Shown: positions 1 to 54,531 of the stretch, piece by piece | Position numbering within the stretch: position 1 is the first letter of the stretch | Layout of the letters: each line of letters opens with the position of its first letter | Translations under genes and position numbers: made by a program | The notes under the pieces: model-generated | Databases searched by the model: none | Seen by the model: only the letters and a program-made list of their open reading frames with translations | Told to the model about the DNA's origin: nothing | From: a virus | DNA: 54,531 nt | Reading direction: 5' to 3' (one strand) | Virus record (IMG/VR): IMGVR_UViG_3300037963_004589 | Coordinates: 17,935 to 72,465 of that record

Positions 1-5
1 GCAAT

Positions 6-37
6 AAAAAAGGGGGAGTAAAACACTCCCCCTTTTT
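6..37 (-). terminator. Rho-independent terminator after the capsid gene
   Basis: A perfect 8-bp G/C-rich stem (GGGGGAGT at 12-19 with ACTCCCCC at 25-32), extended by flanking A and T runs, encloses a 5-nt loop. It lies about 30 nt past the gp23 stop codon and is followed on the minus strand by a T tract, so it should end the head-operon transcript. Because the A and T runs are symmetrical it could work in both directions. Confidence 0.9.
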
Positions 38-53
38 CTCAAGTAAAATTAAG

Positions 54-61
54 TATAAATA
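54..61 (-). promoter_or_regulatory. Conserved intergenic octamer (copy 1 of 5)
   Basis: TATAAATA on the plus strand, read as TATTTATA by minus-strand transcription, lies between the gp23 stop and the terminator. The same octamer in the same orientation is found in all other gaps longer than 30 bp. Here no gene start follows inside the window, so this copy is the least convincing as a promoter. Its function is inferred only from recurrence. Confidence 0.3.
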
Positions 62-66
62 CTCAA

Positions 67-1722
67 TTAAACATAGTTGACATCTGCGACGACGACTTTA
101 CCATAGAATTCAGGTCTAACAATCTTCTTCGCATATCTTGTCATTACCCCTTTACGCGGTGTAAAGTTTTTCGGGTCATAAACAAGAGGTGTCATGATTA
201 ATGGTACATATGGAGCATAAACCGCACCAGTTTCAAGGAAGTTACTTCCTCTGAAACCTGTTAGTATCACATTATCTTGAGCGTATGGGTTCTTATAAAC
301 ATTAAATCTGTTATTAAGAGCACCAACTTTTTGAACACCCATTGCGAATGTTGAGTTGTTTGCATCACCGTTAGTATCAGCAGCATATCCAGGAATAGAC
401 TCAATGATAGTAGCAGTTTCTGGACTTACGACCAAGAAGTTTGCTCCACCACGAAGTGTTTTCTGATGAATTGCGTTTGAAACAGACTGTAATTTGTTTC
501 CAAGAGTTTGGAACCAAGTTCCTTTGGTGTATGCATTTGATTCACCACTTGACTGTGTGAACAGAGAAGTAGCTGAGTCAAATTCATATCCAACTCTTGC
601 AGACCAGTTTTCTGTCTTTGCAGAAGCATTAGCAACCAACATATCAAGGATTTCCAAATCAATTTCCATTGAGATGTACTCACTTAATAGTGCAGTTAAT
701 TCAGCTTCAGCATCAACACTATGATACGCATTTAAGTCTTGAGCAAGTTCTGGTGTCCAGACAGCTTTTAACTTACGAGTTTTCGCAATGATTGCGATGC
801 TCTTTAATGCGATATCCAATTCAGGAATATCAATATCCCCTTCTGGATTAGCATCGATATTTGCGGCAGTTGCCTCAAAATCAGTTCTATCATAGTTAGT
901 ACCTTTTACTTTGTGATATTTAACTTTCAAAGCACCAGTTACTGTTGCGACAGATTTTCTAACAATGAACTGTACTGCAGTTCCTGCAGAGTTCAATTTA
1001 GTGTATGCAGGGAAGAATTCATCAAATCCACTACCACTAATTGAGAAAGCTCTAACACCATCAGGATCATAGTCTGATATTGCAGCGACTGCAACATTAA
1101 TTTTACATAGACCATTATCAGCTGCATTACCTGTAGCAACAGATGATGAAAGGTCTGGTTCAAAATCAACATCTTGCCAGCTTACAGAACCAGAAGTATA
1201 CTGTGTAGAACTTAATGTATCTGCATGAATAGATTGTTCATCGGATTCAGTGTCATTAATTGAATATCCGAATTTACCAGCACCATACAAACCACCACTT
1301 GCATCACCTGAACCTGAAGTGTTACCATGAACATCAGTATCAGCAGTATGATTAGCAGTTTGAGAAGTACCATATTTAAAATCAAGATAGAAAATAAGAC
1401 CACTTGGTAAGTTCATTGGCTGTACAGAAACAAATTCTTGTGCAGCTAAACTACCAAATATACGTCTTACCAACGGAAGTGCAACTCCACTCCACTCTTC
1501 AGAGTTAGCAGAAGTTCCAGTTCTTGAAGCCTCATCAATTAACTGACGAGCTTGATTTTCAAGAAGAACAGCCATACCATGTACTTTATGTTCTTTATTC
1601 AATCCTTCAAGGAGTCCGGTTGGTTCCCATTTCTTGACTAAATTACGAGTTTGTTCCAATAGTTGTCTTTGTGGATTATATCCATCCATCAAAGTTTCTA
1701 TTGTTCCGACATTTTTACTCAT
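67..1722 (-). CDS. 23: Major capsid protein, T4 gp23 family
   Basis: Forms the hexamers of the T4-type head shell. The 551-aa product carries the family signature at about residues 77-116: W-S-G-V-A-L-P-L-V-R-R, then V-S-V-Q-P-M-N-L-P-S-G-L-I-F-Y-L-D-F-K-Y. The frame is open to a TTG at 1728, but ATG 1722 is chosen because AGGAG at 1731-1735 sits 8 nt upstream of it and only 2 nt from the TTG. A prohead-protease-like site, L-I-D-E before A, ends at E64, close to the known T4 maturation cut near residue 65, so residues 1-64 are probably a removable propeptide. The gene is last in the head operon, 25 nt after gp22, and is followed by a terminator. Identification is firm; the cleavage site is inferred. 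Confidence 0.97.
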   Translation of the reverse strand: MSKNVGTIETLMDGYNPQRQLLEQTRNLVKKWEPTGLLEGLNKEHKVHGMAVLLENQARQLIDEASRTGTSANSEEWSGVALPLVRRIFGSLAAQEFVSVQPMNLPSGLIFYLDFKYGTSQTANHTADTDVHGNTSGSGDASGGLYGAGKFGYSINDTESDEQSIHADTLSSTQYTSGSVSWQDVDFEPDLSSSVATGNAADNGLCKINVAVAAISDYDPDGVRAFSISGSGFDEFFPAYTKLNSAGTAVQFIVRKSVATVTGALKVKYHKVKGTNYDRTDFEATAANIDANPEGDIDIPELDIALKSIAIIAKTRKLKAVWTPELAQDLNAYHSVDAEAELTALLSEYISMEIDLEILDMLVANASAKTENWSARVGYEFDSATSLFTQSSGESNAYTKGTWFQTLGNKLQSVSNAIHQKTLRGGANFLVVSPETATIIESIPGYAADTNGDANNSTFAMGVQKVGALNNRFNVYKNPYAQDNVILTGFRGSNFLETGAVYAPYVPLIMTPLVYDPKNFTPRKGVMTRYAKKIVRPEFYGKVVVADVNYV

Positions 1723-1747
1723 TTTCAAGTCTCCTAAAAAAAGGGTT

Positions 1748-2902
1748 TTAAATTATGTTAGCTAATTTCTTAAACCTATTCTTCAAGTCATCACCTTCAG
1801 AAATTACTTTCTTAGATGGTTTAGTTGAAGCTACAGCTTTGGAACTTGAACCTTTCCTAACAGATTCTTTGATAGGAGCTACTTTTGTTTGTCCAAAAGA
1901 TTCAGCAAGTGTTGAGTAAACCAACTTTATCTCTCTGAGGTTCTTTGTTCTATCAAAAGTTTCTACTACTTTCATCTTCTGTTCATTGGTTAAACCAAAT
2001 GTACGGAAAAGTTTGTTCGAAAACAATAGTTTTGCGTTTAATAAATTAACTTCGTTAAGTTTAGCACGAAGATATTTTACAACATCTCTATGCTCTTTAA
2101 TTTCATTCTTGAGGTTAGCAACTTCATCATGTGTTTCATCTTCATCTTCTTCTTCAGATAGTGCTTTCAAGACTTCTTCAAGGTCGATTTCCTCTTCGAT
2201 ATCATCATCTTTATCTTCACCCTCTTTCAAGTCATCAACAACCTCGTGGTCGCCAAGTTCTTTTCCAGCGGCTTTATCGGAACCCTCTCCCTCAGGTCCT
2301 TGTCCTACCTTTGAAGAATCACCAGATTTAGCATCATGTTTGTTATCACCTTTACCTATACCAGAAGATACATCGTTTTCTTCAATCTCTTCGTTCTCTT
2401 CGATTTCAGCGATTTCATCTTCATGGTCTTCATCACCTTCTTCCTCTTCGAGTTCACGGAGTATAGATTCTAAGTCCAAGTCATCTGCTTCTTCTATTTC
2501 TTCATCTTCATCTTCTTCGTTTACAGATTCTTCTTTCTCTTCATCATCTTCGATTTCAGCGATTTCATCTTCATGGTCTTCATCACCTTCTTCTTCAGCG
2601 ATTTCATCCTCGTGGTCTCCATCATCTTCGATTTCAGCGACTTCATCTTCATCACCTTCTTCTTCATATGCGATTTCGTCTTCCATATCACCTTTATCTT
2701 CGATTTCATCATCATATGAACCTTCATCTTCCATGTCACCCTGGTCTTCGCCTTCATCTTCAATCTCGGATTGAATCTTCTGAGCTAACATTGATTTCAG
2801 TTTCGGTGTGAATGCTTCCTCAAGAGCCATCTTTGCGTTTGCTAAAGCTGTTTCACGAACTGCTTTTGCATCTGCAATGGCATCTTTTAATAAATCATCC
2901 AT
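1748..2902 (-). CDS. 22: Prohead core scaffold, T4 gp22 family
   Basis: Main internal scaffold on which the prohead shell assembles, later degraded by the gp21 protease. The N-terminus (M-D-D-L-L-K-D-A-I-A-D-A-K-A-V-R-E-T-A-L) and a helical C-terminal third ending near S-T-L-A-E-S-F match marine T4-like gp22 proteins. Between them (about residues 45-250) lies an extremely acidic Glu/Asp-rich stretch built from repeats of a D-E-D-H-E-D-E-I-A-E-I-E unit. At 384 aa it is longer than T4 gp22 (269 aa), mostly because of this stretch. A likely protease site, I-K-E before S, is seen near the C-terminus. Its start has AAGGA 9 nt upstream. It sits directly before the capsid gene, as in T4. Confidence 0.92.
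   Translation of the reverse strand: MDDLLKDAIADAKAVRETALANAKMALEEAFTPKLKSMLAQKIQSEIEDEGEDQGDMEDEGSYDDEIEDKGDMEDEIAYEEEGDEDEVAEIEDDGDHEDEIAEEEGDEDHEDEIAEIEDDEEKEESVNEEDEDEEIEEADDLDLESILRELEEEEGDEDHEDEIAEIEENEEIEENDVSSGIGKGDNKHDAKSGDSSKVGQGPEGEGSDKAAGKELGDHEVVDDLKEGEDKDDDIEEEIDLEEVLKALSEEEDEDETHDEVANLKNEIKEHRDVVKYLRAKLNEVNLLNAKLLFSNKLFRTFGLTNEQKMKVVETFDRTKNLREIKLVYSTLAESFGQTKVAPIKESVRKGSSSKAVASTKPSKKVISEGDDLKNRFKKLANII
2397..2593. repeat. In-frame 47-bp direct repeat inside gp22
   Basis: Bases 2397-2443 and 2547-2593 are identical and lie exactly 150 bp (50 codons) apart, so both copies keep the reading frame. A diverged third copy follows at about 2626-2660. They encode the acidic D-E-D-H-E-D-E-I-A-E-I-E unit. 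Such repeats probably arise by slippage or unequal recombination and may vary in number between relatives. Confidence 0.9.
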
Positions 2903-3042
2903 TTTAATTGTCCTTATTGGAATTAATAAAGTTATTAGGAACTTTAATATAATTAATATTATGATTACACTTTATGATGTACGAATGTACGAAAGTGTAT
3001 TTTGTTTTATATAAATATATAAAAACTAAAAAATAATCACAC
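2903..3042 (-). promoter_or_regulatory. 140-bp gap with candidate promoter before gp22
   Basis: This is the longest non-coding gap in the window. It holds the shared octamer at 3010-3017 (ATATAAATATA on the plus strand), about 108 nt upstream of the gp22 start, and otherwise only AT-rich sequence with no convincing ORF or hairpin. A separate promoter for scaffold and capsid, the two most abundant head proteins, would make sense. That is inference. Confidence 0.4.
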
Positions 3043-3243
3043 TTAGTGTGTATTTTCTTTTATCGAGCGATATTTCTGTCGCAATCTTGCTTTATTTTTC
3101 TGTTCTCTTCTCTTCAAAGATGGTTTTTCATAAAACCGTCTATTTTTAATTTCCAACATTAAACCACTTTCTTTTACTTTTTTCTTAAAAATAGAAATGG
3201 CCTTTTCAATACTTTGTCCTTTACGAACATTAACTTTTATCAT
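3043..3243 (-). CDS. rpsU: Ribosomal protein bS21
   Basis: A 66-aa basic protein with the full S21 pattern: I-K-V-N-V-R-K-G-Q-S-I-E-K-A-I near the N-terminus, then F-K-K-K-V-K-E-S-G, then R-R-F-Y-E-K-P-S-L-K-R-R-E-Q-K. In bacteria bS21 sits near the anti-Shine-Dalgarno end of 16S rRNA on the 30S subunit and helps translation initiation. Phage copies are known in marine myoviruses. Its ATG overlaps the stop of the upstream gene (TAATG) and has GAGG a few nt upstream, so it is made together with late head proteins. It may replace host bS21 and bias ribosomes to phage messages, which is inference. Identification is firm. Confidence 0.93.
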   Translation of the reverse strand: MIKVNVRKGQSIEKAISIFKKKVKESGLMLEIKNRRFYEKPSLKRREQKNKARLRQKYRSIKENTH

Positions 3244-4283
3244 TAATTTCCTCGTAATTTTTGAATTTGAGCTCTAAGAGACCTTTTCTTTGCTTCTAAA
3301 CTACCCGTTTTTCTAGCAGTAGCAGGGTCATTTTCCATGCGGTCAATGGAACGCTGAGTTTGCTGAATCTGTCTTTGTAATTGTTTGATTCGGTTATCAG
3401 TACTATCATCTTCATTTAATTCAGTTAGTTTTTTGATTTGAGCTTTGAGGTTATCTCGTTTTCTTTCTAAACTAGCTAGTCTACTTCCTGCAGAACCGAT
3501 ACCACCACCCATGGCACCTGATGCACCTGGGTCGTTTTCAGCTCGTTTTATTTGCATTCTAACACGACTAAGTTGTGACCTTAGATTTTTAACTCGTCTC
3601 GCATCAACATCTGAATTAGCATCTTCATTTTTTGCTTGATAATTTTTATCTACATAATTAAAAAACTCTTTTTTCTTATCATCCTCTAATTCATCTGGTG
3701 AACTAATACCAAATTTTTTCATAGCTTTTTTAAAGAATTCTTCATAATCACCCTCTTGAATTCCTTTAGGTGCAGTTAGTTTTGCTTTTACCATATCCTC
3801 TTCTTGGTCTGCTTGTGGGTTTTCTTCACTATCATCAATCTCAAAATATCTTCCCAAAACATGGCCCATATCCTCATACAACCCACTTAATCTTTGTTGT
3901 AGGGAATTAGATTCTTGTGCAATTTTACCAAATTGTTTAGAGAGATTAGTAAGTTCTTTCATGTTACGATTTACAGTAACTTTATCAAACCAATCTTCAG
4001 TTTCACTTAATGTATATGATTTTGCTTTTGTTGCAATATCAGAAAGTGTTTCTGCAACTTGTTTTAGGTTTTCTTCTCGTTGTAAAATTTTACCAAATTT
4101 AGTAAACTGTGATATTGCCTCTTTTACATCTTTTGCAGTTATCTTATCGTTCTGTTCACCATATGTATCTTCAATTATTTTAGTTAATGAAGTGTTACTT
4201 TCATGGTTGTTTATTACTGGTGTAGTAACCACACCACCCACAACAGAAAAGCTTTCTTCAAGAAGTTTTTTTAATTTTGCCAT
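3243..4283 (-). CDS. Putative internal head protein with coiled coils
   Basis: No family recognised. The 346-aa product begins M-A-K-L-K-K-L-L-E-E-S, an N-terminal tag like those of several neighbours, with L-E-E before S fitting a prohead-protease site. Residues about 55-150 are helical and polar. The C-terminal 130 residues form two similar halves, each with a Q/R-rich heptad pattern (L-R-S-Q-L-S-R-V-R-M-Q-I-K-R-A-E-N-D-P and L-Q-R-Q-I-Q-Q-T-Q-R-S-I-D-R-M-E-N-D-P), so this is an internal duplication likely to form coiled coils. GGGAG precedes the ATG. It lies between protease and scaffold genes, which supports a head-interior role, but this is inference. Confidence 0.7.
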   Translation of the reverse strand: MAKLKKLLEESFSVVGGVVTTPVINNHESNTSLTKIIEDTYGEQNDKITAKDVKEAISQFTKFGKILQREENLKQVAETLSDIATKAKSYTLSETEDWFDKVTVNRNMKELTNLSKQFGKIAQESNSLQQRLSGLYEDMGHVLGRYFEIDDSEENPQADQEEDMVKAKLTAPKGIQEGDYEEFFKKAMKKFGISSPDELEDDKKKEFFNYVDKNYQAKNEDANSDVDARRVKNLRSQLSRVRMQIKRAENDPGASGAMGGGIGSAGSRLASLERKRDNLKAQIKKLTELNEDDSTDNRIKQLQRQIQQTQRSIDRMENDPATARKTGSLEAKKRSLRAQIQKLRGN

Positions 4284-4477
4284 TACTTGCTCCCAAACAC
4301 TTTAGAAAAGAAACCTTTTTTAGATTTCTTACCTTTTTTACCGATTTTTTTCTTCTTTCCCTTTTTCTTCTTCTTGATTTCTTCCATGTTAGCCATGTTC
4401 ATATCTGAAGCATTAACTGTAGGAACCGCACCGAAAAGAATTACAGCTGAAAGTATAAGTTTTAGTATATTTTTCAT
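4283..4477 (-). CDS. Small exported lysine-rich protein
   Basis: A 64-aa product with a clear signal peptide: M-K-N-I-L-K, a hydrophobic core of about 14 residues, then a signal-peptidase-I-like site at A-S-D around residue 24. The mature part is short and very basic (runs of K around residues 35-62). It would be exported to the periplasm, where a polycation could bind lipopolysaccharide or peptidoglycan. A lysis or envelope role is possible but unproven. The start is well supported: AAGGAG lies 7 nt before ATG 4477, with the conserved octamer just upstream. Confidence 0.75.
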   Translation of the reverse strand: MKNILKLILSAVILFGAVPTVNASDMNMANMEEIKKKKKGKKKKIGKKGKKSKKGFFSKVFGSK

Positions 4478-4493
4478 AATATATCTCCTTTGA

Positions 4494-4501
4494 TATAAAT
4501 A
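4494..4501 (-). promoter_or_regulatory. Conserved intergenic octamer (copy 3 of 5)
   Basis: TATAAATA on the plus strand is embedded in the near-palindrome TGATATAAATATCA (4491-4504) in the 33-bp gap 4478-4510. It lies only 16 nt upstream of ATG 4477 and just before its Shine-Dalgarno. If it is a promoter, the leader would be extremely short. Confidence 0.4.
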
Positions 4502-4510
4502 TCAGTATTA

Positions 4511-4792
4511 TTATTTTTCTTGAAATTTATCTTCTAAACCATCCTTACCATCTAAATAATTATATACTGATTGTAAATAATCCATAGATTTAGTAAGTTT
4601 AGATTGTACCCATGCTGGAAATTCTACTTCTCCACCCTCACCAACATTATCAATTATTTTATAAATCATTTTTGCGTATTTCATTGACCTCTCAAGTTGT
4701 GCCTTAGCCATCTTACCTTCATGGTCATCAATACCTTCATTTAATCTAAAATCTTTCCATTTTGCCCACATTTTGGGTGTCAAATCACTCAT
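4511..4792 (-). CDS. Conserved marine-myovirus small protein
   Basis: A 93-aa, mostly helical protein. The pattern G-K-M-A-K-A-Q-L-E-R-S-M-K-Y-A followed by P-A-W-V-Q-S-K-L-T-K-S-M-D-Y-L-Q-S-V-Y resembles small proteins of unknown function that I recall from T4-like marine phages. AGGAG lies directly upstream of ATG 4792. It is encoded between head-accessory genes, so a virion or assembly role is plausible. No enzymatic motif is visible. Confidence 0.75.
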   Translation of the reverse strand: MSDLTPKMWAKWKDFRLNEGIDDHEGKMAKAQLERSMKYAKMIYKIIDNVGEGGEVEFPAWVQSKLTKSMDYLQSVYNYLDGKDGLEDKFQEK

Positions 4793-4800
4793 GCTAACTC

Positions 4801-5487
4801 CTATTCACAACAAGAACCACCGCAACCACATACGGATTCTTTCTTTAATCTGCTTTTTTCTGCTCTACCACGATTTTTGGATTGAGCCTCAAATCCAACA
4901 ATTTTACCACCTTTATGTGATGCATCTTTACCATCACCATTTCCATAAGTACCTTTCTTACGATTGTACTTATTTAATTCTGCTCTGTACTTTTTCATCT
5001 TTGGAGATGATTGAAATTTTTTGTATTCTGCTTTATAATCTCTTTTCTTCTCTTCATTTAGTTTTTGTGTTTTTTGCCATTGAATAACAAACTCCACCCA
5101 ATACTTCTTGTAGATTTTCATCAAATCCATAGCTTTTTTTCTATTACCTGCATTACCAAGATACTTTATAATACCTTTTATGTCTTTATCAAATTTTGCT
5201 ATATAAGAATTAGCTAAGTTTCTTTGTTGAAGATTTGCCATATCTTCACCTTTAGCCTCATTTACTGGAATTAAATATGCAGCTTTATCACCATCTCTCA
5301 TCATTTCTAAACCATATGGATTTGACATAGAAGAGTGTCGAGTATTTTTAGTGTATAAATTATACATGGTGATATTTTTACCACGAACATTAGTTTTAAC
5401 CTTCTTTACTTTGTAAATTCGTGCACCACCTGTTTTTTGCATTGATTTTACTTTTTTTATACCATCGGCTTTAGAAAGTATCTTCAT
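4801..5487 (-). CDS. Phage protein with HNH-like module and Cys-rich tail
   Basis: A 228-aa basic protein. Residues about 150-215 match a module common in marine phages: R-D-Y-K-A-E-Y-K-K-F-Q, then G-N-G-D-G-K-D-A-S-H-K-G-G, then a basic N-R-G-R-A-E-K-S-R-L-K-K. In relatives this segment looks like a degenerate HNH or DNA-binding motif. The protein ends with E-S-V-C-G-C-G-G-S-C-C-E, four cysteines in nine residues, which suggests a metal site. The sequence V-K-K-E-S-V type just before the tail is a possible protease cut. The ATG overlaps the preceding stop by one base. Function unknown. Confidence 0.7.
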   Translation of the reverse strand: MKILSKADGIKKVKSMQKTGGARIYKVKKVKTNVRGKNITMYNLYTKNTRHSSMSNPYGLEMMRDGDKAAYLIPVNEAKGEDMANLQQRNLANSYIAKFDKDIKGIIKYLGNAGNRKKAMDLMKIYKKYWVEFVIQWQKTQKLNEEKKRDYKAEYKKFQSSPKMKKYRAELNKYNRKKGTYGNGDGKDASHKGGKIVGFEAQSKNRGRAEKSRLKKESVCGCGGSCCE

Positions 5488-5855
5488 TATAATGCCTTAT
5501 TTATATCATCATAGTTTTTAAATTTTCTTTTTAACAAACTCATAAATGGTTTTTCCATATCATGTCTTGTTAAACTCAAACCTCGTGGTAAATGACCTAT
5601 AACATCTTGTAAATCCATTATGGCTTGATAGAATTTCATATGTTGTTTACTTTTAGCCAACTTAGCCAATTCATATCTTGCCATTGTATGGTTGTTATAT
5701 TTAGTAAGGTCTTTTATTCGAGCAATATCACTATCGGACATTACCTCTTCTTGTAGTTGGTGTTTTTTCATAACACTATTAAGTGTGGGTAATGGTTCAC
5801 CAAATTCTCTTTCAAGGTATTTACTTTCTTTTAATAAATCTTTAAGTTTAGTCAT
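5487..5855 (-). CDS. Putative capsid-targeted small protein
   Basis: No family recognised. The 122-aa product begins M-T-K-L-K-D-L-L-K-E-S, nearly the same leader as the protein at 19693-19908, and L-K-E before S fits the T4 prohead-protease consensus. The rest is helical and basic. AGGA lies about 9 nt before ATG 5855. T4 internal proteins use a comparable N-terminal capsid-targeting sequence ending in a gp21 site, so packaging into the head is proposed by analogy. Confidence 0.65.
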   Translation of the reverse strand: MTKLKDLLKESKYLEREFGEPLPTLNSVMKKHQLQEEVMSDSDIARIKDLTKYNNHTMARYELAKLAKSKQHMKFYQAIMDLQDVIGHLPRGLSLTRHDMEKPFMSLLKRKFKNYDDINKAL

Positions 5856-5864
5856 TTTATTTTC

Positions 5865-7925
5865 CTATAAACTGGTGTACATACCAGTATTTTTAGTGAA
5901 TAGTTTTTGGAGTTGGTCTGCGTAAACACCCTTTTCTTTAGATTTAACCTTTACATTACCCGCTCTTACTTGTAAGAACTCCATATCATATAAATCAGCA
6001 CCTGTTAATTTGATTCTAAGATGAGATACACCTTTTGAATTTCTACCAATTTTCATATGTAGTGTATTTTTTGCTTTATCAACTGCTAGATTTTTAGCAC
6101 CTGTCATGGCAATAAATCTATTACCACCTAATTGTTGTAATAATTGTTTTGGGTCTAATCTTGCCTCGTTTAATGATTCGTTAAACTTACGAAGTGCATC
6201 TTTTACTGTATTAGTTTTTGATAATCCTTTTGATATCTTTTCAATCTTCTTTACAGCACCAGTCATGTTACCACTCATTTTTTTAGCAATTTGTACTGCG
6301 TTTTTAATTTGAGTTTTATGGTATAATTTTTTAATTTCGTTTATATTACCTTTTTTCATATCCACAATACTTGCTGCCATATCTCCAAGTGCTAAACTAA
6401 TACTCCCATTTCTATTGTATAAATATCTTTTTGCTCTTTTATTTTTAGTATCTGCAGGTATCATAATGATTCTTTCTATTTTACCTTTCATTAATTTAGT
6501 TTTACCCTTTGTAACTAAAAATGGATGAAATTTAGAACCTTTAGCAATACTTGAATCATATTTAATACTTACGATATCACCCTTTTTAAGTGAATTATAG
6601 ATTTTAAATTTTTGTGAATCGCTGATGTTTTCAGTCACACTTTTATTTACGGATTCATTCGATTTCCGTTTTTTCTCTCTTTCTTTTTTCTTCTTAAGTC
6701 TGAGTGCATCTATTTTATATTGGACTTGTTTGGCTTTTGAAAGTCTCATATCATCATTTTTATTAGCCATTATGTCGTCTCTTCTTTGCATAAATTTTTT
6801 TATTTGACTATCAATATCTTTATTTACGGATTCTTTAATCTTTTGTAGTATCTTTGGGTCTTCATCACCAAACATATCAATCAGAGTATCTTGTATCTCA
6901 CCTCGTGAGTATCTCATTTGTTTGAATTGTCTTTTTGAAGTATCTATGGCGTGGAAGATGGGGTCGTATCCTTTTTGTTTTAATAATTTCTTAACAGCAG
7001 GTCTCATCTTTTGTAGTTCATTTACGGATTCACCCTTTGGTTTATCTTTCATACCTTTAGCAATTTTATCAATAAATGCTGTTACTTCTTTTGGTTGTCT
7101 CTTTTCATAATTAGTTATTTTACCATTAGGTGCGATGTGAGCTATACTTTTGTAATCACCAGCTTTTTCTACATTACGATTCCATAATGTGATTCCATTA
7201 CCTTTAGAACCCATACCGATATCATAACGACCTATCTTTACTTCTTTTAATTGAGTTAATACAAATCCCTCATCCAAATCAGTTTTCTTAAAATCTTTTA
7301 GGTTCTTTACCACCTTACTCATTTCTGAATATTTACCGAGTATAAAATCTTTAGATGAAACTCCCAAATCTATATCTGTATTTTTGCGTACATAAAATGG
7401 TAGAACTGCTGAACCTCTTTTTACTTTACCTTGACCTTTCATATCTACTTTGTTATTTGATTTAACTGTATAAAATCCACCCCAAATACCACTATGAAAA
7501 TCTTTTCTCATCGGGTCAAACTTGATTACCTTGATTCCAGCTTTTTTTAATGCATTATCTATGAATACCTTTATTAATTTCTCCTGTCCTTTTTTACTTG
7601 GAGCCTCTTTTAATCTCCTATCCTCTTCACCTGTACCACCTGGTGATTTTAATTTATAATTTGGGTCTACAGCAGATGTAGTATAACCACAACCTTCCAT
7701 TTCTGTATTAGTCAATTCTCGTATAGTTTGTTCTAACCACTCTTGATTTACTTTCACTGGTTTTCCCTTATGTTTAGTGGAAGCATATTTCTTCACACTT
7801 TTTTTACTCATAGATTTTGCTGCTTTTTTCACAGCAGGTGATGCATCACTTGGGTTCATTTCTCCCTTTTTAAGTGCATGAACCATACCCATAAATTTTT
7901 GTTGTGCCTTTGATTTAGAAGGCAT
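5865..7925 (-). CDS. Modular 686-aa virion-type protein
   Basis: Several phage modules are strung together. Residues 1-58 (P-S-K-S-K-A-Q-Q-K-F-M-G-M-V-H-A, S-M-S-K-K-S-V-K-K-Y-A-S-T) resemble the DUF3008 family. A middle part of unknown fold covers about 110-295, helical segments 303-420, and a basic beta-rich segment 440-520. Residues about 590-686 (Q-L-G-G-N-R-F-I-A-M-T-G-A-K to T-G-M-Y-T-S-L) match a C-terminal module I recall from many phages. Linkers of the type E-S-V-N-E/K occur at 299, 365, 424 and 583. The sites K-I-K-E365 and F-N-E583 before S, and L-N-E587 before A, resemble prohead-protease cuts. The protein may be a processed internal head polyprotein. Only a weak RBS is seen before ATG 7925. 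Confidence 0.75.
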   Translation of the reverse strand: MPSKSKAQQKFMGMVHALKKGEMNPSDASPAVKKAAKSMSKKSVKKYASTKHKGKPVKVNQEWLEQTIRELTNTEMEGCGYTTSAVDPNYKLKSPGGTGEEDRRLKEAPSKKGQEKLIKVFIDNALKKAGIKVIKFDPMRKDFHSGIWGGFYTVKSNNKVDMKGQGKVKRGSAVLPFYVRKNTDIDLGVSSKDFILGKYSEMSKVVKNLKDFKKTDLDEGFVLTQLKEVKIGRYDIGMGSKGNGITLWNRNVEKAGDYKSIAHIAPNGKITNYEKRQPKEVTAFIDKIAKGMKDKPKGESVNELQKMRPAVKKLLKQKGYDPIFHAIDTSKRQFKQMRYSRGEIQDTLIDMFGDEDPKILQKIKESVNKDIDSQIKKFMQRRDDIMANKNDDMRLSKAKQVQYKIDALRLKKKKEREKKRKSNESVNKSVTENISDSQKFKIYNSLKKGDIVSIKYDSSIAKGSKFHPFLVTKGKTKLMKGKIERIIMIPADTKNKRAKRYLYNRNGSISLALGDMAASIVDMKKGNINEIKKLYHKTQIKNAVQIAKKMSGNMTGAVKKIEKISKGLSKTNTVKDALRKFNESLNEARLDPKQLLQQLGGNRFIAMTGAKNLAVDKAKNTLHMKIGRNSKGVSHLRIKLTGADLYDMEFLQVRAGNVKVKSKEKGVYADQLQKLFTKNTGMYTSL

Positions 7926-7945
7926 CTTTACTAAGATATTTTTTA

Positions 7946-8275
7946 TTAAAAATAATCATTAGAAGTTTCAGAGTCTGCAAACCCATTACCAAAACCTTCT
8001 GGGTCTACATCATGATTTTCTGGTATTGGTATAGAAGCTAAACCATTTGCACCCTCTAATCGTGTAGAAGTAAAGTTTGATGGTGTTGGAAAGTTACTAT
8101 TTGCTCCATCAACTTTACCAGCCAAACCATCTACAGCTGCTGAAACTTCATCTACTGATGTAGTTTGACCAGAGTAAGATTGGCCTTTTGTTGGTGCAAC
8201 ATACTCAGCTTCACCATTTATTGCATATCTTGAACCACCCTGCATAAATTTAAGTTTTAGTCCTTCATCTGCCAT
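7946..8275 (-). CDS. Small hypothetical head-region protein
   Basis: Not recognised. A 109-aa, low-complexity, Gly/Ser/Asn-rich acidic protein with no membrane segment or catalytic motif. AGAGGAGAA lies before ATG 8275, two bases after the protease gene. Placement directly after gp21 suggests a prohead or capsid-accessory function, for example decoration, but nothing in the sequence proves it. Confidence 0.65.
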   Translation of the reverse strand: MADEGLKLKFMQGGSRYAINGEAEYVAPTKGQSYSGQTTSVDEVSAAVDGLAGKVDGANSNFPTPSNFTSTRLEGANGLASIPIPENHDVDPEGFGNGFADSETSNDYF

Positions 8276-8277
8276 TT

Positions 8278-8895
8278 TTATTCTCCTCTAATTATCTTGT
8301 TGATTATATCTTCGGATTTACAATACTTACCACAAGTTCTTCCTTGTGGTTGTGTTTTATCCACACTCTCTTGAATTGGGTGTAAAAATGCACCATGTGT
8401 AGATGGATTACTTACAAAATCAAAAGCTATGAGTTCAAAATCATCACCAACTTTCATAACTTGTCCATCTGCTTCGTTTACTGCTTCAACACTTCCCATA
8501 CCACGAGAAGATATCCCCAATTTTATCCCATTCTTAAATAATTCTCTTAAAATATTACCACTTGGTGTGGTTAAAATTTCTACTGTACCTAATAAATTAT
8601 CACCTTCAAAATGCATTTCAGTAACATTATGAGATACATTTTGAAGATTTACAACCGAACTATCTGGATGGTCTAACTCTCCCATTGCTCGATTTTGTTT
8701 TATAAACCCCTCGTCATAATTCTTTGCTTCTCTTTGTAAAATCTCCATTGGATAAACTCTTCCATTTTGATTTTTTGCATCTGCTCGTTGTAATACACCC
8801 TTAACAACTAACTTACCATTGTTTTCTTTCATGGATTCGTTAATTTGTTCAGGTGCAATTTCAAATGGTATATAATCTACAATTAAACTTTTCAT
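8278..8895 (-). CDS. 21: Prohead maturation protease, T4 gp21 family
   Basis: Serine protease inside the prohead that clips scaffold, capsid and internal proteins after [L/I]-x-E. The 205-aa product shows the family landmarks G-E-L-D-H-P (His76) and G-I-S-S-R-G-M-G-S-V (Ser129/130), the probable His-Ser catalytic pair, plus the V-L-Q-R-A-D-A-K-N-Q-N-G-R-V-Y-P stretch. It has candidate self-processing sites near both ends: I-N-E20 before S and I-Q-E before S-V-D-K. AAGGAT precedes ATG 8895. In T4 it directly precedes gp22; here eight genes lie between. Confidence 0.93.
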   Translation of the reverse strand: MKSLIVDYIPFEIAPEQINESMKENNGKLVVKGVLQRADAKNQNGRVYPMEILQREAKNYDEGFIKQNRAMGELDHPDSSVVNLQNVSHNVTEMHFEGDNLLGTVEILTTPSGNILRELFKNGIKLGISSRGMGSVEAVNEADGQVMKVGDDFELIAFDFVSNPSTHGAFLHPIQESVDKTQPQGRTCGKYCKSEDIINKIIRGE

Positions 8896-9146
8896 TATTT
8901 TATCCTTTTTACTATACCAACAATATTCTTCATGAATTTAGTTACGGTATTCTTGTAATCTTTCATTACTTCATCACCAAGTTTTTTATCTTTTTCTAAA
9001 GCCATTACAAACTGATACATTGATAATCGAAAACTTGCCTCTTCTGTCATTAGTTTTTTTAATCGAGATTTAAGTAATGGTTTATCCACTTCATTCAAAG
9101 TATTTACTTCTAAAATTTTTGAATAATATTTGTCTAAAATTTTCAT
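8895..9146 (-). CDS. Small head-region protein
   Basis: Not recognised. An 83-aa helical, basic protein. The open frame extends upstream to 9281, but that would overlap the preceding gene by 134 nt. ATG 9146, one base after the preceding stop codon, is the natural start, although its RBS is weak and coupling is likely. It contains L-N-E and M-T-E-E before A, possible protease sites. Its position between portal and protease corresponds to T4 genes 67/68, which encode small core proteins, but similarity is not visible. Confidence 0.6.
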   Translation of the reverse strand: MKILDKYYSKILEVNTLNEVDKPLLKSRLKKLMTEEASFRLSMYQFVMALEKDKKLGDEVMKDYKNTVTKFMKNIVGIVKRIK

Positions 9147-9147
9147 A

Positions 9148-9942
9148 TTAAACTTTTTTAACGAACCTATGTAAACCAAAACCTGAACCTGGAACTTTAG
9201 TAAATCCAAGTCTTTTAAATTCATCTTCATATGCTTGTTGAAGTTCACCGTATGATAATTTATCAAATGCATCTTGACCAATGTTTTTTATCACATTGTT
9301 TCTTACCTCACGAGAATCATCAGCTGTAGCAGGTTCGGTTTTATCCTTTGGTTCTGCTTTTGGTTCTGCTTTTGGTTCTTGTTTTGGTTCTTGTTTTGGT
9401 TTAATTTTACTTGATGATGATTTAACATATCTACTTGTCATAACTTTTAAATCATCCTTAATATTTTGTATAGTGTCTAAAAGATATTCTTCTTCCTCTT
9501 CATCACCACTTCCGTATGCTACTTGTAAATCATCTTCTGTATATTTCCAAGTTTTTAGTAAATCATTTATTTCTTCTTCATCTGCAGCATCTAAATTTAA
9601 ATCTTTTTCGTTGGCATCTAACCAATCTTCATAATCATGTGGTGAATCTAAATAACTTTCATAATCTTCTATAGGAATGGATTCTTCATCATCACCAGGT
9701 TGAGTAATAGTTGCACCATCAACATCTCTTTCAAAATCTGTTATCTTTTGAGATTGAGTCTCATCATCACTATCATCACCATCAGCTTCTGGTTCCTCGT
9801 AATCACCAGATTTTAAAGCTTTCTCGTAGTTATCTTGATTTGTAAAATGTACTACTTTACCACCACCCTTTGGTTTTAGTTTAGCATCAAAATCCTTTTC
9901 ATTCATTAAAGCATATAGTTCTTCTAAATACTTATCATTCAT
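9148..9942 (-). CDS. Acidic head-core-like protein
   Basis: A 264-aa protein with a strongly acidic centre (about residues 48-165, many D-D-E and E-E-E-E runs), then a short P-K-Q-E-P / P-K-A-E-P repeat linker and a small C-terminal domain (about 205-264) ending G-F-G-L-H-R-F-V-K-K-V. Acidic composition and location between portal and protease fit a prohead-core role comparable with T4 gp67/gp68, but no direct family match is seen. TAGGAAAA precedes ATG 9942. Confidence 0.65.
   Translation of the reverse strand: MNDKYLEELYALMNEKDFDAKLKPKGGGKVVHFTNQDNYEKALKSGDYEEPEADGDDSDDETQSQKITDFERDVDGATITQPGDDEESIPIEDYESYLDSPHDYEDWLDANEKDLNLDAADEEEINDLLKTWKYTEDDLQVAYGSGDEEEEEYLLDTIQNIKDDLKVMTSRYVKSSSSKIKPKQEPKQEPKAEPKAEPKDKTEPATADDSREVRNNVIKNIGQDAFDKLSYGELQQAYEDEFKRLGFTKVPGSGFGLHRFVKKV
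9350..9397. repeat. Four tandem 12-bp repeats
   Basis: Two copies of GGTTCTGCTTTT followed by two of GGTTCTTGTTTT (plus strand) encode the K-Q-E-P, K-Q-E-P, K-A-E-P, K-A-E-P linker of the acidic protein at 9148-9942. It is a coding minisatellite that probably separates two domains. Confidence 0.9.
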
Positions 9943-10541
9943 TGTAATTTTCCTACCTTATTAGCCAACTTGACTAATCGTTCTGATATTTTACCTAATG
10001 CCTTATGAGTGGTTTTCCAATAAGAACGAGAATCTACATTTAGTTCATTTTTTAATCTGACATTCATATCGATAAGTTTACTTAACTCAGTTAGTGAATT
10101 TCTAACTTCTCTCATTGAACGACCAATTTTTTGTTTTGGTGTTAAACTTTCATCATTTCTATACTGATGATACTTTCCCTCTTGTACAATTATTTTATGA
10201 CCACCTTTTACTTTAACAACACCATAATCCTTTTTAAAATTTTGTGTACTAGCCCATTTCATGGCTTCCCTACTATTTTTATGAACTGGCCCTTGATATT
10301 TAAAAATTGGACTTTTACCTTCTACTTTAGTGTAACCACTTTTATTTGCTATATCATCTCTTCTATCTTTTTTCTTACCAGTTTTTTTATCCTTACCTGC
10401 AAATGCATAAGGTGTATCATAATAAATTCCTTTACCTACACCACCACCTGCACTTACTGTCGTAGATGCTTCTTCAATTTCTTTTCGAATAAGAGATTTT
10501 AAAAATTCTAAAAATTTAGTTTTACTTACTTTTGTGGACAT
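9939..10541 (-). CDS. Hypothetical head-region protein
   Basis: Not recognised. A 200-aa basic protein with an N-terminal helix rich in leucine (K-F-L-E-F-L-K-S-L-I-R-K-E-I-E-E-A-S), where I-E-E before A fits a prohead-protease site. A Gly/Tyr/Lys-rich middle follows, then a helical C-terminus. The frame opens at TTG 10547, but ATG 10541 has AGGAA 8 nt upstream and is chosen. It overlaps its upstream neighbour by 20 nt and the downstream gene by 4 nt, so it is co-transcribed and coupled. Confidence 0.65.
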   Translation of the reverse strand: MSTKVSKTKFLEFLKSLIRKEIEEASTTVSAGGGVGKGIYYDTPYAFAGKDKKTGKKKDRRDDIANKSGYTKVEGKSPIFKYQGPVHKNSREAMKWASTQNFKKDYGVVKVKGGHKIIVQEGKYHQYRNDESLTPKQKIGRSMREVRNSLTELSKLIDMNVRLKNELNVDSRSYWKTTHKALGKISERLVKLANKVGKLQ

Positions 10542-11382
10542 TACCAAGTTCCTTTACTAACTCATAATATCTCATAAGAGAAACAACATGAGAATCTTTT
10601 ACAAACTTTCCACCAATTGCAGTATCAGTATGTTTGATTGCCTCTGTTAATTTAATTTTTGTGAGCTTATCATCTACTTTGTTTAAATGTTTTTTAAGTT
10701 GTTTTTTAACTTTTTTAACTTCAGAATTAATAAACTCTCTTAATGAATTTGTGTTTGATATGTTATTGATATATTCTCTAAGTAGAGTTTTTTGAGATTC
10801 ATTTAGATTACTATATTTTTTATTAAATTTATCAACTAATAATTGATACGCCAATAATCTAACATCTTCTGATTCAGTAGTTAATTTTACTTCTATATCT
10901 TTTTTAAGTTGTTTTTTAGTAACATTATTACAGATATGTTCTATCAAAGTAATTTGAGAATCAGTTTCTTCTATCGGTGCTATATTATTATTTTCAAATA
11001 TATTGTAAATAGATGCCAATACTTTGTAATTATTTATTCGCACATTGAAAAAATTATTTACATTATAATTTTCTTTAATCACTTTGATTAAATTAAATTT
11101 TTCACTTTTAAGTCTACGATTAGAAAGTTTACTACGATTTTTAAGTACTGCTTCAACTAACATTTTAGCTTGATTAGAATTTTTGTATTTTTTTTCTAAT
11201 AATACTTTGTATAACTGATACTCCTTTCCAAGTTCTGTATTCTCATTGAAGAAACTTTTCAAAACATTAATTGCTTCTTGCTTTTTAGAATCGTTAATCA
11301 CATCAACGGTTATTTGTCGAGTTAGTAACTCAAACAATAGGCCCGTATTTTTAATTTTATTGTGCTTTTTAACTTTTGACAT
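10522..11382 (-). CDS. Helical protein next to portal gene
   Basis: A 286-aa, Lys/Asn-rich, almost wholly helical protein with N-terminal N-T-G-L-L-F-E-L-L-T-R-Q-I-T. This opening resembles a conserved protein of unknown role that I recall from marine T4-like phages. ATG 11382, not the TTG at 11385, is chosen because GGAG lies 6 nt upstream of the ATG. The conserved octamer lies about 34 nt upstream, so a new transcript may begin here. A role in prohead core or portal-connected assembly is inferred from position only. Confidence 0.65.
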   Translation of the reverse strand: MSKVKKHNKIKNTGLLFELLTRQITVDVINDSKKQEAINVLKSFFNENTELGKEYQLYKVLLEKKYKNSNQAKMLVEAVLKNRSKLSNRRLKSEKFNLIKVIKENYNVNNFFNVRINNYKVLASIYNIFENNNIAPIEETDSQITLIEHICNNVTKKQLKKDIEVKLTTESEDVRLLAYQLLVDKFNKKYSNLNESQKTLLREYINNISNTNSLREFINSEVKKVKKQLKKHLNKVDDKLTKIKLTEAIKHTDTAIGGKFVKDSHVVSLMRYYELVKELGNVHKSK

Positions 11383-11415
11383 CAAACACTCCGTATTTTA
11401 GTAAATTCATTCATA

Positions 11416-11423
11416 TATAAATA
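11416..11423 (-). promoter_or_regulatory. Conserved intergenic octamer (copy 4 of 5)
   Basis: TATAAATA on the plus strand (in ATATATAAATATAA) lies in the 61-bp gap 11383-11443 between the portal stop and the next start. On the transcribed strand it reads TTATATTTATATAT and ends 33 nt before ATG 11382, with GGAG in between. This is the best-spaced promoter candidate of the set. Confidence 0.45.
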
Positions 11424-11443
11424 TAAAAACTTCAAATAATTGA

Positions 11444-13240
11444 CTATTTATCCTTCTTGAAATCTTGGTATTCTGTAGATATCTCATCACTATCCATAGT
11501 TTCTTTTAATATTTCTTTGGCTTTATTACCAAATGATTTTTTTAAACCATCATAATGTGCCAATGCAATAGGTATTTTTGGTCTACCAAGTGGGTCTCTA
11601 CCTCTTGCACTACCATCCTTGCCGTATTTTGATACTTCCTTTGGTCGTCCTGCACCTTCAAATCCACCTTCTGGTGCACCACCCTCATCATCTAACTCGT
11701 GACCAGTTCTACCCATAGCTAAATCAGATGGGGTTCCTTGTGATGAACCAGTTTTTGCTGGGTCATTACCTTCCATTTCAATCTGTGAATACCTAAACTT
11801 TGTTTTTTGGTCATGAACTATTTCATCATCTATTTTTTTAATTTCATCATCAGAAAAATTAAATATGTTTTTATAAACCCACTCAGTACTCATTAAATTA
11901 GCATCTTTCATATCGCGTGCAATATTTACTTTGTTACCCCATAATTCTAACTTTTCTTGTTCGTATATTGTAGATGGATTTGTAAGTTTTAATTCAAAAT
12001 TAACAAGTTCTGCATCACTATACCCTTGTGAATATAGATGTACAACTGCAACTTTAGTCAACTCACTAACCAATATCCGCTGTACTCGTTCAATTGTTCT
12101 TGCAAACCTTACATCTTCTGCAGCTAGTGTTGCTTTACTACCCAATCCCTCTTCATACCCAAGAAATGCTTTTGGAACATGAAGTGCTGCTAATAAACGA
12201 TTTTTTAGATACTCAATATCCTCCGTAGTTTCATATTGCATACCAGGTAATGATTCTATCTGTGTTCCACTATCACCACCTCGGACTGGCATGAAGAAAT
12301 CTTCTGTTAAATTCTGTATATTGAACTTCAAATTATAATCACCAGTAGTATCATCCATAAATGGTACTTTCTTCATCTTATTGATAATTCGTTGCATATA
12401 GTTATCAACTTCATTTGGTGGTATATTTCCAATATCAATTTTAAAAACTCTCTTTTCAGGTGCTCTCATAATTCTATGTATCAACATAGCATCTTCCATA
12501 AGAGTTATTTGTTTCCAAACTTTACGAGCACTTTCTAACATACTCTTACCATAAGGTAAAAGATTACTATCACTTGCCAATCTAAAATGTGCAATTTGAA
12601 AGTTTTCAAATTCAATTTTATTTTGATTAGAAGACCGTGCAAAATATGGATGTTGTTGTTCAACTGCATCTAAATAAAATTTTACATAGTACGGATTTTC
12701 TGGTTCTTCTCCTTCTGAACGAATTAATTCATAGGGTGATATTGGAACTACATTAGTAACACCATATTTATCCTTAACATCCAAGAATAAAAAGAAATCA
12801 CCATATTTACATAGGTTACGAGTCCAAGGCCAAAGGTTAAATTCAATATTCATAATGTCATAAAAAAGATTATGTAATATTTCCTTTACTTGTTTATTAT
12901 CACTTTGAATTTCTAAAACTTCACCATATGGATTTTTCATTGTACATTCATCCGAGTAAATATCTAATGCAGATGCGATTATAGAATCACTTTCCATAGA
13001 TTCATAGTCTTTAAATAAACCATTTCTTGCTGCTTGTAATTGTGCATAAGATGAGTACCCACTATTTACTAATTCTAAACCACTATGTAATTTAGAGTAT
13101 CTATCTACAAGGTGGGATTTTGTAGTAGCTTGTAATTGTTCAGTATCTGCAATTTTAAGTTTTTTACCACCTACATTTCTTACAATTACATTTGTACTGA
13201 ATAATCGTTTTAATCTACCAAATAATGTTTTATCGGCCAT
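11444..13240 (-). CDS. 20: Portal vertex protein, T4 gp20 family
   Basis: Dodecameric ring at one head vertex through which DNA is packaged, and to which the tail attaches. The 598-aa product contains typical gp20 stretches: Y-E-S-M-E-S-D-S-I-I-A-S-A-L-D-I-Y-S-D-E, then R-A-P-E-K-R-V-F-K-I-D-I-G-N, then E-D-F-F-M-P-V-R-G-G, then L-L-A-A-L-H-V-P-K-A-F-L-G-Y-E-E. It is somewhat longer than T4 gp20 (524 aa) because of a Gly-rich C-terminus. GAGGT precedes ATG 13240. It starts 11 nt after the terminase gene, whereas T4 carries the sheath and tube genes between the two. Confidence 0.95.
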   Translation of the reverse strand: MADKTLFGRLKRLFSTNVIVRNVGGKKLKIADTEQLQATTKSHLVDRYSKLHSGLELVNSGYSSYAQLQAARNGLFKDYESMESDSIIASALDIYSDECTMKNPYGEVLEIQSDNKQVKEILHNLFYDIMNIEFNLWPWTRNLCKYGDFFLFLDVKDKYGVTNVVPISPYELIRSEGEEPENPYYVKFYLDAVEQQHPYFARSSNQNKIEFENFQIAHFRLASDSNLLPYGKSMLESARKVWKQITLMEDAMLIHRIMRAPEKRVFKIDIGNIPPNEVDNYMQRIINKMKKVPFMDDTTGDYNLKFNIQNLTEDFFMPVRGGDSGTQIESLPGMQYETTEDIEYLKNRLLAALHVPKAFLGYEEGLGSKATLAAEDVRFARTIERVQRILVSELTKVAVVHLYSQGYSDAELVNFELKLTNPSTIYEQEKLELWGNKVNIARDMKDANLMSTEWVYKNIFNFSDDEIKKIDDEIVHDQKTKFRYSQIEMEGNDPAKTGSSQGTPSDLAMGRTGHELDDEGGAPEGGFEGAGRPKEVSKYGKDGSARGRDPLGRPKIPIALAHYDGLKKSFGNKAKEILKETMDSDEISTEYQDFKKDK

Positions 13241-13251
13241 TTTTTACCTCA

Positions 13252-14820
13252 CTATAAGAGCCATTCTAAAGACTCTTTTTTCTTATTTATTTCCATTTGC
13301 CAAGAATCATTACGATTCTCTTCTGGTGTATACAGACCATCAATGTCTTGCATTCTACTTAAAGTTTTTTTTGTCAATTCAATCCCCTCAGTTCGTAATC
13401 TTAATGCTGTATCACGAACCCACAAACCTATGGCAAATGACATAACTAAATCATCATTATACCCACTCATTGCTTCTGCTCTATTATTGTTATAAATAAA
13501 GGTAAATAATTCATCAATCAATCTACCACTTCTAACAACAACTGCATCTTCTCTAAAAAATTCTTCTAACTTTGCAATAATCAAAGGTCGAGTTTTCATA
13601 GTGGTTGTAAATCCAGCCACCATATTTTTTTCTTGACTTCTATACTTATTAGTCATTTGATGTGCAATATCAATATACTGTAAATCTTTACTCGTATAAA
13701 ATAAATTAGGATAATCCCTATCTATTACTTGTTGTATTGTTGCCCAACCAATATTATTGTTTTCTATAATTAGTAAGGCATCGTTATATTCCGTTGAAAT
13801 ACTGACTAACATATTACCAAAATCTTTAGTACTCATCCTACCCTTGTATTCTGCTACTTGTTCAACACTCTCTACATCTATCACATGAAATGCACTAAAA
13901 TCTTGTGAATCTCCTCTACCCACATCTGCACATACAATATAATCACGAGTATAATTAGGTGGTTCCCATATCCAAATGTTACCATCTATTCCTCTTTTTT
14001 CTAATGGGTCTTTACCATATTTTTTTCTACAATTTTCTAAAACAACACCATCAATTACTGTCGTACCAGAGGTAATAAAATCACAATCACATTCTTGTGC
14101 CGCACCTTGTATGCCTAATAGTTCATCTTGTTCATCTCTCCAAGTTTGACTTCTATCAGGATGTACAGTCCAATGAAGTTTGATATCATTGAACATTCCT
14201 CTACCCTCTTCTGCTTGTACCCAAGTTTGATGGAACCAATTACCTACACCATTAGGTGTGGACAGTGCAATACAACTACCACCTGTTGTAAGTGTTTGTT
14301 GTGATGCAGTCCATATATCATCTATCTTATCGATAAATGCAGCTTCATCCAAAACTAACAATGATAATGCTTCAGAACGAGCAGCTTCTGGTCCACTTGC
14401 ACTTGCTTTTATTTGTGAACCATTTACATATCGTAATGATAATTTATTATCCTCAGTACACTTTTGTTTTAACCAAGAGGGTAAGTTGGCATGCATTACT
14501 CGTACCTTAGTAACAAGATTTTTAGCTGTATCTTGTTTTGTTGCAATTACCAATATGTTTTTATCTTGATGAAATGTCATTAACCACAAAGAATAACCTG
14601 CAGTTAGAGTACTAATACCTAACTGACGAGCTTTTAATATAATGTTAAATCGTTCTTTGTTAAATTCTTGGATTGTTTTTTCTTGAAAATCATACAAACT
14701 AAATGGAATCTTACCCTTAATCGGATGTTGAATCATACAATACTTTTTTAAAAAGTAGACAGGGTCTTTAGCACTTTTTATATACTCTTGTTTAATTACT
14801 TCTTTTATTTGAGTAGCCAT
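13252..14820 (-). CDS. 17: Terminase large subunit, T4 gp17 family
   Basis: ATP-driven DNA packaging motor and genome-cutting nuclease. The 522-aa product shows a Walker A-like K-A-R-Q-L-G-I-S-T at 63-71, Walker B L-S-L-L-V-L-D-E-A-A-F with D158/E159, a coupling motif around T-A-S-Q-Q-T (171-176), and the RNase-H-fold nuclease region with D299 in C-A-D-V-G-R-G-D, an I-I-E-N-N stretch and a late N-D-D-L-V-M-S acidic motif. It is shorter than T4 gp17 (610 aa). Its ATG overlaps the upstream stop (TAATG). No obvious small terminase is adjacent. Confidence 0.95.
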   Translation of the reverse strand: MATQIKEVIKQEYIKSAKDPVYFLKKYCMIQHPIKGKIPFSLYDFQEKTIQEFNKERFNIILKARQLGISTLTAGYSLWLMTFHQDKNILVIATKQDTAKNLVTKVRVMHANLPSWLKQKCTEDNKLSLRYVNGSQIKASASGPEAARSEALSLLVLDEAAFIDKIDDIWTASQQTLTTGGSCIALSTPNGVGNWFHQTWVQAEEGRGMFNDIKLHWTVHPDRSQTWRDEQDELLGIQGAAQECDCDFITSGTTVIDGVVLENCRKKYGKDPLEKRGIDGNIWIWEPPNYTRDYIVCADVGRGDSQDFSAFHVIDVESVEQVAEYKGRMSTKDFGNMLVSISTEYNDALLIIENNNIGWATIQQVIDRDYPNLFYTSKDLQYIDIAHQMTNKYRSQEKNMVAGFTTTMKTRPLIIAKLEEFFREDAVVVRSGRLIDELFTFIYNNNRAEAMSGYNDDLVMSFAIGLWVRDTALRLRTEGIELTKKTLSRMQDIDGLYTPEENRNDSWQMEINKKKESLEWLL

Positions 14821-15203
14821 TAATTAACTAACTGTCCTGCTAAATTTACTGATATTGCAGTAGAACCCACACCATATACAAACCATATCCATTTGTTTTC
14901 ATACCATTTTGGTTTTACAAGTTTTACTTTTTTCTCTAAAAGTTCGTTTGTATCTTTTAATAATTGAATTTGTAGTGATGTTTTATCAATAATGATAGAA
15001 TCTTTATAAGAGTTTTCTTCAAGTTTTTGTACTATTAACTCCAAATCACTTATTATGATTTGATTACTACTATCTGCTTTCTCTAATCTTTGTAAATTTT
15101 GTGCCCAAGTAATAACTTCTGATTCAGGTATACTTACCATTTTTTGACTTCTAACCATAGATATAGCAAAAAAGATTATTAAAAAATATTTTAATATTTT
15201 CAT
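14820..15203 (-). CDS. Membrane protein with signal sequence and C-terminal TM
   Basis: A 127-aa protein with an N-terminal signal-like hydrophobic stretch (about 2-18, ending M-V-R-S-Q), a central coiled-coil-like region (about 40-95) and a C-terminal hydrophobic segment starting W-I-W-F-V-Y-G-V-G. This topology, with a periplasmic coiled coil between membrane anchors, recalls spanins or other lysis proteins, but there is no lipobox cysteine. An ATG at 15215 is possible, yet GAGG lies 6 nt before ATG 15203, which is chosen. A lysis role is a guess. Confidence 0.6.
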   Translation of the reverse strand: MKILKYFLIIFFAISMVRSQKMVSIPESEVITWAQNLQRLEKADSSNQIIISDLELIVQKLEENSYKDSIIIDKTSLQIQLLKDTNELLEKKVKLVKPKWYENKWIWFVYGVGSTAISVNLAGQLVN

Positions 15204-15214
15204 ACTAAACCTCA

Positions 15215-15499
15215 TTATTTTTTACTAAACTTTTTTAAATACTTTAATGCCTCATCAACATCTTGTATATCAGATACTTCTTGAGCTTTTGCTATTTGTT
15301 TTTTAGTGTTGGTAACTTTTCGTTTGAGGTTAGCAACTTCTTTTTTATTTACTTTTTTTTCCTCTTGAAGTTTTACAACTTCCTTTTCAAGTACCTTCAC
15401 TTCATCATTTTTTTTATCAATAGCTTTATCAAGTTTTTTGATTTCTTCTTTTTTCTTTCCACCAAAAAATAGATTTATTATGAAATCAATTATTCCCAT
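15215..15499 (-). CDS. Small coiled-coil protein
   Basis: A 94-aa product. Residues 1-14 (M-G-I-I-D-F-I-I-N-L-F-F-G-G) are hydrophobic and could insert in or lie on a membrane. The rest is a long Lys/Glu heptad coiled coil (about 16-80). AGGAG lies 7 nt before ATG 15499. The neighbouring membrane protein at 14820 also has a coiled coil, so the two may pair, for example in lysis. No family is recognised. Confidence 0.6.
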   Translation of the reverse strand: MGIIDFIINLFFGGKKKEEIKKLDKAIDKKNDEVKVLEKEVVKLQEEKKVNKKEVANLKRKVTNTKKQIAKAQEVSDIQDVDEALKYLKKFSKK

Positions 15500-15752
15500 T
15501 ATTATCTCCTCGTTTTACACCTACAGAATTTAACATCTCATCAAATGTAAATGATTGTTTATTATTAATATCTTGATGTTCAAGATTCATTAATTTTCTT
15601 ACTATACCAGTATATAATCTAAGTAAATCATCTGTTTCTTTACCACCTATTTTTCTATTATAATCCATTGCTATCTCACCCAATCGAGATGTTAATGCCA
15701 TCAATTCAATCACTACTGATTCGGGTAGTATCAAGTTCTTTTGATTCTTCAT
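15486..15752 (-). CDS. Hypothetical small protein
   Basis: Not recognised. An 88-aa soluble, helical protein (V-I-E-L-M-A-L-T-S-R-L-G-E-I-A-M-D-Y) ending in a Gly/Asn tail. It overlaps its upstream neighbour by 47 nt and its downstream neighbour by 14 nt, typical of a tightly packed late operon. The size would suit a small packaging or adaptor factor, but no motif supports that. Confidence 0.55.
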   Translation of the reverse strand: MKNQKNLILPESVVIELMALTSRLGEIAMDYNRKIGGKETDDLLRLYTGIVRKLMNLEHQDINNKQSFTFDEMLNSVGVKRGDNNGNN

Positions 15753-16284
15753 CTATTGCCTTTTCTAAGTTTGTTATATAGTCTCTTGCTTCTTGAATAA
15801 GTTTATCGAACTCTGCCTCACCCATTTGCCATTGTTCCTTTTCAAGTTCTACTTCTTGAACTCCCACCGAATTAAAGTATTCTGCTTTTCCACCCGTTTC
15901 TTCATACTCATCGATGGTTTGTTTTAAATCTTTTAGATATGCTTTTTTATTTTCATTAATTTTTTTCTTAGCATAAATTTCATACTCACCACTTATCCTA
16001 AGTTTATTTTCCATATCAATATGACAATCCATACAATGATTTGCCATGTTCCAAAATTTTCTATCCAATCTTTTCTTCATTGTCTTTTTACAAGATGGGC
16101 AAAATAATGGCATTCTAACTGATTGCATTATTTTAGATAATCGTGATTCTCTTGTTTTACCGCCAAGGTCTTCTGATTTACCCTCGTATCCTACTTGAAC
16201 ATAATCTTTTGTATGTTCACGACCTGCCATTAAATCTTCAAGAGCTTTGTTTTGTCTATCTTGTTCTTTACTATAGTTTGGCAT
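15706..16284 (-). CDS. Zinc-ribbon-containing phage protein
   Basis: A 192-aa protein with two CxxC pairs, F-C-P-S-C-K-K-T and H-C-M-D-C-H, about 22 residues apart (about 62-87), forming a likely zinc ribbon. A long acidic helical C-terminus follows. AGGAG precedes ATG 16284. It lies two genes upstream of the terminase cluster, where a small terminase or DNA-binding packaging factor would be expected. The zinc ribbon would suit nucleic-acid binding, but it does not look like T4 gp16. Confidence 0.65.
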   Translation of the reverse strand: MPNYSKEQDRQNKALEDLMAGREHTKDYVQVGYEGKSEDLGGKTRESRLSKIMQSVRMPLFCPSCKKTMKKRLDRKFWNMANHCMDCHIDMENKLRISGEYEIYAKKKINENKKAYLKDLKQTIDEYEETGGKAEYFNSVGVQEVELEKEQWQMGEAEFDKLIQEARDYITNLEKAIDEESKELDTTRISSD

Positions 16285-16292
16285 TATAACTC

Positions 16293-19200
16293 CTATCCAA
16301 ATTTTAAACTACCGAGTATCTGATTTATAGGAGCAAAAGCACCTGTGAATTTATACACATTACCTTTATACTTAAACACAATACCCTCACTTGGTACTAT
16401 TGCACTTAGTCCACCTATTGCCTCGAGTTTTTCTATTTGTATTTTTAATTTTTTTAATTTTTCTATTTTATCTGGTGTTTTTAATTGATTTAAAGCACTT
16501 ATAACCTCTTTTCTAATTTTTTGTACTGCTTTATTTGGTGATACTGCAATAAAACCACTAATGTTTTTAAGTATCTCAGCACCAACTTCAAAAAATAATA
16601 TTTCAAATGGTTTTATATTATCTTTGAACATTCTTTGATGGTCTTGTTTATCTGTAGAAACTACCCAATCAACAAATTTTGGATTATTTTCAAAATCTTT
16701 TTTAATATCAGGTATTTTATAACTCTTATCAAAAAATGCCCATCTGTTTACCAGTTTTACAAGTTGGTCTGATTTCAAACTCACATTATGTTGTTTTGCA
16801 GCATTGTAAACATATTCTCTCCAAAATGCCTCATGATATTCACCCAATCTATTACTATCTTTCAATGCAAATTCAGCCTGTAGTTTTTTTAATTTATTTA
16901 AAAAGTAATTTTTCTTTTTACCAAAATCTTGAGTTTTTGGTACTGTTAGAAAGTTAGGTTTTGATATTGTGTAGTTTTTTTGAACATTAGCATTTACTTG
17001 TTTAATCATTCCTTGTAACATTCTAGCACTGTCTTTGGGTTGACCAATTGGTTTACCAGTATCATTATATTCTAACGAACCATGAAATACTATTTCTGCA
17101 ACATCGTAATCAATTACATTTGCAGTTGCTGGATACATAACCTCTAAATTCATCCACTTAGTACCGTTACCAAATATTTTTTCTTTTTGTTTTTCTGACA
17201 ACTTACCTATTGATTTTTCTAAATCTTTCATTGCACCTACAAAAGCTTTTTCTATATTTCCTCTACCACTAAAAATAGCTTTTATACCATTTGTATCAGG
17301 TGCAGTTTCACCTCTATTTTTTAAATGTCCTTTATTACGAGCAGCTTTTAACTTCCCATCAATCCAACTTACCATTAAATTTTGCCCATCAAGTTTCTCT
17401 GTAACACCATCTTCTCTATCTAACTTTCCTCCTAACCCATTTATAATTATCTGTTTCAAATCTGAAAATGTAAGATTATTGTCATCAAATGGATGACTCA
17501 TGTGTCCATAGGCTCCTCCCATTAATAATAACTCCTTTGTATCTTTTAAATAACTTTCTTGAATCTTTTTAACTTTATCAACACCTTGTGTAGATGTTTT
17601 CATATCAAATGTAGGTGAATCATTTACTTTAACAGTTTTCTTACCAAAAAACTTTACAATCTCCCACCCCATTTTATCAATTATAGATTTCATATGTTTT
17701 CTATATTTTGGAAATGGGTTTGCTACACTATCAGTATTACTGCGGTTTTGATTAACTGTCCTACCAAATGTTACTGTATCAACCCTATCTGCCTCATAAG
17801 TATAATCAAAACCTGGGTCTCTTGCAGTATCATCTAAAATGTCACCCACAACTTCGTAACCTATAATGTCTGCATGTCTTTTTGAAGTTCGTTTGTAATC
17901 ACCAAATGAATTGAAAAAATCATATAATCCCTCATCAGATAAATCTCCAGCATTAAAATGATTTCCAAATGCACTTACCTCTTTTACTAATTTTTTTACT
18001 GATGGTTGATTAAAAAATTCAAATAACTTTTTAAATTTATTTACCATCATATTATACACACCTTTATCATAATATCCAAATAGTTTTTTAAAAACTTTTG
18101 GTCTATCCTCATCTTTTATTTTAGGTGAACCTAATATCTTTCTCATCGTTGTACCAGATACTTCCATTCCTGCAACACTAATACTTGTATGTGGTGCGGT
18201 CATAAAATATCCGTGTTCTTCATATCCTTTGAGATTGTTTTTATTTTTATTATAATCTTGAAAATATGATAAACCACCACTTTTCTTTTTACCACCACCT
18301 AATCTTCCTGCATCCTTTTCACCAAAAATGTATATCACTGCAGTGGTATTCGGGTCATATTTTTTTAAAACATTTTGTGCTTTTAATGGAACTTTTTCCT
18401 TTATAATACGATTTGCTGGAACACCCATTTTTACCATATGTCGAACTTTCTCTTTATAGTTCATTGGATGTCGTGGTGGTTGTTTTATATCTGATGTAGT
18501 GATATATGCATCATCTACTTTTGATTTTAACCACTTGTAAGTTTTTAAATGATGTGGGCCAAATGGTTGATATCTACCACCATAGATACCAACAACTTTT
18601 TTAATTTTTTGTTCGGTAATGGACATATTATCCCCATTTTCTATACCTAAATATACATCATTTTCACTATATAAGTCAAGTGTTTTTTTTATATTTTCAT
18701 CCATTTTTAATTTTTTTCGTAAAGAACTAATTTTCTTTATAAGTTCTTTTTGTTTAGGAGAACCTGGTATCATCTTCATAGCTTGATTGTACATTTTGAA
18801 CAAGTCTTTATTTTCTCCTATAGCATCATATCCTATAAGTGCTACTGCTAAATCTCTATCAGAATTTCCTCTGAATTGTTTTGCCACTTTTCTATAATTC
18901 TTGTTAATCATAGCAGAAGCTTTTTTTGCAGATTTTGTATATTGTGTAAGAAATTTATGTATAGCACTAATTTGTGCTTTATTTTCATTTACCTTTTTAT
19001 AACCACTACCATAAGGAACTGAAGTATTACCTTTCTTCTTCATTTTGTTTATTCCTTTTCTACTTGGTGATGGAACTACTCCAACCATCTCAGTTTTTTT
19101 CTTTTTCTTTTTAGATATCTTAGGGTCATAATAACGATGTTCTCCATCTGGATTATTTTGTGGTACATTACCTACATTTTTTAAATAATGTGGGTAATTT

Positions 19201-19691
19201 AACATTTCTTTCTTAGTTTTCTTTTTCATTTGATTAATAAATTTTCTATAAACACCTGCTTGTGCCTTCTTACCCATTTCTTTTGCTCGTTGTTCCATTG
19301 CAACTGCAGCCTGTATCTTATGTGCATGAGTCTTACCACTATTTTTGATTTTACTAACTGATGCTTGTGCATCCTTGACAGTGGCAAACTTCAGTCCTTT
19401 GATTGTTCCTTTTGGATTTTCATCTGTGTATAAATCCGAATGATTGGGTGAGTTTCTGTGTTGGCCCTTTTTACGAGGTACTCTAGCAGCCTCTTCAACT
19501 TTTTTCTCGATTCTAAATTTTAATGCAGACCTTCCATTTATCAATAAATCACCCTTCTCATTATAATCTATAGATTTTACTACAACCTTTTTATTTTTAA
19601 ATCTACCCATCAAAACAGTATCACCTATTTCTACAGGTAGTTTAATATCTTCAGTTAGAGGTTTAATTAACCATTTTATAAGTTTATCCAT
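16293..19691 (-). CDS. NadM-like nucleotidyltransferase / RNA-ligase-like fusion
   Basis: A 1132-aa multidomain protein. Residues 1-60 hold an N-terminal L-T-E14 tag and a small beta domain. About 85-162 is a phage module with S-D-L-Y-T-D-E-N-P-K-G-T-I and T-H-A-H-K-I-Q-A-A. About 364-550 is a nucleotidyltransferase fold: G-G-R-Y-Q-P-F-G-P-H-H (HxGH motif altered, last His kept at 381) and V-S-G-T-T-M-R at 511-517, as in NMN adenylyltransferases. About 720-1132 is a covalent nucleotidyltransferase: K766-L-D-G (motif I), N-L-E-V-M-Y-P at 848, S-E-G-I-V-F-K-Y at 1101, and K-F-T at 1114. Candidate gp21 sites I-T-E360, L-F-E558 and I-Q-E712 lie exactly between domains. Possible roles are NAD salvage plus RNA repair, perhaps delivered from the head. 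Domains are well supported; activity and packaging are inferred. Confidence 0.8.
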   Translation of the reverse strand: MDKLIKWLIKPLTEDIKLPVEIGDTVLMGRFKNKKVVVKSIDYNEKGDLLINGRSALKFRIEKKVEEAARVPRKKGQHRNSPNHSDLYTDENPKGTIKGLKFATVKDAQASVSKIKNSGKTHAHKIQAAVAMEQRAKEMGKKAQAGVYRKFINQMKKKTKKEMLNYPHYLKNVGNVPQNNPDGEHRYYDPKISKKKKKKTEMVGVVPSPSRKGINKMKKKGNTSVPYGSGYKKVNENKAQISAIHKFLTQYTKSAKKASAMINKNYRKVAKQFRGNSDRDLAVALIGYDAIGENKDLFKMYNQAMKMIPGSPKQKELIKKISSLRKKLKMDENIKKTLDLYSENDVYLGIENGDNMSITEQKIKKVVGIYGGRYQPFGPHHLKTYKWLKSKVDDAYITTSDIKQPPRHPMNYKEKVRHMVKMGVPANRIIKEKVPLKAQNVLKKYDPNTTAVIYIFGEKDAGRLGGGKKKSGGLSYFQDYNKNKNNLKGYEEHGYFMTAPHTSISVAGMEVSGTTMRKILGSPKIKDEDRPKVFKKLFGYYDKGVYNMMVNKFKKLFEFFNQPSVKKLVKEVSAFGNHFNAGDLSDEGLYDFFNSFGDYKRTSKRHADIIGYEVVGDILDDTARDPGFDYTYEADRVDTVTFGRTVNQNRSNTDSVANPFPKYRKHMKSIIDKMGWEIVKFFGKKTVKVNDSPTFDMKTSTQGVDKVKKIQESYLKDTKELLLMGGAYGHMSHPFDDNNLTFSDLKQIIINGLGGKLDREDGVTEKLDGQNLMVSWIDGKLKAARNKGHLKNRGETAPDTNGIKAIFSGRGNIEKAFVGAMKDLEKSIGKLSEKQKEKIFGNGTKWMNLEVMYPATANVIDYDVAEIVFHGSLEYNDTGKPIGQPKDSARMLQGMIKQVNANVQKNYTISKPNFLTVPKTQDFGKKKNYFLNKLKKLQAEFALKDSNRLGEYHEAFWREYVYNAAKQHNVSLKSDQLVKLVNRWAFFDKSYKIPDIKKDFENNPKFVDWVVSTDKQDHQRMFKDNIKPFEILFFEVGAEILKNISGFIAVSPNKAVQKIRKEVISALNQLKTPDKIEKLKKLKIQIEKLEAIGGLSAIVPSEGIVFKYKGNVYKFTGAFAPINQILGSLKFG

Positions 19692-19692
19692 C

Positions 19693-19908
19693 TTACTTTA
19701 TTTTTACACCAGCTAAAACAACTTTTCCTCTTTTGGTCTTACCCTCTATAGCTTTTTGCAAATCCTTACCACGAAATGATAGTGTTAATTCTATTTTTTT
19801 ACCAGTAATAATTAAATCTTCGTTATTTATACCCATTACTTTGAATGATAAATTATTTTCAATCTCTGTGGTTTTTGTTTCACTTAATAAATCTTTTAGT
19901 TTAATCAT
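19693..19908 (-). CDS. Small protein with capsid-targeting-like leader
   Basis: Not recognised. A 71-aa product beginning M-I-K-L-K-D-L-L-S-E-T. L-S-E resembles the prohead-protease site, and the leader is very close to that of the protein at 5487-5855. The remaining about 60 residues look like a small beta-rich domain (F-K-V-M-G-I-N-N-E-D-L-I-I-T-G-K-K-I). It overlaps the upstream gene by ATGA, so translation is coupled. An internal head protein is the proposed role. Confidence 0.6.
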   Translation of the reverse strand: MIKLKDLLSETKTTEIENNLSFKVMGINNEDLIITGKKIELTLSFRGKDLQKAIEGKTKRGKVVLAGVKIK

Positions 19909-20165
19909 TTTAATATCCGTATTTTTGATTTATAATTTCTCAAAACTTTTTTTGCACCTATCCCAATTCCTGCATCCATTTTTCTTTGAGTGATTTCATA
20001 CTGGTCTTTACCTAAATCTTTAATAAAGTAATCTGTTTTTTTTACTCTACCACTATCCATTTTTTTATCTAACATTTGTTTTACTATCTTTTTATCTAAA
20101 GTAGTTAGGTGACCAGATAATACTTTAATCTTAATCTCGTTAATTAATTCTAATAATTTTACCAT
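19905..20165 (-). CDS. Small basic protein
   Basis: Not recognised. An 86-aa basic protein with leader M-V-K-L-L-E-L-I-N-E-I, where L-I-N-E is another possible prohead-protease site. It overlaps the upstream gene by 7 nt with only a weak RBS, and the downstream gene by ATGA. It belongs to the same string of small late genes. No other motif is visible. Confidence 0.55.
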   Translation of the reverse strand: MVKLLELINEIKIKVLSGHLTTLDKKIVKQMLDKKMDSGRVKKTDYFIKDLGKDQYEITQRKMDAGIGIGAKKVLRNYKSKIRILK

Positions 20166-21265
20166 TTTCTACAAGACCAGTAACGAGCTTTATGTCTTGG
20201 GCCTGGATTATCACAATTGTGTCTAGCTCTAAATGATTTACGAGCCTTAGGATTTGATTTCCTAATTCTCATTGTACCACCTTTAGCATCACCACCTTGT
20301 CCAAAGTTTACCTTAACAACATTACCTTTTGGATTCTTCACATAAACCTTGAATTTTTTTACATCCCCTTGCATAATCTTACCAAGTTTAACTTTACGAC
20401 CTTGATATTCTGCTTCATTTAAATCTTCAGTTTTAAAACCAAAAGTATACCCACCATATTCACCTGTATTGGATTCGTAGTAGAGTTCATTTTCACCTAA
20501 CCAAACATTAGTTTGAACACCCTCTTTCTTTACGCAATTAGGATACACTTTACCGAACATTTTCTTAGTTCCCTTTTTCTCATATCCTTTCCAACACTTC
20601 TCATCAAGACTCCAAACCTTAGTTTCTTTTACATCTTCTTTTTTTCCACTAAAACTATACTTGGACTTTCCGTATAACTTCTTTTTTGTTGCCCTTTCTC
20701 TTTCTAAAGCTGCACTATAAATAGCTTGAGCTTTCTTAACTAATGCTGGTGGATATGTCTTTGTACCTTGATTCATTACAGAAGCTACGGTAACCGTCTT
20801 ACCAGTCTTTGGATTTTTTAATTTTTGTTTTTCAGCCTGCATTGTAGGTGGGAGACCAAACTCTTTTACAACTGACTCCTTTTTACTTTTGTTACCCCAA
20901 TTCTTAGCACCTACTTTTCTACATTTTACTAATGCACCACTTGCATAAGCAGATGGCCATACATCGTAACGAGCTTTTACCTTGCGATAACAAGCATCTT
21001 TTTTACCTGCTGCTTCATCAAATTGAGCTTCTGTGATTGGTTTACCTACCAACTCTTCTAACTTTGAACTCATTACATTCTCCTTCTTAAAAAATTTTTT
21101 AATTGCTGATAATGCCCTATGGTGTAATTTATGGTTCTTATTTTTTAATGCAGTCTTATATGTTACATTTTTTGCAATCTGTCGTTTTAACATATCATCA
21201 TATGCTTTTTTATTTACAATTTGCATATTTGGTACTAATTCATGTATATCCATATCTTCTCTCAT
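20159..21265 (-). CDS. Modular cysteine-containing virion-type protein
   Basis: A 368-aa basic protein of modules that I recall from marine phages: K-K-D-A-C-Y-R-K-V-K-A-R-Y-D-V-W-P-S-A-Y-type at about 88-125; K-C-W-K-G-Y-E-K-K-G-T-K-K-M-F-G-K plus P-N-C-V-K-K at about 228-252; and a C-terminal R-H-N-C-D-N-P-G-P-R-H-K-A-R-Y-W-S-C-R-K-W. Possible gp21 sites are P-I-T-E before A near residue 80 and L-N-E before A near residue 288. ATG 21265 overlaps the upstream stop (TAATG) without a good RBS, while a strong internal site at 21073 would give a 304-aa form. Function unknown. Confidence 0.75.
   Translation of the reverse strand: MREDMDIHELVPNMQIVNKKAYDDMLKRQIAKNVTYKTALKNKNHKLHHRALSAIKKFFKKENVMSSKLEELVGKPITEAQFDEAAGKKDACYRKVKARYDVWPSAYASGALVKCRKVGAKNWGNKSKKESVVKEFGLPPTMQAEKQKLKNPKTGKTVTVASVMNQGTKTYPPALVKKAQAIYSAALERERATKKKLYGKSKYSFSGKKEDVKETKVWSLDEKCWKGYEKKGTKKMFGKVYPNCVKKEGVQTNVWLGENELYYESNTGEYGGYTFGFKTEDLNEAEYQGRKVKLGKIMQGDVKKFKVYVKNPKGNVVKVNFGQGGDAKGGTMRIRKSNPKARKSFRARHNCDNPGPRHKARYWSCRKW
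21080..21085 (-). promoter_or_regulatory. Strong internal ribosome binding site
   Basis: AAGGAG on the minus strand lies 6 nt before an in-frame ATG at 21073 inside the gene at 20159-21265. It is stronger than anything before the annotated start at 21265. The short product would begin M-S-S-K-L-E-E-L. Either this is the true start and the upstream 64 codons are a separate short gene frame, or two nested products are made. Confidence 0.6.
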
Positions 21266-21609
21266 TATTTTTTTGGTTTAGTAGAAACTCTTATTGGTTT
21301 CTTACCACCACCTCTCAAATCAGAAGTACCACCCCTTCCAGCTTTATTTTGAGCTGCTCGTTTTCTACGAGTGGCACTTGCTTTTTGTTTTTTAGTCATA
21401 CTGGCGGCTTTAGATTTTGGTACACATTTGGCATATCCTCGTTTCTTACCACTTGTTCCACATGGTGGATGTCCACCACCCTTTTTCTTTTTACCAATGT
21501 TTACCCACTTATCTTGAAACCATTTTCTAAGGTTCTCATTTACAGGTAATCCACAACTAACACAAAGATTATCTCTAATAATATTTACTTGTTCTTTTGT
21601 AAGTTTCAT
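21265..21609 (-). CDS. Basic Cys-containing phage module protein
   Basis: A 114-aa, very basic protein. N-terminal C-V-S-C-G (residues 16-20) is a half zinc-knuckle-like pair. The body matches a module common in marine phage and large-virus proteins: W-F-Q-D-K-W-V-N-I-G-K-K-K-K-G-G-G-H, P-C-G-T-S-G-K-K-R-G-Y-A-K-C, and S-M-T-K-K-Q-K-A-S-A. It probably binds nucleic acid or sits in the virion interior. It is coupled to both neighbours by TAATG overlaps. Confidence 0.65.
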   Translation of the reverse strand: MKLTKEQVNIIRDNLCVSCGLPVNENLRKWFQDKWVNIGKKKKGGGHPPCGTSGKKRGYAKCVPKSKAASMTKKQKASATRRKRAAQNKAGRGGTSDLRGGGKKPIRVSTKPKK

Positions 21610-21893
21610 TACTTTATCAACTTAATTACTGTACCACCCGTGGTAACAACTTTCTTCAGTGCGATTGGATACAATTGACCTGTTACTAATCCAGCAGTCA
21701 AATCACCACCATCAGCTGCACTTAGTGTATATCCTGTTCCTGCTTCAATTATGAATGCAGTATTTTTAAATGAACCTGTTGGCTCATATGTTGTTGATGC
21801 TCCTACTTCGAATGTTTCTTTGTAAGAATTTGGTCTCGGTATTGTTTTTACTCTACTTACAAATGAACCTGTAGCTGGTGCTGGATATGACAT
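21609..21893 (-). CDS. Small beta-rich structural-type protein
   Basis: Not recognised. A 94-aa protein rich in Thr, Gly and Val with alternating hydrophobic residues, giving a beta-sandwich look. It ends G-G-T-V-I-K-L-I-K. ATAGGAGAAA lies before ATG 21893. Size and composition resemble head-decoration or small tail proteins, but no family is visible. Confidence 0.6.
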   Translation of the reverse strand: MSYPAPATGSFVSRVKTIPRPNSYKETFEVGASTTYEPTGSFKNTAFIIEAGTGYTLSAADGGDLTAGLVTGQLYPIALKKVVTTGGTVIKLIK

Positions 21894-21902
21894 TTTTTTC
21901 TC

Positions 21903-22385
21903 CTATACTGATAAGGTTCTTTTGAACCATCCAAACAAAAATCTTTCTTGTTCGGGTTTTCTATTAACTAAATCATAATAATGCTTTAAACGATAACAAC
22001 GAACTCTATCATCTGATGGTTTATATGTGTTTATTGCCTGTAATGTTTTTGGTCCTAAACCACCATCAACTGCTAAATCACTACCTTTTGCATTAGCCGC
22101 TCGTTGTAATATCTTTACTGCAGTACCTTTACCTTGATTTACACACATATCAAAATATATGTGTCTTAAATTTTCGGGTATATCATCTACCTTGTTCTTA
22201 TCCCAATAATCTTTTTTATAAATTTCTTTAGCACCTTCTTTTGTAAGGTTCTTTATATCTACATTTGGATAAAATCTTTTTGCGATTCCAAAATTAGTTT
22301 CACCACCTAAATCTGCAGGGTCGTGAACATATCCGCCTTCGTGTTTTAGTGTTACTTCAATTATATCATCGAAAGTAGTTAGCAT
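21903..22385 (-). CDS. Endolysin, GH108-type muramidase
   Basis: Cleaves peptidoglycan glycan strands at lysis. The 160-aa protein begins with the GH108 signature, H-E-G-G-Y with probable catalytic Glu16, then D-P-A-D-L-G-G-E-T-N-F-G-I-A. A C-terminal PG-binding-type region (V-D-G-G-L-G-P-K-T-L-Q-A-I, about 107-119) follows. Length is typical of the family. No signal peptide is seen, so a holin or other export route is needed. ATG 22385 has AGGGGA 6 nt upstream and the conserved octamer about 25 nt upstream, suggesting its own promoter at the junction between glycan and virion regions. Confidence 0.88.
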   Translation of the reverse strand: MLTTFDDIIEVTLKHEGGYVHDPADLGGETNFGIAKRFYPNVDIKNLTKEGAKEIYKKDYWDKNKVDDIPENLRHIYFDMCVNQGKGTAVKILQRAANAKGSDLAVDGGLGPKTLQAINTYKPSDDRVRCYRLKHYYDLVNRKPEQERFLFGWFKRTLSV

Positions 22386-22409
22386 TATATTCCCCTATAA
22401 TTATACAAT

Positions 22410-22417
22410 TATAAATA
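22410..22417 (-). promoter_or_regulatory. Conserved intergenic octamer (copy 5 of 5)
   Basis: TATAAATA on the plus strand (TTATAAATATAA) lies in the 46-bp gap 22386-22431, the only sizeable gap after the 32-kb glycan run. On the transcribed strand it reads TTTATATTTATAAT and lies 24 nt before the endolysin start. A promoter here would start the lysis/virion transcript. Confidence 0.45.
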
Positions 22418-22431
22418 TAAAGAAATTAAAT

Positions 22432-22821
22432 TTACCATATTTTTGTTCGTAATCTTCTTCGACCTTCAATACCCTTTTTCCAACAAAATCCATGATTTCT
22501 CCATAATTTATCAAAATATACTGGTATGGTATCTACTCCTAAGTAAAAATACGCATGAAATCTATGCCAACCATCCATAATTTGATGTTTTCGATTTAAA
22601 TATATTGGTAGTTCTATATTCTGTTTTATCAATTTTTGAAAATATAAAAATAATGCCTTATTAGTATTATCACCAACACACTCACAAACTGGTCCCTCTT
22701 CATCATTTCTTGGTTTATCCCAATAATCAAATGTATCTGTAATGTTTATATCAACTTTATCAATATCTATATAATGTTTAGTAGGTGGAAATAAAACTTC
22801 AAAGAACTCTCTCTCACTCAT
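22432..22821 (-). CDS. ParB/Srx-fold-like small protein
   Basis: A 129-aa protein with L-P-I-Y-L-N-R-K-H-Q-I-M-D-G-W-H-R-F-H-A followed by G-V-D-T-I-P-V-Y-F, the pattern of ParB-like nuclease-fold proteins (ligand-binding G-x-H-R box and trailing I-P-V strand). Members bind nucleotides and range from DNA-partition proteins to small-molecule kinases. Short, without an HTH, so chromosome partition is unlikely. It is last in the glycan run and overlaps a 33-aa gene by ATGA. Function is open. Confidence 0.65.
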   Translation of the reverse strand: MSEREFFEVLFPPTKHYIDIDKVDINITDTFDYWDKPRNDEEGPVCECVGDNTNKALFLYFQKLIKQNIELPIYLNRKHQIMDGWHRFHAYFYLGVDTIPVYFDKLWRNHGFCWKKGIEGRRRLRTKIW

Positions 22822-22919
22822 TTATAAATAAATGGGTCTCTTTTTTTTATTTCCTTTAACTTCTTACGAAATTTATATTCTGTAACAAGTTTATGCCATA
22901 TTTTTTTAAAAAACTTCAT
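22818..22919 (-). CDS. 33-aa basic micro-protein
   Basis: A short gene seen by eye. AAGGAG lies 5 nt before ATG 22919, and the TGA overlaps the next ATG (ATGA at 22821-22818). The product begins M-K-F-F-K-K-I-W-H-K-L-V-T and is strongly basic and amphipathic, so it might bind a membrane. It overlaps the end of the upstream SGNH gene by 14 nt. Good RBS and perfect coupling suggest it is real, but it could be a leader for the ParB-like gene. Confidence 0.55.
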   Translation of the reverse strand: MKFFKKIWHKLVTEYKFRKKLKEIKKRDPFIYK

Positions 22920-23658
22920 AATTACTCCTTATATATTTTTCTAAAACCTCTGCCCATGCAATATGTGATTTATCTGTTGGGTGAGATGATTTAAAGTACT
23001 CATCATTTTTACCCCAATTAGTGTTAAATTTATCTTCAATATACTCTCTAAAGTGTGGTTTAAAATCTCTATTATAAATATTATCTAAATCAATATCTTG
23101 ATATAAATTGTAACTTTCAAAATCTGAAGATAACTCTGCATCAAAACAATTAAAAATTAAATATTGAATTTTTTTCATTTTTAAAAAATTTTGTAAATTA
23201 ATAATATTGTACACATGTCGTTTTACTAACATTTCAAGGTTTTCAATATTAGGAATGTATTGATTTAATAAATGGTTTTCAACATTGGTGAGTTTCTTTT
23301 TAACCTGCTTTATTGCACTATATCTAAATAATGAAGTTAATCCAATAACAACAAAAATATCTTTTTTTCCCAATGAATGTAGATACTCTATTGAATACAT
23401 AGTCGTATCCACTATCCTATCTATACTTGCACCTAATCTACCACAATTCCAAGTCTCTACACCAAGTTTTTTACCTAATACTTTTGGCCAGATTTGACTA
23501 TTATAAAACTTATGAGTAGTTTTATGGTCACACATATTTGTATCACTACCAAAATTAGGTATTATATTATATTCTGAAGTTGGTGTTACCTCCCAATCAA
23601 CTGTTTGAGAGGGTGAATCACCACCAGTCCAACTATCTCCGTTAGTCAAGAGAATCAT
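22906..23658 (-). CDS. SGNH hydrolase-like protein, paralogue 1
   Basis: A 250-aa protein with the first SGNH block N-G-D-S-W-T-G-G (nucleophile Ser9), a block II-like G-R-L-G-A-S-I-D, V-I-G-L-T-S-L-F-R in place of the usual G-x-N-D block, and a last block S-S-H-P-T-D-K-S-H with the catalytic His. SGNH enzymes are esterases or acetyl-transfer enzymes. Within a glycan locus, adding or removing O-acyl groups is the likely role. It overlaps the methyltransferase upstream by ATGA. Six relatives lie in this window. Confidence 0.72.
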   Translation of the reverse strand: MILLTNGDSWTGGDSPSQTVDWEVTPTSEYNIIPNFGSDTNMCDHKTTHKFYNSQIWPKVLGKKLGVETWNCGRLGASIDRIVDTTMYSIEYLHSLGKKDIFVVIGLTSLFRYSAIKQVKKKLTNVENHLLNQYIPNIENLEMLVKRHVYNIINLQNFLKMKKIQYLIFNCFDAELSSDFESYNLYQDIDLDNIYNRDFKPHFREYIEDKFNTNWGKNDEYFKSSHPTDKSHIAWAEVLEKYIRSNYEVF

Positions 23659-24329
23659 TTTAATTCCTTTGTTATTGAATAGCTATATGCAACAAGTGGT
23701 TTACCATTTTTATCCACCCTACTATTATCGACTCCTTGTGATTCTAAATAAATCGGAGTATCCTCCGAAAAAAAATCATTTAATGCCCGTTCTACCCCAA
23801 AAGTTTCATCACTTTTTAAATCATATAAAGAATAATCATCTCCAAATAATAAACCACCACTTTTTATTTTAGGCCACCATGCTTTTAAATCTCCCAATAC
23901 ACCATCATAACTATGATTTGCATCTAAGTAAATCCAGTCCAATGAATTATCATCAAATAAATTTGCTGCTTCAATTGTATCACTTTTTATCAACTCAATA
24001 TTTTTATCTTTTGACCATTCTAATATTTTATTATATTCTTGTAAAGTGTTTTCTTTCGTACCAAAATAATAATTACCATCTTCAGGTTCATCCCAATGGT
24101 CAATTAAATATAATTTAGTTGGGTTAGAATAATCCCATAACCATTTAGCATTCTTACCACCTGCTACTCCAATCTCTGCACCAACACAATTATGTGGAAC
24201 ATTATTCTTGACAAAGTTTATTCGTGGTGGGTTGTGTCTTCGTTTACCTAAAACTTTAGGTGGATTTGCTAACAACTTAGGTTCGGTATAGAGTTCATAT
24301 ATTAACTCTCTGTAATTAATTAATCTCAT
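23655..24329 (-). CDS. Class I SAM methyltransferase, tandem copy A
   Basis: A 224-aa protein of the Methyltransf_24 type: SAM-binding V-G-A-E-I-G-V-A-G-G-K-N-A, then L-Y-L-I-D-H-W-D, then L-D-W-I-Y-L-D-A-N-H-S-Y-D-G-V and G-G-L-L-F-G-D-D-Y. It is clearly a tandem duplicate of the next upstream gene, with well over half of the positions identical by eye in the C-terminal half. Such enzymes often O-methylate sugars in polysaccharide loci. ATGA overlaps on both sides indicate coupled translation. Confidence 0.8.
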   Translation of the reverse strand: MRLINYRELIYELYTEPKLLANPPKVLGKRRHNPPRINFVKNNVPHNCVGAEIGVAGGKNAKWLWDYSNPTKLYLIDHWDEPEDGNYYFGTKENTLQEYNKILEWSKDKNIELIKSDTIEAANLFDDNSLDWIYLDANHSYDGVLGDLKAWWPKIKSGGLLFGDDYSLYDLKSDETFGVERALNDFFSEDTPIYLESQGVDNSRVDKNGKPLVAYSYSITKELK

Positions 24330-24949
24330 TTTACTATCTTATAGGTATATGATACTATTGGTTTACCATTAATATCTTTTTTTGTATTTGATATACCTTG
24401 TACCTCTAAGTGAATTGAAGTATCATCTGAAAAAAACTTCTTTAAAGCTTTTTCCACACCAAATTTTGACCGAGTCAAATCATACAAAGAATAATCATCA
24501 CCCATTAATAATCCACCATCTTTAAGTTTAGGCCAGTATGCATTCAAATCCCTAAGAACACCCTCATAACTATGGTCGGCATCTAAGTAAATCCAATCTA
24601 TTGATTCATCATCAAATCTTTTAGATGCATTGACAGTATCATCTTTTATAACTTCAATATTTTTATCTTGTGAAAATTTTAAAACTTGATTATACCAATA
24701 TAGAGTTTCTTCTCCAAAATATGGTTTTTGTGCTAAATCCCAATGGTCTATTAAGTATAATTTTTTTGGTTTAGCATTTTGCCACAAATATTGTGCGTGT
24801 TTACCACCTGCAACACCAACCTCTATACCAATCGTATCAACTGGTATATTATTTTTTATAAAATCTATTCTTGAGGGTGAAGTTGGTTTATACTTGGTAA
24901 GTTCACCATAAATACTATAAATTAACTCTGTATAGTTAATCAGTCTCAT
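24326..24949 (-). CDS. Class I SAM methyltransferase, tandem copy B
   Basis: A 207-aa paralogue of the preceding entry, with I-G-I-E-V-G-V-A-G-G-K-H-A, L-Y-L-I-D-H-W-D and I-D-W-I-Y-L-D-A-D-H-S-Y-E-G-V. The frame is open upstream to 24991, but ATG 24949 has AGAGG 8 nt upstream and gives the same start (M-R-L-I-N-Y) as copy A, so it is chosen. Overlap with the upstream gene is then 14 nt. Substrate probably a sugar; two copies may methylate different positions or sugars. Confidence 0.8.
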   Translation of the reverse strand: MRLINYTELIYSIYGELTKYKPTSPSRIDFIKNNIPVDTIGIEVGVAGGKHAQYLWQNAKPKKLYLIDHWDLAQKPYFGEETLYWYNQVLKFSQDKNIEVIKDDTVNASKRFDDESIDWIYLDADHSYEGVLRDLNAYWPKLKDGGLLMGDDYSLYDLTRSKFGVEKALKKFFSDDTSIHLEVQGISNTKKDINGKPIVSYTYKIVK

Positions 24950-25823
24950 GTACCGAACCTCTTTTAAGTATATTATACAAACCAGTACCACCTTTCATAT
25001 GATGTAGAAATGGTTTATCATTCAGTATATGTAAATTACCAGGTGTTTTTATATTATATTTTTCAAAAAATTCCATTTTTAAATGTGTTTTATTTTCATA
25101 AAAACCAGGCAGATGTAGATATTTCAACCCTTTCTTTTCACACATGATAGTTGCCAAATGATTATTATCACCTCGTGTCCAATCTACCCAAATCCTATGT
25201 TTTTGATAAAAATCTCCCCTACACAAAAACCAATAACAATCTGCAAAACCATCAATTCCCTTTGGTGATGCAGGATATTTTGGTGGTTTTTTATCTACTG
25301 TTATATATTCATAATTTTCTCTTTCTAATAAATTGATTGCATCATGTATTACCTCTTTTTCACTATATCTATCAAATAAATACTCTGTATCATTATGTTG
25401 TAATACAAGGTAATCTCCAGTGGCTTCTACTATACCATGATTATATGCCATTGCACAAACCATTGCATGATTTAATTCTTTTATTAGTGGTTTACCACCT
25501 TTTCTTTCTATATGCATACCTTTGTAATCTAAGAGTCCTAACTCATGAATCCAATATGGGTCTTGATAATCTTCACTAGCAAAATCAAATGTTTGAAAAG
25601 ATGGTATTACTCGTATTAAAGGATTATCTTGTTTAGGAAAATTACCTTCATTATCCATCACTAAAATTTCATGTGGTTGTAACTGTAATAATTGGTCTAT
25701 TAAAAACAATGTATGTTTTAACAAAGCATTATCTGCTTTTATATTTCTATTTGGATAACCTTTTGAGTCTATTTTTGTTAAGGAAGTTGTATTAGCCCAA
25801 ACTATGATATAACTTACTTTCAT
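24936..25823 (-). CDS. GT-A-type glycosyltransferase-like protein
   Basis: A 295-aa protein with GT2-like features: N-terminal V-S-Y-I-I-V-W-A-N, a nucleotide-binding-like E-I-L-V-M-D-N-E-G, and G-D-Y-L-V-L-Q-H-N-D-T-E-Y, where H-N-D occupies the usual metal-binding DxD position. Then G-D-N-N-H-L-A-T with later H-L-P-G-F-Y and H-H-M-K-G-G. It would transfer a sugar from an NDP-sugar. GGAG precedes ATG 25823, and it overlaps its upstream neighbour by ATGA. Confidence 0.65.
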   Translation of the reverse strand: MKVSYIIVWANTTSLTKIDSKGYPNRNIKADNALLKHTLFLIDQLLQLQPHEILVMDNEGNFPKQDNPLIRVIPSFQTFDFASEDYQDPYWIHELGLLDYKGMHIERKGGKPLIKELNHAMVCAMAYNHGIVEATGDYLVLQHNDTEYLFDRYSEKEVIHDAINLLERENYEYITVDKKPPKYPASPKGIDGFADCYWFLCRGDFYQKHRIWVDWTRGDNNHLATIMCEKKGLKYLHLPGFYENKTHLKMEFFEKYNIKTPGNLHILNDKPFLHHMKGGTGLYNILKRGSVHETD

Positions 25824-26557
25824 TTATTTCTCCATAAAATAGTTTTTAACTTTGAGGAATGCATCCCTTTAATTTTTAATTGAGTTTTCATACAGGTTAT
25901 TGCTGGATAGTTATGTGATGTAGATAAGAAACTTTGAGAAGTTTGTAAATATGTATGTAAAAACCCATTACAAAATAAATTTATGGAATGTTCATTTCCA
26001 ATTTGATAATAATCTTCAGATATCCATATTCCAGTTTTTTTTCTAGCAATACAATTAGATGTACCGTATGGTATATGAATTGTGGAATATTCTGATTTTA
26101 TCCTATCTAATTGTGTCTTACCCTTTTTACTTTCTGTAAAATAATTTACCACTTGTTCTACTGATTTAAAAATTATATCTGGTCTTGATAAAAGTATTAC
26201 ATCATATTTAATATTATTTTCTTTTTGATATAATCTTCTAAACCTACCACCATAATAATTTTGATATGAAATAGGCATCATTCTCTGTGCATTTTTATTT
26301 CTACGAAGTTTATCCTTTTTATCTTGTAATAAATGATTATTTAAAGGTATTAAATTAGCAGTTTCAAAATAACTTAAATCTAAATTTTTAGTATAATCAT
26401 CATCCCAACTACAAATATGCATATCAACATCAACACCGTTTTGTTTTAACTTTGATTTTAAAACTTTCCAATGTAATTCTACATTTACATCAGTATTTTT
26501 ACCTACCTCACCCTTCCAACCTCGAATTTGACCTGCTAATTGTATTGCAAACTTCAT
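25820..26557 (-). CDS. SGQ-type glycosyltransferase-like, paralogue 1
   Basis: A 245-aa protein opening F-A-I-Q-L-A-G-Q-I-R-G-W, a motif shared with three other proteins here (31511, 32326, 45127). It continues with D-M-H-I-C-S-W-D and V-I-L-L-S-R-P-D-I-I-F, where R-P-D-I may act like a GT DxD site. I recall this family as putative glycosyltransferases of phages and capsule loci; the fold is not certain. ATGA overlaps on both sides. Confidence 0.55.
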   Translation of the reverse strand: MKFAIQLAGQIRGWKGEVGKNTDVNVELHWKVLKSKLKQNGVDVDMHICSWDDDYTKNLDLSYFETANLIPLNNHLLQDKKDKLRRNKNAQRMMPISYQNYYGGRFRRLYQKENNIKYDVILLSRPDIIFKSVEQVVNYFTESKKGKTQLDRIKSEYSTIHIPYGTSNCIARKKTGIWISEDYYQIGNEHSINLFCNGFLHTYLQTSQSFLSTSHNYPAITCMKTQLKIKGMHSSKLKTILWRNK

Positions 26558-27045
26558 ACGATTTTATCTATGTGTATATTATGAGTCATTAAATAACATA
26601 AAAATTTAGATTTTGTATCTTTATTATTTGGAGTTGGAAAAAAACAATCAAGCCAATATGTTTTGGTAAAATTTGATATAATGTCAAATGTCAAGGAATC
26701 TGATTGCCAATTAAAAATACTTGGTTTTTTTTGAGATAAAGTATTAGTAACCCACTCTGTAGGTATATTGTGTTTTTTTTCTATTTCACAATCATAACTA
26801 TAAATTGTATATCTACTAAATGATTTGATAGTATCGAATTCAAACTGTCTTGTTGCAAAAATTACTGAATCATACAATTTATTTTGTTTTACTTCCCTAT
26901 AAGATTTTTCCATACCAACTTCATTTAAAATATTTATAAAATCGTCTTTTTCATCAAAAATAATAGTATCATAATTTGAATTATTAAATGATGAAAATTT
27001 TTTATTTTCAAGATAATTTGTTGGTTTTATTAATAATCTATTCAC
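26554..27045 (-). CDS. Hypothetical protein
   Basis: Not recognised. A 163-aa protein starting at GTG 27045, which overlaps the upstream NeuB stop codon (TAGTG). No good RBS is seen, so coupling is likely. It is aromatic-rich with no clear motif (Y-D-T-I-I-F-D-E-K-D-D, W-L-D-C-F-F-P-T-P-N). It lies between NeuB and a glycosyltransferase-like gene, so a role in the same glycan pathway is plausible only by location. Confidence 0.55.
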   Translation of the reverse strand: MNRLLIKPTNYLENKKFSSFNNSNYDTIIFDEKDDFINILNEVGMEKSYREVKQNKLYDSVIFATRQFEFDTIKSFSRYTIYSYDCEIEKKHNIPTEWVTNTLSQKKPSIFNWQSDSLTFDIISNFTKTYWLDCFFPTPNNKDTKSKFLCYLMTHNIHIDKIV

Positions 27046-27872
27046 TAAAATCTTGTACTGTAATAACTGTGGTTAAAAACTTGTTTCTCATTAAATTTAT
27101 TTATTTCCTTATACTGATTTATTTTACTTAATTTACTAAAATTTATAAGTTCTACAATCATCTCTGGCGTAACGGAAACCTTACCATCTCTTGTTTCATC
27201 TTTATCCAATATGGTGAAGTGTCTTTCTAATACATCAATTCCTTGAAATATTGCTAACTTACTACTTAATAAATTATCTTCATATGGGTTCGAATGGTCA
27301 CTTAATCCCACATTATCTAAATTAAATTCCTTTTTGTAAAATGGTATATTTTGTAAATTTAATTTATCCAAAGAAGTTGGATATACACAAGTACAATTCA
27401 ACATTGTAAATTTTATATTATTGAGTTGTAAAAATTTTACTATTTTTTTAATATCAAAAAAAGTTAAACTTGAGGTAGAAAAATAAAGATGTTTAAAATT
27501 AAATTCCTTAATTTGTTTATAAATATCCTTCATCTTATAACCAGAAATTTTAAGATATTCATATCCTAAATTATTGAATCTCTTTGGGTGTCTATGGTTA
27601 AAAATCGTTGTCATTGGTTTGACATCCCATTTTTTACAAATTTCTATAAATTGTTGTTCATCTTCAAAACTTAATTCTAATGATTTTAATCTTTGATATT
27701 CTGCTTCGTATGGTCTAAATTCTTCATGGTGTTTCCAATAAATCAAATCTCTTGCAAGTATAGTTTGAATTTTACAAAAATGTGCACCTGCTTTTGATGC
27801 CCGTTCAACCATCTCCTCTATTATTTTCATATCACCATTGTGATTTTGACAAAGTTCAGCTATAAATTTCAT
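27045..27872 (-). CDS. neuB: NeuB-family nonulosonic acid synthase
   Basis: Condenses phosphoenolpyruvate with a hexosamine-derived sugar to form a sialic-acid-like nonulosonate. The TIM-barrel signatures are present: I-A-E-L-C-Q-N-H-N-G-D at 4-14, C-K-I-Q-T at 33-37, a late G-L-S-D-H-S, and L-E-R-H-F-T. The 275-aa product ends right after the barrel, so the C-terminal SAF/antifreeze-like domain of classical NeuB (about 350 aa) is missing. ATG 27872 is chosen over 27884 because it overlaps the upstream stop as ATGA and follows GGGGAA. With the CMP-transferase at 37462 it suggests a nonulosonate pathway. Confidence 0.85.
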   Translation of the reverse strand: MKFIAELCQNHNGDMKIIEEMVERASKAGAHFCKIQTILARDLIYWKHHEEFRPYEAEYQRLKSLELSFEDEQQFIEICKKWDVKPMTTIFNHRHPKRFNNLGYEYLKISGYKMKDIYKQIKEFNFKHLYFSTSSLTFFDIKKIVKFLQLNNIKFTMLNCTCVYPTSLDKLNLQNIPFYKKEFNLDNVGLSDHSNPYEDNLLSSKLAIFQGIDVLERHFTILDKDETRDGKVSVTPEMIVELINFSKLSKINQYKEINKFNEKQVFNHSYYSTRF

Positions 27873-28456
27873 AATGTTCCCCATCCATTTTTACCAATAA
27901 ATTTAAATTTATCACCATACTTAGAAATATAATACTCCGTTGTAGATTTTCTTCCTTGAATAAAAACATTTATTTTATTATTTGGAAACCTCTCATGTAA
28001 ATCATCAACATTTATTGTAGCATAAATATTATACCTACCAACATCGGGTCCATCAATGATAACAAAATCTACATCTTCCATACCTTTATAATCATGATAG
28101 TATCTAGCTAATTTATCTTTGTTACCCCAATCACCTGCTTTTTCTATAGGACATAATTGAACTGAATCTGTAAGTTCAATGTTATTTTTGATAACATCAT
28201 AGAAATGTTTATTATCCTCAAATGAAAAAAACTTTGTTTTCAAGTCTAATTCATCTATTGTTTTTTGTATTACTCTTGTACTATAACCACTACCATATTC
28301 TATGATACACTTTGGTTTATAGTTAGTTATATGGTCTGTTATTAGTTGATAATCTTGTTTTGTTTGACCTGTAGGAATACCATTTCCATCCAAAGAATAT
28401 TTTTTTTCTAATTCCAGTCTTGATGTAGATTCATATTGATGTCTTAAATCACTCAT
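27869..28456 (-). CDS. SAM-methyltransferase-like protein
   Basis: A 195-aa protein with a Rossmann-type motif C-I-I-E-Y-G-S-G-Y-S-T-R, then F-F-S-F-E-D-N and D-F-V-I-I-D-G-P-D-V-G-R-Y. This layout resembles class I methyltransferases without strong similarity to the tandem pair at 23655-24949. GGAG precedes ATG 28456. It lies between a dehydrogenase and NeuB. Substrate unknown. Confidence 0.62.
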   Translation of the reverse strand: MSDLRHQYESTSRLELEKKYSLDGNGIPTGQTKQDYQLITDHITNYKPKCIIEYGSGYSTRVIQKTIDELDLKTKFFSFEDNKHFYDVIKNNIELTDSVQLCPIEKAGDWGNKDKLARYYHDYKGMEDVDFVIIDGPDVGRYNIYATINVDDLHERFPNNKINVFIQGRKSTTEYYISKYGDKFKFIGKNGWGTL

Positions 28457-29283
28457 ATTTTCTCCATAACTCTTCTATAGGCTTTTTCTTGTGCATCAAT
28501 CGTTACACCTGCAATATGTGGTGTAACAATTACATTATTTAATCCTTTGAATTGTGATTCTTTTTGATTATATTCTGTCTGTAGAACATCCGTAGCATAA
28601 CCCTTTATTTTACCACTTAAAAGTAAATCTTTTATGTGTTGTTCATTTACAACTTCACCTCGTGAGGTGTTCACTAAATAAATATCATTTTTAAAGTTAT
28701 TAATAAATTTTTTATCAATCAATTTTGCAGTAGTTTGATTTAAATCAATATGTAAAGATAAAACATCAACATGATTAAATAAATCCTCATAAGAACCCTC
28801 ATATTTATCAACACAAATCACATCACTAAAAATATTTTTACATAATGTTTTCACCATAGTACCCAACCTACCATGACCAACAATACCCAAAGTTTTATCG
28901 TGTAGTTCAATAGTGGGTTTAATTTTTCTAACAATTGATAAAATTAAATACAAAGTGTGTTCTGCCGTTGACCATATTTGAGTTAATATAATATCATTTT
29001 TAATAGAAATAATTGGTACTGATTCTACATCAATATGATTTAAACCTGTCGATGGTGATAATATAAATTTAATCTTTGAAGTTTTAAGTAAGTTTTCATC
29101 AATTATAAAAGTTTGATGATTTGGTGCACAAAATAAAATATCATATTTATCAATATTATTTTTAACCGATTCATAAGTAGGATTTTCAAGTACATCAAAT
29201 TCAAAATGACTTGTTATATAATCATAAAATTTAGGTAAATGTTTTATAGGTGTAATAAAAAGTATCTTATACACCTGGCACAC
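28453..29283 (-). CDS. D-2-hydroxyacid dehydrogenase family
   Basis: A 276-aa NAD-dependent dehydrogenase of the SerA type: nucleotide-binding G-I-V-G-H-G-R-L-G, then V-N-T-S-R-G-E-V-V-N, A-T-D-V-L and catalytic V-T-P-H-I-A-G near the C-terminus. It is shorter than the usual 310-330 aa. No ATG lies near the N-terminus; GTG 29283 (or GTG 29274) must start it, overlapping the upstream gene by 17 nt. It may oxidise a sugar or hydroxyacid precursor for the glycan pathway. Exact substrate unknown. Confidence 0.8.
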   Translation of the reverse strand: MCQVYKILFITPIKHLPKFYDYITSHFEFDVLENPTYESVKNNIDKYDILFCAPNHQTFIIDENLLKTSKIKFILSPSTGLNHIDVESVPIISIKNDIILTQIWSTAEHTLYLILSIVRKIKPTIELHDKTLGIVGHGRLGTMVKTLCKNIFSDVICVDKYEGSYEDLFNHVDVLSLHIDLNQTTAKLIDKKFINNFKNDIYLVNTSRGEVVNEQHIKDLLLSGKIKGYATDVLQTEYNQKESQFKGLNNVIVTPHIAGVTIDAQEKAYRRVMEKI

Positions 29284-30499
29284 TCACATCACATTTTAAA
29301 AAAGAATCATTAATTACCCATGTATCACCATTTCCTTCTCTACAATTAATAACTGAAAGTAGTTTATCTTCAGTTGATGCATATTTTACATTCTTTTTTG
29401 TAAAAGCTAAAAACTCAAAAATATCACGATTAGTTTGATGTAATTTATTTTTATCTATCCATATTGCAAAACCCTTATAATTATTTTCTTTAGTAAAATT
29501 AGTTGGTTTAGTATCACAATATTTTACTTTAACTTTAAATTTACTTAAATTATGAAATTGAAATTTATTTTTAGTAGGTTTATTACGAGTTATTCTCATA
29601 TATAATTTTGCTTTTTTAATTAAATCATCTCTTATATCTTGAAAATACTTCTTGACATCTTCGCTAGAATTAGTGTAAATTGTTAATGGAGCTTCCATTA
29701 CCGTATCAGAAATATGGCTACCATTTTCATTTACTTGTTGCATATAGGTATGAGTGTGTAATACATTTTGAGTTTTATATTTTGTAGTATCACGACTAAT
29801 ATCCCACAACTTCCATAATTTTAATATACTACATTCTGTTAAATTATGATATTTAGTGGATTTAACCAAACCTTTTTCTTTAGCTACTTCAGGTGGAAGA
29901 TGAATAATAAAACTGTATCTTAAATTAGAAAAATCAACTCCTTCAAATGCAGGTTTCCAATATTGATACACATCATTAATATCGGTAATTTCTTTTAATG
30001 GTTGTGTAAAAAGATTACTATGGTAATTTTTTTTATTGACATATACAAAACATTTGTTTAAATTTAATTGTAAAAAAGATGATGCATAAAATCGTGTATT
30101 ACCTGGATGTGAAATGATTCTAAATTTTCCAAATGAATCAGTTGGATTTTTTAAATCAATATTAATAGTATCATCATTAGGTTTTATACTATGGTGAGTT
30201 GGATTATTAAACCCATTTCTAATAAATTCTTGTATTATGTATCGTCTATTTCTATGCCAAAATGAAAAATCGGTAGTATCACCAAATAAACTTTTATCAT
30301 TTACCTCCATAACAGTAAAATTAAAAAACCCATATTCTCCAAATAAATACTCTAAACGAACTTGTAAATTATTACTATTTGGTTTTTTACCATTTTCATA
30401 ATTAAAAAACTGCCAGGGTAAATCATCACAAAAAAATAGTTTATGATTTTTAAAAAAGTACTCTACAAATTCTTTATTACCCTTTAAATCATGTAGCAT
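29267..30499 (-). CDS. Unknown protein with possible ParB-like core
   Basis: A 410-aa protein, not firmly recognised. Around residues 85-180 the pattern R-R-Y-I-I-Q-E-F-I-R-N-G-F-N-N-P, then F-R-I-I-S-H-P-G-N-T-R-F, then C-F-V-Y-V-N resembles the ParB/Srx-like layout of other proteins in this window (G-x-x-x-P, then G-x-x-R, then a strand). The rest is Lys/Asn-rich. AAGGAATT precedes ATG 30499. It is encoded between an aminotransferase and a dehydrogenase, suggesting a metabolic partner. Confidence 0.5.
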   Translation of the reverse strand: MLHDLKGNKEFVEYFFKNHKLFFCDDLPWQFFNYENGKKPNSNNLQVRLEYLFGEYGFFNFTVMEVNDKSLFGDTTDFSFWHRNRRYIIQEFIRNGFNNPTHHSIKPNDDTINIDLKNPTDSFGKFRIISHPGNTRFYASSFLQLNLNKCFVYVNKKNYHSNLFTQPLKEITDINDVYQYWKPAFEGVDFSNLRYSFIIHLPPEVAKEKGLVKSTKYHNLTECSILKLWKLWDISRDTTKYKTQNVLHTHTYMQQVNENGSHISDTVMEAPLTIYTNSSEDVKKYFQDIRDDLIKKAKLYMRITRNKPTKNKFQFHNLSKFKVKVKYCDTKPTNFTKENNYKGFAIWIDKNKLHQTNRDIFEFLAFTKKNVKYASTEDKLLSVINCREGNGDTWVINDSFLKCDVSVPGV

Positions 30500-31514
30500 T
30501 GAGTAATTCCTTAAAAAACACTTGATTGGATAAATTTGGTTGAATTGTCAAACGACACCAATTCACTCTATCATCATGTGGAAGTTTACAATATTTGACT
30601 AATACCTTATGTTCATTAAATATTTTTTTAGTATTGACATTATCACTATCATCATTGAAATGTATCCAATTGGAGTTTGCATCAATAACCTCATAATTAT
30701 CAAGTAAAGATATAATTTTATTTTTTTCCTCTTTTATTTCTTGTACATAGGTATCAACTATATCACTATTATTCATTAAATACTGACAGAATTTCATAGA
30801 TACTCCTGATATCTCATACATATGTCTAAACTTACTAATTAAATTTATATTGTCCTCATGTGAAATTACACATCCAACTCTACATCCAGCAGCACCAAAT
30901 GCTTTTGAAAATGTTCTTGTAACCAATAGATTTGGATATTCATAAATGTATTTCAACACACTATCTTCATCTGTAAATTCTATATATGCCTCATCTATCA
31001 ACACAGGTACATCTTGTTCTAACAAAACACTTATCTCATCAAATGATTTATACTCACCCATTGGACTATTTGGATTTGCCAATATAACTAAATCCGTATC
31101 GTGTGTGATATTAGATAATATTTTTTCTGTTGAGATTGTATAATCTTCTTCATGTGGTATTCCAAAATACTCACATTGATATAATTCACTATATACTTTA
31201 TACATTGGAAACGATGGTTCTGATGAAAGTACTCTACCACCATTTGTAAATGTTTCAAATATAGATTTTATACCAACATCAGAACCTGCACATAAAAATA
31301 TCTGATTAGTTTGTATACCATACCACATTCCCAACTCATATCTAAATTCTTCTGTATTTGGGTAAAAGAAAAAATCTTCTTGATTAATAGTTTGTAAAAA
31401 CTTTTGAAATCCAGGTATGTGTTGAGTTCGTTCACTTTGATTCAATACATAAGAATATTGTGATTTATCAATCGTGTCAAATCTCCTCTCTATATTGATT
31501 AAATGTTTTTTCAT
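30489..31514 (-). CDS. PLP-dependent aminotransferase, HisC-like
   Basis: A 341-aa fold-type I aminotransferase: A-N-P-N-S-P-M-G near residue 147, V-L-I-D-E-A-Y at 171, PLP-lysine motif T-R-T-F-S-K-A-F-G-A-A-G with Lys204, and C-R-V-G at 211. It resembles histidinol-phosphate or threonine-phosphate aminotransferases, slightly short. In a glycan locus it could make an amino-alcohol or amino-sugar building block. It overlaps the upstream glycosyltransferase-like gene by ATGA. Confidence 0.85.
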   Translation of the reverse strand: MKKHLINIERRFDTIDKSQYSYVLNQSERTQHIPGFQKFLQTINQEDFFFYPNTEEFRYELGMWYGIQTNQIFLCAGSDVGIKSIFETFTNGGRVLSSEPSFPMYKVYSELYQCEYFGIPHEEDYTISTEKILSNITHDTDLVILANPNSPMGEYKSFDEISVLLEQDVPVLIDEAYIEFTDEDSVLKYIYEYPNLLVTRTFSKAFGAAGCRVGCVISHEDNINLISKFRHMYEISGVSMKFCQYLMNNSDIVDTYVQEIKEEKNKIISLLDNYEVIDANSNWIHFNDDSDNVNTKKIFNEHKVLVKYCKLPHDDRVNWCRLTIQPNLSNQVFFKELLNAT

Positions 31515-32332
31515 TTATATGTCCAATATTCTTTAGATACCTGTGCATAAGGTGTTGTTAAAGCCCAATCCACACCCCTTTCAAGCAATATTTTTCGTAA
31601 ACTATCTGGTGTTGGTCTACCATTTTTTTTCACAATCCCATCTCTAATCAAAACTGGCATTTTTTTCAAATGTACATTGGGTATATTGTTTCTTAGAAAG
31701 AACTCTGCCTGTAGGTAATGTGTATGTAAATTAATAGCATCTGTGTGGAGATAAGTGTAAATGTTCATAAACTTATCCATAGTTTGTGATGAACCAAAAT
31801 AAAAATTATCATTTGATAATATAACACTAAAACCACCTTTAGAACCCCCCTTACGCTCTAAAGCTATAGGTGATGGTGTAAACATAGAGTAGTTAAAAAA
31901 ATATGGTTTATCATTAACAAGTTTTACACATAAATTTAATAATTCAGGTGTAATAAAAATATCATTTCTTGTTTGGATAATACCATCAAATTCAAAGTTA
32001 TTTTCCGTTTCATATTTTTTTCTTAAAATTTGAACTTTATTAAGTAAAAAAGTTAAATACGGCGTACATGGTTTTTTATGTATATTTGCAAGTTTTGCAT
32101 TATTTGAATCATGTTTACTATGTGCTTTTATAAAATCATACTTAGTAAAATCAATATCTTCATATTCTATACAACCACCAAACTTTGAGTCTACCCAAGA
32201 TTCACTATCCCATGTGGAAACAAAAAAAGTAAATTCTACATTATCAAATAAATTATTCCAATGCTCAAAAAATGGTGATATTTCTTTCCAATATCTAATT
32301 TGACCAGATAAACAAACTGCTATTCTTAACAT
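31511..32332 (-). CDS. SGQ-type glycosyltransferase-like, paralogue 2
   Basis: A 273-aa protein beginning L-R-I-A-V-C-L-S-G-Q-I-R-Y-W, then F-T-F-F-V-S-T-W-D and I-Q-T-R-N-D-I-F-I. It is adjacent to the related paralogue 3, so a tandem duplication is likely. The frame opens at GTG 32341, but ATG 32332 (7-nt overlap with the upstream gene, AAGG upstream) is preferred. Probable sugar transfer, inferred. Confidence 0.58.
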   Translation of the reverse strand: MLRIAVCLSGQIRYWKEISPFFEHWNNLFDNVEFTFFVSTWDSESWVDSKFGGCIEYEDIDFTKYDFIKAHSKHDSNNAKLANIHKKPCTPYLTFLLNKVQILRKKYETENNFEFDGIIQTRNDIFITPELLNLCVKLVNDKPYFFNYSMFTPSPIALERKGGSKGGFSVILSNDNFYFGSSQTMDKFMNIYTYLHTDAINLHTHYLQAEFFLRNNIPNVHLKKMPVLIRDGIVKKNGRPTPDSLRKILLERGVDWALTTPYAQVSKEYWTYK

Positions 32333-33201
32333 ACAAAACACCTTAAAACTTCTCTTTGAATATTTTCATCTTTATTATAGAACCACCCTACACCATTTTT
32401 GTCTAAAACTTTTTTAAGAGTTTCGTAAGTTGGTCTACCTTTTTTATGCCAAGATAATCCGTTATCAGATAGTTCATTTTCTTTTCGAAGCATAAATGTT
32501 CTAAATGTATTTCCAATTTTACAATTATAAATACCCTTATTGATAAGTTGTTGTGCATTCATAAAATGTCCAAATTTTTCATGATTGGTATTTTCAATAA
32601 AAGTATCATTATACATTTGAGCATATTCATCCATTGCATCTGAATGTGCAAATCCAAAACAATCATTTGGTATTAAAAATCTAAATCCATTTTTACCAGC
32701 ACCATCTTTTACTTTAGTACCTGAGGTTGTGAAATACATACCACTAACAACTTGTTTTAAATCATACCAATGTTTGAATTGGTCTATTGTTTTTTTATAA
32801 ATTACCATATCTTCTCGAGTCTGAACTACTAAATCAAATTTTTTACCAATTTGTTTTTCATAATTTTTTCTCATTTTTTGTACATTATATATTTGATAAC
32901 TATAAAACGGTGCAGTAGATTGATTTTCATCAAGTATATTTTTAGGTATGACATCAGTTGATATGAATTCTATATCTTCTATAAAATCAAATGTATCAGA
33001 ATTATATTGTGTGTTGGTTAATAGTTTTCCTTTTTTCTGATATTGTTTTTCTGTTGATGCGAAATCCGAATCTACTTCCCAAGTTGATATAAAAAAAATA
33101 AATTCTACATCATCGTACATCGAATTCCAATATTTAAATAACTGATGGGTTACATCCCAACACTGTAACAAACCAGATATACAAACTGCTATTTTTATCA
33201 T
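32326..33201 (-). CDS. SGQ-type glycosyltransferase-like, paralogue 3
   Basis: A 291-aa relative of its downstream neighbour: K-I-A-V-C-I-S-G-L-L-Q-C-W, F-I-F-F-I-S-T-W-E and V-V-Q-T-R-E-D-M-V-I, with the shared C-terminal K-K-G-R-P-T-Y-E-T-L-K-K-V-L motif also seen as G-R-P-T-P-D-S-L-R-K-I-L in paralogue 2. The Q-I-R of the opening motif is changed to L-L-Q. Starts one base after the radical-SAM gene. Function is inferred from family resemblance. Confidence 0.55.
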   Translation of the reverse strand: MIKIAVCISGLLQCWDVTHQLFKYWNSMYDDVEFIFFISTWEVDSDFASTEKQYQKKGKLLTNTQYNSDTFDFIEDIEFISTDVIPKNILDENQSTAPFYSYQIYNVQKMRKNYEKQIGKKFDLVVQTREDMVIYKKTIDQFKHWYDLKQVVSGMYFTTSGTKVKDGAGKNGFRFLIPNDCFGFAHSDAMDEYAQMYNDTFIENTNHEKFGHFMNAQQLINKGIYNCKIGNTFRTFMLRKENELSDNGLSWHKKGRPTYETLKKVLDKNGVGWFYNKDENIQREVLRCFVC

Positions 33202-33202
33202 T

Positions 33203-34138
33203 TTAACCTTGTAGATGTGAAAGTATTGGAACCAATTCTTTATAGGAACAATTTTTACAATGTGAAGTTGGTTTATTTGTACTACAACCTTTTTTTACAT
33301 TTTGATAATCTTCCATAAGCCTTATTTCATCTATTGAGTTTTCAAACAAATTACCAAACGGTTCTGCACCCGTATTCAAACAACACATTTTTACATGACC
33401 TTCGACTGTAGTGTATAATCCATTTTGTACCCAAAAACAATCTTGAAAATCCCATTTAGATTTACCCATGATGTTATCACCCCAAGTATCTCTAAGATAA
33501 TTTAATTGCTCCATTGTGTAACCTGATGTGGCTAAATCATCACTCATTTTTGTATCTTCGTCCCAAATTTGTGCGATGTTTAATCTCAAAGTACCAAGTT
33601 TATTTTCCTTTCGTAAATTATCAACCTTTTCTATATCATCAACATTATATGCATTTACAACATAATTTACAACACAATCACAATCATAACGATTGATTGT
33701 TTTGAAATCTTCTAAGAACTTAAGTAATTTGCTCCACTTAGCTGGTGACCTATCTCGTTCATAACTTTCACCCCAACCATCAATTGAGAAATAAAGTAAA
33801 TCAATATACTTCATACATTCTTGAAATTTTCTTCTAAATTCTAAACCTTCTTTTATATTGTATTGACAGTTAGTAGCAACAACAAGTTTTGCTTTTGGAA
33901 ATACTTCTTTAAACATTCTACACACTTCATCAAATTGTGGATGTAACATTGGTTCACCCATACCCATAAGTTTTGCCTCTTCAATTGGGTGGTGTTTTAT
34001 CCCATCAAGTAATTTACCCCAATCTTCTAAACTCATATGTTTAAGTGGGCCAATTACATCCATTCGATTGCAAAAACTACAATCTAAATTACAATAATTT
34101 GTGGTTTCTAAATATGCGTATGTGATTGGTTTAATCAT
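33203..34138 (-). CDS. Radical SAM/SPASM-like enzyme
   Basis: A 311-aa radical-SAM protein with the 4Fe-4S motif C16-N-L-D-C20-S-F-C23, the G-M-G-E-P motif (SAM amino-group binding) near residue 60, and a cysteine-rich C-terminus (C-F-W, C-C-L-N, G-C-S, H-C-K-N-C) that fits a SPASM auxiliary cluster. Such enzymes carry out difficult radical chemistry on peptides or sugars. It overlaps the SGNH gene upstream by 8 nt. It is closest in style to radical-SAM enzymes of marine phages and capsule loci. Substrate unknown. Confidence 0.82.
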   Translation of the reverse strand: MIKPITYAYLETTNYCNLDCSFCNRMDVIGPLKHMSLEDWGKLLDGIKHHPIEEAKLMGMGEPMLHPQFDEVCRMFKEVFPKAKLVVATNCQYNIKEGLEFRRKFQECMKYIDLLYFSIDGWGESYERDRSPAKWSKLLKFLEDFKTINRYDCDCVVNYVVNAYNVDDIEKVDNLRKENKLGTLRLNIAQIWDEDTKMSDDLATSGYTMEQLNYLRDTWGDNIMGKSKWDFQDCFWVQNGLYTTVEGHVKMCCLNTGAEPFGNLFENSIDEIRLMEDYQNVKKGCSTNKPTSHCKNCSYKELVPILSHLQG

Positions 34139-34817
34139 TTAAGTATGTGTATAAATCGTTTGCAAATATCTCATGGTCATTTTTATTAGGGTGTGTAAGT
34201 CTTCTGAGGATATCAACTTCATCATCATATGAGTTTATGTATTCTGCCCAAGTATGAAAATTTGGATATATATAGTCTCGTAATGGATACATAAAATTAG
34301 AAAAGGAATTAAACACAAGTAATTTTGAATTTTGATTTTTTAAATATCCATCTAAATAATCTAATATTAAAAAAGTTTCTTTTACACGATGTTCCTCAGA
34401 ATAATACTTTTTAAAATATAATTTTTTAAACTTGTTATCTTTAAATGCTCCATCTGGTTTTATATTTGTTATATCCCCATCCTTACAGACTAAAGTTCTT
34501 GATGGCTCTGTAAGACCATGTATCACTAATGTGTTAGATAAATCGTTTTGTTTTTTAAATTCATGATTCCAAAGTTTAAAAAATCCAAACATATTACTTG
34601 CACCAGCACTTGCTAAATTAACAAATTCTACATCAAGTTTTTTTGCAAGTACTGCTCCGAATGAATAATTTGGTGCATCCTTTTTTGTAAATAACAAATC
34701 ATCATTTCTATCTAAATGTGATAAATAATCTGATTTTCTACATCGTTCTCCCCCACGAAAATCATATGGCATCCAACACCAACTACAACCTGTTACTACT
34801 AATTTATTTATTTTCAA
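34131..34817 (-). CDS. SGNH hydrolase-like protein, paralogue 2
   Basis: A 228-aa protein with V-V-T-G-C-S-W-C-W (GCS variant of the first SGNH block), N-L-A-S-A-G-A-S-N block II-like, V-I-H-G-L-T-E-P-S-R instead of G-x-N-D, and R-L-T-H-P-N-K-N-D-H with the late His. The only start is TTG 34817, overlapping the nucleotidyltransferase gene by 14 nt, so translation may be weak or coupled. Role as for its paralogues: possibly glycan acyl modification. Confidence 0.62.
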   Translation of the reverse strand: MKINKLVVTGCSWCWMPYDFRGGERCRKSDYLSHLDRNDDLLFTKKDAPNYSFGAVLAKKLDVEFVNLASAGASNMFGFFKLWNHEFKKQNDLSNTLVIHGLTEPSRTLVCKDGDITNIKPDGAFKDNKFKKLYFKKYYSEEHRVKETFLILDYLDGYLKNQNSKLLVFNSFSNFMYPLRDYIYPNFHTWAEYINSYDDEVDILRRLTHPNKNDHEIFANDLYTYLND

Positions 34818-35529
34818 GATATTCTTCGAGGTGTTCGGGTGTTCCTAATGAATATGTTTTATCCACCATACCAATCACATATTTCTTTCCATCTTTAATT
34901 GCCCAATTATAAACTGGCGCAACATAAAACTCACCATTAGTTCTACTATTCTCTTCAATCATTTCTTCTGCATATTTTACAAAATCTCTACCCTCACACC
35001 AATAATAGTATCCTGCTGTTGCATAATCTGATATCTGTTTTTTCTCAACAACCTCTGTAATAAATCCATCTTCTACTCCTGCATAACTCCATGCATTACC
35101 CTCTCCATAAAAACAAGGAATACCACCATCATGTTTATCAAACTCTTTAAACATTTTTTCATTATCCCAATCTACTAACTGGTCTGAATTCATACTCATC
35201 ATAGGTGTATCGTTATCAATATATGGTTTTGCTGCTAATAGTGTTTGTGCAGCACCTTCTGTAAGTTCTGGTAAACAAATTACTTCCCAATTATCATGTC
35301 CTATAATATCATCGAATATTGTGAAATCATATTTTTCATAATCTTCTTGTAAACAAATTAAAATAAATTCGTATTGAGGGTCAAACTCCATATCAAGATT
35401 TTCTATAACTCGTTGTATCATTGGTTTACCATCTACATCAATAAATGGTTTTTTATTTTTATACCCCTTTTCCTCAAACCGAGTGCCTAAACCAGCCATC
35501 GGTATCACAATATTAAATGTTTGTTTCAT
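34804..35529 (-). CDS. Sugar-phosphate nucleotidyltransferase
   Basis: A 241-aa NTP_transferase-fold enzyme that activates a sugar-1-phosphate. N-terminal I-V-I-P-M-A-G-L-G-T-R-F (a variant of GxGTR) is followed by K-P-F-I-D-V-D-G-K-P-M, then M-S-M-N-S-D-Q-L-V and a terminal L-G-T-P-E-H-L-E-E-Y. The frame is open to 35562, but ATG 35529 has AAGGAG 7 nt upstream and gives the canonical N-terminus. It is paired with the small HAD phosphatase upstream, a typical capsule-locus pairing. The exact sugar is unknown. Confidence 0.85.
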   Translation of the reverse strand: MKQTFNIVIPMAGLGTRFEEKGYKNKKPFIDVDGKPMIQRVIENLDMEFDPQYEFILICLQEDYEKYDFTIFDDIIGHDNWEVICLPELTEGAAQTLLAAKPYIDNDTPMMSMNSDQLVDWDNEKMFKEFDKHDGGIPCFYGEGNAWSYAGVEDGFITEVVEKKQISDYATAGYYYWCEGRDFVKYAEEMIEENSRTNGEFYVAPVYNWAIKDGKKYVIGMVDKTYSLGTPEHLEEYLENK

Positions 35530-35824
35530 TAAAAAACTCCTTATCATTAATACCCTTATCATCTATAAAAAAATCTGCATCATGGGTTTTGAATGCTAAT
35601 TCATGATACTTACATCCCCATAATTTTAATTGTTCTTCTGTAATTACACGATAGTATGTTTCACCCCTACCACTCTTTAATCCACGAGCAGTCATATACA
35701 CAATAGTATGGCCATTATCATACAAGTCATTTATCTTTTTGATTCTATCTGTATATGGTTGTCTACCAACGACATCACCCTCTTCTCTACAAATAGTTCC
35801 ATCTATATCAACTACATATTTCAT
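35513..35824 (-). CDS. Small HAD phosphatase of capsule type
   Basis: A 103-aa minimal HAD-superfamily protein: nucleophile motif V-V-D-I-D-G-T-I-C, motif II M-T-A-R-G, and F-K-T-H-D-A-D-F-F-I-D-D-K-G combining motifs III/IV. It has no cap domain. Tiny HADs like this are found next to sugar nucleotidyltransferases in capsule loci and probably dephosphorylate a sugar. It overlaps the downstream nucleotidyltransferase by 17 nt. Confidence 0.78.
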   Translation of the reverse strand: MKYVVDIDGTICREEGDVVGRQPYTDRIKKINDLYDNGHTIVYMTARGLKSGRGETYYRVITEEQLKLWGCKYHELAFKTHDADFFIDDKGINDKEFFNETNI

Positions 35825-36687
35825 ACAACACCAATTTCATTTTCATTTAAAAATAATGTACATTTTTTTTGATTTATATCTACAATCATTTTTAAAAAAG
35901 TTTTATCTTTGAAAATAGGTCTTATTGATTTTACCTCAAATACTTTTTTACCTTTTGGTATAGGTATAAACATTGGATAATCATTACCACTCATTGCACA
36001 CATAAATAACCTATGAGTACCTGTTACTAATATTTTATCCAATTTAAAAGTTGTATTTGGAAATAATAACCCTTTCTGTAAAACACTTCTAAACCCCATT
36101 ATTGGAAAATCGTGATTCCAATTTGGATATTTTTTATCATACTCCCTAACCTTTTCTTGAAGATTATCCAAGTCATCCCAATCTTTAATCTCAGAAATAA
36201 ACTGTCTTGGAATACTCATATCCCAAAGATTGTTAGTTTGTTCCATATATTGATTAATAAAACTATTTGGTAAACTTATATATAAATAGTGTTTTTTTAT
36301 TTTATTATCAATTATTTGTTGAAAATGGGTTTTATATAAATCTAAATGTTCAAATGGTGATTTGATAGAAGAATCTCGTGTTTGCCAGTTTGATGTAGAA
36401 TTAATTTTTTTAGATGTGTATTTTTTTGAAAACAGTGGTTTACCATCATATCTAAAACAGACTTGTGTATGAGAATTTTCTTTATTAAACTTATCATATA
36501 AATCTTTCATTTCAGGTATATTTTCATAATCTTCATGATGATAAATTAGAGTACCCCCACTGTAATTTTTAAACTCTTTCAAAGTAGAATCAATACGATA
36601 TAATAATTCATGTAGAGTTACTTTATCGAATTGATTTAAATCAGAAAAATGTGGTTTCCAATAATTTACACCAGAAAGTCCAATCAT
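35821..36687 (-). CDS. G-T-H-R-motif protein, ParB-fold-like
   Basis: A 288-aa protein. Its C-terminal part shows G-L-L-F-P, then K-I-L-V-T-G-T-H-R-L-F, then N-D-Y-P-M-F-I-P-I-P, the ParB/Srx-like order of motifs shared with the two following ParB-like genes. The N-terminal half (about 1-110) has no motif. ATGA overlaps on both sides. ParB-fold proteins can bind or hydrolyse nucleotides or phosphorylate small molecules. A role in sugar activation is speculative. Confidence 0.5.
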   Translation of the reverse strand: MIGLSGVNYWKPHFSDLNQFDKVTLHELLYRIDSTLKEFKNYSGGTLIYHHEDYENIPEMKDLYDKFNKENSHTQVCFRYDGKPLFSKKYTSKKINSTSNWQTRDSSIKSPFEHLDLYKTHFQQIIDNKIKKHYLYISLPNSFINQYMEQTNNLWDMSIPRQFISEIKDWDDLDNLQEKVREYDKKYPNWNHDFPIMGFRSVLQKGLLFPNTTFKLDKILVTGTHRLFMCAMSGNDYPMFIPIPKGKKVFEVKSIRPIFKDKTFLKMIVDINQKKCTLFLNENEIGVV

Positions 36688-37481
36688 CTTACATCATCCT
36701 CAAATACTTTGGGTTCTAATTCTATATTACGAAACCATGCAGCAGTTTTTCTCTGACCATTGTATAGTAATCGTAACCTTTCATTATTAAACCATCTTCG
36801 TGTGTCTAAATTTACTTCATAAAATTTACGATGACCCATTTTATTTTCAATTTTTGGTAAAAACATTGGAAAATCATAACCTAATTTTCCAAACATATAA
36901 CACCGATGAGAACCCCTGCCAAAAAGTCCAACCTCATATGGTGATATAATTAACGGATTGATAATTCCCTCGTCTCTCATACTAAACCACCATACCAATG
37001 CAAAATTTGCTCTCCAAGAAAACTCACCCTCTTTTTTATTAGTTATGTGTTTTTGTGGATATTTTTTATCGTACTCATCCATCAATGATTTCCAATCACC
37101 ATCCCAATCAACTTCCTCGTGAAATTTATTCATTATACTGACATCTGGCTGATGTAAATGGGATGTCATAAGATTAAGAATTTTATTTGGTGTTTTATAG
37201 AAATAAAATCCACTATTTTCATAAAATTCTAATGGATATTCTTTATTACCTAAATCAAGAGTTATATTATTACCACCTTTTGCTATTGCTATCTTGTTGA
37301 ACTTTATAGTGTTTTTGTCCATTGTAAAAAATTCTAATGGCGTTTCTTTTGATTTTAACTCATACCCATCTTCAAGTAAATAATTTAATTGTTTTTTATA
37401 ATATACCTCTACAAGTTCTTCAAATGGTATATAATCAAAATCTTTTAAATTTGTAAAAGTATCAGTTTTCCATTTTATCAT
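36684..37481 (-). CDS. G-S-H-R-motif protein, ParB-fold-like
   Basis: A 265-aa paralogue. The key stretch is F-S-M-R-D-E-G-I-I-N-P-L-I-I-S, then L-F-G-R-G-S-H-R-C-Y, then Y-D-F-P-M-F-L-P. It shares the N-terminal F-D-Y-I-P-F-E-E-L-V-E-type opening with the gene at 38130. GAGG lies before ATG 37481, which overlaps the CMP-transferase gene by 20 nt. Three such genes around one nucleotidyltransferase suggest a shared pathway; the role is unknown. Confidence 0.55.
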   Translation of the reverse strand: MIKWKTDTFTNLKDFDYIPFEELVEVYYKKQLNYLLEDGYELKSKETPLEFFTMDKNTIKFNKIAIAKGGNNITLDLGNKEYPLEFYENSGFYFYKTPNKILNLMTSHLHQPDVSIMNKFHEEVDWDGDWKSLMDEYDKKYPQKHITNKKEGEFSWRANFALVWWFSMRDEGIINPLIISPYEVGLFGRGSHRCYMFGKLGYDFPMFLPKIENKMGHRKFYEVNLDTRRWFNNERLRLLYNGQRKTAAWFRNIELEPKVFEDDVR

Positions 37482-38133
37482 GAAAATACCTCACTATTTC
37501 AAAATCTGTTTCTGTATCTACATCTAAATACTCGTGCTCATCCCACTCAGTAATCAATGGATGTGGATTATCTTTTGTGTTTGGAAACAACTCCCACTCA
37601 TTCAACATATATTTTTTCTCATAAAACACTAATGAATGTGTTGCTTCGTACAACCAAGGTCCTGCTGTAGTAGATAGCCTATCCTTTGCTCTAAAATTTA
37701 CAGGTTCTCTACCAAGAGTCATGTTCCAAAAAAAGTTTCTATTCTTCTTGACCGTAATCATACTCAACATTCTACTTTCTTTAAAAACTCGTATACATTC
37801 ATTGAGTTTATCGATATCTAAAAATGGTTGACATGGATTGTAGTTTACAATGAAATCTGATTTAACATCATTAAGATGTTTGTACATTACTGAATGATGA
37901 CAATTACCTGGTGCAACTGATTCATATTCTCTATGTAGTATCTGTACCCCATCAATAACTTTATCTTTGAGTTCTTGGTCATAAACTGCTAAATACTTTT
38001 CATCTAAATTCAACTTACTTAATTTTTCTAAAGCAATATCAATTAATGTAGTACCATTTAAATCTCGTAAGTGTTTATTTGGACATCTTGTACTATTTTT
38101 TCTCGCGTGTATAATTCCTGCTAATGTTTTCAT
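37462..38133 (-). CDS. CMP-nonulosonate/SpsF-type cytidylyltransferase
   Basis: A 223-aa CTP_transf_3-like enzyme: G-I-I-H-A-R-K-N-S-T-R-C-P-N-K for the CTP loop, then N-P-C-Q-P-F-L-D-I-D and a C-terminal Y-L-D-V-D-T-E-T-D-F-E. The A-R-x-x-S-T-R-x-P-x-K loop lies between NeuA-type and SpsF-type sequences. In the same operon as a NeuB homologue, the natural reading is CMP activation of a nonulosonic acid. Length is typical. Sugar identity cannot be told. Confidence 0.78.
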   Translation of the reverse strand: MKTLAGIIHARKNSTRCPNKHLRDLNGTTLIDIALEKLSKLNLDEKYLAVYDQELKDKVIDGVQILHREYESVAPGNCHHSVMYKHLNDVKSDFIVNYNPCQPFLDIDKLNECIRVFKESRMLSMITVKKNRNFFWNMTLGREPVNFRAKDRLSTTAGPWLYEATHSLVFYEKKYMLNEWELFPNTKDNPHPLITEWDEHEYLDVDTETDFEIVRYFHDKMEN

Positions 38134-38954
38134 AATAATAATTCCGTATTATTTCTAAAAAAGTTTAAAGATTTGTTTTTAAAATTAACTTTGATAGTTA
38201 CCTCTCCACCAAAATTAGGTGGTGTTTTTAGAATACAACTATCAATATGTTCTCCATTTAATTTTGGGTGTTGAAAAAATATAGGGACATTACTTTTAGT
38301 ATGTGCTAAAAAAAATGCTCTATGAGTACCCCTTTTTAAAATATATTTTGATGAATCATACATAACAGGATAAATAATACCATTTTCTTTTATGGTAGAA
38401 TATTGACCAATCTCCAAATCCTGTCTCCATTTAAAATCATTAACTTCTCTAAAAAAATTATTAAATGAACCTCTGTTATTATATATGTTATCATATTTAG
38501 AAATCAATTTATCAACATTTTTCTTTGATAAATCATCACCCAATTCAATTAAAAATTCTCGATAAAAAGATATATCATCGTTTGAATGAACCGCAGTCTG
38601 ATACTGATTGAAAAATTTATAAGGTAATTCTAAATAAACAAAATGAGACCAAGTTTTTCCTATTCCAGTCATATCCATAGATATAACATCTGCTTTTGCT
38701 TGAGTAACCTTTTTACCATACGGGTCAATGTTGTAATATGCTGGGGAGTATCCTAACCAAAAGCCTTTATGGTCTATTGTTTCCACATCCGAATTTAATG
38801 GTCTCTCATTATCACCACCAAGTTTTTCAAAATTTCTATCATGTAGTAAAGTGTGATTTTTCATATATAAATCAACTATATCTTGATAGGGTACAATATC
38901 AAATGATGTCAAATGTTCGAATGTATTGAACCAATATCTAACTTGTGATTTCAT
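38130..38954 (-). CDS. G-T-H-R-motif protein, ParB-fold-like
   Basis: A 274-aa paralogue: I-K-E-N-G-I-I-Y-P-V-M-Y, then Y-I-L-K-R-G-T-H-R-A-F-F, then V-P-I-F-F-Q-H-P. The N-terminal opening resembles the gene at 36684 (F-D-I-V-P-Y-Q-D-I-V). The frame is open to 39017, but ATG 38954 has GGAG 6 nt upstream and aligns with the paralogue starts, so it is chosen. It then overlaps the upstream gene by 17 nt. Function unknown. Confidence 0.55.
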   Translation of the reverse strand: MKSQVRYWFNTFEHLTSFDIVPYQDIVDLYMKNHTLLHDRNFEKLGGDNERPLNSDVETIDHKGFWLGYSPAYYNIDPYGKKVTQAKADVISMDMTGIGKTWSHFVYLELPYKFFNQYQTAVHSNDDISFYREFLIELGDDLSKKNVDKLISKYDNIYNNRGSFNNFFREVNDFKWRQDLEIGQYSTIKENGIIYPVMYDSSKYILKRGTHRAFFLAHTKSNVPIFFQHPKLNGEHIDSCILKTPPNFGGEVTIKVNFKNKSLNFFRNNTELLL

Positions 38955-39627
38955 TATATACTCCAATCCATTTATCATCGTAATCACCATTCCATGTTTC
39001 GTGCCATGGACCACCATTTGTAAAATGTATTACTTTTGGGTTTATATCACTTGGATAATCACCCTCTAACCAATTGTATGTCATAGGTATTTCACCTACC
39101 TTATCTGTCCACTCCATACGATGTAAATATTTAGCCTCTTTAGTGTTGATATTTTCAATTGACAAATTCTTAATATCTTTATGTTCACAATTAAACATCA
39201 TCAAACTTGACCAATTTTTTCTTGGATATGTTGTTTGTACAACACCATCCATTTTAGTATTAGTTTTAGGTTTATAATCATGTTGTACACACATAACAGC
39301 AAGATTATGATTGTAGTATTCTAATAAATCATTAACATCACATTGCCACAAAAAATCAGAGTCACAGAATATTGCTATACCCTTGTATTGATTTAAATGT
39401 GGAACTAAAAATCTACTATATGTAAATTCAGTTGAAGCCAAAGGGTCTATATCCCTATAATACAAATTTTTATCAATCAAATCATCTAATTTAATCGGTA
39501 GTACATTTACATTTTTAGAATGGTTTAGAATTGATTTTTTACACACCTCATAACAAGGATTTTTTATATCATTAAAGTTAGGTGGGTAATCCTGTCTACT
39601 ATCGTATCCTACATATACATTTATCAT
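38938..39627 (-). CDS. GT8-like glycosyltransferase
   Basis: A 229-aa protein with the opening I-N-V-Y-V-G-Y-D-S-R, an S-T-E-F-T-Y-S-R-F-L-V-P stretch, the metal-binding G-I-A-I-F-C-D-S-D-F-L-W, then S-L-M-M-F-N-C and V-I-H-F-T-N-G-G-P-W-H. It resembles small family-8-like glycosyltransferases common in marine phages, with D-S-D as the nucleotide-sugar site. It is encoded between an SDR gene and a ParB-like gene, with ATGA coupling to the former. Confidence 0.75.
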   Translation of the reverse strand: MINVYVGYDSRQDYPPNFNDIKNPCYEVCKKSILNHSKNVNVLPIKLDDLIDKNLYYRDIDPLASTEFTYSRFLVPHLNQYKGIAIFCDSDFLWQCDVNDLLEYYNHNLAVMCVQHDYKPKTNTKMDGVVQTTYPRKNWSSLMMFNCEHKDIKNLSIENINTKEAKYLHRMEWTDKVGEIPMTYNWLEGDYPSDINPKVIHFTNGGPWHETWNGDYDDKWIGVYNEITS

Positions 39628-40109
39628 TTTCGATTATCCTTTAAATCTGATACAATGTTGTATGGAGTATTATGCCAAACTGATATCTCTCCAACTTCTA
39701 TATGTTTTGGTAATTTTACACACCATTCCACAATATCTGCTATTTCTTTATAAGTTAAACTTGGTAAATCTGATTCAAGTAAACCTGGATTAATATCAAT
39801 TATTCTACAAGTTTTATCACTGTTTAATCTTAAATTATTGGAAAGGTGATTTAATGCTGCCTTAGATGCAGAATACATATAACCCTTTGAAATGTTTTGA
39901 TACTTACTTCTACTCCCAATATTTACAATTGTCTTATCAGTATATTTCCATTTTTCGTATGCAGTCATAAGTAATTTTGTTTGATTGAAACTATCGTGTC
40001 TATTATTTATAAACACATCACTATCTTTATCAAAACCATCCACGATATTAAATCTCGTAGATAATTCTTTACCCAATCCCCTTTTACTATTTGTTATCGA
40101 CACTATCAT
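39624..40109 (-). CDS. Short SDR-family oxidoreductase
   Basis: A 161-aa short-chain dehydrogenase-like protein: N-terminal I-T-N-S-K-R-G-L-G-K-E-L (variant of TGxxxGxG), V-N-I-G-S-R-S and the catalytic Y-S-A-S-K-A-A with Tyr and Lys. It is much shorter than the usual 250 aa, lacking part of the early Rossmann fold, so it may be a compact or degraded enzyme. Its N-terminus overlaps the upstream radical-SAM gene by 23 nt, with a weak RBS. Confidence 0.75.
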   Translation of the reverse strand: MIVSITNSKRGLGKELSTRFNIVDGFDKDSDVFINNRHDSFNQTKLLMTAYEKWKYTDKTIVNIGSRSKYQNISKGYMYSASKAALNHLSNNLRLNSDKTCRIIDINPGLLESDLPSLTYKEIADIVEWCVKLPKHIEVGEISVWHNTPYNIVSDLKDNRK

Positions 40110-40986
40110 AATACTTGTTTATTATTTCAAAGCTATTTCTACCAAACAATTGGCCATTTACCGAACATTTTTTACAAGGGCTAAAATCTCTATCTCCACT
40201 TGTTAATTTTTTTCTTATCTCATACATCTTATCACTAAACCAAACATCAAATAATTTTTCTCTAACAAGATTACCAATTATAATTTCTTTACCCCAATCA
40301 TTAGAACAAAATAAAACATCTCCATTCCAATCTACAAATAATTTATAAAATGGATAATAACAAGGTTTACCTTTTAACTCCTCAACTGTACTTTCATCAT
40401 CACCTAACCAAGTTATATTACCACCTCTATTATTTAATTTTAACCCATAATCTTCTTGAGAGTAATGAGCTCTAAATTTATATTTATCTTCCTCTATATT
40501 TGCATTTTTCATTATATCTTGAAACTTTGTAATTTGGTCTACACCATCATACAAATTTATATATAACAAATCCAACCCATTAATAAATAGTTTCTTGGCA
40601 TAATCTTCTTTCAAAAAATCTCCGTTGGTATTACACTCAAACAAATTATCTTTTAGATATTTTCTCATCACAAAAATAATATCATGAAATTTTTTATTTA
40701 AAAAGTTTTCACTATAACCACTAAATGATATCTTACCTTTAAAATTAGAATTTGATAGATTTATTGCTATTGTTTTTGCATCCTCTACACTCATATTTAA
40801 ATTTTGATTAGGATAAACTTTCGGGTCATGTCGTGGACAAAATACACAAGTTCTATTACACAATTCAGTAGTGTTTAATTCTACTGTCAAAATAGAATTT
40901 AAAGGATTATCATCAACACTATTAAAATGAATTTCCTCTTGTTTTCTTCTATGTTCTAAAAAAGTATCTTGATTATCGAGTTTCAT
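40087..40986 (-). CDS. Radical SAM enzyme with C-terminal Cys cluster
   Basis: A 299-aa radical-SAM protein. The cluster motif is C43-N-R-T-C47-V-F-C50, followed by F-S-G-Y-S-E-N. The C-terminal region has K-P-C-Y-Y-P-F, V-L-F-C-S-N-D-W-G and S-P-C-K-K-C, fitting a SPASM-like auxiliary site. The open frame reaches TTG 41013, but ATG 40986 is preferred (14-nt overlap with the upstream gene). Substrate unknown; with neighbours it may modify a carbohydrate or peptide. Confidence 0.8.
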   Translation of the reverse strand: MKLDNQDTFLEHRRKQEEIHFNSVDDNPLNSILTVELNTTELCNRTCVFCPRHDPKVYPNQNLNMSVEDAKTIAINLSNSNFKGKISFSGYSENFLNKKFHDIIFVMRKYLKDNLFECNTNGDFLKEDYAKKLFINGLDLLYINLYDGVDQITKFQDIMKNANIEEDKYKFRAHYSQEDYGLKLNNRGGNITWLGDDESTVEELKGKPCYYPFYKLFVDWNGDVLFCSNDWGKEIIIGNLVREKLFDVWFSDKMYEIRKKLTSGDRDFSPCKKCSVNGQLFGRNSFEIINKYYDSVDNK

Positions 40987-41800
40987 TATAATATCTAAAC
41001 AATTCTTTTGCAAACACTTTATGTCCTTCGGTGTTTGGATGTTTATGAACTTCTTTATTTATACTATACCCATCTAATTCAAATAAATCTCTATCAAATT
41101 GATTTAAATATGACCATATACTATTGGTGCCACATTCCCAATAAGTATGAGTATCTATTTGATTTGGTATAGTTGTAAACATTGGTTCGAATGCATCAAA
41201 CATAATATAATCTACACCCAAATAATTTAAATAATGTTGTAAAGTAGATACTAAATTTAAATTAAAAATGTTAAAGTATTTTTCATCGTAAAGTTCAACT
41301 ACATAATGTTTAAGATAATTATGAAAAAAATCATCATATTTATCTCTAAATTCATTATCTGCCCATACTATGTTGCAGGAACGAGTTGCTACTAAACTTA
41401 ATTCTTTTGTACTCCAAGTTATACCACTCCGTACATTATTGTTAAATATATCAGGCATCCATGGCAACTTATCCCTCATAGATGAAGTAAATCCTATCAA
41501 TACTAAATCGTTTTTTTCAAATCCAAATTCTTTGTCAAATGTAAAAAAATAATTCACAATATCCATATTATTACAACCGATACTTCCGTTATTTATATAC
41601 TCACAATCAAAATAATCTGCAAAAAATTTTGTAAATGAATTTTTATTTCTAAATTGATGTACTTTTTTTCTTGCTAAATTTTTTTCTTTATCTGACCAGG
41701 TTTTCCACATTGGATGTTCTCCTAAATGTGATTCCTCATATTTTCTATCGGTTCCTAACCCTGCAGTAAAACTATCCCCAAATGATATTATTCTTTTCAT
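40973..41800 (-). CDS. SGNH hydrolase-like protein, paralogue 3
   Basis: A 275-aa protein: I-I-S-F-G-D-S-F-T-A-G (canonical GDS, Ser9), N-N-G-S-I-G-C-N-N block II-like, V-L-I-G-F-T-S-S-M-R instead of G-x-N-D, and H-K-H-P-N-T-E-G-H with the late His. It is coupled by ATGA to the exostosin-like gene upstream. Probable esterase or acyl-transfer activity on a glycan, inferred from family and context. Confidence 0.72.
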   Translation of the reverse strand: MKRIISFGDSFTAGLGTDRKYEESHLGEHPMWKTWSDKEKNLARKKVHQFRNKNSFTKFFADYFDCEYINNGSIGCNNMDIVNYFFTFDKEFGFEKNDLVLIGFTSSMRDKLPWMPDIFNNNVRSGITWSTKELSLVATRSCNIVWADNEFRDKYDDFFHNYLKHYVVELYDEKYFNIFNLNLVSTLQHYLNYLGVDYIMFDAFEPMFTTIPNQIDTHTYWECGTNSIWSYLNQFDRDLFELDGYSINKEVHKHPNTEGHKVFAKELFRYYNETR

Positions 41801-42645
41801 GATAATCCAATATACTTACAATATTTATCAAAATCTAACAACTCCCAATTATCCCAACTAAAACTATCATATTTACTCCATACATCATTAATATCAAAAT
41901 CTTTCCAATCATCAACTATGTAGATAGGAAATGTTTTTGCAAACTTCTCTACCACAATACTTCTCTTACATATTGGTATCGTTTTCATGTACAATGCTTC
42001 CCAAGTTCTATGGCAATCTATTCCATTACCCTCAGGTGATAAACAAAATTTATGTTTTTTTAGATGTTGTAGATAAGATTTATAATCTGTATTATCTTGC
42101 ATGATTATACCATTTTTAGATAAAATATCAAAACAATCTTTTCTTCTTTCATATCGTACACCATCACCTTTAGTAAAGTTTGCATATATAAAATATGGGT
42201 TATTATCAATAAACCCCTCATCTATAACTTCATTTAAAATTTTAGTATCTCCCCATTTCCAAAAACTATTTGCAATACCAATTGGTAAGGGTTTTACTTT
42301 TTGATGAAGCACATTTATATTTCTTGTGTATATCTTTTTACAATTCTCAATATCTAAATACTTTAATTGTTTTTCACCAAACTCATCATCTGAATTATGT
42401 AATATTAATGTAAATGGATTTTTTAATTTTAATAATTTATCGTATAAGTTAGATTCTACCAATTTAGGCTTACTTGTATTTAGTAAAGAAAGATTTACAT
42501 ACACTAACTCTGAATTATCAAAATCATTAAATTCAAAATTATCTATATCAATACTATTTGTATTAGATTCAAATTTTTTATGTTCTTGTTTACTAATTTG
42601 AACTGAACATAAATCTTGAAACATTTCACCATTTATAATATTCAT
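41797..42645 (-). CDS. Exostosin-like glycosyltransferase
   Basis: A 282-aa protein with the exostosin/GT47-type C-terminal signature H-K-F-C-L-S-P-E-G-N-G-I-D-C-H-R-T-W-E, then L-Y-M-K-T-I-P-I, typical of phage and capsule exostosin-like enzymes. An earlier K-P-L-P-I-G-I-A-N-S-F-W-K-W-G also fits the family. It probably transfers a sugar from a nucleotide donor. ATGA overlaps on both sides. Confidence 0.78.
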   Translation of the reverse strand: MNIINGEMFQDLCSVQISKQEHKKFESNTNSIDIDNFEFNDFDNSELVYVNLSLLNTSKPKLVESNLYDKLLKLKNPFTLILHNSDDEFGEKQLKYLDIENCKKIYTRNINVLHQKVKPLPIGIANSFWKWGDTKILNEVIDEGFIDNNPYFIYANFTKGDGVRYERRKDCFDILSKNGIIMQDNTDYKSYLQHLKKHKFCLSPEGNGIDCHRTWEALYMKTIPICKRSIVVEKFAKTFPIYIVDDWKDFDINDVWSKYDSFSWDNWELLDFDKYCKYIGLS

Positions 42646-43274
42646 GTAACCAACTTTTCTATTTTAGTGCGTAACTTTTGATTTCCTTGAAACAAAAAAG
42701 AAGTTTTTTCTTGAACTAAAACTTTAATAATTTTTTTATAAATTTTATCTATCTCAATATAATTTTTGGTACATTTCAATGTTCTTTTGATTAGATTTAT
42801 ATAAATCAAATCTGTACCTGGTATACAATGACACCCGTCCCACATAAAAAATTTATTATTATATTTTTTTAAAAGTGCAATTTTATGTGATTTTGAGGCT
42901 CTAATATCACCAAATGCACCCGATTGATACATATTGGCTGTAGAAGATTGAATTATTCTAACGAGGGTGGTTATATTAAGTGCTGCTAATCTCTCACCTA
43001 TATCATCCGATAAATCACAATAAGTATCAGTTAATGCAACTAACCACCGAGTACTTAATTCCTCACAAATTTCATCTATATTTTCTGATACATAACCTTT
43101 TATATCTGTTTTAAAATCAAACAAATCTTTATTGATAGGGTTTGTCCTACCCCTTTGAATTGTTACTCCCATTGGACTAAATGAACGAGCATGACAAATA
43201 TATGGATGTAAATGATATAGGTGTTTGTACTTAGGGTCTAATGGATTTTGAGTTTCGTTTGAGTTATCAGCCAT
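42642..43274 (-). CDS. Hypothetical protein
   Basis: Not recognised. A 210-aa protein with several Cys and His residues (H-P-Y-I-C-H-A-R, D-T-Y-C-D-L-S-D-D, W-D-G-C-H-C-I-P-G), possibly metal-binding. It is encoded between a radical-SAM gene (8-nt overlap) and an exostosin-like gene (ATGA overlap), so it belongs to the same operon. A peptide substrate or partner of the radical-SAM enzyme is a possibility without direct support. Confidence 0.55.
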   Translation of the reverse strand: MADNSNETQNPLDPKYKHLYHLHPYICHARSFSPMGVTIQRGRTNPINKDLFDFKTDIKGYVSENIDEICEELSTRWLVALTDTYCDLSDDIGERLAALNITTLVRIIQSSTANMYQSGAFGDIRASKSHKIALLKKYNNKFFMWDGCHCIPGTDLIYINLIKRTLKCTKNYIEIDKIYKKIIKVLVQEKTSFLFQGNQKLRTKIEKLVT

Positions 43275-44229
43275 TTTGTTTTAACTCCCCTAATGTCGTT
43301 GATGTTTTTTGTATTCTATTTTTTTTATCAAAATCTCTATTGTTATATAAAACAATATCTTCCGTATTAAATAATTGGTCACAATCCTTACATATAAGAT
43401 TTGATTCATCACAAGTTCCATTTGTATGATGTTTATATATTTCAGAATATAAATTATTTTCATCTAATGAAAATATTTTTTCTAATGTTTGTTCCTTAAA
43501 ATTTCCTAATACCATTTTATTATTAAAATCAAAACAACACATTATTACATCCCCATCCACTTGAATTTGTATCGGCCCTGTAAATGGTCTTCCACAAGTA
43601 TCTAAAGTTTTTGGTGTGGTCTTATCACGATATTCTTTACCATAAACCCAATTATGTGGTGCCCATATTTCTAATTTACATCTATCACCAAACTCTTCCA
43701 CCAAACCATCAATATCATTTTTATTCTCATCCACAATATCCGCAGTTATAATAATCTCACAATCATCTGGTTTATTCTCTAATGCATAATTAATAGTATT
43801 TATAGTTTTTTCAAAAGTGTATTTACTATTTCTATAATTCATTATTTTACCATAACTATCTTTACTAAAAGTGTGTAAACTGAATCTGATATCTGAAACT
43901 CCTACCTTGAATAATCTATCCAAATCATCATTTTCTATCATAGAGCCATTTGTCAATATATGTACTTTTAAATTTTTAGAACATGCATACTCTATTTTCT
44001 CAACTATATTTTTATCTGTAAATATTTCACCAAAGCCAGAGAAAGTGATTTCTTCTATTTGTTCTCCTATTTCATCCAAACACTTATCAAGATAAAATTT
44101 GTATGTATCCGTAGTCATTATTTGTTTAGGACGAGTAAAATCATCTGTAGGCCATGGACAAAAAACACATCCTGCATTGCAGGCCGTTGATGTTTCTATT
44201 CTTACCTCGTTTGTATTAGGTATTGGCAT
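43267..44229 (-). CDS. Radical SAM/SPASM-like enzyme
   Basis: A 320-aa protein with C17-N-A-G-C21-V-F-C24, then F-S-G-F-G-E-I-F, and a C-terminal part containing D-T-C-G-R-P-F-T-G-P-I-Q, V-I-M-C-C-F-D-F and L-I-C-K-D-C-D, a SPASM-like arrangement. ATG 44229, with AGGA about 7 nt upstream, is chosen over the longer frame to 44259. It overlaps the GT-B gene by 14 nt. The domain layout resembles the enzyme at 40087, so the two may be distant paralogues. Confidence 0.82.
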   Translation of the reverse strand: MPIPNTNEVRIETSTACNAGCVFCPWPTDDFTRPKQIMTTDTYKFYLDKCLDEIGEQIEEITFSGFGEIFTDKNIVEKIEYACSKNLKVHILTNGSMIENDDLDRLFKVGVSDIRFSLHTFSKDSYGKIMNYRNSKYTFEKTINTINYALENKPDDCEIIITADIVDENKNDIDGLVEEFGDRCKLEIWAPHNWVYGKEYRDKTTPKTLDTCGRPFTGPIQIQVDGDVIMCCFDFNNKMVLGNFKEQTLEKIFSLDENNLYSEIYKHHTNGTCDESNLICKDCDQLFNTEDIVLYNNRDFDKKNRIQKTSTTLGELKQNG

Positions 44230-45130
44230 CAAGTATTCCTGCAAATTTTTTATAACCATTTAACTTTAATTTTTTAAACGATTCTCTATACTTTGTAACA
44301 TTTGGTGGTATCACTAAATCATCATTAACATTCAATGCTATTCCTAATCCCAAATCTTCTACTCTACCTGCAAGATGTTTTATTTCAACTGAATCATCCT
44401 CATCCCATAAAGCAACTATAGGTATTCTATAAGATACACAAGTTGTAATCATACCCAATCCTGGTCTTATAACAAATATAGAATTTCTTTTATGATTTAT
44501 ATTAAAACTAAAATCAAAATTATTTTGAAATTTATCTCGTAATTGTAAAAATTTTTCTGTATATACATCGGTATAATTCAAAGATGGTGTAATGCATACT
44601 ATGGTATTAAAATTAAAATCATCTGAACTTTCATCTATACACCCCCATCCAATATCAATTTTATTTTCATAATCTTTTAATTGACCAGATACCACATCAC
44701 CATTACAAATAACTTTTGGTTTAATATCATGAAATATTTTATCTTGTTCATCTGAAAATTTATTCTCACCAAACTTATCTCTCCAAACATCACTCCACAA
44801 AAAAGAACCACTATAGATTGCATCTGGCCTATATTTTAAAACTTCAACTAAATTATCTGTAATTACTTTATCATATTTATCTATATCACCTACATCAAGT
44901 AAACCAGATTCTTTTTTATCCCATCGTATATTAGATTCACTATAAAAAATAAAATTTAAATTTGGTTTATCTCTATAAAATTCTAACGAAGCAATATTAT
45001 CTTTAAAACGATTATATTGATATTTTTCACAATAAATGTCTACCTCTACATTTTTTAAATGATTACAAATTTGAAGAACTCTATGAAAATGACCATATCC
45101 ATTAGAACATATGTAAAACGCTAACTTCAT
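44216..45130 (-). CDS. GT-B glycosyltransferase, MurG-like
   Basis: A 304-aa protein with N-terminal C-S-N-G-Y-G-H-F-H-R-V-L (GHxxR acceptor loop of MurG-like enzymes) and a C-terminal donor region F-V-I-R-P-G-L-G-M-I-T-T-C, then I-P-I-V-A-L-W-D-E-D-D and I-K-H-L-A-G-R-V. A UDP-sugar donor is likely. ATGA overlap with the SGQ-type gene upstream. Confidence 0.75.
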   Translation of the reverse strand: MKLAFYICSNGYGHFHRVLQICNHLKNVEVDIYCEKYQYNRFKDNIASLEFYRDKPNLNFIFYSESNIRWDKKESGLLDVGDIDKYDKVITDNLVEVLKYRPDAIYSGSFLWSDVWRDKFGENKFSDEQDKIFHDIKPKVICNGDVVSGQLKDYENKIDIGWGCIDESSDDFNFNTIVCITPSLNYTDVYTEKFLQLRDKFQNNFDFSFNINHKRNSIFVIRPGLGMITTCVSYRIPIVALWDEDDSVEIKHLAGRVEDLGLGIALNVNDDLVIPPNVTKYRESFKKLKLNGYKKFAGILDANT

Positions 45131-45924
45131 TTTGTGTAAAATTCTCTGAAATAAGATTCCATTTTTTTAAACTCATCTGGTTGAAATAAATCTAAATCTG
45201 TTGGACATCCAAGTTTTAAAAGAGTTGGTTGCCACGAATCTCTATGTCTAGCAGTAACTATTGGTGTAATACCATACTCTCTAAAGTATTCGTGCATTAA
45301 AACTCCTGGTCCAAGTTGTTGTATACATAATTTTTCTTTATCCTTGTGTCTTGAATCTATAAGTTTTTGTCTATAAAAGTACATATTTACAATTGTATCC
45401 ATTGCTTTTGAATTTCCATAAAACACACAATCATCAATGTTAAACATACCAAACTCATGTCCCATATTACCACCATGTGTAGTTATGATTACATTATCAT
45501 CACAATCAAGTGTTTCGAGATAACATGTCTTACCAGGATAAAAAACTATATCTGGTCTTGATTTGATTACTAAATCATACTCAAAATTATTTTCAATCTC
45601 ATGTTTTCGTTTTAACATTAATGATTGTGATAAACCATAAAACAATGCACTCCAATGGTCATTATCATAAAACCATGATTGTGGTTTTTTATCAAAAATA
45701 GAATCCTTTACATTATAAGCTTTACATATACGATTGAATTCCCATTTATTAACATCTCTCCATTCATATTCTTGTTGAACTCCTGCTCTATCACCACTAT
45801 AGTTCCAAGTATGTAAAAAATAATCTACTTCATCTGCACCAAAAGTTTCCCAAAACCATCTCTGATTCCTATGAGCTAATTCCCATTGTCTTAGTTGTCC
45901 ACTTAAACAAACAGCTATTTTCAT
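45127..45924 (-). CDS. SGQ-type glycosyltransferase-like, paralogue 4
   Basis: A 265-aa protein: K-I-A-V-C-L-S-G-Q-L-R-Q-W, Y-F-L-H-T-W-N, D-L-V-I-K-S-R-P-D-I-V-F and a late V-T-A-R-H-R-D-S-W. It is the clearest member of the four-protein family in this window. ATGA overlaps on both sides. Sugar transfer is inferred. Confidence 0.6.
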   Translation of the reverse strand: MKIAVCLSGQLRQWELAHRNQRWFWETFGADEVDYFLHTWNYSGDRAGVQQEYEWRDVNKWEFNRICKAYNVKDSIFDKKPQSWFYDNDHWSALFYGLSQSLMLKRKHEIENNFEYDLVIKSRPDIVFYPGKTCYLETLDCDDNVIITTHGGNMGHEFGMFNIDDCVFYGNSKAMDTIVNMYFYRQKLIDSRHKDKEKLCIQQLGPGVLMHEYFREYGITPIVTARHRDSWQPTLLKLGCPTDLDLFQPDEFKKMESYFREFYTK

Positions 45925-46721
45925 TTTTTACTCTCGATTATTTTAATAACTCTTTCTGCTAATTCTTTATTTGCATTAGGTGATGGATGACCATTACAAA
46001 ATCTTTTTCCGTATGGTGGTTTTGGTGACCTAAATTCAACAGGTGCTCCTTTAGGGTCTCCATCCACTACTATTGATTGCCATGCAAGATAACTTCTCCA
46101 AGAATCAATACCAGTATACTCATCATCAATAAATGATACATAATTAAGTTTAGATTTTACTTCATCTGTCAAACCATCTTCTAAGGAATTCAGAACATAA
46201 TAATCACAGTTATTTCCCTTTAAATAGTAATGTAACATTGTAAGATTTCTCTGTAGTGTTTTCTTTGTAAGTTCCTCTGAATAAACATACTTCATATGAA
46301 AGTTTACCCATTGGTGTATTTCATCTACAGTCTCAGCACCACTTGTTATTTTATCTATAAAACTACTTCGTAATAAATACCCCTTACCACCATCTTTTTC
46401 TCGTAGAATTGCGACAGGATTTACATCCCAATATTTTCTTGTAGTTTCATTGAAAATTGGATATCTTGCAAGACCACTCGTACCTATTAAAAATAAAGGT
46501 TTTTTGTATTTTGTGTTTTTCTCAACCCACTCATATATCGTTCTTAAAATTCTTTGGTTTGAATAACCAGAATTAGCAATCACATCAACATCACAATTAT
46601 AATAATCACCTAATACTTTACTTGCAGTATATTTATCACCACAAAATTTACCATCTTCATTTTGAATTGCATCTCCATGCATAAAACTACAACCCGCACC
46701 AACTACTACATCATAATCCAT
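45921..46721 (-). CDS. SGNH hydrolase-like protein, paralogue 4
   Basis: A 266-aa protein with V-V-G-A-G-C-S-F-M-H-G (GCS variant), A-N-S-G-Y-S-N-Q-R, L-F-L-I-G-T-S-G-L-A-R and N-G-H-P-S-P-N-A-N-K. The open frame reaches TTG 46730, but AGGAGG at 46732-46737 is spaced correctly for ATG 46721. Likely role as its paralogues. Confidence 0.68.
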   Translation of the reverse strand: MDYDVVVGAGCSFMHGDAIQNEDGKFCGDKYTASKVLGDYYNCDVDVIANSGYSNQRILRTIYEWVEKNTKYKKPLFLIGTSGLARYPIFNETTRKYWDVNPVAILREKDGGKGYLLRSSFIDKITSGAETVDEIHQWVNFHMKYVYSEELTKKTLQRNLTMLHYYLKGNNCDYYVLNSLEDGLTDEVKSKLNYVSFIDDEYTGIDSWRSYLAWQSIVVDGDPKGAPVEFRSPKPPYGKRFCNGHPSPNANKELAERVIKIIESKK

Positions 46722-47136
46722 AACTTTCAAACCTCCTAAGTATAATTCTATTTCTTCTTAAATTGTGAAATAATGGTAATGTATTTCTATAATATTGTCC
46801 AAGTAACCACAAAACAAACGAACCACAATACAAAACAGATTCCTCTATTCTACACTTATGATTATGTGGTGAATTTAAATAATCTAATACATAAATTGAA
46901 TTATCGTCAATTAAACATTTATTAAAAATATCCACTACATTAAAGGGTAGTTCACCATTTAAAATTAAATTTCCACTAAACATCTCATCATTATCAAGTT
47001 CATATTGTCTAATATTAAATATACTTTGATTTATATTACCACGAATCAAGTCACAATTTTTTGGAATATCAAAATCGATATTGTAATCTTTACTACAGAG
47101 TATATTAAATTTACCATTTTTAATATATTTATTCAT
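46711..47136 (-). CDS. Hypothetical protein
   Basis: Not recognised. A 141-aa protein rich in Asn and Ile with a hydrophobic stretch near residue 105 (V-L-Y-C-G-S-F-V-L-W-L-L-G-Q-Y-Y), which might be a membrane or buried helix. It overlaps both neighbours (8 and 11 nt). Position suggests a glycan-locus function. Confidence 0.5.
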   Translation of the reverse strand: MNKYIKNGKFNILCSKDYNIDFDIPKNCDLIRGNINQSIFNIRQYELDNDEMFSGNLILNGELPFNVVDIFNKCLIDDNSIYVLDYLNSPHNHKCRIEESVLYCGSFVLWLLGQYYRNTLPLFHNLRRNRIILRRFESYGL

Positions 47137-48397
47137 TATATATTCTCGTTTTTAAATTATCATTTATATTATAATTAGCAATCAAATCACTATTGTGTTG
47201 TAAAATTTCTACCATATCCCACAACATTTTAATCCACTCATCATTATTAAGTTTACTTAATTTTAACACAACATCCATAACCATTTGTAATCGCTTCCAT
47301 GCATCGGGCTCACTATCATAGCTCTCATCCCACCATTTATTAAAAGTTTTAAATCCAAGTTTTCTCATTCTCCTTAATGATTTATATGGCCCAAATTGTA
47401 TTATTGGATGGCCACTATAAATAGGATTAAATGTAGAACTATGTAAATGACAACAATTTTCAGTATGAGGAAAAGCACACATCACCACACTTACAAAAGT
47501 ATTTTTATAATGTATTGGTTGAAATGGTAAATCTGCATTAAACTTACCCTCACCATAACCTGGTTCCCCGCGATTTAATGTATCGGTTTTATCAATATCA
47601 AATGGCATTTTTGAAAGCAATCCTTTTATATTTTTAGTAGATGTATATTTTTTAAATGCAGGATTATATACTTCCTCTGTAAATTGTGGAAAACTAATTT
47701 TAAATTTTTTATATAGATTTTCGTGCTCGATGAACAACATAAACAAATCTCTCTCTTCTCTATTAGTTCTATTAACTTTTAAAAAGGGTTTTATTTTTTT
47801 TATATGTTTTTCTTTATAATCTAATTCTGTTTTAATATCAATTTTTCTTTTTAAACATTTATGTTTAATTAATCTCTTGACATCATGAACATTCCACATA
47901 AATGATATTATTTTTATTTTATCTGGTATTTTTAATTCTCGATGAATATCTTCTGCTTCTAAATCATTAGTTATGAATACAATTTTATTATGTGGTAGTT
48001 GTAGTTTATTAATACTTCTATAAAGTGGTACTAACAACTCATCACCATCAATTCTATGACCCTCTAATGTATTATCAAATATTAACCATCCACGACCAGC
48101 TTTAACTTCATCTAATATTTGTTTAGGAATTAAATCAATATGTTTTGCCCACAACTTTTGATTATGATGTACATGCACAAAATAACTAAATTCAGATTTA
48201 AAATCAAATTTTTTTCTCTCTACAAGTTTCATTTTAAATTCTTGTGGTAAACTTGAATGACTAAATAATGGCCTACACATTGGAAATCCACGATTATCTA
48301 CTTCATTTATTTCTGGCACATTTTTATAAATAAGTGAAATTTCTGGCGGTGGGTCATGTAGACTTACTTGATTAAAATTATCTATTAATGCTATCAT
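47129..48397 (-). CDS. Putative glycosyltransferase
   Basis: A 422-aa protein. Its C-terminal third has H-L-H-S-S-T-F-N-P-I-Y-S-G-H-P-I-I and S-L-R-R-M-R-K-L-G-F-K-T-F-N-K-W-W-D-E-S-Y, which resembles the donor-site region of fucosyltransferase or exostosin-like enzymes of phages. The frame is open to 48481, but ATG 48397 is chosen, giving a 20-nt overlap with the SGNH gene upstream. The RBS is weak. The family assignment is moderate. Confidence 0.55.
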   Translation of the reverse strand: MIALIDNFNQVSLHDPPPEISLIYKNVPEINEVDNRGFPMCRPLFSHSSLPQEFKMKLVERKKFDFKSEFSYFVHVHHNQKLWAKHIDLIPKQILDEVKAGRGWLIFDNTLEGHRIDGDELLVPLYRSINKLQLPHNKIVFITNDLEAEDIHRELKIPDKIKIISFMWNVHDVKRLIKHKCLKRKIDIKTELDYKEKHIKKIKPFLKVNRTNREERDLFMLFIEHENLYKKFKISFPQFTEEVYNPAFKKYTSTKNIKGLLSKMPFDIDKTDTLNRGEPGYGEGKFNADLPFQPIHYKNTFVSVVMCAFPHTENCCHLHSSTFNPIYSGHPIIQFGPYKSLRRMRKLGFKTFNKWWDESYDSEPDAWKRLQMVMDVVLKLSKLNNDEWIKMLWDMVEILQHNSDLIANYNINDNLKTRIYNE

Positions 48398-49148
48398 AAA
48401 TTCTTTCACTAATAAAATCACAACCCTTATCTGTAGGGTGTGAATCACTTGATTGCATTGATTTTTTAAACTTACGACCAAATGTAATTAAATTTGAGGT
48501 ATCTAATTTTTTTAACAATGGATACTTATCTATCCATAAATCATCATTTGGTGTAGTGGTATCTCGATTTAAATTATAAAATTCAATAAATTTATACTTA
48601 AAATTATTTTCTTTTAAAAATCCTTGCAAGCCTAATAATTTAGAATGTAGTGAATGACATTGATTCTCAACCAGATTATCATCATATAAAACTAATCTTT
48701 TATAGTACTCACTAAAGTGTCTACAAATCTCATTAAAGTTTTGTTTATCCTTTAATATTTCATCATATATAAGATTAATATCTTCTTTATATGGTGATGT
48801 TAATCGTCTGTTCACTTGAATTTTATCAGTATAATCCTTTTTTACTGAACCAGGTACATTATGTTTTAATCGTAAATCACCTGGAGTTATACTCACAACT
48901 CCCCTTTTAAAATTTATTGCATATCGTTGGGCCCAAGTTATACCAATTACAACATAAGTATCTTTTGGATTCATATCTACTAAATGACTCATACTAGTCA
49001 AATATATAGATTCCATAGATTGACCATTTTTTGCTTCCATGATTAACTCACGACCAAGTTTATTTGCTAACTTTACTGGCCAGGTTTGATTATGTTCAAG
49101 TTTATGTCCAGCTGTAAAACTGCATCCATTTACATATAATTTTTTCAT
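48378..49148 (-). CDS. SGNH hydrolase-like protein, paralogue 5
   Basis: A 256-aa protein: Y-V-N-G-C-S-F-T-A-G-H (GCS variant), A-K-N-G-Q-S-M-E-S block II-like, V-V-I-G-I-T-W-A-Q-R and S-D-S-H-P-T-D-K-G. The last motif is almost identical to those of paralogues 1 and 6. ATGA overlap with the HAD gene upstream. Likely acyl-ester chemistry on a glycan. Confidence 0.7.
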   Translation of the reverse strand: MKKLYVNGCSFTAGHKLEHNQTWPVKLANKLGRELIMEAKNGQSMESIYLTSMSHLVDMNPKDTYVVIGITWAQRYAINFKRGVVSITPGDLRLKHNVPGSVKKDYTDKIQVNRRLTSPYKEDINLIYDEILKDKQNFNEICRHFSEYYKRLVLYDDNLVENQCHSLHSKLLGLQGFLKENNFKYKFIEFYNLNRDTTTPNDDLWIDKYPLLKKLDTSNLITFGRKFKKSMQSSDSHPTDKGCDFISERIYDSINR

Positions 49149-49765
49149 TTTATCTCACTAATAAAGTTTTTAATTTTTTCATAAGTAACATCTTGTGAAT
49201 CTTTTATTTCTAAAACATAACCACCAGTTTGTAATGCACCCTCTTTACCTAAATCAGAATCTTCTAATATTATTGTTTCTTTAGTATTTACACCTGCTTT
49301 GATAATACACCTTAAGTATATTTCTGATGCGGGTTTTGGATTCACTACATCTTGATTAGAATATACAAAATCTAAATATTCTAAAAACCCTCTACGAATT
49401 AATTGAAGTTTTGCACTTTTTCGAATTGAATTAGTTGCACAACACAATATGTAACCATCATCACTTAATTTTTTTAATACCTCTACTAACCTATCATCTT
49501 TATCTAAATCATTTATCATTTGTAAAGTTATATCTTGTTTATCTTCCCAAATCTTATTATGTAAATCATAAGGTAATCCTTTTTCTTTTGATAATAAATT
49601 TAATTTTGTGATTGTGGTATTACCATCATAAGTAGAAATGTGTTCATCTCGATGTATTATATATTTTTCATTTATATTAGAAAGTGCTTTATTCAATGCT
49701 TGATAATGTATTTCTTTTGCATCAACCAACACCCCATCTAAATCAAATATAATTAATTTAATCAT
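49145..49765 (-). CDS. HAD phosphatase, beta-phosphoglucomutase-like
   Basis: A 206-aa HAD hydrolase with a helical cap: motif I I-I-F-D-L-D-G-V-L-V-D, motif II C-C-A-T-N-S, motif III N-P-K-P-A-S-E-I-Y and motif IV L-E-D-S-D-L-G. It resembles sugar-phosphate phosphatases or beta-phosphoglucomutases. ATG 49765 is chosen over TTG 49768. It overlaps the upstream gene by 8 nt. It could recycle or isomerise a sugar phosphate for the locus. Confidence 0.82.
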   Translation of the reverse strand: MIKLIIFDLDGVLVDAKEIHYQALNKALSNINEKYIIHRDEHISTYDGNTTITKLNLLSKEKGLPYDLHNKIWEDKQDITLQMINDLDKDDRLVEVLKKLSDDGYILCCATNSIRKSAKLQLIRRGFLEYLDFVYSNQDVVNPKPASEIYLRCIIKAGVNTKETIILEDSDLGKEGALQTGGYVLEIKDSQDVTYEKIKNFISEIK

Positions 49766-50567
49766 CAAAATTCCAATTTAAAAGTGTTTGTTTGGTAAAC
49801 TCATCAAAATATTCTAAAAAATTATCAGTTACATAAGGAATTTTTCTATTTGTATCTTTTAATGCTCTTGTGCGAACTTCCTTATCAACATTTTGAAAAT
49901 ACTCATGTAGATTACCTGAGTCATGTTCATAATCTTCATACCATATCTTTTTTAAATTATATTTATTTTCAATACAATGAAGTGTATTTATCTCTTCTTG
50001 GAACGCTTTCAATAAATAATTTAAATAATAATATTCACTTAAATGACCATGTGTTTTTTTAGTGAATATATCATTTTCCCATCCGAGATGAATATTATTA
50101 TATGGGATTGGATTTTTTAATAAATGTTTATGAAATTTCATCATTGCTTTCTTTTTATCTTCTTTATTTTCAAATTTTTTATCATAAAGTCCATGTTGTA
50201 TTAATTGTTCCCAAACAGGTAAGGATAATAAACACTTTAACTTATTTCGTCTTTCTAATACAACCAAGTTATATTTTTCATTTAACTCCTCAAAGTAATT
50301 TCTATTATACCAATTACAAAGAATCATAGAATTATTTAATAAAATAGTTTTATATGTGTGTTGAAGATTATGTTTTAATAATTTTTCTGATTGTGGGATA
50401 AAAGATTTACCAGATATAATATCAAAGTCTAATTCTTTTAAATTTACATACTCTTCTTTTAAATTCAATAAAATTTCTGTTAATGCGAGTAATAATTGTG
50501 TACCACCTGACCTATAATGTGAAAGGATTATAGTACCTTGTTTTGTTTTATCATATAAATTAATCAC
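49758..50567 (-). CDS. Sulfotransferase-like protein
   Basis: A 269-aa protein whose N-terminus I-I-L-S-H-Y-R-S-G-G-T-Q-L resembles the PAPS-binding loop of sulfotransferases, with a later V-V-L-E-R-R-N-K-L-K-C-L-L-S in the place of the 3'-phosphate-binding motif. It starts at GTG 50567 with AGGAG 8 nt upstream. Sulfation of a sugar hydroxyl would suit the context. The family call is moderate. Confidence 0.55.
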   Translation of the reverse strand: MINLYDKTKQGTIILSHYRSGGTQLLLALTEILLNLKEEYVNLKELDFDIISGKSFIPQSEKLLKHNLQHTYKTILLNNSMILCNWYNRNYFEELNEKYNLVVLERRNKLKCLLSLPVWEQLIQHGLYDKKFENKEDKKKAMMKFHKHLLKNPIPYNNIHLGWENDIFTKKTHGHLSEYYYLNYLLKAFQEEINTLHCIENKYNLKKIWYEDYEHDSGNLHEYFQNVDKEVRTRALKDTNRKIPYVTDNFLEYFDEFTKQTLLNWNFDD

Positions 50568-51399
50568 TAAACTCTCTCCTTACTATAGGTAATAATTTAT
50601 TTACCCATATTTCTTGTGATTTTTCGGTTGGATGTGAATCTCTAAAATATTCATTTTTATCTAAACGAAGTATGTTATTATTTTTCATTTCATTTAAAAT
50701 AGTATTTCTAAAAGATTCACTCATAAAAACTTTTTTTCTGATATTGCTAATATATTCTGAATAATTATAATGAGATTTTGTATCATAACCCAACTCTATT
50801 AATACATCATCAATATCAACAGAATTAAAAATTAATCCCATTTCATCATCTACCGTTTCGTAAAAAGCATCAAAAAATAAATGTCTAACATTATTATTTT
50901 CAAAAAAATTATGTAACATTATTATCTGTTGTGTATATCTTTCTAAATATTCTTCTGCGTTCCAAAAAACTTTTCCATAAGTTTTATAAAATGATTTTAG
51001 TTCTCCACTTTCATCGAAATCAAAATCTTGTTCATATTGTGCAGGATATAAAGTATCCCATGCTTTTCTTTTAGAACTTTTGTAAAAAAAATCTTTTCTT
51101 TCAGGTGAGGTAAAACCAATAATTACAAATAAATCTTCTGGTTTTTTTTCTTGTAGTAAAGAAGTTACTCTTCTCATTACTCGTCTTACAATCCCATCAT
51201 TAGAACTACCCGCATGTGCATTATTTTCTATAGTGATATCATCTAAATACTTACCAAGTTTATGTGGCCAAACTTTTGGTAATCGATAACTTTCGTTTTC
51301 TAAATGATTTATAAACATACCTTCTTGGTTTTCTAATTCTGGATCAATCATATGTCCAGCTGTCCAACTATCTCCATCACAAATTAATATTTTACTCAC
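50560..51399 (-). CDS. SGNH hydrolase-like protein, paralogue 6
   Basis: A 279-aa protein: I-L-I-C-D-G-D-S-W-T-A-G-H, N-A-H-A-G-S-S-N-D-G, F-V-I-I-G-F-T-S-P-E-R, and R-D-S-H-P-T-E-K-S. Among the six paralogues it is close to paralogue 1 in its first motif. It starts at GTG 51399, 5 nt after AGGTGG, rather than at GTG 51408. It overlaps the phosphodiesterase-like gene by 8 nt. Confidence 0.72.
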   Translation of the reverse strand: MSKILICDGDSWTAGHMIDPELENQEGMFINHLENESYRLPKVWPHKLGKYLDDITIENNAHAGSSNDGIVRRVMRRVTSLLQEKKPEDLFVIIGFTSPERKDFFYKSSKRKAWDTLYPAQYEQDFDFDESGELKSFYKTYGKVFWNAEEYLERYTQQIIMLHNFFENNNVRHLFFDAFYETVDDEMGLIFNSVDIDDVLIELGYDTKSHYNYSEYISNIRKKVFMSESFRNTILNEMKNNNILRLDKNEYFRDSHPTEKSQEIWVNKLLPIVRREFSD

Positions 51400-51820
51400 T
51401 ATAACCACCTATGTAATCTGAACATATTCCTGCAACATCAGAAATTAAATAACCCTTTGGTGGTATAACGGAAATACTCTTGTTAGTCATTTGTTCTCGG
51501 TAATGTGACCATAAATAACCCTTAGTGGTTAATGCAACTTCATCCTTATCATGTGAAAAACAATGTATTTTTTCATCATCAACCATTCTATAAAATGCAT
51601 CTATATTTTTTGCATGACACCATAAATTTTTATTATGTAAAAACCACCTTGATACTTCATATTGTGGTTTATCATGTCCTAAATAAAATGTCCTGTCTAC
51701 ACTCCAAACATCTATCTCAACATCATATCCTAACTTCAATGCATTCTCTATATAGTCAGGTTTGTTTTCTAACTCCCTTTGTGGTCCATTAATATTTCCT
51801 CTATGTGATATTAATATCAT
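51392..51820 (-). CDS. Glycerophosphodiesterase-like protein
   Basis: A 142-aa protein with the GDPD-type opening I-L-I-S-H-R-G-N, then D-V-E-I-D-V-W-S, Y-L-G-H-D and L-W-C-H-A-K-N, which carry the usual His, Glu and Asp residues of the TIM-barrel phosphodiesterases. It is much shorter than bacterial GDPDs (about 240 aa) and ends early, so it may be a minimal phage version. A role might be release of glycerol or a phosphodiester from glycan or lipid. It overlaps the LamG-like gene by ATGA. Confidence 0.7.
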   Translation of the reverse strand: MILISHRGNINGPQRELENKPDYIENALKLGYDVEIDVWSVDRTFYLGHDKPQYEVSRWFLHNKNLWCHAKNIDAFYRMVDDEKIHCFSHDKDEVALTTKGYLWSHYREQMTNKSISVIPPKGYLISDVAGICSDYIGGYSE

Positions 51821-52551
51821 TTAAACACATCAACATTGTATTGTAAAAAATTACAATGTTCTGATAAATCCCAAACTTTATATCGATTCTTATTCATCAT
51901 ATTAAAATAAAAAATTATTTCTTCTAACTTACCCTTTTCTTGTAATGTTGTAAATGCTTCTTTATTTTTTTCCACAAAATTAAGTATTTCATTATCACTA
52001 TTTCTTGTTGATTCAAGTAATCCTGCATATTCTAATGAATAATCACCAAAAAAATAATGTGAATCATCCACTTGTTTAAAATAATTACCACACCCAAAGT
52101 TATATGGTGTATGTTCATAGTTATTTAAAACCCCATTGTAATTTGTTTTCTTTTGAAATGTTTGGGCTGTTCTATTATTTATAAGTTTTAACGAAAATTC
52201 TTTATCGTGTTCAAAATGTCTTACTATTGCTATCCACTCATCTGAAAGTTTTGTGTTTGGTAGATGATAATCAAGCTTGATTGCTATGTGACCAAATTCA
52301 TTAACACCATCTTTCTCATACCAAAACTCCCAATTTATATGCTCTTCTCCTTGTACATAACACAAACCAGTGTGCATTCCTGGTCTCATCATAACACTAC
52401 ATGGTTTTTCAGTATCGATAGCATCCTCTACTTTAAATTTACAAAAAAATGTAAAATTACCATTCATAGAAGTACTTGGTGGTCTTGTTGTTAAACTATA
52501 CCTTTGTTGTGGTAGTACATACCAAGGCTCATGTTGTTTTACTCTTAACAT
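51817..52551 (-). CDS. LamG-like (concanavalin-fold) protein
   Basis: A 244-aa beta-rich protein. Residues about 28-165 (N-G-N-F-T-F-F-C-K-F-K-V, W-I-A-I-V-R-H-F, F-S-L-K-L-I-N-N-R-T, F-G-C-G-N) follow the LamG jelly-roll pattern, and a helical tail follows. Such domains bind carbohydrate. It may be a glycan-recognition protein or a virion fibre part. It overlaps the radical-SAM gene by 7 nt. Confidence 0.5.
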   Translation of the reverse strand: MLRVKQHEPWYVLPQQRYSLTTRPPSTSMNGNFTFFCKFKVEDAIDTEKPCSVMMRPGMHTGLCYVQGEEHINWEFWYEKDGVNEFGHIAIKLDYHLPNTKLSDEWIAIVRHFEHDKEFSLKLINNRTAQTFQKKTNYNGVLNNYEHTPYNFGCGNYFKQVDDSHYFFGDYSLEYAGLLESTRNSDNEILNFVEKNKEAFTTLQEKGKLEEIIFYFNMMNKNRYKVWDLSEHCNFLQYNVDVFK

Positions 52552-53957
52552 AACTTCTCACAATCACGATAGAACGATTCTAATTCAGGAAAAACTTTAC
52601 AAAAATCTGTATTTCTTCGTCTATCATGTTCACTAAAGAAACGAAAAAAGTTTCTACGCTGTTCTGTCATATCTTTTTCATCTCTTGATAAATGCCAATC
52701 GTAGATTCTTTTTAACTTTTGTACTTCTATATCTGAGTATCCGATTAATCTGGTTTCAAAATTTGGTGTTGCCATAAACTCCGTTAATTGAGTCTGTTTA
52801 TAAATATTTTGTGCCCATTTATCAGGTAGAATTTGAACTGTCTGATGAGCGGGGAATCTTAAATAACTTGAATCTAAAAATACTGCAGAATTCCAATACC
52901 TATCATCCGAACCATATACATCTTTTAATTTATAAATTTCATACAATAATTTATCATAATTAGGAACGGATAATGCATTATAAGTAGACATCATTGTTAA
53001 ATTTACTCGTGAGCATTTTTCTAATATTTTATTAACATTATCCCAAAACCTATTAAATTCTAAACCATTTCTAATATATTCTGCTTGTTCACCCCATGTA
53101 TCAACCGAAGTAAATATAATAAACTCATCAACTCGTTGTTCATCTTCTATTCTTTGTATTTTTTCTATAAATCTATTAATTAAACTATCCTCTGGTCCTA
53201 AATTACTATTGATTGCTAATTGTAAATTTTTATTTGGATTAGGATGGTCAATTATATAATCTAAAACTTTCCATGTATCTTTAGATAATAGTGGTTCACC
53301 ACCTGTAATTCTAAATGTGTGCAAATCCTTATATAAATCAGGCCACCATTTCCAAAATGCCTCAACATATGGGTTGTGTTCACGGACGGGAATAGGAACT
53401 TTATCCTCTGCAATTAATCCTGCAGGGTCATTGAATCCATCAGATGTTGGATACCCACCATATTTATTTGTTTCTTGCATCCAAGTAGTAGAATATGCAG
53501 GCCCACAATAACTACATTTAAAATTACATGCATTATTAAATGCTACTTCTACATATCTTGGATTATAATCATCTCTAAAATTTGAATTAGCAATTTCATC
53601 ATAATGTGGTGCAGACCAATATTCTGCAGATTTAAAAACTCTATCTGAAAATCTTTTTGAATTATCCTCTACATTCCAACAATAATCACATTCTTTTGGT
53701 CTTTGACCAGTCAACATCTCTCTTCTTCTTATTTTTTTATAAGAAGTATTGTGTAATGCAGCTGGATTTCTTTTTATTTCATTTACATTTATTTTATGTG
53801 TTTTTGGATGGTGACAACTATGGTTGTGACCTGTTTGTAATTGTAAAGTTACTTGTGTCCATTTTGCTAAACAAAACCCACTACCTACTTTATCTAATTT
53901 ATCTTTTGTTTTTTGAAAAACTGGATTTTCATCCACATGGTCATTATATCCTGCCAT
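52545..53957 (-). CDS. Twitch-type radical SAM protein
   Basis: A 470-aa radical-SAM protein with core motif C144-N-F-K-C148-S-Y-C151 and, upstream, C-H-H-P (Cys48) and E-C-D-Y-C-W (Cys90/93), which could bind another cluster. The F-R-I-T-G-G-E-P-L motif follows near 225-233. It resembles the twitch-domain radical-SAM proteins frequent in marine phages and bacteria. It shares one base with the upstream gene. Chemistry and substrate unknown. Confidence 0.82.
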   Translation of the reverse strand: MAGYNDHVDENPVFQKTKDKLDKVGSGFCLAKWTQVTLQLQTGHNHSCHHPKTHKINVNEIKRNPAALHNTSYKKIRRREMLTGQRPKECDYCWNVEDNSKRFSDRVFKSAEYWSAPHYDEIANSNFRDDYNPRYVEVAFNNACNFKCSYCGPAYSTTWMQETNKYGGYPTSDGFNDPAGLIAEDKVPIPVREHNPYVEAFWKWWPDLYKDLHTFRITGGEPLLSKDTWKVLDYIIDHPNPNKNLQLAINSNLGPEDSLINRFIEKIQRIEDEQRVDEFIIFTSVDTWGEQAEYIRNGLEFNRFWDNVNKILEKCSRVNLTMMSTYNALSVPNYDKLLYEIYKLKDVYGSDDRYWNSAVFLDSSYLRFPAHQTVQILPDKWAQNIYKQTQLTEFMATPNFETRLIGYSDIEVQKLKRIYDWHLSRDEKDMTEQRRNFFRFFSEHDRRRNTDFCKVFPELESFYRDCEKLC

Positions 53958-54531
53958 TAAAACCTCACATTTATCATTTGATGTCTTTTATAAATATCAT
54001 CTTGTATAGATTCTATCTCATATTTCATTTGATGTAAGCCAAATTCATCTTTATCAATATCAATCATACCTTTTTGCATATGCTTTCTATATATCAACTC
54101 GTTTCTGGCTGTTGCTTTTATATCACCTTGAAAAGAACCATCAACAATTCCTTCATCCTCATGTGGTAAACATTCCATAGTACCATATCTTCTATCTGGC
54201 ACAAGTGTATTCATAATCTCATTAATTTTTGATTTTGTTACCTTACCCCCATATAAAAATAATTTACCATGATTATTATTACCACTTAAATCTAAAATTT
54301 TATCACCCTTATATGATTTATCAAAATCATAATGTAAAACTAATTTGTTTCTTTGGTTGTATAATTTTAAATATGCTAATTCTCCCTTAAAAAAATTTTT
54401 TATTTTACCCCATGAGTTTGGTGCATTTCTCCCAATATAAAATGGTTTTGCTGCATATTTTTTTAATCTATTTTCAAAATTTAATTTACTTTTCTGTATA
54501 CCGAATTTTTCACCATACTCTACATCATTTA
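53957..54531 (-). CDS. LamG-like protein, 5' part cut by window end
   Basis: The open frame runs past the window edge, with 190 codons visible and no stop back to 54529. An in-frame ATG at 54214 would give an 85-aa protein but is probably internal, because the upstream part is clearly protein-like: V-L-H-Y-D-F-D-K-S-Y-K-G-D-K-I, then D-L-S-G-N-N-N-H-G-K-L, the N-terminal signature of LamG jelly rolls. A C-terminal section begins V-P-D-R-R-Y-G-T-M-E-C-L-P-H. Full start and length are unknown. It may be a carbohydrate-binding or glycosyltransferase-linked protein. Confidence 0.6.
   Translation of the reverse strand, partial: NDVEYGEKFGIQKSKLNFENRLKKYAAKPFYIGRNAPNSWGKIKNFFKGELAYLKLYNQRNKLVLHYDFDKSYKGDKILDLSGNNNHGKLFLYGGKVTKSKINEIMNTLVPDRRYGTMECLPHEDEGIVDGSFQGDIKATARNELIYRKHMQKGMIDIDKDEFGLHQMKYEIESIQDDIYKRHQMINVRF

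Follow-up and report, generated by a model that had tools for sequence, protein, structure and literature searches.

What do short, similar leaders at the starts of otherwise unrelated genes accomplish in the head-gene cluster of a marine T4-like phage? The question arises from a single window of viral DNA (the whole stretch that was analysed, 54,531 nucleotides in length), for which an earlier note had proposed that such leaders, together with protease sites placed between the modules of larger proteins, mark a set of packaged internal proteins. The phage proteins that enter a host along with DNA are mostly unknown beyond a few model phages. Three head genes of recognizable T4 type provide the frame for the comparisons that follow (a slash marks a cut point throughout):

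1531-1533, minus strand: maturation site LIDE/A of gp23 (PF07068, E 6.8e-77), E64 counted from the ATG
1748-2902, minus strand: gp22-type scaffold, with a C-terminal site ISE/G followed by RFKKLANII
8278-8895, minus strand: gp21-type prohead protease (Peptidase_S77; PF03420, E 5.7e-27), with sites of its own at INE20/S and IQE176/S

The cut sites that had been attributed to these proteins were recovered in each case: LIDE/A in gp23 (with counterparts LISE/A in Mel-JY01 and IVSE/A in immuto), LAE/S, IKE/S and ISE/G in gp22, and INE/S and IQE/S in gp21, which was aligned with its Mel-JY01 and immuto counterparts. The gp23 reading frame, listed as 67-1728, starts with TTG, and the numbering of E64 is correct when counted from an ATG two codons in. 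The motif [LI]xE[AS], for which an enrichment relative to the glycan-locus genes had been anticipated, was seen 25 times in the head cluster against 9.0 ± 3.0 expected (a count reached in 0 of 300 shuffles), and 18 times against 5.3 when gp23, gp22, gp20 and gp17 were set aside; the glycan-locus proteins were not enriched (11 versus 8.6, reached by 26% of shuffles). The control motifs [LI]xD[AS], [AS]xE[LI], [LI]xQ[AS] and [LI]xK[AS] displayed no enrichment, and [LI]xxE[AS] was marginal (14 versus 8.8).

The leaders themselves, and several sites that resemble them, are distributed across the cluster as follows:

3243-4283, minus strand: tagged protein of 346 amino acids, situated between gp22 and gp21
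4254-4283, minus strand: its leader MAKLKKLLEE/S, capsid-targeting-like
5826-5855, minus strand: leader MTKLKDLLKE/S of ORF 5487-5855
19879-19908, minus strand: leader MIKLKDLLSE/T of ORF 19693-19908
20136-20165, minus strand: leader MVKLLELINE/I of ORF 19905-20165
4736-4792, minus strand: possible leader MSDLTPKMWAKWKDFRLNE/G of ORF 4511-4792
10470-10541, minus strand: longer leader MSTKVSKTKFLEFLKSLIRKEIEE/A of ORF 9939-10547
9090-9092, minus strand: site LNE64/V in ORF 8895-9281, which would be a leader given a later start codon
21535-21537, minus strand: VNE25/N in ORF 21265-21609; the leader MILLRDIMAE/D of a relative (L132) maps to the same point

The first four leaders begin the genes named in the earlier note (3243, 5487, 19693 and 19905), and these four unrelated proteins share the register M-x-x-Φ-x-x-Φ-Φ-x-E10, where Φ is hydrophobic. 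This register was found in 4 of 28 ORFs of the head cluster against 0.07 expected (four or more in 0 of 5000 shuffles), and in 1 of 41 glycan-locus ORFs. The leader of ORF 3243-4283 is kept in 14 orthologues, with the cut mapping to residue 10 (its Mel-JY01 homologue, judged by eye, has another, longer leader that ends in VIAE/N), and 27 homologues of ORF 5487-5855 carry a leader with the cut mapping to that same residue. For ORF 19905-20165, in which the residue after the glutamate is isoleucine rather than serine, alanine or asparagine, a relative (L123) reading MIKLKDILTE/IKIKVLSGHL was aligned with the same cut point. The longer leader of ORF 9939-10547 is cut at the same residue in 14 orthologues, the leader MIKLKDFLVE/S of a homologue of ORF 8895-9281 (L078) maps two residues off, and the body of ORF 4511-4792 resembles a module within the S-SM2_109 polyprotein.

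Leaders were also collected, without requiring a glutamate, from around 160 loci that carry head or ligase genes in relatives; residue 10 was glutamate in 54 of these 66 leaders and aspartate in none, most of the others having glutamate at residue 9 or 11; serine or asparagine followed E10 in 28 of the 54. At loci neighbouring gp21, the leader core begins at residue 4 in 50 proteins from 23 families, far more commonly than at most other offsets, and at residues 3-5 in 59 proteins (shuffles: mean 6.4, maximum 15). When viral contigs were searched for the leader first, more than 100 largely unrelated bodies came up, among them Nudix, HAD, zeta-like kinase, exonuclease and poly(A) polymerase proteins. 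Two leader types were found, of about 10 and about 21 residues, which replace each other on a given body, the switch falling precisely after the glutamate. Across whole genomes, the strict form of the leader barely exceeds shuffles in immuto (6 versus 1.9) and Mel-JY01 (6 versus 1.8), and was seen twice in S-SM1 against 1.6. Bodies in Mel-JY01 and in the leader-first loci that appeared by eye to be ADP-ribosyltransferase-like had no Pfam match and were therefore left out of the count.

That the leader genes form one recently duplicated family, with the shared start as plain homology, is barely conceivable: some neighbours do have a second motif (FGEPLPTL) in common after the leader, but 100 leader proteins align over MIKLKDLLxE only (mean column identity 5%), at least 23 body families occur in one data set, and clearly different folds or Pfam families were already observed behind the same leader. 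It is also very hard to credit that the leader acts at the nucleotide level or in translation start (as a late-gene expression signal), with an incidental likeness at the level of peptide. Although it always lies at a start codon and A/T-rich codons (AAA, TTA) are frequent, synonymous codons vary at lysine, leucine and glutamate among the relatives, a second, different leader peptide occurs on the same bodies, and Φ-x-E is also found at internal junctions that are far from any start.

The capsid-targeting sequences of T4, which are cut by gp21 (L/I-x-E), have the same 10-residue length as the window leaders, and in both cases the genome encodes a gp21-type protease. The T4 sequences taken as controls (IPII and IPIII, MKTYQEFIAE/A; gp24, MAKINELLRE/S; and Alt) match the register with E10, and that of gp24 is the register of ORF 3243-4283. 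Thus, the analogy to the T4 tag that had been drawn goes beyond mere resemblance, extending to hydrophobic residues at positions 4, 7 and 8 and glutamate at position 10. Genetic studies in T4 have tied residues 4 and 7 to targeting and residues 8 and 10 to processing, and an aspartate at position 10 of the tag blocks processing (PMC9026906). A need for glutamate at the cut, with aspartate not tolerated, would fit the present leaders, as judged by conservation only. By this analogy, targeting of the tagged proteins to the head is very likely, and cleavage of their leaders within it is likely.

A different destination for these proteins (membrane, another compartment or degradation), with the Φ-x-E enrichment reflecting that signal rather than a prohead protease, is quite improbable. 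Some leader genes are indeed distant from the head cluster (at 60-96 kb in Mel-JY01, and at about 92.7 kb in the phage's own contig), but glutamate and not aspartate is found at the cut, the match to T4 holds residue by residue, a gp21-type protease is encoded in the genome, gp23, gp22 and gp21 have sites of the same form, and one leader-bearing protein has been detected in virions. This protein is the cytidylyltransferase of cyanophage S-SM1 (T4-GC190), reported from virions by mass spectrometry (PMC3037559) in passages that do not remark on its leader and that give the cytidylyltransferase of S-PM2 as not detected in virions. The S-SM1 protein starts with MKKFSAFLNE/A (relatives: MKKFSAFLKE/A and MKSFSQFLTE/T), and the S-PM2 protein, as annotated, has no leader; further head and tail proteins likewise escaped detection in the S-PM2 proteome, and little weight was accordingly placed on this absence. 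The S-SM1 enzyme has both the leader register and a HIGH-type nucleotidyltransferase in common with a 1132-residue protein of the window, but is a separate protein of 387 residues without the ligase-like domain that is fused in the latter.

The same kind of site recurs within the larger proteins of the window:

5865-7925, minus strand: multi-module protein of 686 amino acids with an N-terminal DUF3008 (Pfam PF11450) and sites LKE107, LDE219, IKE365, FNE583 and LNE587
6165-6167, minus strand: LNE587/A, before its C-terminal module
5053-5055, minus strand: candidate cut LNE145 in ORF 4801-5487, at the start of an RDYKxEYKKFQSS module
20159-21265, minus strand: multi-module protein of 368 amino acids with sites ITE79, FDE84, LDE222 and LNE284
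20600-20602, minus strand: LDE222/K in the 368-residue protein
16293-19691, minus strand: polyprotein of 1132 amino acids, comprising a small N-terminal module, a RKKGQHRNSPNHSDLYTDENPKG module, a HIGH-type nucleotidyltransferase (about 360-560) and a ligase-like domain (about 715-1131)
19650-19652, minus strand: LTE14/D in the polyprotein; a relative (L125) has the leader MIKLKDLLLE/R at the same point
19491-19493, minus strand: VEE67/A in the polyprotein; in another relative (L199) MIKLKHLLEE/P is fused to the module that follows
18612-18614, minus strand: ITE360/Q, at the nucleotidyltransferase start; in relatives, different modules precede a similar site
17556-17558, minus strand: IQE712/S, before the ligase-like domain

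The internal sites, which had been described as lying before serine or alanine, are borne out in the 686-residue protein (LKE/A, IKE/S, FNE/S and LNE/A), in the 368-residue protein (ITE/A, FDE/A and LNE/A) and at IQE/S of the polyprotein; ITE/Q of the polyprotein departs from the description in having glutamine next. Modules of these polyproteins occur elsewhere singly, behind a leader, and 6 of 8 mapped module junctions fall within three residues of a Φ-x-E site (11% by chance). Residues 593-686 of the 686-residue protein align to residues 5-98 of PHROG 9437, a separate family of 98 amino acids, so that position 1 of the latter corresponds to residue 589, adjoining LNE587/A. The RDYKxEYKKFQSS module is separate in a relative (L168), behind an N-terminal segment of its own, and maps two residues from LNE145; residues 145-213 of ORF 4801-5487 are covered by PHROG 6437. 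At LDE222/K the correspondence is exact, a relative (L160) joining the leader MIKLKELISE/K to the same CWKGYEKKGT module, and the modules of the 368-residue protein are found re-shuffled in cyanophage proteins S-SM2_109 and S-SM1_115.

The ligase-like domain stands alone in one relative (L110), behind MIRLGKLLNE/V, and in 63 of 84 homologues Φ-x-E lies exactly before GGAYGHM (about 3% of control positions); the window protein has LLLM at that point, without the glutamate that most homologues have. The motifs KLDG, RNK, NLE, EGIVFK and KFTG, which include the KxDG nucleotidyltransferase motif, are conserved among 28 sequences. In structural comparisons of a model of the domain (pLDDT 75), RNA ligases recur as weak matches (Foldseek E at least 0.26, Z at most 4.9), and a sequence search of the PDB gave no credible match. 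The nucleotidyltransferase matches CTP_transf_like with an E of 0.0018, which is below Pfam's cut-off. Profile comparison revealed no kinship of the ligase-like domain with cyanophage DUF6267 (T4-GC71), a family that carries KWDG.

Taken with the leaders, these junctions make it highly probable that the capsid-targeting sequences and gp21 cut sites known from T4 have counterparts here, which extend to a cargo that is modular and partly polyprotein. The tagged proteins of T4 amount to a handful, whereas dozens of unrelated bodies are found here across relatives, and in contrast to T4, the leaders of the window and its relatives come in two interchangeable types and cut motifs also separate polyprotein modules. 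Neither a second tag nor polyprotein joints are known from T4, and the open-access literature, to which the search was confined, yielded no prior description of such an expansion of the tag. Two further systems invite comparison. The ejection proteins of phiKZ and SPN3US are likewise numerous head proteins that are cut after glutamate by a prohead protease and are expected to enter the host; their motif is S/A-x-E in phiKZ, and the propeptides of SPN3US mostly exceed 100 residues (PMC9026906, PMC5694885), whereas the window has leucine, isoleucine, valine or phenylalanine at position -3 and leaders of 10-25 residues. The ‘polyvalent’ proteins of phages and conjugative elements (PMC5512222) are multidomain, domain-shuffled and predicted to be packaged and injected, and fused, shuffled domains of that type are seen in the 1132-, 686- and 368-residue proteins. 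Polyvalent proteins, however, are linked to built-in peptidases or are transferred whole, whereas the window joints carry sites of prohead-protease type and the modules also occur singly behind a leader; Pfam found no peptidase domain within the window proteins (distant ones could escape).

We propose that, during prohead assembly, the N-terminal peptide of 10 (or about 21) residues would bind the gp22-type core, so that the tagged protein is enclosed, and that the gp21-type protease would then cut after the glutamate of Φ-x-E and release the protein within the head, the same motif between modules yielding several separate polypeptides from one gene. If the tag alone suffices, any body could be recruited, and unrelated enzymes and small basic modules would therefore come and go. 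Once the DNA is packaged, what the head contains would enter the host along with the genome and act early; it is this injection, and a function on the host side, that we infer for the tagged proteins. The sequences suggest that a large, exchangeable protein set may be carried in the heads of this phage and of many uncultured relatives.

An alternative in which the tagged proteins chiefly serve assembly, as components of the head core, scaffold or minor capsid, rather than being cargo delivered to the host, is unlikely but has to be reckoned with. The T4 vertex protein gp24 has a leader nearly that of ORF 3243-4283, and ORFs 3243 and 9939 are kept among relatives inside the gp22-gp20 cluster; most leader-first bodies, however, are sporadic and differ between phages, and they include several enzymes, which sets them apart from structural parts. 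Because of the likeness to gp24, some tagged proteins may nonetheless be core or capsid parts and not injected cargo, and the product of ORF 3243-4283 may be a head-core protein. We lean modestly towards delivery as the general rule, in which marine T4-like phages would use two interchangeable tags and protease-cut polyproteins to load dozens of unrelated, rapidly exchanged enzymes and to release them into the host on infection, and in which the tags in a genome would amount to its list of injected proteins. The T4 targeting rule would then extend far past the enterobacterial T4 phages, sequence would yield an inventory of the proteins that abundant, uncultured phages of the ocean inject, and those already in it (Nudix, HAD, zeta-like kinase, exonuclease and poly(A) polymerase bodies) would be plausible early tools against host defence and for takeover. 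Direct tests become possible in three cultured relatives, Synechococcus phage S-SM1, Flavobacterium phage immuto and Microcystis phage Mel-JY01.

The C-terminal pattern of the gp22-type scaffold is kept across about 34 proteins of that type, and a third type of leader, which resembles the gp22 C terminus, occurred once.

The fragment that contains the window is an IMG/VR virus of 94,452 bases, and a T4-type head cluster of minus-strand genes occupies the first 22 kb of the window, with a glycan-type locus that served as an internal control lying beyond it:

67-1728, minus strand: gp23
1748-2902, minus strand: gp22-type scaffold
3043-3243, minus strand: ribosomal protein S21-like ORF within the head cluster (PF01165, E 2.2e-15)
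8278-8895, minus strand: gp21 protease
11444-13240, minus strand: gp20 portal
13252-14820, minus strand: gp17 terminase
22432-53957: glycan-type locus, about 40 genes

The capsid protein finds its closest named relatives, at 52-58% identity, in a huge uncultured phage, Microcystis phage Mel-JY01 and the Flavobacterium phages immuto; a ribosomal S21-like gene likewise lies close to gp21 in Mel-JY01.

Four similar N-terminal leaders, claimed in an earlier note on the sequence, are present as described, and share a register in which positions 4, 7 and 8 are hydrophobic (Φ) and position 10 is Glu. Such starts occur in 4 of 28 head-cluster ORFs (0.07 expected when the first 25 residues are shuffled), a number matched by 0 of 5000 shuffles. 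The [LI]xE[AS] test proposed at that time is also positive, with 25 motifs in head-cluster proteins versus 9.0 expected; glycan-locus proteins hold 11 versus 8.6, and most control motifs, counted likewise in head-cluster proteins, display no excess. A further tagged gene (MIKLKDLLLE/TPSTRAM, the slash marking the putative cut) lies outside the window at about 92705-93184 of the same contig (positions 806-1285 of fetched locus L487); in that contig, tagged genes are essentially absent from the tail cluster and from the glycan locus.

The likeness to the T4 internal-protein tag extends residue by residue. As read from the T4 sequences, IPII and IPIII start with MKTYQEFIAE/A, gp24 with MAKINELLRE/S and Alt with MELITELFDE/D; the leader of ORF 3243, MAKLKKLLEE/S, is nearly identical to that of gp24. 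Genetic studies of T4 IPIII assigned residues 4 and 7 to targeting and 8 and 10 to processing, with Asp at residue 10 blocking processing while targeting was kept (PMC9026906). Among 66 leader-fitting gene starts, collected with no demand on residue 10 from loci fetched for gp21 or the ligase-like domain described below, Glu occupies that position in 54, Asp in none, and most others carry Glu one place off; Ser or Asn follows Glu10 in 28 of the 54. The codons of these leaders vary synonymously, and selection therefore acts on the peptide. In 80 loci fetched around gp21 homologues, the leader core starts at residue 4 in 50 proteins, whose bodies belong to 23 families; most other offsets are far less frequent, and a second peak at residue 8 accompanies longer leaders. 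In cultured relatives the genome-wide leader signal is weak.

A degenerate MIKLK-leader pattern, blind to head genes, was run against viral contigs and returned at least 118 loci. Among the matches listed, nearly all are gene starts, 100 proteins align over MIKLKDLLxE only (several of whose residues the pattern fixes), and these proteins match 33 Pfam families, each in small numbers, including zeta-toxin-like kinases, exonuclease, HD, Nudix, poly(A) polymerase and ATP-grasp; 44 of the 118 loci listed hold a T4-type head gene, though stored pieces average 9 kb. A slightly narrower pattern, applied to 257 billion bases of cellular genomes, gave just 74 matching stretches; about 25 plausible gene starts were among them, several on evident phage contigs.

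A second leader, MKITKSQLRQIIKEE..., closes in Φ-x-E, with residue 21-22 the commonest end point. At least three bodies stand behind the shorter leader in one phage and behind this one in another; in the clearest case (MKITKTQLRRIIKEEIQLLTE/RSLSGEMEELKLYIDND versus MIKLKDLLVE/KNLSDEMKELKLYIDND) the alignment begins directly after Glu in both, as interchangeable, removable tags would predict.

Modules fused in window proteins exist elsewhere as separate leader-bearing genes. When the leader ends of those genes were projected onto the window proteins, the proposal of cut motifs between modules was supported: 6 of 8 internal junctions lie within three residues of a Φ-x-E site, as do 11% of positions by chance (binomial about 4e-5, the eight having been hand-picked by reading the mapping table). 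Two are exact: LDE222/K in ORF 20159, whose module is leader-fused in L160, and VNE25/N in ORF 21265, mapped from L132 (both fetched loci). Within the 1132-aa protein (16293-19691, minus strand), a HIGH-type nucleotidyltransferase, weak by Pfam, with a GRFQPF motif conserved in relatives, is joined to a ligase-like domain that has all nucleotidyltransferase motifs and a weak fold match to RNA ligases; a role in NAD or RNA repair is a guess. Of 84 homologues of the ligase-like domain, a set with many related members, 63 have Φ-x-E immediately before the first residues, GGAYGHM (controls, 8 of 252 positions). The window domain belongs to the minority, with LLLM instead and IQE/S a few residues upstream. 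The modules preceding the nucleotidyltransferase differ among relatives, most of which keep a Φ-x-E joint. The remaining window modules are small and basic.

Proteomics of Synechococcus phage S-SM1 offers independent support: its cytidylyltransferase (T4-GC190) was found in purified virions (PMC3037559). The protein starts with MKKFSAFLNE/A, in the same register as the window leaders; P-SSM4 (MKKFSAFLKE/A) and AG-345-E02 (MKSFSQFLTE/T) retain this leader. No other direct link of leader to virion protein emerged. In S-SM1 (147295-149419; 295-2419 of fetched locus L288), a DUF6267 gene (T4-GC71) with a KWDG motif adjoins the cytidylyltransferase, an adjacency that echoes the nucleotidyltransferase-ligase fusion of the window; profile similarity between this DUF6267 and the window ligase-like domain was not detected.

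On these comparisons, the leaders would direct proteins to the capsid in the T4 manner and gp21 would cut them, both steps extending to a large, exchangeable cargo that includes polyproteins. Head targeting of the tagged proteins is very likely, and cutting is predicted with only slightly less assurance. Delivery of tagged proteins into the host is probable; some tagged proteins may be head parts. T4 already supplies the principle, for which a wider role was suggested earlier (PMC9026906); in the open-access papers searched, we found no earlier description of its scale, the second leader type, leader swapping or cut sites at polyprotein joints.

At the C-terminus of gp22 (1748-1900), a Φ-x-E site is followed by RFKKLA[GN]I[IL], a combination that closes about 34 gp22-type scaffolds. 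The leader of one immuto cargo protein resembles this tail, hinting that the tags perhaps mimic scaffold. In ORF 5487-5855, [WY]xRxFGEPLPTL immediately follows the leader, as in many relatives whose further bodies differ, and a CxCGGxCC cysteine cluster lies directly after the leader or at the C-terminus in window ORF 4801-5487 and in fetched loci L011, L012, L133 and L281.

Follow-up and report, generated by a model that had tools for sequence, protein, structure and literature searches.

The DNA analysed here, a window of 54,531 nucleotides (contig 17935-72465 of a 94452-base source record), belongs to a genome fragment of an uncultured far-T4 (T4-like) aquatic phage and carries most of a long glycan operon (Table 1). 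As originally predicted, 42 ORFs, all on the minus strand, run from 54529 to 22432. The near-universal overlap of these genes also held: 39 of 41 operon junctions overlap, by 1-41 nt, 17 of them being of the 4-nt type (with the chosen starts), against 15 of 27 junctions among the head/tail genes at 67-22385 (Fisher p = 1.2e-4). The largest non-overlap is nevertheless 84 nt (22822-22905, ahead of the last ORF) and not the single base that had been given; the 1-nt gap sits at 33202. While the run within the window is as predicted, the operon start is not, since it lies 5.3 kb beyond the window edge; glycan-type genes extend to contig ~77795, or ~79975 counting the Hint and GT4-like genes, and the operon of ~37 kb makes up ~39% of the recovered phage genome. 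The first ORF, previously counted as a gene, is no separate gene, because a 10-N scaffold gap at contig 72466-72475 cuts a GT7-LamG gene in two and leaves its tail in the window; this gene is a single ORF of 465-489 aa in 14 relatives, and u1 and g01 match its two halves. No tRNA or Rfam RNA was found in the window. A sigma-70 promoter scan gave no more matches than in shuffles, and TATAAATA matches just slightly above chance; we therefore claim no promoter.

Table 1. Features of the operon and its downstream flank, in window coordinates.
Feature	Position	Strand	Basis or remark
C-terminal (LamG) part of GT7-LamG glycosyltransferase	53957..54529	-	GT7 part past 10-N gap, L003:467-1317
g02, core: twitch-domain radical-SAM protein (NF033640)	52545..53957	-	profile match
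g03, core: LamG-like protein	51817..52551	-	no Pfam match of its own; G011 counterpart (position and BLAST) matches Laminin_G_3, 9e-9
g04: phosphodiesterase-like (by eye)	51392..51820	-	no Pfam match; S-SM2 glycan-operon relative, 42%
g05: DUF6071/SGNH-like	50560..51408	-	2.6e-16
g06: sulfotransferase-like, by eye only	49758..50567	-	no Pfam match
g07: HAD phosphatase	49145..49768	-	5.8e-25
g08: SGNH-like	48378..49148	-	paralog of g41
g09: GT-B-fold glycosyltransferase family	47129..48397	-	model pLDDT 84; top Foldseek matches GT-B enzymes
g10: no assigned family	46711..47136	-	kept in type A relatives
g11: SGNH-like	45921..46730	-	distant paralog of g05
g12: GT-A-fold glycosyltransferase (family g12/g29/g30/g37)	45127..45924	-	model pLDDT 86; Foldseek GT6/GT8-type matches; paralogs
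g13: probable GT-B enzyme	44216..45130	-	GYGHFHR motif by eye; no Pfam match; kept in type A relatives
g14: radical SAM/SPASM protein	43267..44229	-	1.8e-18
g15: no assigned family	42642..43274	-	no relative among loci examined
g16: exostosin/GT47-like	41797..42645	-	1e-4 (weak)
g17: GDSL/SGNH-like	40973..41800	-	1.6e-4 (weak)
g18: radical SAM/SPASM protein	40087..40986	-	SPASM 1.3e-12
g19: short-chain dehydrogenase	39624..40109	-	3.4e-9
g20: GT8-like glycosyltransferase	38938..39627	-	0.002 (weak)
g21: family with two paralogs, g23 and g24	38130..38978	-	paralog comparison
g22: CMP-sugar synthetase (cytidylyltransferase)	37462..38133	-	4.3e-10; KdsB-like
g23: paralog of g21	36684..37481	-	paralog comparison
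g24: paralog of g21	35821..36687	-	paralog comparison
g25: small HAD protein	35513..35824	-	S-SM2 glycan-operon relatives, 44-50%
g26: sugar nucleotidyltransferase	34804..35529	-	8.5e-9; PDB 4evw 4.5e-15
g27: SGNH-like by eye	34131..34817	-	no Pfam match
g28: radical SAM/SPASM protein	33203..34138	-	57-89% identity across relatives
g29: GT-A-fold family	32326..33201	-	paralog of g12, g30
g30: GT-A-fold family	31511..32332	-	paralog of g12, g29
g31: HisC-like aminotransferase	30489..31514	-	5.7e-37
g32: no assigned family	29267..30499	-	kept in type A relatives
g33: D-2-hydroxyacid dehydrogenase	28453..29274	-	5.6e-34
g34: methyltransferase-like by eye	27869..28456	-	no Pfam match; kept in type A
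g35: NeuB-family synthase, 275 aa	27045..27872	-	4e-34; no SAF domain
g36: no assigned family	26554..27045	-	
g37: g12-family by short match	25820..26557	-	24-aa match, weak
g38: GT2-like glycosyltransferase	24936..25823	-	0.014 (weak)
g39: methyltransferase (Methyltransf_24)	24326..24949	-	57% identity to g40
g40: methyltransferase (Methyltransf_24)	23655..24329	-	2.2e-17
g41: DUF6071/SGNH-like, ends overlapping run	22906..23658	-	8.3e-8
g42: small conserved protein past 84-nt gap	22432..22821	-	boundary gene, also adjoins other cassettes
Endolysin, conserved, downstream of cassette	21903..22385	-	phrog_315 4.9e-52
d_1132: large structural-side protein	16293..19691	-	its homolog holds G002/G041 recombination switch

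The predicted enzyme inventory was largely recovered. The nine glycosyltransferase-like proteins are g09, g12, g13, g16, g20, g29, g30, g37 and g38, with support ranging from a predicted fold to a weak profile match and, for g13, a motif only; predicted models and Foldseek give a GT-B fold for g09 and a GT-A fold for g12, with modest TM-scores of 0.35-0.45. NeuB, the CMP-sugar synthetase, the sugar nucleotidyltransferase and the aminotransferase are present as profile matches, as are the expected dehydrogenases (one 2-hydroxyacid, one SDR), HAD proteins and methyltransferases; the NeuB and CMP-sugar synthetase assignments hold at the Pfam level and fall below the NCBIfam equivalog cut-offs. 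The ORFs proposed as sulfotransferase-like (g06) and phosphodiesterase-like (g04) exist, but neither has a Pfam match; a sulfotransferase with a good match (E = 1.3e-24) was found outside the window. The operon additionally holds four radical-SAM proteins, six SGNH/DUF6071-like proteins and paralogs among its unknown genes. Relatives of g09, at 57 loci, form the most widely kept cassette family; a kinship of the GT4-like gene (A6) with g09 (A2) was rejected, since profile comparison shows no link. NeuB was found in six relatives by profile search, while a NeuB pattern scan of viral contigs returned no relative because the patterns derive from one sequence. Four key proteins had no match among 50,697 phage genomes.

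The likeness to a complete capsule or O-antigen cluster was not borne out. No Epimerase_2 match, as for a NeuC-type epimerase, and no SAF domain, in NeuB or elsewhere, was found in the operon with Pfam, and lipid-linked initiation was likewise not found, so that the precursors are taken to be partly host-derived. The reported lack of transporter, flippase and polymerase stands: the operon proteins show no clear membrane segment, neither Wzx/Wzy nor ABC export was found, and Bac_transf (PF02397) and Polysacc_synt (PF01943) are absent from 15 related records in a search run with positive controls; since every contig is a fragment, export genes may yet lie elsewhere.

Comparison with relatives divides the locus into two parts. 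The first is a core of a methyltransferase, a GT-A-like enzyme, a 62-aa protein, two GT7-LamG enzymes and the twitch radical-SAM protein, whose order is maintained in 14 related contigs and which is present at 49 of the 58 g02 loci with room upstream. In the GT7-LamG enzymes both GT7 domains, N and C, are recognised and the catalytic motifs DxD and WGWGxEDDD are retained, which makes them putative enzymes of the beta-1,4-galactosyltransferase type; g02 scores 347.8 bits (NF033640 cut-off, 170), and its CxxxCxxC and CHHP/CxYCW motifs are invariant in 16 sequences. In close relatives the GT4-like gene and the Hint structural protein are kept with the core beside a fibre gene, and fibre-like, Hint and GT4-like genes still adjoin it at two rearranged loci (L145, L161); in more distant contigs the core has other neighbours, and a Hint protein is either absent or matched only weakly. 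Cellular relatives of g02 are mostly from Bdellovibrionota, but, except in two phage-like contigs (L207, L212), no GT7 core lies near them, and we rejected this as a host link.

The second part is a cassette between the core and the lysozyme/terminase genes. Random scattering or loss of the block in close phages would have spoken against the original prediction; the block instead occupies one site with a fixed core, but this second part is exchanged whole. The type A cassette, found here, has NeuB and the CMP-sugar synthetase, and type B has NAD/dTDP-epimerases and TPP enzymes. Cassette type does not track core similarity: G001 (core GT7 71% identical) shares 5 genes, and G016 (38%) shares 24. 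Two records, G002 and G041, are 99.93% identical across 19.5 kb and then continue into backbones that are ~78% identical; an assembly chimera is unlikely, because the G041 junction recurs in L290, from another metagenome, and the G002 backbone in L287. Cassette genes have dN/dS of ~0.11-0.20, like structural genes, and so evolve under purifying selection. Together with the constant core, the exchange of whole cassettes and the recurrent junction, this shows that selection acts on the locus and that it is passed between phages.

Large phage glycan clusters are already known from cyanophages and pelagimyophages. The T4-like cyanophages S-SM2, P-SSM2 and S-SSM7 carry LPS gene clusters (Sullivan et al. 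2010, PMC3037559) that are likewise long, tightly packed sugar operons, and S-SM2 has four of the families found here (g04, g25, g26 and g12) close together; cyanophage clusters, however, lie near hli03, phoH and tRNAs, whereas this one lies between fibre genes and lysozyme/terminase genes in a window lacking tRNAs, and the S-SM2 stretch examined has no GT7-LamG or twitch radical-SAM core. The pelagimyophage host recognition cluster is similarly large and hypervariable and contains fibre genes, glycosyltransferases and cassettes with radical-SAM genes, but, compared by description, it shows gradual divergence and host O-chain modification where we see whole-cassette exchange with a sharp breakpoint (PMC7029224). 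Moraphages, large aquatic phages with predicted Bacteroidota hosts, have four core glycosyltransferase groups, and the available text on them describes no operon or cassette exchange (PMC12619734); two of our relatives, G011 (276 kb) and G014 (289 kb), may belong to them. In mycobacteriophages, as summarised there, glycans are seen on capsid and tail-tube subunits (Freeman et al. 2023, via PMC12619734); the action of phage glycosyltransferases on virion proteins is also the mechanism proposed here. By that description mycobacteriophages have no sugar cassette this large. Bacterial O-antigen and capsule loci also combine sugar-nucleotide enzymes and several glycosyltransferases in one operon, and there too the cassette keeps its site and is exchanged through recombination in the genes on either side; they have export and lipid-linked initiation, however, neither of which was found here. 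At the level of fold only, the best Foldseek match of g09 is 3oy2 from Chlorella virus NY-2A, and g12 matches 2p6w from PBCV-1, whose PDB title describes glycosylation of the major capsid protein; both are enzymes encoded by algal viruses.

We propose, with confidence evenly balanced between acceptance and doubt, that this phage-encoded locus, with its fixed core and exchangeable cassette, assembles a glycan in the cytoplasm, independently of lipid, and decorates a virion protein with it. We infer a virion protein as acceptor from one line of evidence, adjacency to the fibre and Hint genes. Core enzymes would put inner sugars on a tail or fibre protein encoded nearby, and their LamG domains would bind the acceptor or the product. 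Enzymes of the cassette would convert host-made precursors into activated, modified sugars and attach the outer, serotype-defining ones, and a cassette swap would alter the virion's appearance to receptors, hosts or grazers. Host LOS core is another possible substrate for such soluble enzymes.

The main rival, which we consider rather unlikely, is that host LPS/LOS is re-decorated during infection, so that neither superinfecting phages nor the progeny itself can adsorb. In its favour, bacteria have soluble glycosyltransferases for the LOS core, and enzymes of the KdsB and NeuB types commonly belong to LPS and capsule pathways. The same role has been proposed for pelagimyophage glycosyltransferases in a similar region (PMC7029224), but membrane-bound initiation, flippase and polymerase were not found here, and the core is tied to fibre/Hint genes. 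Glycosyltransferases and sugar-nucleotide enzymes dominate the present operon, which makes it improbable that its four radical-SAM proteins and its SGNH proteins serve to make a modified peptide or secondary metabolite, glycosylation being incidental; the radical SAM/SPASM proteins do resemble NCBIfam peptide maturases, yet no precursor peptide was recognised, and the subfamily matched by g02 (NF033640) has no assigned chemistry.

More improbable still is DNA hypermodification, the addition of sugars to modified phage-DNA bases as in T4. T4-like phages do this, and the moraphage paper lists it among phage-glycosyltransferase roles (PMC12619734); the operon, however, has no recognised base-modifying enzyme, and a set of ~40 genes that includes NeuB, methyltransferases and SGNH proteins goes far beyond the need. 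The question 'functional or stuffer DNA?' has hung over phage glycan clusters since they became known 15 years ago. The LPS clusters of cyanophages prompted the idea of stuffer DNA, a functionless captured cluster (PMC3037559), and the 10-N scaffold gaps could suggest chimeric contigs, but both are largely refuted by the dN/dS values, by overlapping frames intact in many relatives and by the junction repeated in another metagenome.

Somewhat short of an even chance, we would extend the virion-glycan proposal to a widespread uncultured far-T4 group with true serotypes, in which conserved, animal-type GT7-LamG enzymes make the inner part of the glycan and a cassette of up to ~30 kb, swapped by homologous recombination, makes the outer part, O-antigen-like but on a virus particle. 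The fixed core, swapped cassettes, selection and recurrent junction point to a testable virion target, and new carbohydrate enzymes would be gained in the GT7-LamG proteins and in the radical-SAM protein of NF033640. The block swapping resembles bacterial exchange of O-antigen genes, making a changeable phage sugar coat possible; should the virions indeed carry such a coat, variation in phage serotype would bear on host range, receptor binding and evasion in aquatic systems.

Every gene of the glycan operon lies on the minus strand. Almost every junction overlaps, as the original prediction held: 39 of the 41 among its 42 listed ORFs (17 by 4 nt), versus 15/27 in the head/tail module (p = 1.2e-4). 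The predicted maximum of one base between genes fails at one of the two exceptions, a gap of 84 bases; the other is a single base, and the upstream, out-of-window part contains gaps of 47 and 6 nt. Nor does the operon start at the window edge: a 10-N scaffold gap there cuts a GT7-LamG gene, whose C-terminal part is the ORF at the edge, and the operon runs on upstream for seven genes, the split one included. These upstream genes, named u-, lie outside the window in L003 (contig 72000-91000), whereas g-genes are those of the window. From the first methyltransferase to g41 the operon covers ~37 kb and ~47 genes, 39% of the 94,452-base IMG/VR virus record (window, contig 17935-72465). Its upstream end adjoins three genes: one for a Hint-domain protein weakly similar to a virion structural family, one bearing a GT4-type motif (EPFGY..F.A.D.GK.PI), and one for a 2126-aa fibre-like protein. 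Of the few intergenic gaps, several contain the sequence TATAAATA (TATTTATA on the coding strand), which occurs 25 times in all (17 expected) and may be a late-promoter motif.

The window carries T4-type head genes by homology (gp17 terminase, gp20 portal, gp21 protease, gp23 capsid), and we class the phage as 'far-T4' because its portal finds its best cultured relatives in Microcystis phage Mel-JY01 (53%) and in Flavobacterium phage immuto (51%). Mel-JY01 has no such operon at the matching site. Scans with terminase and with g02, a twitch radical-SAM gene (NF033640), gave 160 viral loci, all sequences compared being fragments. The GT7-LamG core was present in 49 of the 58 g02 loci with room upstream, and in 14 of sixteen longer regions examined gene by gene, in the same gene order in all 14. 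Wherever both ends were assembled, a cassette lay between core and lysozyme/terminase. On the proposed check for co-conservation in related phages, the core is kept in order at one site, and the remainder is exchanged as a cassette of two types.

Features of the operon and of related loci
Feature	Location	Strand	Description
Operon, upstream end	contig 77795
Gaps	window 22822-22905; 33202		84 bases; 1 base
TATAAATA in gaps	window 54-61, 3010-3017, 4494-4501, 11416-11423, 22410-22417, 22823-22830	+
10-N scaffold gaps	L003:467-476; L002:3208-3217, 10258-10267, 17925-17934		four; two exactly at window edges
Hint protein	L003:5812-6867		structural-type, directly upstream of core; C-terminal autoprocessing domain (CLLEGTPIEMADGS...FLVHN)
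u7	core, outside window		Methyltransf_24
Sulfotransferase, SGNH-like gene	core region		neither conserved
u4	core		GT-A-like enzyme, DDDE invariant
62-aa protein	core
Two GT7-LamG enzymes	core
g02	core		twitch radical-SAM protein
g03	core		LamG-like
g21, g23, g24	window 35821-38978		three paralogs, unknown family; conserved R/G-T/S-H-R motif
Identity switch	homolog of window gene 16293-19691		G002/G041
Type A cassette			this phage, G002, G041, G042, G035 (partial, without NeuB), G015, G016, G017
Type B cassette			G001, G003, G005, G006, G011, G012, G014, G027
Intermediate cassette			G004

Within the core, u2 is a GT7 enzyme whose match to animal beta-1,4-galactosyltransferases reaches 1e-26, with DxD and WGWGxEDDD preserved in ten relatives; Pfam's N-terminal GT7 domain has two copies in the phage and none in 14 control prokaryotes. 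Among the Hint protein's relatives in other phages are a tail-fibre protein and a 'large intein domain protein'. Cellular relatives of g02 are almost all from Bdellovibrionota, often in tandem arrays and on long chromosomal contigs (L207-L285), and in more distant large viral contigs (L153, L157, L162-L164) 4-6 g02-type radical-SAM genes stand in tandem where the GT7 core is absent.

The cassette (g04-g41) encodes a NeuB without SAF domain, a cytidylyltransferase, a sugar nucleotidyltransferase, HAD proteins, a HisC-like aminotransferase, a 2-hydroxyacid dehydrogenase, an SDR, three radical SAM/SPASM proteins, several SGNH/DUF6071-like proteins and a duplicated methyltransferase pair. g12, g29 and g30 form one GT-A-fold family with g37 as a weak member (paralogy, and a predicted g12 fold of modest score); g09 has a GT-B-like predicted fold, also of modest score, and there are weak GT47, GT8 and GT2 matches. 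No Pfam family explains g21/g23/g24, the TehB match to g24 being weak. The type B cassette of G011 (three NAD-epimerases, an RmlC-type epimerase, E1/transketolase-like parts, a cytidylyltransferase-like protein) points to a different sugar chemistry. Cassette type does not track core similarity: G001, with a core GT7 71% identical, has 5 cassette genes in common with this phage, yet G016, at 38%, has 24.

Evidence of recombination comes from G002 and G041, from different metagenomes, which are 99.93% identical across at least 19.5 kb of cassette and lysozyme side before identity falls sharply to ~78%. A 40-mer at the switch recovers two further contigs. A chimeric assembly is unlikely, because the junction and backbone of G041 recur at 99.87% in L290, which comes from a third metagenome, and L287 carries the G002 backbone. 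We also reject a reading of the cassette as stuffer DNA, since the dN/dS of its orthologs (~0.11-0.20, like structural genes) indicates purifying selection.

The predicted lack of a transporter, flippase or polymerase holds: none of the operon's proteins shows a clear membrane-like segment, and the records examined contain neither a lipid-linked nor an export step. u7 reaches the 1.6 threshold of the membrane-segment scan, and the sole listed value above it is an artefact of a too-early g09 start. We see an even chance that the operon glycosylates the virion; one of the virion's proteins would be the acceptor, the neighbouring fibre or Hint protein being the simplest choice, with host precursors feeding the cassette. 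The main rival is modification of host LOS, which is also within reach of soluble enzymes.

Large phage glycan clusters are already known. A 2010 report on those of T4-like cyanophages left their function open (PMC3037559), and the operon of cyanophage S-SM2 has four gene families in common with ours; in pelagimyophages a hypervariable fibre region of 45 kb, described as diverging gradually, contains glycosyltransferases and radical-SAM cassettes (PMC7029224), and moraphages carry core glycosyltransferases (PMC12619734). New here are a GT7-LamG plus twitch radical-SAM core, whole-cassette exchange, and the lack of homologs of g02, GT7-LamG, g09 and g28 in 50,697 phage genomes at tblastn sensitivity. 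What the sequences show is a conserved core of soluble glycosyltransferases next to fibre-type genes, together with a swappable sugar-nucleotide/glycosyltransferase cassette; the outer sugar would be the part that varies.
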